Shown here: positions 1 to 21,053 of the stretch, one piece after another
How positions within the stretch are numbered: position 1 is the stretch's first letter
Layout of the letters: each line of letters opens with the position of its first letter
DNA from: JALSIF01 sp026981635 [NCBI: bacterium]
GTDB taxonomy: Bacteria > 4484-113 > JALSIF01
Assembly (NCBI GenBank): GCA_026981635.1
Contig: JALSIF010000122.1
Location: 1-21,053 of the forward strand
Length of the DNA stretch: 21,053 bases
Reading direction: 5' to 3'
The notes under the pieces: model-generated
The model's input: only the letters and a program-made list of their open reading frames with translations
Databases searched by the model: none
What the model was told of the DNA's origin: nothing
Program-made: the position numbers and the translations under genes

Positions 1-618
1 GCCATAGGAGCAGTAGGCGGTGGCCTGGGCGTAGTCAATCTTTGCCCTAAGTGTCTGCAGGGGAACCCTGCCCCAGTGGTACCACTCCTTGCGCCTCATC
101 TCGGCGCCGTTGAGTCTCCCCTTGACTTGGATGCGCACCCCCACTCCGGTGACCTTATCACTCTTCTGCAGGGCCTCAAGCTCCTGCACCACCCTTTTTA
201 GGGCCTGCTTGAGCACCCGGCGGAAGTTGATCCGCCGCTCAATCTGCTGGGCTATATTCTGGGCCACCACCTGGGCGGAGAGGTCCGGCTTGGTCACCTC
301 ATAGAACTCCAGGCTGACCTGCTGGTCGGGGTCAACCATCTTTTGCAGCTCAGCAATAAGCCTTAGCTTGTTCTCGCCCCCCCGGCCGATGGCCATTCCC
401 ATCCGCACCACATGGGCGTTAACCCGCACCTCTCCCAGCCTCCGCTTGATCTCAATCTTCTCCGGCTGGGCGTTCTTGAGCTCCTTGAAAAGGAACTCGC
501 GAATCCTAAAGTCCTCCATCACATAGTCGGGATACTTGCGCTTGGGCGCAAACCAGACGGAGTCCCAGTTTTCTACCGTCCACAGCCTGAAGCCCTTGGG
601 GTGTGTCTTCTGTCCCAT
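1..618 (-). CDS. rpsC: 30S ribosomal protein S3, 3' end missing
   Basis: S3 sits at the mRNA entry channel of the small subunit, binds 16S rRNA in the head and contributes to mRNA helicase activity. I translated the minus strand from the ATG at 618. It gives 206 codons with no stop before the window edge, so the C-terminus is missing. The start [10 protein letters not shown] matches the family, and a good AGGAAG Shine-Dalgarno site precedes it. The KH domain is present, with its GxxG loop as GRGG at residues 78-81 (commonly GKKG). The C-terminal S3 domain is recognisable from [14 protein letters not shown] (residues 167-180) and [14 protein letters not shown] (183-196). The linker before GVGVRIQV looks about ten residues longer than in E. 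coli. It follows rplV by 15 bases, as usual in the S10 operon. Confidence 0.96.
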
Positions 619-633
619 GGTGTATCTTCCTGC

Positions 634-1074
634 CTAGCCTTCTCCCGCCGCCTTGGGGCGGTTCCACTTGAGCCTTCCCTTGCGGATCGCCCGCCGCATC
701 CCCCGGATCCAGCGGCGCTCTTCAAGCTTCTTCCGATAGACCTCCGCCTCCTCCAGGATGATGGTCACGTGGGTGGTGCGCTTGCGCTCCAGGAATGCCC
801 GGCCCCGGGCGCGGGGACGGATGCGCTTATAGATGGGCCCCCGGTCGGCGATCACATTCTCCACCACCAGCTCGTCCCGGTTCAGGTTGTGGTTGTGCTC
901 CGCATTGGCCACCGCCGAGCGAAGCAGCTTCCTCAGCATCTTGCACACCTTGGAGGGCATCACCTGGAGGATGGCGTCCGCCTCCCTTACCGGCTTGCCC
1001 TTGATCAGGCGTCCGTAGCGGCGCACCTTGTTTGGCTGGGCAAACATGAAGCGGTGGATGGCGCGGGTCTGCAT
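634..1074 (-). CDS. rplV: 50S ribosomal protein L22 with a basic C-terminal extension
   Basis: L22 binds 23S rRNA, and its long beta-hairpin lines the peptide exit tunnel opposite L4. The core is clear: NKVRRYGRLIKGKPVREA near residues 15-32, SAVANAEHNHNLNRDEL at 53-69, and the hairpin segment with RIRPRARGRAF (84-94), followed by HVTIILEE. The protein is 146 residues, while the family usually has about 110-120. The extra residues, roughly 113-146, form an arginine/lysine-rich tail (14 basic of 34). The ATG start lies two bases after the rpsS stop codon, which implies translational coupling. Identity is certain; the role of the tail is unknown. Confidence 0.97.
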   Translation of the reverse strand: MQTRAIHRFMFAQPNKVRRYGRLIKGKPVREADAILQVMPSKVCKMLRKLLRSAVANAEHNHNLNRDELVVENVIADRGPIYKRIRPRARGRAFLERKRTTHVTIILEEAEVYRKKLEERRWIRGMRRAIRKGRLKWNRPKAAGEG

Positions 1075-1076
1075 GG

Positions 1077-1361
1077 CTACTTGCCCCTCCTCGCCTTCTT
1101 GGCCTCCTTGCCGTGCCCCCGGTAGGTGCGGGTGGGGGCAAACTCGCCCAGCCGGTGGCCCACCATCTCCTCGGTCACATAGACCGGGAAGAAGCGGCGC
1201 CCATTGTGTACCTCAAAGGTAAGCCCGATCATCTCCGGGGTGATCATGGAGGCACGCGACCAGGTGCGGATGGGCTCACGGCGGTTCTCCTTAATCGCCC
1301 GCCGCACCTTCTTCATCAGCTTGGGATGGACGTATGGTCCCTTCTTGCTGGATCTGCTCAT
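1077..1361 (-). CDS. rpsS: 30S ribosomal protein S19
   Basis: S19 sits in the head of the small subunit, contacts S13 and takes part in the subunit bridge near the P site. The reading frame is open upstream to 1523, but that part overlaps rplB in another frame. The family start [11 protein letters not shown] maps to the ATG at 1361, giving a normal 94 residues. A GGTAGGTGA Shine-Dalgarno region just upstream supports it. Conserved parts include [35 protein letters not shown] and the end segment [14 protein letters not shown]. It starts 7 bases after the rplB stop and is followed 2 bases later by rplV. Confidence 0.97.
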
Positions 1362-1368
1362 GGTTTGA

Positions 1369-2205
1369 TCACCTACCCACCCTGCGGTCACGCACCAGGT
1401 GCCGGAGGCTCTTTCTGGGCGAGCGGGTCTTCTTCCCCTTGGCATAGACCCCGGTCCTGGACTGGGGCGGCATGGCGGTTCCCGCCTTGCCCTCGCCGCC
1501 GCCGTGGGGGTGGTCCACCGCATTCATCGCCGCTCCCCTGACATGGGGGCGGCGGCCGCGGTGGAAGGAGCGACCCGCCTTGCCCAGCTTCTGGTTGGAG
1601 TTGTCCACGTTGGAGACCCGCCCCACCGTCGCCCGACAGCGGGCGTGGATGTAGCGCATCTCCCCGCTGGGGAGTCTCACCACCACCCGGTCCTTCTCCA
1701 GCTCCTTGGCCATCAGCTGGGCGAAGCTGCCCGCCGCCCGCACCAGCTGGGCTCCCCGGCCGGGGATGAGCTCAATGTTGTGGATCAGGGTGCCGTCGGG
1801 GATACGGGCCAGGGGCAGGGTATTGCCCGGCCGGATGGGAGCGTCCTCGCCGCTCTGCACCACATCCCCCACCTTGATCCCATGGGGAGCGATGATGTAG
1901 CTGCGGGTGCCGTCGGGATACTCAATCAGGGCGATGAAGGCGGTGCGGTTGGGGTCATACTGGAGGCTTACCACCTTGGCCGGCTCACCGTCCCGGCTGC
2001 GCTTGAAGTCCACCAGGCGGTACTTGCCCCGGTAGGCGTTGCGCCTGTGGGGGGCGGTGACCCGCCCCTGGTTGTTGCGCCCCGCCCGCCGGTGGAGGGG
2101 AACCAGGAGCTTCTTCTCCGGCGGATCCTTGCTGAGCTCAGAATAGTCAATGCTCAGCCACTGGCGGGTGCCGGGCGTAACTGGCTTGTGCTTCTTAAGT
2201 GGCAT
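1369..2205 (-). CDS. rplB: 50S ribosomal protein L2
   Basis: L2 is a primary 23S rRNA-binding protein needed for subunit association and for the peptidyl-transferase region. Its 278 residues match the usual length. The N-terminal OB-fold domain contains [10 protein letters not shown] (residues 6-15) and [14 protein letters not shown]. The C-terminal SH3-like domain ends with the diagnostic [10 protein letters not shown] at 231-240, including the histidine near the peptidyl-transferase centre (His229 in E. coli). The basic tail [20 protein letters not shown] is also typical. It begins 11 bases after rplW and ends 7 bases before rpsS. Confidence 0.98.
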
Positions 2206-2216
2206 CGCTTGCTACC

Positions 2217-2510
2217 TCACACCGCCTCCAGAATGTCGGGAATGGTCTGGCCCTCGGCCAGAGTCACGATGGCCTTCTTGCGCTCCTTGGTCCAGTAGCG
2301 GTATCTGCCCACCCGCTTGGGCTTGCGGGGAAGCTTTACGATGTTTACCTTGACCACGTTCACCTGAAAGCGCTCCTCCACCGCCCGCTTCACATCGTGC
2401 TTGTTGGCGTCGGGGGCGATGTAGAAGGTGTACTTGCCCTGTGCCGTCTGCTCCAGGGAGCGCTCGGTGATCACCGGACCGAGCAGGACCTCTGCGGGGT
2501 GCTTAGTCAT
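2217..2510 (-). CDS. rplW: 50S ribosomal protein L23
   Basis: L23 lies at the exit of the peptide tunnel and docks trigger factor, the signal recognition particle and the Sec translocon. The 97 residues match the family. PVITERSLEQ (residues 12-21), YTFYIAPDANKHDVKRAVEERF (27-48) and VVKVNIVKLPRKPKRVGRYR are the usual L23 segments. The ATG overlaps the end of rplD by 8 bases, so the two genes are probably translationally coupled. The Shine-Dalgarno site GAGGAGG lies inside the sequence encoding the acidic tail of L4. Confidence 0.96.
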   Translation of the reverse strand: MTKHPAEVLLGPVITERSLEQTAQGKYTFYIAPDANKHDVKRAVEERFQVNVVKVNIVKLPRKPKRVGRYRYWTKERKKAIVTLAEGQTIPDILEAV

Positions 2511-3264
2511 CCTCGCTCACCTCCTCTCCCTCTACCTGACCGGAGTCCCCCTCGTCCCCGCTGGTATCTTCCTGGGCCTCCTCTCCGGCGTCGGACGGAG
2601 CTTCCAGAGCCGTCTCCTCTGCCTTTACCTCCGCCTCGTCCTCATCAGCCCCTGCCCCCACGTGCTCCTTCACTCCCAGCCTGACCATAAGCTCATCCCA
2701 GGCCTGGCGGGTGAAGATCACCCAGTCGTGGAAAGCAAGGTCGGGGGTATTTAGCCGGTCCACCGGCAGACACTTTATCCGCGGGTGGTTGCGGGCGGCG
2801 GTGAGCACTTTGTCCCCCCGCAGGCAGAAGATGAGCACCTTGCCGTCAAAGCCCCCCTCGCTGAAGAAACCGTCCAGCAGGCGGGTCTTCTCCACCTGCC
2901 GGAGATCGTCGTCCAGAGTCAGCCAGAGGCTTCCGTCGTGGGCGTGATGGAGCAGAGCAGAGATCAGGGCGCGGCGAGCCTGCTTGCGGTTGATCTTGAT
3001 CTTCTTTATCCGCGGCTTGGGTCCAAAGGCCACCGCCCCGTGGTACATGTGGACGTTGCCCCGCTCGCCCTGGCGGGCGCGGCCGGTTCCCTTCTGGCGG
3101 AAAACCTTGCGCCCCGAGTAGGAGAGCTCCGAGATGCGCTTGGTGTTGGCGGTGCGGCGGTAGCCGTTCACCTGGGCCACCCGAATGGCCTCCTGAATGG
3201 CCAGGTAGTCGGGCTCCACCCCCTGGTAGCCGGGAAGCTCCTTGATCTGCTTTAGCTCCGCCAT
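2503..3264 (-). CDS. rplD: 50S ribosomal protein L4 with a long acidic C-terminal tail
   Basis: L4 binds 23S rRNA early in assembly, and its extended loop lines the exit tunnel. In E. coli it also represses its own S10 operon. The loop region is typical: [20 protein letters not shown] (residues 51-70), then [11 protein letters not shown]. The globular core ends near residue 200. It is followed by about 51 extra residues (203-253) with 22 Asp/Glu and a single Lys, so the protein is 253 residues instead of about 205. The end of the tail encodes the rplW Shine-Dalgarno site. It starts 6 bases after rplC, whose last codons (GAG GAG GGC) supply its own Shine-Dalgarno site. Confidence 0.96.
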
Positions 3265-3270
3265 CTCGGG

Positions 3271-3987
3271 TTAGCCCTCCTCGCTGGCGGCGGCCACCGC
3301 CTCGGCCACCTCCGGCTGGGAGGCCGCCTCCTCGGGCACCTCCTCCCAGTCCACCACTTCCACAAACAGCTGCCCTCCCCGCGGACCGGGGACGCTGCCG
3401 TCAACCACCAGCAGGTTCAGCTGCGGGTTGTACTCAAAGACGCCCAACCTGAGGATGGTCACCGTCTTCCCCCCGAAGCGACCGGGCCGCTTGCTGCCCT
3501 TGAAGACCCGGGCCGGGTCGGTGGCGTTGTTGCTGGCCGGGGCGCGGTGGAAGGACTTGGTGCCGTGGGTGCGGCTCTGGCCGTGGAAGCCCCACCGCTT
3601 CATCGCCCCGGCAAAGCCCCGCCCCTTGCTCTTGCCGGTGACGTTTACTTCCAGCCATCCTCGGCAAATCTGCTGGGGCTCAATCTTCTGCCCCACCTCA
3701 ACCTGGACCTCCTCCCCCTCGGGAGGACGGTACTCGTAAAAGTAGCGCAGGGGAACCTCTATTCCCGCCTTCTTGAGCTCACCTTGGACAGGTTTCGTGA
3801 CGTGCTTCCAGGTGGTCTCCCCGTAGGCCAGCTTTACCGCGTGATAGCCGTCCTTGGCCGGGGTCTTGATCTGCACCACCCATACCGGCAGGGGCTGAAG
3901 CAGGGTGACGGCCATGCCGTCCCCCACCTCGTCAAAGGCGGTGGTCATCCCCACCTTGATTGCTGGTATGCGCCTGATCATGGCCAT
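3271..3987 (-). CDS. rplC: 50S ribosomal protein L3 with an acidic C-terminal tail
   Basis: L3 is an early-assembling 23S rRNA-binding protein that reaches toward the peptidyl-transferase centre. The start MAMIRRIPAIKVGMTTAFDE, the segment GKSKGRGFAGAMKRWGFHG (residues 118-136), DPARVFKGSKRPGRFG (157-172) and VDGSVPGPRGG near residue 200 identify it. The region that normally reads like FHRRPGSIGA is changed here to FHRAPASNNA (147-156). After the core, residues 213-238 form an acidic, alanine-rich tail with 9 acidic and no basic residues. The protein is 238 residues, against about 205-215 in most bacteria. It begins 2 bases after the rpsJ stop. Confidence 0.96.
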   Translation of the reverse strand: MAMIRRIPAIKVGMTTAFDEVGDGMAVTLLQPLPVWVVQIKTPAKDGYHAVKLAYGETTWKHVTKPVQGELKKAGIEVPLRYFYEYRPPEGEEVQVEVGQKIEPQQICRGWLEVNVTGKSKGRGFAGAMKRWGFHGQSRTHGTKSFHRAPASNNATDPARVFKGSKRPGRFGGKTVTILRLGVFEYNPQLNLLVVDGSVPGPRGGQLFVEVVDWEEVPEEAASQPEVAEAVAAASEEG

Positions 3988-3989
3988 GG

Positions 3990-4298
3990 CTAGCTTGCCT
4001 TCACCTCTACATCCACCCCGGTGGGCAGGTCCAGGTTGACCAGCATGTCAATGGTCTGCTGGGGCGGTTCCAGGATCTCAATCAGTCGCTTGTGGATCCT
4101 GAGCTCAAAGTGCTCCATGGACCGCTTGTCCACGTGGGGTGAGCGGTTGACGCACCACACCTTGCGCTCGGTGGGAAGCGGGATCGGTCCAACCACCTTG
4201 GCGCCGGTGCGCTCCGCCATGTCCACGATGAGCTGCACGCTGTCGTTTAAGAGCCGGTGGTCGTAGCTTCTCAGCTTGATGCGGATCTTTTCCCTCAT
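3990..4298 (-). CDS. rpsJ: 30S ribosomal protein S10 (NusE)
   Basis: S10 is in the head of the 30S subunit and, as NusE, also acts in transcription antitermination with NusB and binds the C-terminal domain of NusG. The frame is open to a GTG at 4304. A GGTGAG Shine-Dalgarno site at 4304-4309 sits five bases before the ATG at 4298, so I place the start there, giving 102 residues (usual 101-105). Family segments are [37 protein letters not shown] and [14 protein letters not shown]. It is the first gene of the S10 operon. A strong intrinsic terminator ends only 18 bases before the start codon, which is unusual. Confidence 0.96.
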
Positions 4299-4303
4299 AA
4301 CCA

Positions 4304-4309
4304 CTCACC
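4304..4309 (-). promoter_or_regulatory. Shine-Dalgarno site that fixes the rpsJ start
   Basis: GGTGAG lies five bases upstream of the ATG at 4298. It would overlap an alternative GTG at 4304, which therefore has no usable site. Only seven bases separate it from the U-tract of the upstream terminator. Confidence 0.7.
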
Positions 4310-4316
4310 CACGGTC

Positions 4317-4348
4317 AAAAAAGGACCGGGTCCCGAAGGACCCGGTCC
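4317..4348 (-). terminator. Strong intrinsic terminator between tuf and rpsJ
   Basis: Read on the minus strand, GGACCGGGTCC is followed by a TTCG tetraloop, then GGACCCGGTCC, then six T residues (4322-4317). This is an 11-base-pair perfect stem with a very stable UUCG loop and a U-tract, the textbook form of a rho-independent terminator. It begins 12 bases after the tuf stop codon and should end the str operon transcript. No room remains for a separate promoter before rpsJ, so the S10 operon may depend on controlled readthrough at this site. Confidence 0.95.
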
Positions 4349-4360
4349 CCCATGGTCACC

Positions 4361-5554
4361 TCATTCAATGATCTCGGTGACCGTGCCTGCACCGATGGTT
4401 CGGTTGCCCTCACGGATGGCAAATCTGAGCCCCTTCTCAATGGCCACCGGCTTGATGAGCTCCACCGTCATCTCAATGTTGTCGCCCGGCATGACCATCT
4501 CCACCCCCTCGGGGAGCTGGATCTCACCGGTCACGTCGGTGGTGCGGAAGTAGAACTGGGGCCGGTAGCCGGAGAAGAAGGGCTTGTGGCGGCCACCCTC
4601 GTCCTTGGTCAGCACGTAGACCTGGGCCTTGAACTTCGTGTGGGGGTTGATGGAGCCGGGGGCAGCGACCACCATCCCCCGCTCCACCGCACTGCGCTCC
4701 ACACCGCGCAGCAGGAGGCCCACGTTGTCACCGGCCACACCCTCGTCCAGGATCTTGCGGAACATCTCCACGCCGGTCACCACCGTCTTGATGGGGTCGG
4801 TACGGAGGCCGACGATCTCCACCTCCTCGCCCACCCGGATCTTGCCGCGCTCAATGCGGCCGGTGGCCACGGTGCCGCGACCGGTGATGGAGAAGACGTC
4901 CTCCACCGGCATCAGGAAGGGCTTGTCCACGTCGCGCTCGGGGACGGGGATGTAGGTGTCCAGCGCCTCCACCAGCTTGAGGATGGGCTCGGCGTCAGGG
5001 CCGGTGCCATCGCTCTCCAGCGCCTTGAGGGCACTGCCCCGAATAACCGGCACCTCGTCACCCGGGTAGCCATACTCGGTGAGCAGCTCCCGGACCTCCT
5101 CCTCCACCAGGTCAATGAGCTCGGGGTCGTCCACCAGGTCAACCTTGTTGAGGAAGACCACGATGTAGGGCACCCCAACCTGACGGGCGAGCAGGATGTG
5201 CTCCCGGGTCTGGGGCATCACCCCGTCGGCCGCCGACACCACCAGGATGGCGCCGTCCATCTGGGCCGCACCGGTGATCATGTTCTTCACGTAGTCCTGG
5301 TGGCCCGGGCAGTCAACGTGGGCGTAGTGCCGGTTGGGGCTCTCGTACTCCACGTGGGCAGTGGCGATGGTGATGCCGCGCTCGCGCTCCTCGGGCGCCT
5401 TGTCAATCTCGTCAAAACTGGTGAACTTGGCCAGATTCTGTAGCGCGAGCACCTTGGTGATGGCCGCGGTCAGCGTGGTCTTGCCGTGGTCAACGTGCCC
5501 GATGGTGCCGACGTTGATGTGTGGCTTGGTGCGCTCAAACTTTTGCTTCGCCAT
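4361..5554 (-). CDS. tuf: Elongation factor Tu
   Basis: EF-Tu is the GTPase that delivers aminoacyl-tRNA to the ribosomal A site in the cytoplasm. The 397 residues match the family. GTPase motifs are all visible: GHVDHGKT at 19-26, RGITI at 59-63, DCPGH at 81-85, NKVD at 136-139 and GSALKA at 173-178. Domains II and III follow, with [17 protein letters not shown] and [19 protein letters not shown]. The residue after catalytic His85 is Gln86, where most bacterial EF-Tu proteins have Ala (GHADY). The Shine-Dalgarno site GGAG is five bases before the ATG. It lies 63 bases after fusA, and the transcript ends at the strong terminator downstream. Confidence 0.98.
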
Positions 5555-5617
5555 TTTGTCTCCTACGCTCCTTGCCCTTGGTTTCCCTCGGTCCGCCGAA
5601 GCTGATTATCATACCTC

Positions 5618-7699
5618 TCAGGCCTCGACGGCTACTTTATCCCTCACTCGGTCCTCCACCGACTGGGGCACCGGGGCGTAGTGGTCAAACTCCATCACGA
5701 ACTCCGCCCGCCCCTGGGTCTTGTTGCGAAGGTCAGTAGCATAGCCGAAAGTCTCCGCCAGGGGGACGAAGGCCTGAATGACCGCCTTGCCCCGATTGTC
5801 CTGGTCAACTGCGGTGATCTTGCCCCGCCGGCTGTTGAGGTCACCGATAACATCCCCCATATACTGCTCGGGGACGGTCACCTCAACCTTCATGATGGGC
5901 TCCATGAGTATCGGCCCCGCCTTCATCACCGCATCCTTGAGGGCCATCTGGGCGGCGATGCGGAAGCTGATCTCGTCCGAGTCAACCTCGTGGTAGCTCC
6001 CGTCATAGAGCTCCACCTCAATGCCGGTAAGCGGATAGCCGAAGACCACCCCGGTCTCCATCGCCTCCCGAAGCCCCTTCTCCACCGCCGGGATGTACTC
6101 CTTGGGGATCACCCCGCCCACGATCTTGTTGTGGAAGATGAAGGGTGTCCCGTCGGTGGTGGGCCGGATGCGGATGTAGCACTCGCCATACTTGCCCCGC
6201 CCGCCGGTCTGGCGGACGAAGCGGCCATGCCCCTCCGCCTCCCGGGTGATGGCCTCCCGGTAGCTCACCTGGGGCTTGCCCACGTTGGCTGCCACCTTAA
6301 ACTCCCTCAGCAGCCGGTCCACGATGATCTCCAGGTGGAGCTCACCCATCCCGGAGATGATGGTCTGGCCGCTCTCCTCGTCCATCCTCACCTGGAAGGT
6401 GGGGTCCTCCTCGGCCAGCTTGGCCAGCGCGTTGGATAGCTTGTCGGTGTCGGCCTGGCTCTTGGGCTCCACCGCCACCGCAATCACCGGCTCGGGGATG
6501 TGGATGGACTCCAACAGGATGGGATGCTTGGGGTCGCACAGGGTGTCGCCGGTGCGGGTCTCCTTTAGTCCGATCAGGGCGACGATGTCGCCCGCCCTAG
6601 CCTGGTCAATGTCCTCCCGGTGGTTGGCGTGCATGCGTAGGATGCGCCCGATGCGCTCGTGCTTTCTGACCGCCGGGTTCCACACCGAGCTCCCCTTCCT
6701 CAGGGTCCCGCTGTAGATGCGAACGTAGGTCAGCCGGCCCACATGCTGGTCAGTGGCGATCTTGAAGGCCAGCATGGCAAGGGGCTCACTGGGGTCGGGC
6801 CTTCTTATCTCTACCCGGTCGGGGTGATCGGGGTGGACCCCCTCCACCGGAGGAAGGTCCAGCGGGGAGGGGAGGTAGTCCACCACCCCGTTGAGCAGAA
6901 GCTGGACCCCCTTGTTCTTGAAGGCCGAGCCACAAAATACCGGCACCAGCTTGTTGGCGATGACTCCCTCGCGGATTACCTTCTTTAGCTGCTCCTCGGA
7001 GATCTGTTCCCCTTCCAGGTACTTCTCCAGCAGGCTGTCGTCCAGCTCGGCCAGCCCCTCCACCAGCTTTTCCTGGTGCTCCTGGAAGGTGGGCATCAGT
7101 TCCTCCGGGATCTCCTCCTCCCGGTAGGTCTTGCCCATCACATCCTCGGTGTAGTACATCGCCTTGCCCGCCACCAGATCAATCACCCCGATAAATTCGG
7201 CCTCACTGCCGATGGGGATCTGGACCGGCAGGGCGTTGGCCCCCAGGCGGTCGCGCATCATCTGAACCACCATAAAGAAGTCGGCCCCCACCCGGTCCAT
7301 CTTGTTGACGAAGGCGATGCGGGGAACCTGGTAGCGCTCCGCCTGGCGCCAGACCGTCTCGGTCTGGGGCTGGACGCCAGCCACGGCGTCAAGCAAGATG
7401 ATCAGCCCGTCTAGAACCCTGAGACTGCGCTCAACCTCAATGGTGAAGTCAACGTGACCGGGAGTGTCAATGATGTTGATGTTGTGGTCCCGCCACATGC
7501 AGTAGGTGGCGGCAGAGGTGATGGTGATGCCGCGCTCCTTCTCCTGGACCATCCAGTCCATGGTGGCGGTCCCTTCGTGGACCTCGCCCACCTTGTGGGA
7601 GCGACCCGTGTAGAACAGAATCCGCTCGGTGAGCGTGGTCTTGCCCGCATCGATGTGCGCAGCAATCCCAATGTTTCTGACTCTGTCCAGACTGACCAT
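5618..7699 (-). CDS. fusA: Elongation factor G
   Basis: EF-G is the GTPase that drives translocation of tRNA and mRNA and helps recycle ribosomes. The 693 residues have the normal five-domain length. The G domain shows AHIDAGKTT (14-22), RGITI (56-60), DTPGHVDF (78-85) and NKMD (132-135). The tail domains contain [10 protein letters not shown] and the domain V region with [28 protein letters not shown] Shine-Dalgarno site is weak: the best match, GAGG, is about 12 bases from the ATG. Expression may depend on coupling to rpsG, which ends 62 bases upstream. It looks like the main housekeeping copy, not a divergent paralogue. Confidence 0.98.
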
Positions 7700-7761
7700 C
7701 TTGCTGCCGTGCCTCTATTACCACACGGGTCCCCACTACTTATCTCAGTCTCTCTGCCCGC

Positions 7762-8238
7762 TCACCAGCGGAACTGGGAGAAGGCGCGGTTGGCCTCAGC
7801 CATCCGGTGGGTATCTTCCTTCTTCTTGATGGCGGCGCCGGTGTTGTTGGCGGCGTCAATCATCTCGGCGGCAAGCTTCTCGGGGAACGACTTTCCCCTC
7901 CGCTGCCGGGCATAGGTCAAAAGCCAACGCATGGCCAGGGCGTAGCGCCGCTCAGTGCGCACCTCCACCGGAACCTGGTAGGTGGCACCCCCCACCCGCC
8001 GGCTCCTCACCTCCATCACCGGCATCAGGTTCTTGATCGCCTGCTCAAACACCTCAATGGGCTCCCGGCCGGTCTTCTCCCCCACGATCTTCATCGTCTC
8101 GTAGAAGAGCCGCATGGCCAGGGTCTTCTTGCCCCTCTTCATGATGTTGTTGATGAACTTGGCCACCAGAAGCGAGCCGTAGACCGGGTCGGGCTTGATG
8201 TACTTCTTGTTCTTGTACTCCTTCTTTCTGCGCGGCAT
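7762..8238 (-). CDS. rpsG: 30S ribosomal protein S7
   Basis: S7 starts assembly of the 30S head by binding the 3' domain of 16S rRNA and lies near the E-site tRNA. In E. coli it also represses translation of the str operon. The 158 residues agree with the family (about 156). Typical segments are [10 protein letters not shown] with [38 protein letters not shown] (residues 76-93) and [20 protein letters not shown]. It begins 17 bases after the rpsL stop and is followed by a 62-base gap before fusA. Confidence 0.97.
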
Positions 8239-8255
8239 GGCTCTGTGTCCCCTCG

Positions 8256-8627
8256 CTACTTGGGCCGGCGGGTTCCGTACTTACTCCTGCCCTGCTTCCT
8301 GCCTTCCACCCCAGCACAGTCCAGGGCGCCGCGGATGATGTGGTAGCGCACACCAGGAAGGTCCTTCACACGTCCACCCCTCACCAACACCACCGAGTGC
8401 TCGGCCAGGTTGTGCCCCTCACCGGGGATGTAGGCGGTGATCTCGTAGCCGGAGGTAAGCCTCACCCGGGCCACCTTGCGCAGGGCCGAGTTGGGCTTCT
8501 TGGGGGTGACGGTGTAGACGCGCGTGCAGACCCCCCGCCGCTGGGGGCATCCCCGGAGGGCGGGCGACTTGGACTTGTGCACCTTGCGCTTGCGCCCCTT
8601 CCTGACTAGCTGGTTGATGGTCGGCAT
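8256..8627 (-). CDS. rpsL: 30S ribosomal protein S12
   Basis: S12 sits at the decoding centre and controls tRNA selection accuracy. The frame is open to a TTG at 8636, but the universal start [11 protein letters not shown] begins at the ATG at 8627. That ATG also has the better spacing to a GGGAG site, so I choose it. The protein is 123 residues (usual 123-125). The decoding-site lysines in [11 protein letters not shown] (Lys43) and [13 protein letters not shown] (Lys88) are wild-type, which predicts streptomycin sensitivity. Asp89, the residue methylthiolated in E. coli, is present. It heads the str operon, with a probable promoter in the 86-base gap after rpoC. Confidence 0.97.
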
Positions 8628-8667
8628 AACTGACAAAGCTCCCTACTCGGCTGGCTAAGAACCATAA

Positions 8668-8696
8668 ATGCTAGCACAGCCATCCCTGGCTGGCAA
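8668..8696 (-). promoter_or_regulatory. Probable promoter of the str operon (rpsL-rpsG-fusA-tuf)
   Basis: On the minus strand, TTGCCA (8696-8691) is followed by a 17-base spacer and TAGCAT (8673-8668). The bases TGC directly before the -10 box (8676-8674) form an extended -10 element. It lies wholly in the rpoC-rpsL gap, and transcription would start near 8661, about 34 bases before the rpsL ATG. The same TGC-TAnnnT form occurs before rpmG and rplK. This is a sequence match only. Confidence 0.55.
8677..8692 (-). other. Inverted repeat inside the rpsL promoter spacer
   Basis: CAGCCA, a GGGA loop and TGGCTG form a perfect 6-base-pair dyad. It starts 30 bases after the rpoC stop and fills most of the spacer between the -35 and -10 boxes. 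It has no T-run after it, so it is a poor intrinsic terminator. It could be a weak attenuating or processing hairpin at the end of rpoC mRNA, or an operator for a dimeric repressor. The evidence is the symmetry alone. Confidence 0.4.
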
Positions 8697-8722
8697 GCAA
8701 GTTCCACTCTCAAGCAGCCGGT

Positions 8723-11700
8723 TTAGAACCCCTCTCCCCCGTCTTCCTGGTGGAAGCTCTGCTGATATTTGAGGTAGGGAGGGAGGTCCTCCGGCTCCTC
8801 CCGCTCAATGCGCTCAAGGGTGAGCCCTTCTTCCGCGTCCACCCGGTAGAGGATGTCCCGCTTGTGGCCCGTGCCCACTGGGATGAGACCGCCGATGATG
8901 ACGTTCTCCTTGAGCCCCCGTAGGTAGTCCTTCTTCCCCTCTACTGCCGCCTCGGTGAGCACCCGGGTGGTCTCCTGGAAGGAGGCGGCCGCCAGCCAGC
9001 TCTCGGTGGAGAGGCTGGCCTTGGAAATGCCCTGCAGGATGGTGGTGGCCTTGGGCGGCTTGATTCCCTTCTCCTCGGCGTGGCGGCAAAGCAGAGTGAA
9101 GGTCTTGCGGTCCAGCTTGTCGCCCGGCAGAAGCTCTCCCTTGAAACCACCCGGGTCGGTGATCTCCACGAAGTTGAACATCCGCCGCACGATGATCTCA
9201 ATGTACTTGGAGTTGACGCTCACCGACTGGGACTCGTAGATCTCCTGGATGGTCTGCACCAGGTACTCCTGGGTCTTGAGATCACCCACCAGCCGGTGGT
9301 ACTCCCTGAGATCAAAATCGCCCTCGCAGAGCTTGGCTGCCTTGCGCACGTAGTCTCCCTCGGCCACCAGTAGCGCCCGGTTGTCGTGGGGTGTCTCGTA
9401 GGTCTTCTCCTGCTCGCCGTCCTCGCTCACCAGGTGGATGCGATAGTAGACCCGGTCGTCCTCCGGATACATCCGCTCCACCTTGCCCGAGATGTCGGTC
9501 AGGTGGACCCCGTCCGGGTCCAACGGGGTGTTGATCTTTACCTGTTGACCAAACCTCACCGCCGGCCCCTGGTCATCCTTGAGCACCAGTTCGTAGGTGC
9601 GCTCAATGCCTAGCCGCTGATCCCTCACCACCACCTTCCAGGGGGTGAACTTGGTGATCTGCTTGACCGTGCCACTAAACTCGGCCAGAGGGGCGGGGTC
9701 CTTGACACCTCGCACCTCTAGCAGGCTCTCCACCGCAGGCAGACCGCGGGTGATGTCCACGTGCTCGCGCCGCTTGATCACATAGATGATGGAGCCCTTC
9801 TTGATTTTTTCCCCCCGCTTTACCCTCACCTCAACGGTGGTCTCCGAGGTGTTGGGCTGGGTGCGGATGACCCGCTCGCTCCCCTCCTTGGTCTTGAGCT
9901 TGATCTGGAAAGAAAAACCCTGCCCGGAGGGGCTTTTCACCCGTCTGACATCCTTCACCTCGGCGTCCGCATCGGTCTGGTAGGGGGTGACTCGTTCCAC
10001 GAAGCTGCCCGCCCCACCGGTGTGGAAGGTGCGCAGGGTAAGCTGGGTGCCTGGCTCACCGATGGACTGGGCAGCCACCACACCGACCGGCTCGCCCACC
10101 TCCACCAGCCGCCAGTTGGACAGATCCCAGCCAAAGCACTTGGCACACACTCCGTTGCCCAGCTCCTCACAGGTGAGCACACTGCGGATGGTCACCCGCC
10201 GCGGCTGGGGAGCGTCCTTGAGCACCTCGTAGATCCGCTCACATTCCTCGTGGCCCATCTCGGTCCCCCGCGGGTAGATCACCTCTCCCGTTTGGGGGTC
10301 AACTAGGTCGCGGGCCAGCAGGCGGCCAAAGAGCTGCTTCTTGACCCGCTCACGGCCAAAGTCACCGTAGTAGTCCAGGTTGATCTCCAGCCCCTGCTCG
10401 GTGCCACAGTCCAGCTTGCTGATGTGCACATCCACCGCCACGTCCACCAGCCGGCGGGTGAGATAGCCGGAGTCGGCCGTCTTAAGGGCGGTGTCCACCA
10501 GACCCTTCCTTCCACCATGGGTGGAGACGAAGTACTCAAAGACCGACAGCCCCTCGCGGAAGTTGGAGATGATGGGAAAGTCCAACACCCGGCCGGTGGG
10601 TCCCACCATCAGACCACGCATGGCGGCAAGTTGCTTCACCTGGTCCATCTTGCCCCGGGCACCCGAGTTGGCCATCATCCAGATGGGATTGAGCACATCA
10701 AAGTTGAGCTTCATCGCCTTGGTGAGCTCCTTGTTGGCCCGGTCCCACACCTTGATAATCTCCTCGTTCTTCTCCGCCGGGGTGATACGCTTCTTGTTGA
10801 AGTCAGACCAGATCCGCTCGGTCTCCTTGCGGGCCTTCTCAATGATCTTGCTCTTCTCGGCTGGGATGCAGATATCACTTACCGCCAAAGTCACCCCGGT
10901 GAGGCAAGCCCACTCAAAACCGATGTCCTTGAGGGCGTCAGCCAGTACCACCACAAAGTTGTGCCCACACTGTCGGTAGGCCAGCTCCAATAGCCAGCCC
11001 AGGTCTTTCTTGCCCAGCCCGTAGTTGAAATAGGGCAGGCGGCGCTCCTCGGGCACCTCCACCTCCTTGTAGAGATCATCCAGCCGCCGGTTGAAGATCA
11101 CCCTTCCCACCGTGGTCAGGCAGAAGATCTCTGGAACCGGCTCACCCTCACTCTGATAGAGCACCCGACGTTCTAGCTTTACCACCACCGGCTGCAGCAG
11201 GTCCAGGTGGCCGTTCTCGTAGGCCAGGATTACCTCGTCCAGGTCAGTGAAGTGGGGGGTCTTGGGCAGCACCCGGTCCTCAAGCTTTCGCTCCTCGTCC
11301 TTCTCTCTCAACTCCTGATAGGAGAGCAGCCGGTAGCCCTTGGAGAGGTCGTCGGGGTCCACCGGCTCGGTGTAACGCGGGTCAGGCTCCATCTGAGTCA
11401 GGTAATAGATGCCCAACACCATGTCCTGGGTGGGACCAACTATGGGCCGCCCGTCGGCCGGCAGCAACAGGTTGTTGGAAGAAAGCATCAGCACCCGCGC
11501 CTCTGCCTGGGCAGCGGTGGAGAGGGGAACGTGCACCGCCATTTGATCACCGTCAAAGTCGGCGTTGTAGGCGGTGCAGACTAGCGGGTGGAGCTGGATC
11601 GCCTTGCCCTCAATCAGTACCGGCTCAAAGGCCTGGATGGAGAGGCGGTGCAGGGTGGGGGCGCGGTTTAGAAGCACCGGGTGGTTCTTGATGATCTCGT

Positions 11701-13558
11701 CCAGGGCATCCCACACCTCCTCCGCCTCTGCCTTCTCCACTATGTGGCGGGCGTAGGCCACGTTCTGCTGGGGGTCGTCGGGCTTGATCAGCTTGTGCAG
11801 CACGAAGGGCTTAAACAGTTCCAGGGCCATCATCTTGGGCAGGCCACACTGGTGGAGCTTGAGCCTCGGCCCCACCACGATGACCGAGCGGCCCGAGTAG
11901 TCCACCCGCTTGCCCAGCAGGTTCTGCCGGAACCTGCCCTGCTTGCCCCTGAGCATGTCGGAGAGGCTCTTTAGGGGTCGGCTGGCCGAACTAAGCGAGG
12001 GCCTCCCTCGGGCGCGGGCGTTGTCAATCAGTGCGTCCACCGACTCCTGCAGCATGCGCTTCTCATTGCGCATGATGGATTCGGGGGCGCGGATGTCAAT
12101 GAGCTTGCGCATCCGGTTGTTGCGGTTGATCACCCGCCGGTAGAGCTCGTTTAGGTCGCTTGAAGCAAACCGACCCCCGTCCAGCTCAACCATCGGCCGA
12201 AGCTCCGGCGGCAGCACCGGCAGTACCTTGAGGATCATCCACTCCGGCCGGTTGCCGCTGCGGCGGAAGGAGCGCACGATCCTGAGCCGCTTCAAAAGCT
12301 TGCGCCTGGTCTGGGCGCTTGCGGTGCGCTCAATCTCCTCCCTGAGGTCCCGCTCCAGTTCCTCCAGATCAAGGTTCTCAAAGATGTCCAGCAGGGCCTC
12401 AGCCCCCATCTTTAGCTGGATGTACCTGTCCAGGTCTATCTCATGGTTGAGGTAAAGGAAGTATCTAAGCACAGCAAAGGACTCGTATCCCGGGATAACC
12501 ACCTGTCCACTGCGAGTGAGAGTGTCGTGGTCGGGCACCAAGGTCCACTTCTTAAGCTTCTTGATCAGGCGGATACCACCCTCCAAGCGGGAGATGTTGT
12601 AGTCCAGCTCCTCAATGGTCTTGCGCCGGATGAGATTGGGGTTCTTGTCTTCCACCATAAAGACAAAGAAGCCGGAGTCAAACAGCTTGGAGATGAGGGC
12701 GTAGGTGAACTCGTCCCCCCGCTGCCCGATGACCTCTTGGGTGGCCGGATCAACGATCCTCTCAGCCAGCCTATAGAAGGAGAGGATCTTCTCCCGGTTG
12801 ACAAAGTCCTTCATCCGCTCCAGGTCCTCGGCGACCTCGGGGTCCTGGGAGAAGTCCATCCCCGGCTGAAGCTTGCCGTCCCCATACTTCTTGGCCAGGC
12901 CGTGGGCCAGCTCCCGCTTCTGGGCGTCATCGGTGGTGAAGCGGGCAAGCTTCTGCCACAGGTTCATCTCGTGGACGTTTTTTACGTTCCGCCGCTCGGC
13001 CTTGAGTTTCTTTACGTGCTCCCTGACCCAGGCCTCAATCTGGCGGTAGTTCTCCAGGAGCCAGGGGATGTCAATCTTGGTAACGATGTACTGGACGTAG
13101 TAGACGATCTTCTCAACTTCCTTGGAGTTGATCCCGAGGAGAGCCGACATCCGGTTGGGAATGGAGCGGGTGAACCAGATGTGGGCTACCGGTGCAGCCA
13201 GCCGGATGTGGGCCATCCACTCGCGGCGCACCTTGGAGTGGGTCACCATCACCCCACAGCGGTCGCAGACCACCTCCTTGAAGCGGCGCCGCTTGTACTT
13301 GCCGCAGGCACACTCGTAGTTCTTGGTGGGCCCGAAGATGCGCTCGCAGAACAGGCCGTCCCGCTCGGGACGGTAGGTGCGGTAGTTGAAGGTCTCCGCC
13401 TTCTTTACCTCGGCGTAGTACTCGGTGTCCCCCGGCCCCTTGCGCTTGCTCCAGCGAAGAATGTCCTCCGGCGAGGCCAGGGAGATGCGGATCCACTCAA
13501 TGTTGCGGGGCTGAATCTCCAGTCGCCCCACCATCCTTCTCCTTTGTGCTACCGCCAC
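8723..13558 (-). CDS. rpoC: DNA-directed RNA polymerase subunit beta-prime with three large insertions
   Basis: Beta-prime forms the clamp, catalytic centre, bridge helix and trigger loop of RNA polymerase. Residues visible are zinc site 1 (Cys83, 85, 98, 101), the Mg-binding NADFDGD at 665-671, zinc site 2 (Cys1051, 1130, 1138, 1141), the trigger-loop segment ending FHTGG at 1182, and FQETTRVLTEAAVEGKKDYL near 1527-1546. At 1611 residues it is far longer than B. subtilis RpoC (about 1200). Extra sequence lies in the clamp (about 163-383), the trigger loop (about 1184-1267) and a duplicated module (about 1294-1412). The start is uncertain: GTG at 13558 has GGAG six bases upstream, and ATG at 13534 has AAAGGAG close by. 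It begins 3 bases after rpoB. Confidence 0.97.
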   Translation of the reverse strand: MAVAQRRRMVGRLEIQPRNIEWIRISLASPEDILRWSKRKGPGDTEYYAEVKKAETFNYRTYRPERDGLFCERIFGPTKNYECACGKYKRRRFKEVVCDRCGVMVTHSKVRREWMAHIRLAAPVAHIWFTRSIPNRMSALLGINSKEVEKIVYYVQYIVTKIDIPWLLENYRQIEAWVREHVKKLKAERRNVKNVHEMNLWQKLARFTTDDAQKRELAHGLAKKYGDGKLQPGMDFSQDPEVAEDLERMKDFVNREKILSFYRLAERIVDPATQEVIGQRGDEFTYALISKLFDSGFFVFMVEDKNPNLIRRKTIEELDYNISRLEGGIRLIKKLKKWTLVPDHDTLTRSGQVVIPGYESFAVLRYFLYLNHEIDLDRYIQLKMGAEALLDIFENLDLEELERDLREEIERTASAQTRRKLLKRLRIVRSFRRSGNRPEWMILKVLPVLPPELRPMVELDGGRFASSDLNELYRRVINRNNRMRKLIDIRAPESIMRNEKRMLQESVDALIDNARARGRPSLSSASRPLKSLSDMLRGKQGRFRQNLLGKRVDYSGRSVIVVGPRLKLHQCGLPKMMALELFKPFVLHKLIKPDDPQQNVAYARHIVEKAEAEEVWDALDEIIKNHPVLLNRAPTLHRLSIQAFEPVLIEGKAIQLHPLVCTAYNADFDGDQMAVHVPLSTAAQAEARVLMLSSNNLLLPADGRPIVGPTQDMVLGIYYLTQMEPDPRYTEPVDPDDLSKGYRLLSYQELREKDEERKLEDRVLPKTPHFTDLDEVILAYENGHLDLLQPVVVKLERRVLYQSEGEPVPEIFCLTTVGRVIFNRRLDDLYKEVEVPEERRLPYFNYGLGKKDLGWLLELAYRQCGHNFVVVLADALKDIGFEWACLTGVTLAVSDICIPAEKSKIIEKARKETERIWSDFNKKRITPAEKNEEIIKVWDRANKELTKAMKLNFDVLNPIWMMANSGARGKMDQVKQLAAMRGLMVGPTGRVLDFPIISNFREGLSVFEYFVSTHGGRKGLVDTALKTADSGYLTRRLVDVAVDVHISKLDCGTEQGLEINLDYYGDFGRERVKKQLFGRLLARDLVDPQTGEVIYPRGTEMGHEECERIYEVLKDAPQPRRVTIRSVLTCEELGNGVCAKCFGWDLSNWRLVEVGEPVGVVAAQSIGEPGTQLTLRTFHTGGAGSFVERVTPYQTDADAEVKDVRRVKSPSGQGFSFQIKLKTKEGSERVIRTQPNTSETTVEVRVKRGEKIKKGSIIYVIKRREHVDITRGLPAVESLLEVRGVKDPAPLAEFSGTVKQITKFTPWKVVVRDQRLGIERTYELVLKDDQGPAVRFGQQVKINTPLDPDGVHLTDISGKVERMYPEDDRVYYRIHLVSEDGEQEKTYETPHDNRALLVAEGDYVRKAAKLCEGDFDLREYHRLVGDLKTQEYLVQTIQEIYESQSVSVNSKYIEIIVRRMFNFVEITDPGGFKGELLPGDKLDRKTFTLLCRHAEEKGIKPPKATTILQGISKASLSTESWLAAASFQETTRVLTEAAVEGKKDYLRGLKENVIIGGLIPVGTGHKRDILYRVDAEEGLTLERIEREEPEDLPPYLKYQQSFHQEDGGEGF

Positions 13559-13561
13559 TTT

Positions 13562-16500
13562 CTACTCCACCTCCTCGTCAAACTCACCGTCCGACGGAAC
13601 GGTGGGCGGGGGAAGCTCGGGCACCTCCCCCCCATCACCGCCAACCGCTGAGCTGGCGAAGACCGTCTCCCTCATCCGGCGCTCGCGCTCCTCAATCTCC
13701 TCCTCGTAGTACTTGACCTCAACATTGAGCGCCAGGCTCTTGAGCTCGTTTACGATCACGTTGAACCCTTCCGGCAGACCCGGCTCGGGGATCAGGCGGC
13801 CATCCACGATGGCCTGGTAGGTGCGGCTGCGCCCCTCAACGTCGTCGCTCTTTATGGTGAGCATCTCCTTGAGCAGGTAGGCGGCACCGTAGCCCTCCAG
13901 CGCCCACACCTCCATCTCACCCAGTCGCTGACCGCCAAACTGGGCCTTGCCCCCCAGCGGCTGCTGGGTAATCAGGGCATAGCCACCGGTGGAGCGGGCG
14001 TGGATCTTCTCCTCCACCAGGTGGTGGAGCTTCATGATGTACATCACCCCCACCATCACCCGCTCCTTGAAGGGCTCGCCGGTCACCCCGTCATAGAGGA
14101 TGGTTTTGCCGTCCAGGGGCAGGTTGAGGTAGGCAAACAGCTGGCGAATCTGGTCCTCCTTCACCGATTGGAAGGGGGGCGACTTGACCTTGAGCGGATT
14201 TTTGGCCCGGCGCAGGCGGATCTCCTCCACCCCCTGAAGCTCATGCTTGCGCTTGGAGCGGTCAAAGTGGATAGGCTCCTCCTTGGCGAGGATCCGGCGC
14301 ACCTCCTCCAGCTGGCTCTCATCAATCATGGAGCAGGCCAGCCCAAGATGTGCCTCCAGCACCTGGCCGATGTTCATTCGGCTGGGCACGCCGAGGGGAT
14401 TCAGCACCATCTGGATGGGGGTCCCGTCGGGCAGGAAGGGCATGTCCTCCACCGGCAGCACCATGGAGATGACCCCCTTGTTGCCGTGCCGACCGGCGAT
14501 CTTGTCGCCCACCTGAAGCTTGAGCGTGCGGGCCACAAAGACCCGCGCCAGCTCCACCACGTTGTGGGGGAGGTCGTCCCCCTTCTCTCGGCTGAAGAAC
14601 TGGGTGTGGATGACCACCCCTTCCTCGCCGTGGGGAAGCTTTAGTGGGGTGTTCTTGTAGTTTCGCCCCTTCTCGCCGAAGACCATGCGGATGAGCTTCT
14701 CCTCCCCCGAGAGATCGGTCTCCCCCCGCGGGGTGATCTTGCCCACCAGCACATCCCCCGCCTTCACCCAGGCGCCCTCACGGATGATGCCCCGCTCGTC
14801 CAGAGTGCGCTCAATCTTGCTGGAGTACTGGCGCATCTCCCGGGTGATCTTTTCCGGTCCCACCTTGGTCTCCCGCGCCTCACACTCCAGCTTCTCAATG
14901 TGGATGGAGGTAAAGATGTCGTCGGTGACCAGCTCCTCGCTGACCAGCACCGCGTCCTCAAAGTTGTAGCCCCGCCAGGGGAGGAAGGCAACCAGCACGT
15001 TCTTGCCCAGGGCAAGCTCGCCACCACTGGTGGTGCTGCCGTCGGCCAGAAGATCCCCCTTGATGACTACGTCCCCCTCCTTGACCACCGGCCGCTGGTT
15101 GACCAGCGAGCCCTGGTTGGAGCGCTTGAACTTCCTCAGCTCAATGGTCTCATACTGCTCCATCTCCTCGGGCAGCGGCTTAAACACCCGGTCCTCCGGC
15201 GGGACCACCCGCTTCCGATCAAGCTCACGGCCCGGAGGAGTGAAAATATAGTCAAACTTGGACTCGGTGAGTACCAGCTCGGGGACCTTGTCGGTGACGT
15301 CCTGGTAGCGCTCCTTGAGCTGGCCAACGATCTCCTCCACGATCTCCCGGCTCTTGGCCCGCACCACAATCTCGTGCTCATCCAGCGGGTTGCGCTCAAA
15401 GACCAGGCTGGGGTAGAGCTTCTCCCGCAGGCGCGCCAGCCGCTTCATCGCCTCGGTGGCGTCCCGCTTGCGCACGAAGCGCACCGCGGTCAGGTTGGTG
15501 AGGGTTTCCAGGTTGGGCAGGTCCAGGATCTCGCCCGTCTGGCGGTCCCAGACGATCCCCTTGGCCAGGGTGATCTTCTCCGAGTCGGCATAGATCACCT
15601 GGCCACAGAAATGGCTCCTTAGCACCGCCCCGGAGTCCTCCGCCACCCGTCGCTCGTTGCCGGTACCCACCAGCGGGGCCTCTGGCTCAATCAGCGGAAC
15701 CGCCTGGCGCTGCATGTTGGAGCCCATCAGCGCCCGGTTGGAGTCGTCGTGCTCCAGGAAGGGGATGAGGGAGGTGGTAACGGAGACGAACTGGGCGGGG
15801 CTGATTTCAATCAGGTCCACCTCCTCCCGGCTCACCAACTCAATGTTGTCCCCCCTACGCACATGCAGGCGATCCTCCAGGATGCGCCCCCGCTTGTCGC
15901 GCTTTACGGTGGCCGGGGCGATACGGAACTTGGTGTCCTCAAAGGCGGGAAGATATTTCACCTCGCTTGAGATCACCCGGCCCTTCTTTACCGGGTGATA
16001 GGGGGTCTCCACAAAGCCATACTTGTTTAGCCGGGCATAGCCGGCCAGGCTGGTGATGAGGCCGATGTTCTGCCCCTCCGGGGTCTCAATGGGGCAGATG
16101 CGCCCATAGTGGCTGCGGTGGACGTCCCTGAAGTCAAACCGGGCGGCGTCCCGGGTGAGCCCCTTGGGTCCCAGGGCGGAGAGGCGACGCTTGTGGGTGA
16201 GGGAGGTGAGCGGATTGGTCTCGTCCATGAACTGGCTCATCTGGGAGGAGCCAAAGAACTCCTTGATCACCCCCGTAAGCGGCCGGGTGTTGATGAGCGA
16301 CTTGGGGCTCTCCTCTTCGGCGGTGGGCTGCATCATCCGCTCGGTGATGATGCGCTCCACCCGCATCATCCCCTTGCGCATCTGCTCCTGTAAAAGCTCG
16401 CCCACCGGCTCCACCCGCCGGTTCTCCAGGTTCAGGTGCTCGGTGTCGTCAAGCTGCCCCTTGCCCTCCTCCTGCAGCTCGTAGAGCTTGCGGAAGGTCT

Positions 16501-17482
16501 CCATGAAGTCGGCCACCGACAGCACCCGCCGATCAGGGCGGAGGTTGATGCCCAGCTTGCGGTTGACCATGTAGCGACCCACCTCGGCCAGGTCGTAGCG
16601 CACCGGGTCCATGTAGCGCCGCCGGAGCATCTCCTCCAGCTGAGCCTCGGTGAAGGAGTCGGTGGGGTTGAGCCGCTTCCAGATCTCTATCAGCGCCTCC
16701 CTCCGGTCGCGGGTGCGGTCCTCCTCCACGGTGGGCATGAGGGGCTGCTGGATGGGGAAGGGCTGGTTATCCCATTCCTCCTTGGTGAGGGGCTCCTGGT
16801 GGACGTTGCCCTCCCGGTCGGTGTAGAGATAGACCGGGTCGGGGTGATAGATCACCTTCTTCTCCAGGTCAACCGTAAAGCCCAGCGCGCGCAGGAACTG
16901 GGTGATGGGGATGCGCACCACCCTCCGGGTGGTGTCCAGGCGAACCTGATACACCTTCCTCCGCTTGTCGTACTGATACTTGAGCCAGGAGCCCCGGTAG
17001 GGAATCAGCTTCACCATTGGGGCATCCTCGCTGGCAGTGCGCTTCTGACCAGGAGTGAAATAGACCCCCGGCGAGCGCACCAGCTGGCTCACGATCACCC
17101 TTTCAACCCCGTTGATGATGAAGGTGCCGCGAGAGGTCATGAAGGGGATATCACAGATGTAGACCTCCTGGCGGATAATCTCCCCCTTCCGCTTAAGGTT
17201 GCGAAACTCAAAGATGCCCTTGATGGAGGCCGAGTAGTCCAGGTCCATCTCCAGGCACTCGGTATCGGCGTGCTCGGGCAGGATGACCTTGTAGTCCAGA
17301 AAGTGGAGCTCCAGTGCGCCGTCCTTGCTGCGGATGGGGAAGACCTCCTCAAAGACCTGCTTGAAGCCCTCAAAGAGGAACCAGCGGTAGCTCTCCACCT
17401 GGGTGGCGAGCAGGAAGGGAAACTCATACTCAATCAGGTCTTCACTGAGTGCGTGACGCCTGTCTAGAAGCATTCCTTTCAA
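13562..17482 (-). CDS. rpoB: DNA-directed RNA polymerase subunit beta with a large insertion
   Basis: Beta forms the second half of the RNA polymerase active cleft. The rifampicin pocket is at residues 411-434 (GSSQMSQFMDETNPL, then THKRRLSALGP), with the usual Gln, Asp, His, Arg and Ser contacts intact, predicting sensitivity. Further landmarks are CPIETPEGQNIGLI (463-476), KFKRSNQG (784-791), GYNFEDA (838-844), GDKIAGRHGNKGV (992-1004) and GGKAQFGGQRLGEMEVWALE (1177-1196). About 120 residues (roughly 642-775) are inserted just before the KFKRSNQ motif. The C-terminus carries an acidic, proline-rich tail. I choose the TTG start at 17482 because AGGAGG is eight bases upstream; the ATG at 17473 is too far from it. 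Confidence 0.97.
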   Translation of the reverse strand: MKGMLLDRRHALSEDLIEYEFPFLLATQVESYRWFLFEGFKQVFEEVFPIRSKDGALELHFLDYKVILPEHADTECLEMDLDYSASIKGIFEFRNLKRKGEIIRQEVYICDIPFMTSRGTFIINGVERVIVSQLVRSPGVYFTPGQKRTASEDAPMVKLIPYRGSWLKYQYDKRRKVYQVRLDTTRRVVRIPITQFLRALGFTVDLEKKVIYHPDPVYLYTDREGNVHQEPLTKEEWDNQPFPIQQPLMPTVEEDRTRDRREALIEIWKRLNPTDSFTEAQLEEMLRRRYMDPVRYDLAEVGRYMVNRKLGINLRPDRRVLSVADFMETFRKLYELQEEGKGQLDDTEHLNLENRRVEPVGELLQEQMRKGMMRVERIITERMMQPTAEEESPKSLINTRPLTGVIKEFFGSSQMSQFMDETNPLTSLTHKRRLSALGPKGLTRDAARFDFRDVHRSHYGRICPIETPEGQNIGLITSLAGYARLNKYGFVETPYHPVKKGRVISSEVKYLPAFEDTKFRIAPATVKRDKRGRILEDRLHVRRGDNIELVSREEVDLIEISPAQFVSVTTSLIPFLEHDDSNRALMGSNMQRQAVPLIEPEAPLVGTGNERRVAEDSGAVLRSHFCGQVIYADSEKITLAKGIVWDRQTGEILDLPNLETLTNLTAVRFVRKRDATEAMKRLARLREKLYPSLVFERNPLDEHEIVVRAKSREIVEEIVGQLKERYQDVTDKVPELVLTESKFDYIFTPPGRELDRKRVVPPEDRVFKPLPEEMEQYETIELRKFKRSNQGSLVNQRPVVKEGDVVIKGDLLADGSTTSGGELALGKNVLVAFLPWRGYNFEDAVLVSEELVTDDIFTSIHIEKLECEARETKVGPEKITREMRQYSSKIERTLDERGIIREGAWVKAGDVLVGKITPRGETDLSGEEKLIRMVFGEKGRNYKNTPLKLPHGEEGVVIHTQFFSREKGDDLPHNVVELARVFVARTLKLQVGDKIAGRHGNKGVISMVLPVEDMPFLPDGTPIQMVLNPLGVPSRMNIGQVLEAHLGLACSMIDESQLEEVRRILAKEEPIHFDRSKRKHELQGVEEIRLRRAKNPLKVKSPPFQSVKEDQIRQLFAYLNLPLDGKTILYDGVTGEPFKERVMVGVMYIMKLHHLVEEKIHARSTGGYALITQQPLGGKAQFGGQRLGEMEVWALEGYGAAYLLKEMLTIKSDDVEGRSRTYQAIVDGRLIPEPGLPEGFNVIVNELKSLALNVEVKYYEEEIEERERRMRETVFASSAVGGDGGEVPELPPPTVPSDGEFDEEVE

Positions 17483-17490
17483 GGCCTAAC

Positions 17491-17496
17491 CCTCCT
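17491..17496 (-). promoter_or_regulatory. Shine-Dalgarno site that fixes a TTG start for rpoB
   Basis: A perfect AGGAGG lies eight bases before TTG at 17482 and 17 bases before the first ATG at 17473. Normal spacing favours the TTG. A weak start codon behind a strong Shine-Dalgarno site could tune beta synthesis against the much more abundant L7/L12. Confidence 0.75.
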
Positions 17497-17523
17497 TTCG
17501 AAAAGCTTGCGGCCGTGCAAAGC

Positions 17524-17558
17524 GGGGCGCCGATCGGGCGCCTGCTATATCCCGCCCC
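17524..17558 (-). promoter_or_regulatory. Possible attenuator or processing hairpins in the rplL-rpoB gap
   Basis: The 94-base gap between rplL and rpoB contains GGCGCC, a five-base loop and GGCGCC (17542-17526), a perfect 6-base-pair stem. An alternative pairing joins CGCCCC/GGGGCG (17553-17558 with 17524-17529) and would exclude the first. No long T-run follows. In E. coli this gap holds an attenuator and an RNase III site that lower rpoBC relative to rplJL; a similar role here is inference. Confidence 0.45.
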
Positions 17559-17576
17559 TCGGTAGAGATAAGCAAC

Positions 17577-17960
17577 CTACTCCAGCTCGACCTGGGCTCC
17601 CGCCTCCTCCAGCTGCTTCTTGATCTCCTCTGCTTCGTTCTTGGGCACCCCCTCCTTGACCGGCTTGGGAGCGTTGTCCACCAGCTCCTTGGCCTCCTTG
17701 ATGCCGAGGCCGGTGACCTTGCGGATCACCTTGATCACGTCCAGCTTGCTACCCCCGATGGACTTGAGGATGACGTTGTAGCTAGACTTCTCCTCGGCCG
17801 CCTCGGCCGCCTCGCCTCCGCCGGCGGCCGCCGCTCCCGCCACCGGTGCAGCCGCCACCGCCGCGGTGACGCCCCAGCGCTCCTCCAGCTCCTTGACCAG
17901 CTCATTAAGCTGAACGACGGTGAGGCTCTCCAGCTTCTCAATGATCTCCTCGTAAGGCAT
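17577..17960 (-). CDS. rplL: 50S ribosomal protein L7/L12
   Basis: L7/L12 forms the multi-copy, flexible stalk that recruits and activates EF-Tu, EF-G and other GTPases. The layout is typical for 127 residues: an N-terminal dimerisation helix pair (about 1-33), an Ala/Gly/Glu-rich hinge (34-57), and the C-terminal domain from [20 protein letters not shown] (61-80) through [12 protein letters not shown] (84-95). AGGAGG lies 11 bases before the ATG. The 90-base gap from rplJ has a possible hairpin. More L7/L12 than L10 is needed per ribosome, so a separate translation signal fits. Confidence 0.98.
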
Positions 17961-17999
17961 CTTGTCCCAAACCTCCTGGTGATGGTTCTCCTACCCTCT

Positions 18000-18028
18000 A
18001 GGGGAACGCATATGTTTCTCTCTCCCCT
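18000..18028 (-). other. Possible hairpin in the rplJ-rplL gap
   Basis: AGGGGA (18028-18023) and TCCCCT (18005-18000) on the minus strand can pair across a 17-base loop. The stem is six base pairs and has no U-tract. It may stabilise or mark the rplL mRNA, whose product is made in excess, but a chance pairing in purine-rich sequence is possible. Confidence 0.25.
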
Positions 18029-18050
18029 CGCCTGGCTCCTGGCTTGTCCC

Positions 18051-18572
18051 CTACCCCTGCTCCGCCTTGGCCTTGAGTACCCGGGGCAGGCGGGAGAGGG
18101 TGCCCGCCAGTACCCCCACCAGCCGCTGGGGCACTCCCTTCATCAGGCCAAGCAGCTTGGCCTTCGCCTCCTCCTTGCTGAGCAGGTCGGTAAAGCGCCG
18201 GAACTCCTCCGCCGGGTAGGCCTTGCCGTCAAACCAGATCGCCTTGACCTGGCCGGCGGGAAAATCCCTCAGCTGCCGGTTTAGCTCGCGGATGGCCTTG
18301 GCCGACCCGCTCACGTCCTCCCGGCCAAAGACCACCATGGTGGGCCCACGGAGGGCCTCCAGCAGACCGTCCACCTCCATCCCCTCCAGGGCCCGCTTGG
18401 CCAGGGTGTTCTTGACCACCATGCAGTCGGCTCCCCGCCGCCTGAGCTCCTCCTTGAAGCTGTCGCGGGTCGCCACATCCATGCCCAGAAAGTCAATCAG
18501 GAAGGCAAAGTCCGCCTCGGCAAACACCTGCCTGATCCTTTCCACCCGCTTGGCCTTTTCCTTGCGCCTCAT
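18051..18572 (-). CDS. rplJ: 50S ribosomal protein L10
   Basis: L10 anchors L7/L12 dimers to the ribosome through its C-terminal helix and binds 23S rRNA together with L11. The 173 residues match the family. Recognisable are the N-terminal basic segment, MVVKNTLAKRALEG (residues 51-64), GPTMVVFGREDVSGSAKAI (76-94) and the C-terminal L12-binding region from about DLLSKEEAKAK to the end. The gap from rplA is only 21 bases, too short to hold the long folded L10 leader that many bacteria place before rplJ. A GGGGGA site precedes the ATG. Confidence 0.96.
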   Translation of the reverse strand: MRRKEKAKRVERIRQVFAEADFAFLIDFLGMDVATRDSFKEELRRRGADCMVVKNTLAKRALEGMEVDGLLEALRGPTMVVFGREDVSGSAKAIRELNRQLRDFPAGQVKAIWFDGKAYPAEEFRRFTDLLSKEEAKAKLLGLMKGVPQRLVGVLAGTLSRLPRVLKAKAEQG

Positions 18573-18593
18573 GGTCTTATCCCCCGCGCCCGT

Positions 18594-19292
18594 TTAGATG
18601 AACTCCCTCAGGTCAACCTTGACCGACGGGGTCTGGGTAGCGCTGAGGTAGAGGGACTTGAGGTAGCCCGCCCGGCTGAGGGCGGCAGGCTTTACCCGCA
18701 TCAGCTCCTGAACCAGGTGGCGCACATTCTCCACCAGCTGGTCCACCTCAAAGCCCGCCTTGCCCACCGGCACATGGACCACCCCGGTGCGGTCTACCCG
18801 AAACTCCAGCTTGCCCCGCTTAAACTCCTCCACCGCATGGGCCACATCGTTGGTCACCGTCCCCGCCTTGGGGTTGGGCATAAGCCCCCGCGGTCCTAGG
18901 ATGCGGCCCAGCTTTCCCACCTCGGCCATCATCTGGGGGGTGGCGATGACCACATCAAAGTCCAGCCAGCCCTCCTTCTGGATCTTCTCCACCAGCTCCT
19001 TGCCACCGGCAAAGTCGGCCCCCGCCTCCTCGGCCACCTTGATCAGGTCTCCCTCGTGGGCGATGACCACCACGGTGGGGGTCTTGCCGGTGCCGTGGGG
19101 GAGGGTGGTGGTGCCGCGTATGTTCTGTTCCGGCTTTCTGGGGTCAACCCCCAGGCGGGCCGAAAGTTCCACCGTCTCCCAGTCGCGGGCCATCTGCTTC
19201 ACCAGCTCCACTGCCTCCCTCAGGGGGTGGGCCACGGTGCGCGGGCCCCGCTTCTCGGCCAAACTGAGGTATCGCTTGGTGCGCTGGGGCAT
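18594..19292 (-). CDS. rplA: 50S ribosomal protein L1
   Basis: L1 forms the mobile stalk that helps release E-site tRNA, and in many bacteria it represses the rplK-rplA mRNA. The 232 residues match the family. The signature GKLGRILGPRGLMPNPKAGT lies at 126-145, and LPHGTGKTPTVVV (64-76) and VHVPVGKAGF are also typical. The ATG comes two bases after the rplK stop, so translation is likely coupled. I do not see an obvious L1-binding leader in the short upstream region before rplK. Confidence 0.97.
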   Translation of the reverse strand: MPQRTKRYLSLAEKRGPRTVAHPLREAVELVKQMARDWETVELSARLGVDPRKPEQNIRGTTTLPHGTGKTPTVVVIAHEGDLIKVAEEAGADFAGGKELVEKIQKEGWLDFDVVIATPQMMAEVGKLGRILGPRGLMPNPKAGTVTNDVAHAVEEFKRGKLEFRVDRTGVVHVPVGKAGFEVDQLVENVRHLVQELMRVKPAALSRAGYLKSLYLSATQTPSVKVDLREFI

Positions 19293-19294
19293 GG

Positions 19295-19720
19295 CTAGAG
19301 TTCCACCTCCACTCCCATGCTGCGGGCGGTGCCGGCAATGATCTTCATCGCCTGCTCCACGTCGTTGGCGTTGAGGTCCTTCATCTTGTGCTCGGCGATC
19401 TGGCGAAGCTGATCCTTGGTGAGCTTGCCTACCTTCTCCTTGTTGGGCACCCCGGAGCCCTTCTCAATCCCCAGCGCCCGCTTGATGAGCAGGGCTGCCG
19501 GGGTGGTCTTGAGGTCAAAGTCAAAGCTGTTGTCGTGGTAGACCCGGATGACGGTGGGGATGATGTCTCCCTTGCGGTCCTGGGTGACATCGTTGAACTT
19601 CTTGCAGAAGTCCATGATGGGGATGCCGTGCTGGGCCAGGGCAGGGCCCAGGGGGGGTGCCGGACGGGCCGCCCCACCCTCAATGTGCACCTTGATGATG
19701 GCTTTTATGGGCTTGGCCAT
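19295..19720 (-). CDS. rplK: 50S ribosomal protein L11
   Basis: L11 binds the GTPase-associated region of 23S rRNA, the thiostrepton site, and is needed for RelA activation in species that have it. The 141 residues match exactly. The N-terminal domain has [14 protein letters not shown] (residues 20-33), including the prolines linked to thiostrepton binding, and [19 protein letters not shown] follows. The C-terminal rRNA-binding domain ends [12 protein letters not shown]. An AGGGGAAAG region precedes the ATG. A probable extended -10 promoter sits 24 bases upstream, so this gene likely starts a sub-operon leading to rpoBC. Confidence 0.98.
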
Positions 19721-19743
19721 GGCTTCTTTCCCCTAATCTTCAG

Positions 19744-19772
19744 ATGATAGCACCAAATCCAGATTTAGTCTT
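19744..19772 (-). promoter_or_regulatory. Probable extended -10 promoter upstream of rplK
   Basis: On the minus strand TGC-TATCAT (19752-19744) has five of six consensus -10 bases plus an extended TGn. A poor -35 match, AAGACT (19772-19767), lies 17 bases further up, inside the end of nusG. Transcription would begin near 19737, leaving a leader of only about 17 bases. E. coli has a strong promoter in this same nusG-rplK gap. The call rests on sequence and position only. Confidence 0.5.
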
Positions 19773-20331
19773 CCTCCGCTCCCACCTTCTCGGGTGCATC
19801 CTCCAGCCGCTCCACTTGCTCAAAGTTGAGCTCAAGCAGGGTGTCACGGCCAAAGATGCTCAGCACAATCTTTACCTTCTGGCGCTCCGGTTCTATCTCT
19901 TTCACCTTGCCCAGCATCTCGGCGAAGGGACCGGAGAGGATCTTTACCGTGTCCCCCACCTCATAGCTGGTCACCACCTCGGCCTCCTCCTGCTCCATGC
20001 GGCGGAAGATCTCCTCCACCTCCTCGTTGGTGAGGGGCTGAGGCTTGCCGCCCGGGCCGACAAAGCCGATCACCCCCTTGACGTGCCTGAGCAGGTGCTG
20101 GGTCTCCACGTCCAGGCTGGCCCTGACCAGGATGTAGCCGGGGAAGAGCTTGCGCTTGCGCTTCTGCTTCTTGCCCTTGTAGACCTCGGTGCGGGTCTCG
20201 TAGGGGACCACCACCTCCTCCACCCGGTTGATCCCCTCCTTGACGAACTGGCCCTGCTCAATCATGTGCTGGATGGCCTCGGCCACCTTCTGCTCCTGAC
20301 CCGAGAGAACATGGAGAACGTACCAGCGCAT
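19765..20331 (-). CDS. nusG: Transcription elongation and coupling factor NusG
   Basis: NusG binds the RNA polymerase clamp through its N-terminal domain and contacts Rho or ribosomal S10 through its KOW domain. The 188 residues match the family. WYVLHVLSGQEQKV (residues 3-16), FPGYILVRASLD (63-74) and GVIGFVGPGGKPQPLTNEE (86-104) mark the N-terminal domain. The KOW motif runs about 124-150 (GDTVKILSGPFAEMLGKVKE). The protein ends in a short acidic tail. It begins three bases after secE, as in most bacteria. Its partner S10 (rpsJ) lies further along the same array. Confidence 0.98.
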   Translation of the reverse strand: MRWYVLHVLSGQEQKVAEAIQHMIEQGQFVKEGINRVEEVVVPYETRTEVYKGKKQKRKRKLFPGYILVRASLDVETQHLLRHVKGVIGFVGPGGKPQPLTNEEVEEIFRRMEQEEAEVVTSYEVGDTVKILSGPFAEMLGKVKEIEPERQKVKIVLSIFGRDTLLELNFEQVERLEDAPEKVGAEED

Positions 20332-20334
20332 CGC

Positions 20335-20643
20335 CTACACCCCCACCCCGATGAGGGAGAAGATCCCGTCAACGATGAGGCTCAGCAGGGTAACGATGAG
20401 GGTCATCACCCCGGTAAAGATGAGCACCCCAAAGGTCATCCGCCACAGCTCACCGCGACTTGACTTGGTCCACTGCTCCCGCTTGGGCCAGTGCCAGTCG
20501 GGAAAGGTAATCCGGTTCCACTCCGCCTTGAGCTCGCGCATGAAGTTGGCCAGCCGGCTGCGGGTGCGCCGGGGATGGGCCGCCTCGCTAGTGTCGGTGG
20601 CGGGCTTGGGCTTGGCCTCGGTAGTAGTGGTGGTCTTTGCCAT
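20335..20643 (-). CDS. secE: Preprotein translocase subunit SecE
   Basis: SecE is the essential small subunit that clamps SecY in the cytoplasmic membrane. The 102 residues have a polar, Thr/Lys-rich N-terminus (about 1-28), the amphipathic segment FMRELKAEWNRITFPDW (34-50), and one membrane helix at about 70-92. The usual conserved motif reads like ELKKVTWPTREE; here a few residues (DWHWPK) are inserted between the TFP and REQW parts. This is a single-span SecE with a longer N-terminus than the roughly 60-residue forms. The position between tRNA-Trp and nusG confirms the call. Confidence 0.93.
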   Translation of the reverse strand: MAKTTTTTEAKPKPATDTSEAAHPRRTRSRLANFMRELKAEWNRITFPDWHWPKREQWTKSSRGELWRMTFGVLIFTGVMTLIVTLLSLIVDGIFSLIGVGV

Positions 20644-20688
20644 CTGACCTTCCCCGTACCTTGCTCAGCAAAAAAAGACCTCAGGAAG

Positions 20689-20761
20689 CAGGGCCAGCGG
20701 GACTCGAACCCACAACCCCCGGTTTTGGAGACCGGTGCTCTACCAATTGAGCTATGGCCCT
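20689..20761 (-). tRNA. trnW: tRNA-Trp (anticodon CCA)
   Basis: The 73-base minus-strand sequence folds as a complete cloverleaf. It has a 7-base-pair acceptor stem (AGGGCCA/TGGCCCT), a D-arm, an anticodon stem CCGGT/ACCGG around loop CTCCAAA (anticodon CCA), a five-base variable loop, and a T-arm with TTCGAGT. The discriminator is G, as in bacterial tRNA-Trp. The 3' CCA is not encoded (the next bases are CTT), so a CCA-adding enzyme is required. It lies between rpmG and secE in the same orientation and must be cut from the mRNA. Its T-loop holds one of only five TCGA sites found in the window. Confidence 0.97.
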
Positions 20762-20768
20762 TCGGTTC

Positions 20769-20781
20769 CCTCGCGGCGAGG
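20769..20781 (-). other. Small hairpin just before tRNA-Trp
   Basis: CCTCG, a three-base loop and CGAGG form a 5-base-pair stem ending eight bases before the tRNA 5' end. It could help tRNA excision or protect the end of the rpmG message. The stem is short and may be incidental. Confidence 0.25.
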
Positions 20782-20803
20782 TCCTCTAATCCTTATACCC
20801 GGC

Positions 20804-20974
20804 TCACTTGGTCTCCCGGTGTAGGGTGACGTGCCGGCAAAAGCGGCAGTACTTTTTGAGCTCAAGCTTGCCCGGGGTGTTGTGCCGGTTTTTGAAGGTG
20901 CGGTAGTTTCGCTGCCCGCACTCACTACAAGCAAGCACGATCATGATGCGACTGCCTTTCTTGCGCTTGGCCAT
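20804..20974 (-). CDS. rpmG: 50S ribosomal protein L33, zinc-binding form
   Basis: L33 is a small 50S protein near the E site. I translated it directly from the sequence: 56 residues from the ATG at 20974 to TGA at 20804. The start [10 protein letters not shown], the core [14 protein letters not shown] and the end [16 protein letters not shown] are typical. Cys16, Cys19, Cys43 and Cys46 give the CxxC...CxxC zinc site, so this is the zinc-containing (C+) form that some bacteria swap for a Cys-free copy under zinc shortage. Its place before tRNA-Trp, secE and nusG is a common arrangement. GGGAGAG lies about ten bases before the start. Confidence 0.96.
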
Positions 20975-21024
20975 GGGACGCTCTCTCTCCCGCTACTGCC
21001 GCTCGCCAGGGAGCCGGACCAGGT

Positions 21025-21053
21025 AGATTAGCAGAGATCTGACCTCCTGACAA
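21025..21053 (-). promoter_or_regulatory. Probable promoter of the rpmG-trnW-secE-nusG unit
   Basis: On the minus strand TTGTCA (21053-21048, five of six -35 bases) is followed by a 17-base spacer and TAATCT (21030-21025). TGC directly before the -10 box (21033-21031) forms an extended -10. Transcription would begin near 21018, about 44 bases before rpmG. Nothing beyond the -35 box is visible because the window ends there. Confidence 0.6.

Follow-up and report, generated by a model that had tools for sequence, protein, structure and literature searches.

The genome of JALSIF01 sp026981635 has been almost emptied of the tetranucleotide TCGA, and we attribute this, with a probability of roughly three in four, to long selection in the organism's own lineage by an orthodox Type II restriction-modification (R-M) system recognising TCGA, a restriction enzyme being the inferred cause of the loss. 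Only 62 TCGA sites remain in the 355,733 readable bases sampled from 51 contigs, which is 0.09 of the expectation of an order-2 Markov model and 0.05 of that from base composition, and the script-called genes hold 39 sites where synonymous shuffling predicts 1,582 (sd 26), a ratio of 0.025. The assembly is a fragmented metagenome-assembled genome (MAG) of 317 contigs, 85 % complete and with a G+C content of 0.634, the ten contigs of fewer than 3,000 bases that were examined reading as N. Genes (314) were called with our own script, which was trained on bulk codon usage and therefore misses low-GC genes, including the methylase gene of contig C275 that is discussed below.

The window, by which we mean the whole stretch of 21,053 nucleotides that was analysed, contains exactly five TCGA sites (Table 1), at precisely the positions given in the original prediction, which had also rightly called the word scarce against base composition (70.6 expected). 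The expectation is 64.5 (sd 7.4) from 100 dinucleotide shuffles and 38.6 from the order-2 Markov model, under which the Poisson probability of five or fewer sites is about 1e-11; when codons are drawn 300 times from the usage of the sampled genome, the coding sequences of the window, which hold three sites, are expected to hold 116.1 (sd 7.8, minimum 92). In a Markov-based count of the tetranucleotides of the window, TCGA has the lowest ratio (0.13), followed by AATT (0.31; 2 against 6.4) and CTAG (0.43; 17 against 39.6). The words that had been described as common are indeed so, with plus-strand counts of 140 for TCGG, 87 for TCGC, 75 for TCGT, 77 for CCGA, 37 for ACGA and 125 for GATC; AGCT occurs 146 times. 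The placing of one survivor in a tRNA T-loop was likewise borne out. The minus strand of the window carries ribosomal-protein and rpoBC genes, named by eye.

Table 1. Surviving TCGA sites and other features located in this study (window positions unless a contig is given)
Feature	Position	Strand	Remark
Whole window	1..21053	.	sample of genome-wide TCGA loss
Surviving TCGA	5625..5628	.	inside CDS 5618-7699, EF-G by eye from translation
Surviving TCGA	7650..7653	.	near start of EF-G CDS 5618-7699
Surviving TCGA	17498..17501	.	between rpoB-like CDS (13562-17482) and next CDS
Surviving TCGA	17587..17590	.	end of CDS 17577-17960, L7/L12 by eye
Surviving TCGA	20704..20707	.	T-loop of tRNA-Trp
tRNA-Trp (cca)	20688..20761	-	holds survivor 20704
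CcrM-like methylase	C157:14447-15322	-	292 aa, PF01555

Codon choice bears the mark of the loss. Before a codon starting with GA, every one of the 32 Phe codons in the window is TTT, against a predominance of TTC elsewhere (127 of 179), and Ile is ATT in 49 of 54 cases and ATC in one, against ATC in 282 of 320 elsewhere, in keeping with the preferences that had been read from the sequence beforehand. Over the sampled genome, Phe before GA is TTC in 0.8 % of cases. C-ending codons are fewer before any G, GTC standing at 6.5 %, CTC at 8.5 % and TTC at 42 % before GC, GG or GT. Sorted by codon phase (1, 2 and 0), the genes retain 29, 8 and 2 sites, compared with 1,420, 68 and 231 in the relatives, so that the loss is weakest in phase 2.

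The depletion extends to all 51 readable contigs, each of which has at most 0.16 of the TCGA expected from base composition, and 21 of which have none. Uncalled DNA, outside called genes and tRNAs, contributes 14 sites in about 31 kb readable (31,417 with tRNAs included; 54,949 with N counted, of which 24,202 are N), or 0.31 of the 45.7 expected under the Markov model; two of these survivors lie in a 6S RNA, and another two fall within or next to an R-M island of low G+C on contig C275. The loss thus looks deeper in genes than in uncalled DNA, with the qualification that the two yardsticks, shuffling and the Markov model, differ. The T-loops of tRNAs have not been purged, TTCGA being kept in all nine of the organism's own tRNAs found and in 20 of 23 from relatives. 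In five segments with G+C below 0.50, presumably imports, composition predicts 17.4 sites and 4 are present once RNA genes are set aside (0.23), whereas segments with G+C of at least 0.62 hold 25 against 811 (0.03), a contrast with P of 0.006 that rests on four sites (P = 3e-4 with six sites, if two tRNA survivors are included); recently acquired low-GC DNA therefore seems less purged of TCGA.

In a genome-wide search, SSTCGASS was found 27 times and its reversed control 2,065 times (0.013), whereas the same ratio lies between 0.25 and 1.43 in the nine other genomes of the class, none of the genomes searched being of the same family or genus; the avoidance is thus genome-wide, and it belongs to the organism's own lineage. 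The relatives taken as a control (20 stretches, 378,664 bases, from eight of the nine, G007 being left out) contain 1,719 TCGA sites in called genes against 1,987 by synonymous shuffling, and their uncalled DNA holds 130 in 43 kb. The target is the bare palindrome, the bottom four 5-mers being exactly those four that contain TCGA, which is also present in 21 of the 22 6-mers listed as most depleted, and among tetranucleotides in genes with an expectation above 100 the next lowest stands at 0.348 of the codon shuffle. One palindromic word has thus been lost to a far greater degree than its subwords or the words next to it, as in Type II R-M avoidance. Genes are likewise poor in CGCG (0.35) and GTAC (0.37), and CpG is low in general (rho 0.67 against 1.06 in relatives), so that part of the fall in TCGA belongs to a wider deficit. 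A genome-wide TCGA ratio near 1, or an equal loss of GATC and AGCT, had been named beforehand as evidence against the original prediction; the rest of the sampled genome is far below 1, GATC stands at 0.79 to 0.83 and AGCT at 1.12 to 1.28.

The enzymes themselves were sought with profile searches, in which the TaqI/TthHB8I-type genes that had been expected did not appear: the genome's contigs gave no match to RE_TaqI (PF09573) at E <= 10, to TaqI_C (PF12950) or to Eco57I (PF07669), families matched by 2, 6 and 13 genomes of a 14-genome control panel (1, 2 and 10 over the cut-off, respectively). There was equally no match to the C5 methylase family PF00145, to PF02086 or to TIGR03183, and a single sub-threshold match to PF02384. 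Six methylase families searched thus yielded two DNA methylases, both of PF01555, and no candidate endonuclease or methylase with a known TCGA target in this 85 % complete MAG. The absence of TaqI-type genes is not proof, because the MAG is incomplete and ten small contigs were read as N. DndC, sought for phosphorothioation, was not found in the genome, a weak result given that the control panel never passed the cut-off, and an exact search of viral_contigs for host phages with the repeat and four of the five spacer cores of the CRISPR on contig C270 returned no matches. As to the cause originally proposed, support was obtained for a deep, TCGA-specific loss, limited to this lineage within its class, of the kind that long restriction predicts; none was obtained for the TaqI/TthHB8I-like enzyme, the genes of which were not found.

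Among known systems, the Thermus enzyme TthHB8I recognises the word concerned here, TCGA. TaqI shares this specificity (PMC5587805, in its available text), and the difference lies in the lack of a detectable TaqI endonuclease or TaqI_C/Eco57I methylase in our contigs. The depletion on 50 kb of pTT27 of T. thermophilus HB8 (0.58 by Markov model, 0.35 by base composition) is far shallower than here (0.09 and 0.05). The nearest parallel that we found in print is Helicobacter pylori, in which, according to the accessible portions of the reports, a beta-class enzyme is responsible for m6A methylation of TCGA, with 608 sites in strain 26695 (PMC3936762), and M.HpyAX (hp0260) is called solitary and TCGA strongly avoided (PMC7379913). 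Given its genome size and G+C, H. pylori retains about 0.10 of the base-composition expectation, so that the loss in our GC-rich genome (0.634) is about twice as deep. The TCGA methylase of H. pylori has been tested, whereas none was identified here. The accessible part of a study of Type II avoidance (PMC4687349) likewise describes palindromic 4-mers avoided genome-wide in one lineage, whether or not the system is found, and our Karlin-type ratio for TCGA (0.08) lies well under its threshold of 0.78, although the formulas may not be identical. This organism is not described in the available text of PMC4687349, PMC5587805, PMC3936762, PMC7379913 or PMC3983042.

It is conceivable, though unlikely, that the methylase of contig C157 is itself a TCGA methylase orphaned by loss of its endonuclease, resembling the solitary beta-class M.HpyAX, in which case the missing sites would be what a now extinct system left behind. 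Only one other DNA methylase turned up in the searches, and the C157 enzyme belongs to PF01555 and has no endonuclease gene directly adjoining (neighbours named by eye), and H. pylori couples a solitary beta-class TCGA m6A methylase with strong avoidance (PMC3936762 and PMC7379913, as far as available). Its closest solved relative, however, is CcrM (239.6 bits), and among plasmid proteins it is matched best by methylases of alphaproteobacterial type, with identities of about 45 to 50 %. CcrM targets GANTC, which is by homology the predicted target of the C157 enzyme too, and needs its C-terminal part; the alignment covers only residues 13-259 of the 366-residue CcrM chain, so that in an enzyme lacking that part GANTC specificity is not assured, a point in favour of the orphan. 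Against it, copies with 56 % identity occur in the class relatives G006 and G003, neither of which avoids TCGA (0.88 each, in 40 and 120 kb). The endonuclease beside the G006 copy (PADLOC REase_II PDLC03497, no Pfam match) was considered and set aside, a homologue being absent from our genome and eight other relatives (1 of 10 matched, G006 itself). The R-M island of contig C275 (PF04556; G+C 0.42 against 0.63 for the genome), probably acquired recently in view of its low G+C, was rejected as a cause as well. Its methylase is 52 % identical, and its endonuclease 32 %, to those of plasmid pSRQ700, whose system we take to be LlaDCHI, the record naming no specificity; the likeness to DpnII/LlaDCHI makes GATC the presumed target, which does not explain TCGA. 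GATC is not much avoided in our genome (0.82), and the class relative G009, with a similar pair, is low in GATC (0.41) and not in TCGA (1.10; 20 kb). We regard as quite doubtful the bolder reading of a defence or DNA-processing system unlike TaqI that targets TCGA in this lineage and lacks both a TaqI endonuclease and any TCGA methylase that could be recognised as such, in which the loss would rank among the deepest tetranucleotide losses known in bacteria.

A purely mutational loss, in which 5-methylcytosine in TCGA deaminates to TTGA or TCAA without selection, would agree with the excess of TTGA (2.04) and TCAA (1.43) over the codon shuffle in genes (1.30 and 1.31 in relatives), and with T:A odds ratios of third positions before GA that are higher for Val (3.5) and Leu (2.8) than for the controls Ala (1.3), Pro (1.3), Gly (1.8) and Thr (2.1, with an overlapping interval of 1.0 to 4.3). 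We nevertheless hold it to be very improbable: the contigs gave no C5 methylase (PF00145), Ser before A shows no shift to TCA (14 % of TCA+TCC+TCT against 9 to 21 % in other contexts), the T:G odds ratios of Val (3.3) and Leu (1.9) fall inside the control range of 1.6 to 7.0, and CpG is low without a rise in CA, which is 1.08 in our genome and relatives alike. An effect on RNA or translation, such as a UCGA-cutting ribonuclease or codon-pair bias, might account for the gap between genes and uncalled DNA noted above, unlike though the yardsticks are; it is scarcely credible when all three codon phases and uncalled DNA are depleted and transcribed tRNAs, structured and modified as they are, keep the word in every case found. 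The fragmentation of the MAG invites the thought of an assembly or sequencing artefact, the chance of which is negligible, for it is the choice of codons in open genes that accounts for the loss, which is seen on every readable contig, and breakage at TCGA would cut contigs rather than swap codons.

On the favoured account, an orthodox Type II R-M system recognising TCGA would have resided long in the lineage, chromosomal sites that escaped methylation would have risked cutting, each at a small cost, and sites would have been replaced, mostly synonymously, until genes kept about 2.5 % of the sites expected, those fixed by other functions (tRNA T-loops, 6S RNA) persisting. With the MAG 85 % complete, the agent may lie in its missing part, may have been lost recently, or may be the vanished endonuclease with which the solitary methylase was once paired. 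So few sites have regrown that the pressure is presumably still active or ended a short evolutionary time ago. According to the available text of PMC4687349, genomes avoid the sites of orthodox Type II systems that have been long-lived, and this avoidance can persist after a system is lost. In this organism a GA at the start of the following codon determines which synonymous codon is used for Phe or Ile, and few genomes can show the imprint of a single four-base word so deeply and so cleanly. Footprints of this sort can expose R-M systems in lineages that have not been cultured, even where the assembly lacks the enzyme genes, and may be of use in dating when such systems were gained or lost.

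The five TCGA sites that the original prediction had placed in the window, at 5625, 7650, 17498, 17587 and 20704, are exact in position and number, and they stand against 70.6 expected from base composition, 64.5 from dinucleotide shuffling, and 38.6 from an order-2 Markov model, the last a conservative figure, since losing TCGA also lowers TCG and CGA. With proteins fixed and codons drawn from the usage of the sampled genome, the coding sequences of the window hold three sites where 116 are expected. The source MAG comprises 1,745,230 bases in 317 contigs and is 85% complete; we sampled the window, its contig C122, together with 60 others, 10 of which consist entirely of N, leaving 51 readable contigs (355,733 bases, G+C 0.634). 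A genome-wide ratio far below 1, as the prediction had called for, was found both by composition (62 sites, 0.05 of expectation, with no contig above 0.16 and none at all in 21 of the 51) and by synonymous shuffling of 314 script-called genes (39 against 1,582, sd 26; 0.025), the latter compared with 0.87 (1,719 against 1,987) in 20 stretches from eight genomes of the same class.

The specificity that had been claimed also stands, since the next-lowest tetranucleotides in genes, among those with expectations over 100, are CGCG at 0.35 and GTAC at 0.37, and the four lowest pentamers in the sampled genes are the TCGA pentamers. For whole-genome counts the longer pattern SSTCGASS stood in for TCGA; it occurs 27 times in the MAG versus 2,065 for its mirror pattern, and 584 to 4,093 times in nine other genomes of the class (ratios to mirror 0.25 to 1.43). 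At named rpoB loci of other bacteria, a set comprising the best 80 of a longer list and skewed by the choice of peptide patterns, the TCGA ratio has a minimum of 0.52 and a median of 1.25. The loss of TCGA in this genome is thus real, specific, and extreme. Strong avoidance of GTAC, as of TCGA, is reported for Helicobacter pylori (PMC7379913). Other avoided palindromes occur in a sister family, with GATC at 0.36 and 0.41 and CATG at 0.56 and 0.59 in the class relatives G006 (40 kb) and G009 (20 kb), respectively (loci L187-L189), and GGCC at 0.46 in G009.

Because the genetic code offers a synonymous way round TCGA in all reading frames, genes can lose the word almost entirely. The predicted codon shift is present in the sampled genes: before GA, 99.2% of 491 Phe codons are TTT (TTC 0.8%) and 2.1% of 633 Ile codons are ATC, compared with TTC at 42% before other G (n=999) and 73% before C or T (n=1,594), ATC at 79% (n=1,220) and 85% (n=1,968), and 63% TTC and 52% ATC before GA in the class relatives. 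Val GTC falls from 6.5% before other G to 0.5% before GA and Leu CTC from 8.5% to 0.4%, a fall that is partly general, as both codons are already scarce before other G; Ser TCG before A stands at 0.2%, and Arg CGA at 1.0% after T versus 4.2% otherwise.

The 62 survivors comprise 10 in tRNAs, where the T-loop TTCGA is kept in all nine tRNAs found, 38 in called genes (the shuffling count of 39 includes one extra within-gene site), and 14 in uncalled DNA, two of these in a 6S RNA, two within or adjoining the C275 island, and several more in AT-rich stretches. With RNA genes removed, the five 1-kb windows of GC below 0.50 hold 4 sites against 17.4 expected by composition, and those of GC 0.62 or more hold 25 against 811 (P 0.006); low-GC windows retain more of their expected TCGA, and imported DNA seems, on few sites, not to have been purged so far. 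In a very AT-rich region lies an open frame (L081) that gave no match in a Pfam search, and whose DITHSFR stretch we take by eye to be reminiscent of Csx1/Csm6-type CRISPR proteins. An exact search of viral_contigs with the repeat and four of the five spacer cores of the C270 array gave no match.

Features located in the source MAG
Feature	Contig	Position	Strand	Remarks
Open frame (L081)	C1	6079-7170	minus	GC 0.39
Low-GC gene with HSDR_N nuclease domain, PF04313 (L154)	C157	7013-8140	minus	
Solitary CcrM-like methylase, PF01555	C157	14447-15322	minus	profile search
Short CRISPR array (L169)	C270	25-471		6 repeats, spacing about 80 bases
Low-GC restriction-modification island (L131/L153)	C275	about 622-2487		GC 0.42
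DpnA/CcrM-like methylase, PF01555	C275	766-1446 (domain)		profile search

From the site avoidance we infer a TCGA-specific Type II system as the cause, and to this extent the original explanation is supported; its TaqI label lacks support, as the 85% complete MAG yielded no match to the TaqI endonuclease family PF09573. Among six methylase families searched there, PF12950, PF07669, PF00145, and PF02086 gave no match, PF02384 a single sub-threshold one, and the two DNA methylases recovered both belong to PF01555. Thermus, the model named in the original prediction, is the weaker parallel (TCGA at 0.58 by a Markov model in 50 kb of the T. thermophilus HB8 plasmid pTT27). The nearest published case seen is Helicobacter pylori, where TCGA is strongly avoided and the beta-class M.HpyAX (hp0260), termed solitary (PMC7379913), m6A-methylates it, with 608 sites in strain 26695 (PMC3936762).

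Given this precedent, the solitary methylase on C157 is a genuine candidate for the agent behind the loss. It matches the CcrM chain 6pbd (E 4.6e-70) without the C-terminal part of CcrM, and its sequence speaks for GANTC as target; copies 56% identical occur in the class relatives G006, where a type II endonuclease follows (PADLOC), and G003, and TCGA is not avoided in either genome (0.88 each). About 6 kb away lies the L154 gene, whose product matches the SeqA C-terminal domain marginally (PF03925, 26.1 bits against a cut-off of 25.5) and is perhaps a methyl-sensing nuclease. On C275, the methylase is 52% identical to a methylase of Lactococcus lactis pSRQ700, which is adjoined by a DNA adenine methylase and a type II endonuclease. 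A DpnII-family endonuclease (PF04556, E 2.6e-73; 32% identical to the pSRQ700 endonuclease) follows the C275 methylase; the pair is probably a recently gained system with GATC as its expected target. A superoxide-dismutase-like gene, recognized by eye, adjoins it.

Deamination of 5-methylcytosine at TCGA would instead yield TTGA and TCAA, and the sampled genes do show a distinct rise of TTGA (2.04 versus 1.30 in class relatives) and a slight one of TCAA (1.43 versus 1.31), but such an excess must also arise whenever Phe and Ile codons evade TCGA synonymously. The result that favors C-to-T change is found in the T:A odds ratios of Val (3.5) and Leu (2.8), which exceed most controls; their T:G odds ratios, however, lie inside the range of unaffected four-fold codons, and in the cleaner test offered by Ser before A, usage does not move toward TCA. 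CpG is depleted in genes (rho 0.67 versus 1.06 in class relatives), but CA is not elevated, and the C5 methylase family (PF00145) is among those without a match in the MAG. We judge selection against the TCGA site to be the better, if unproven, reading. Avoidance of the sites of long-lived Type II systems, including traces of lost ones, is an established phenomenon (PMC4687349), and the loss of TCGA in this genome is an unusually deep new case of such restriction-site avoidance.
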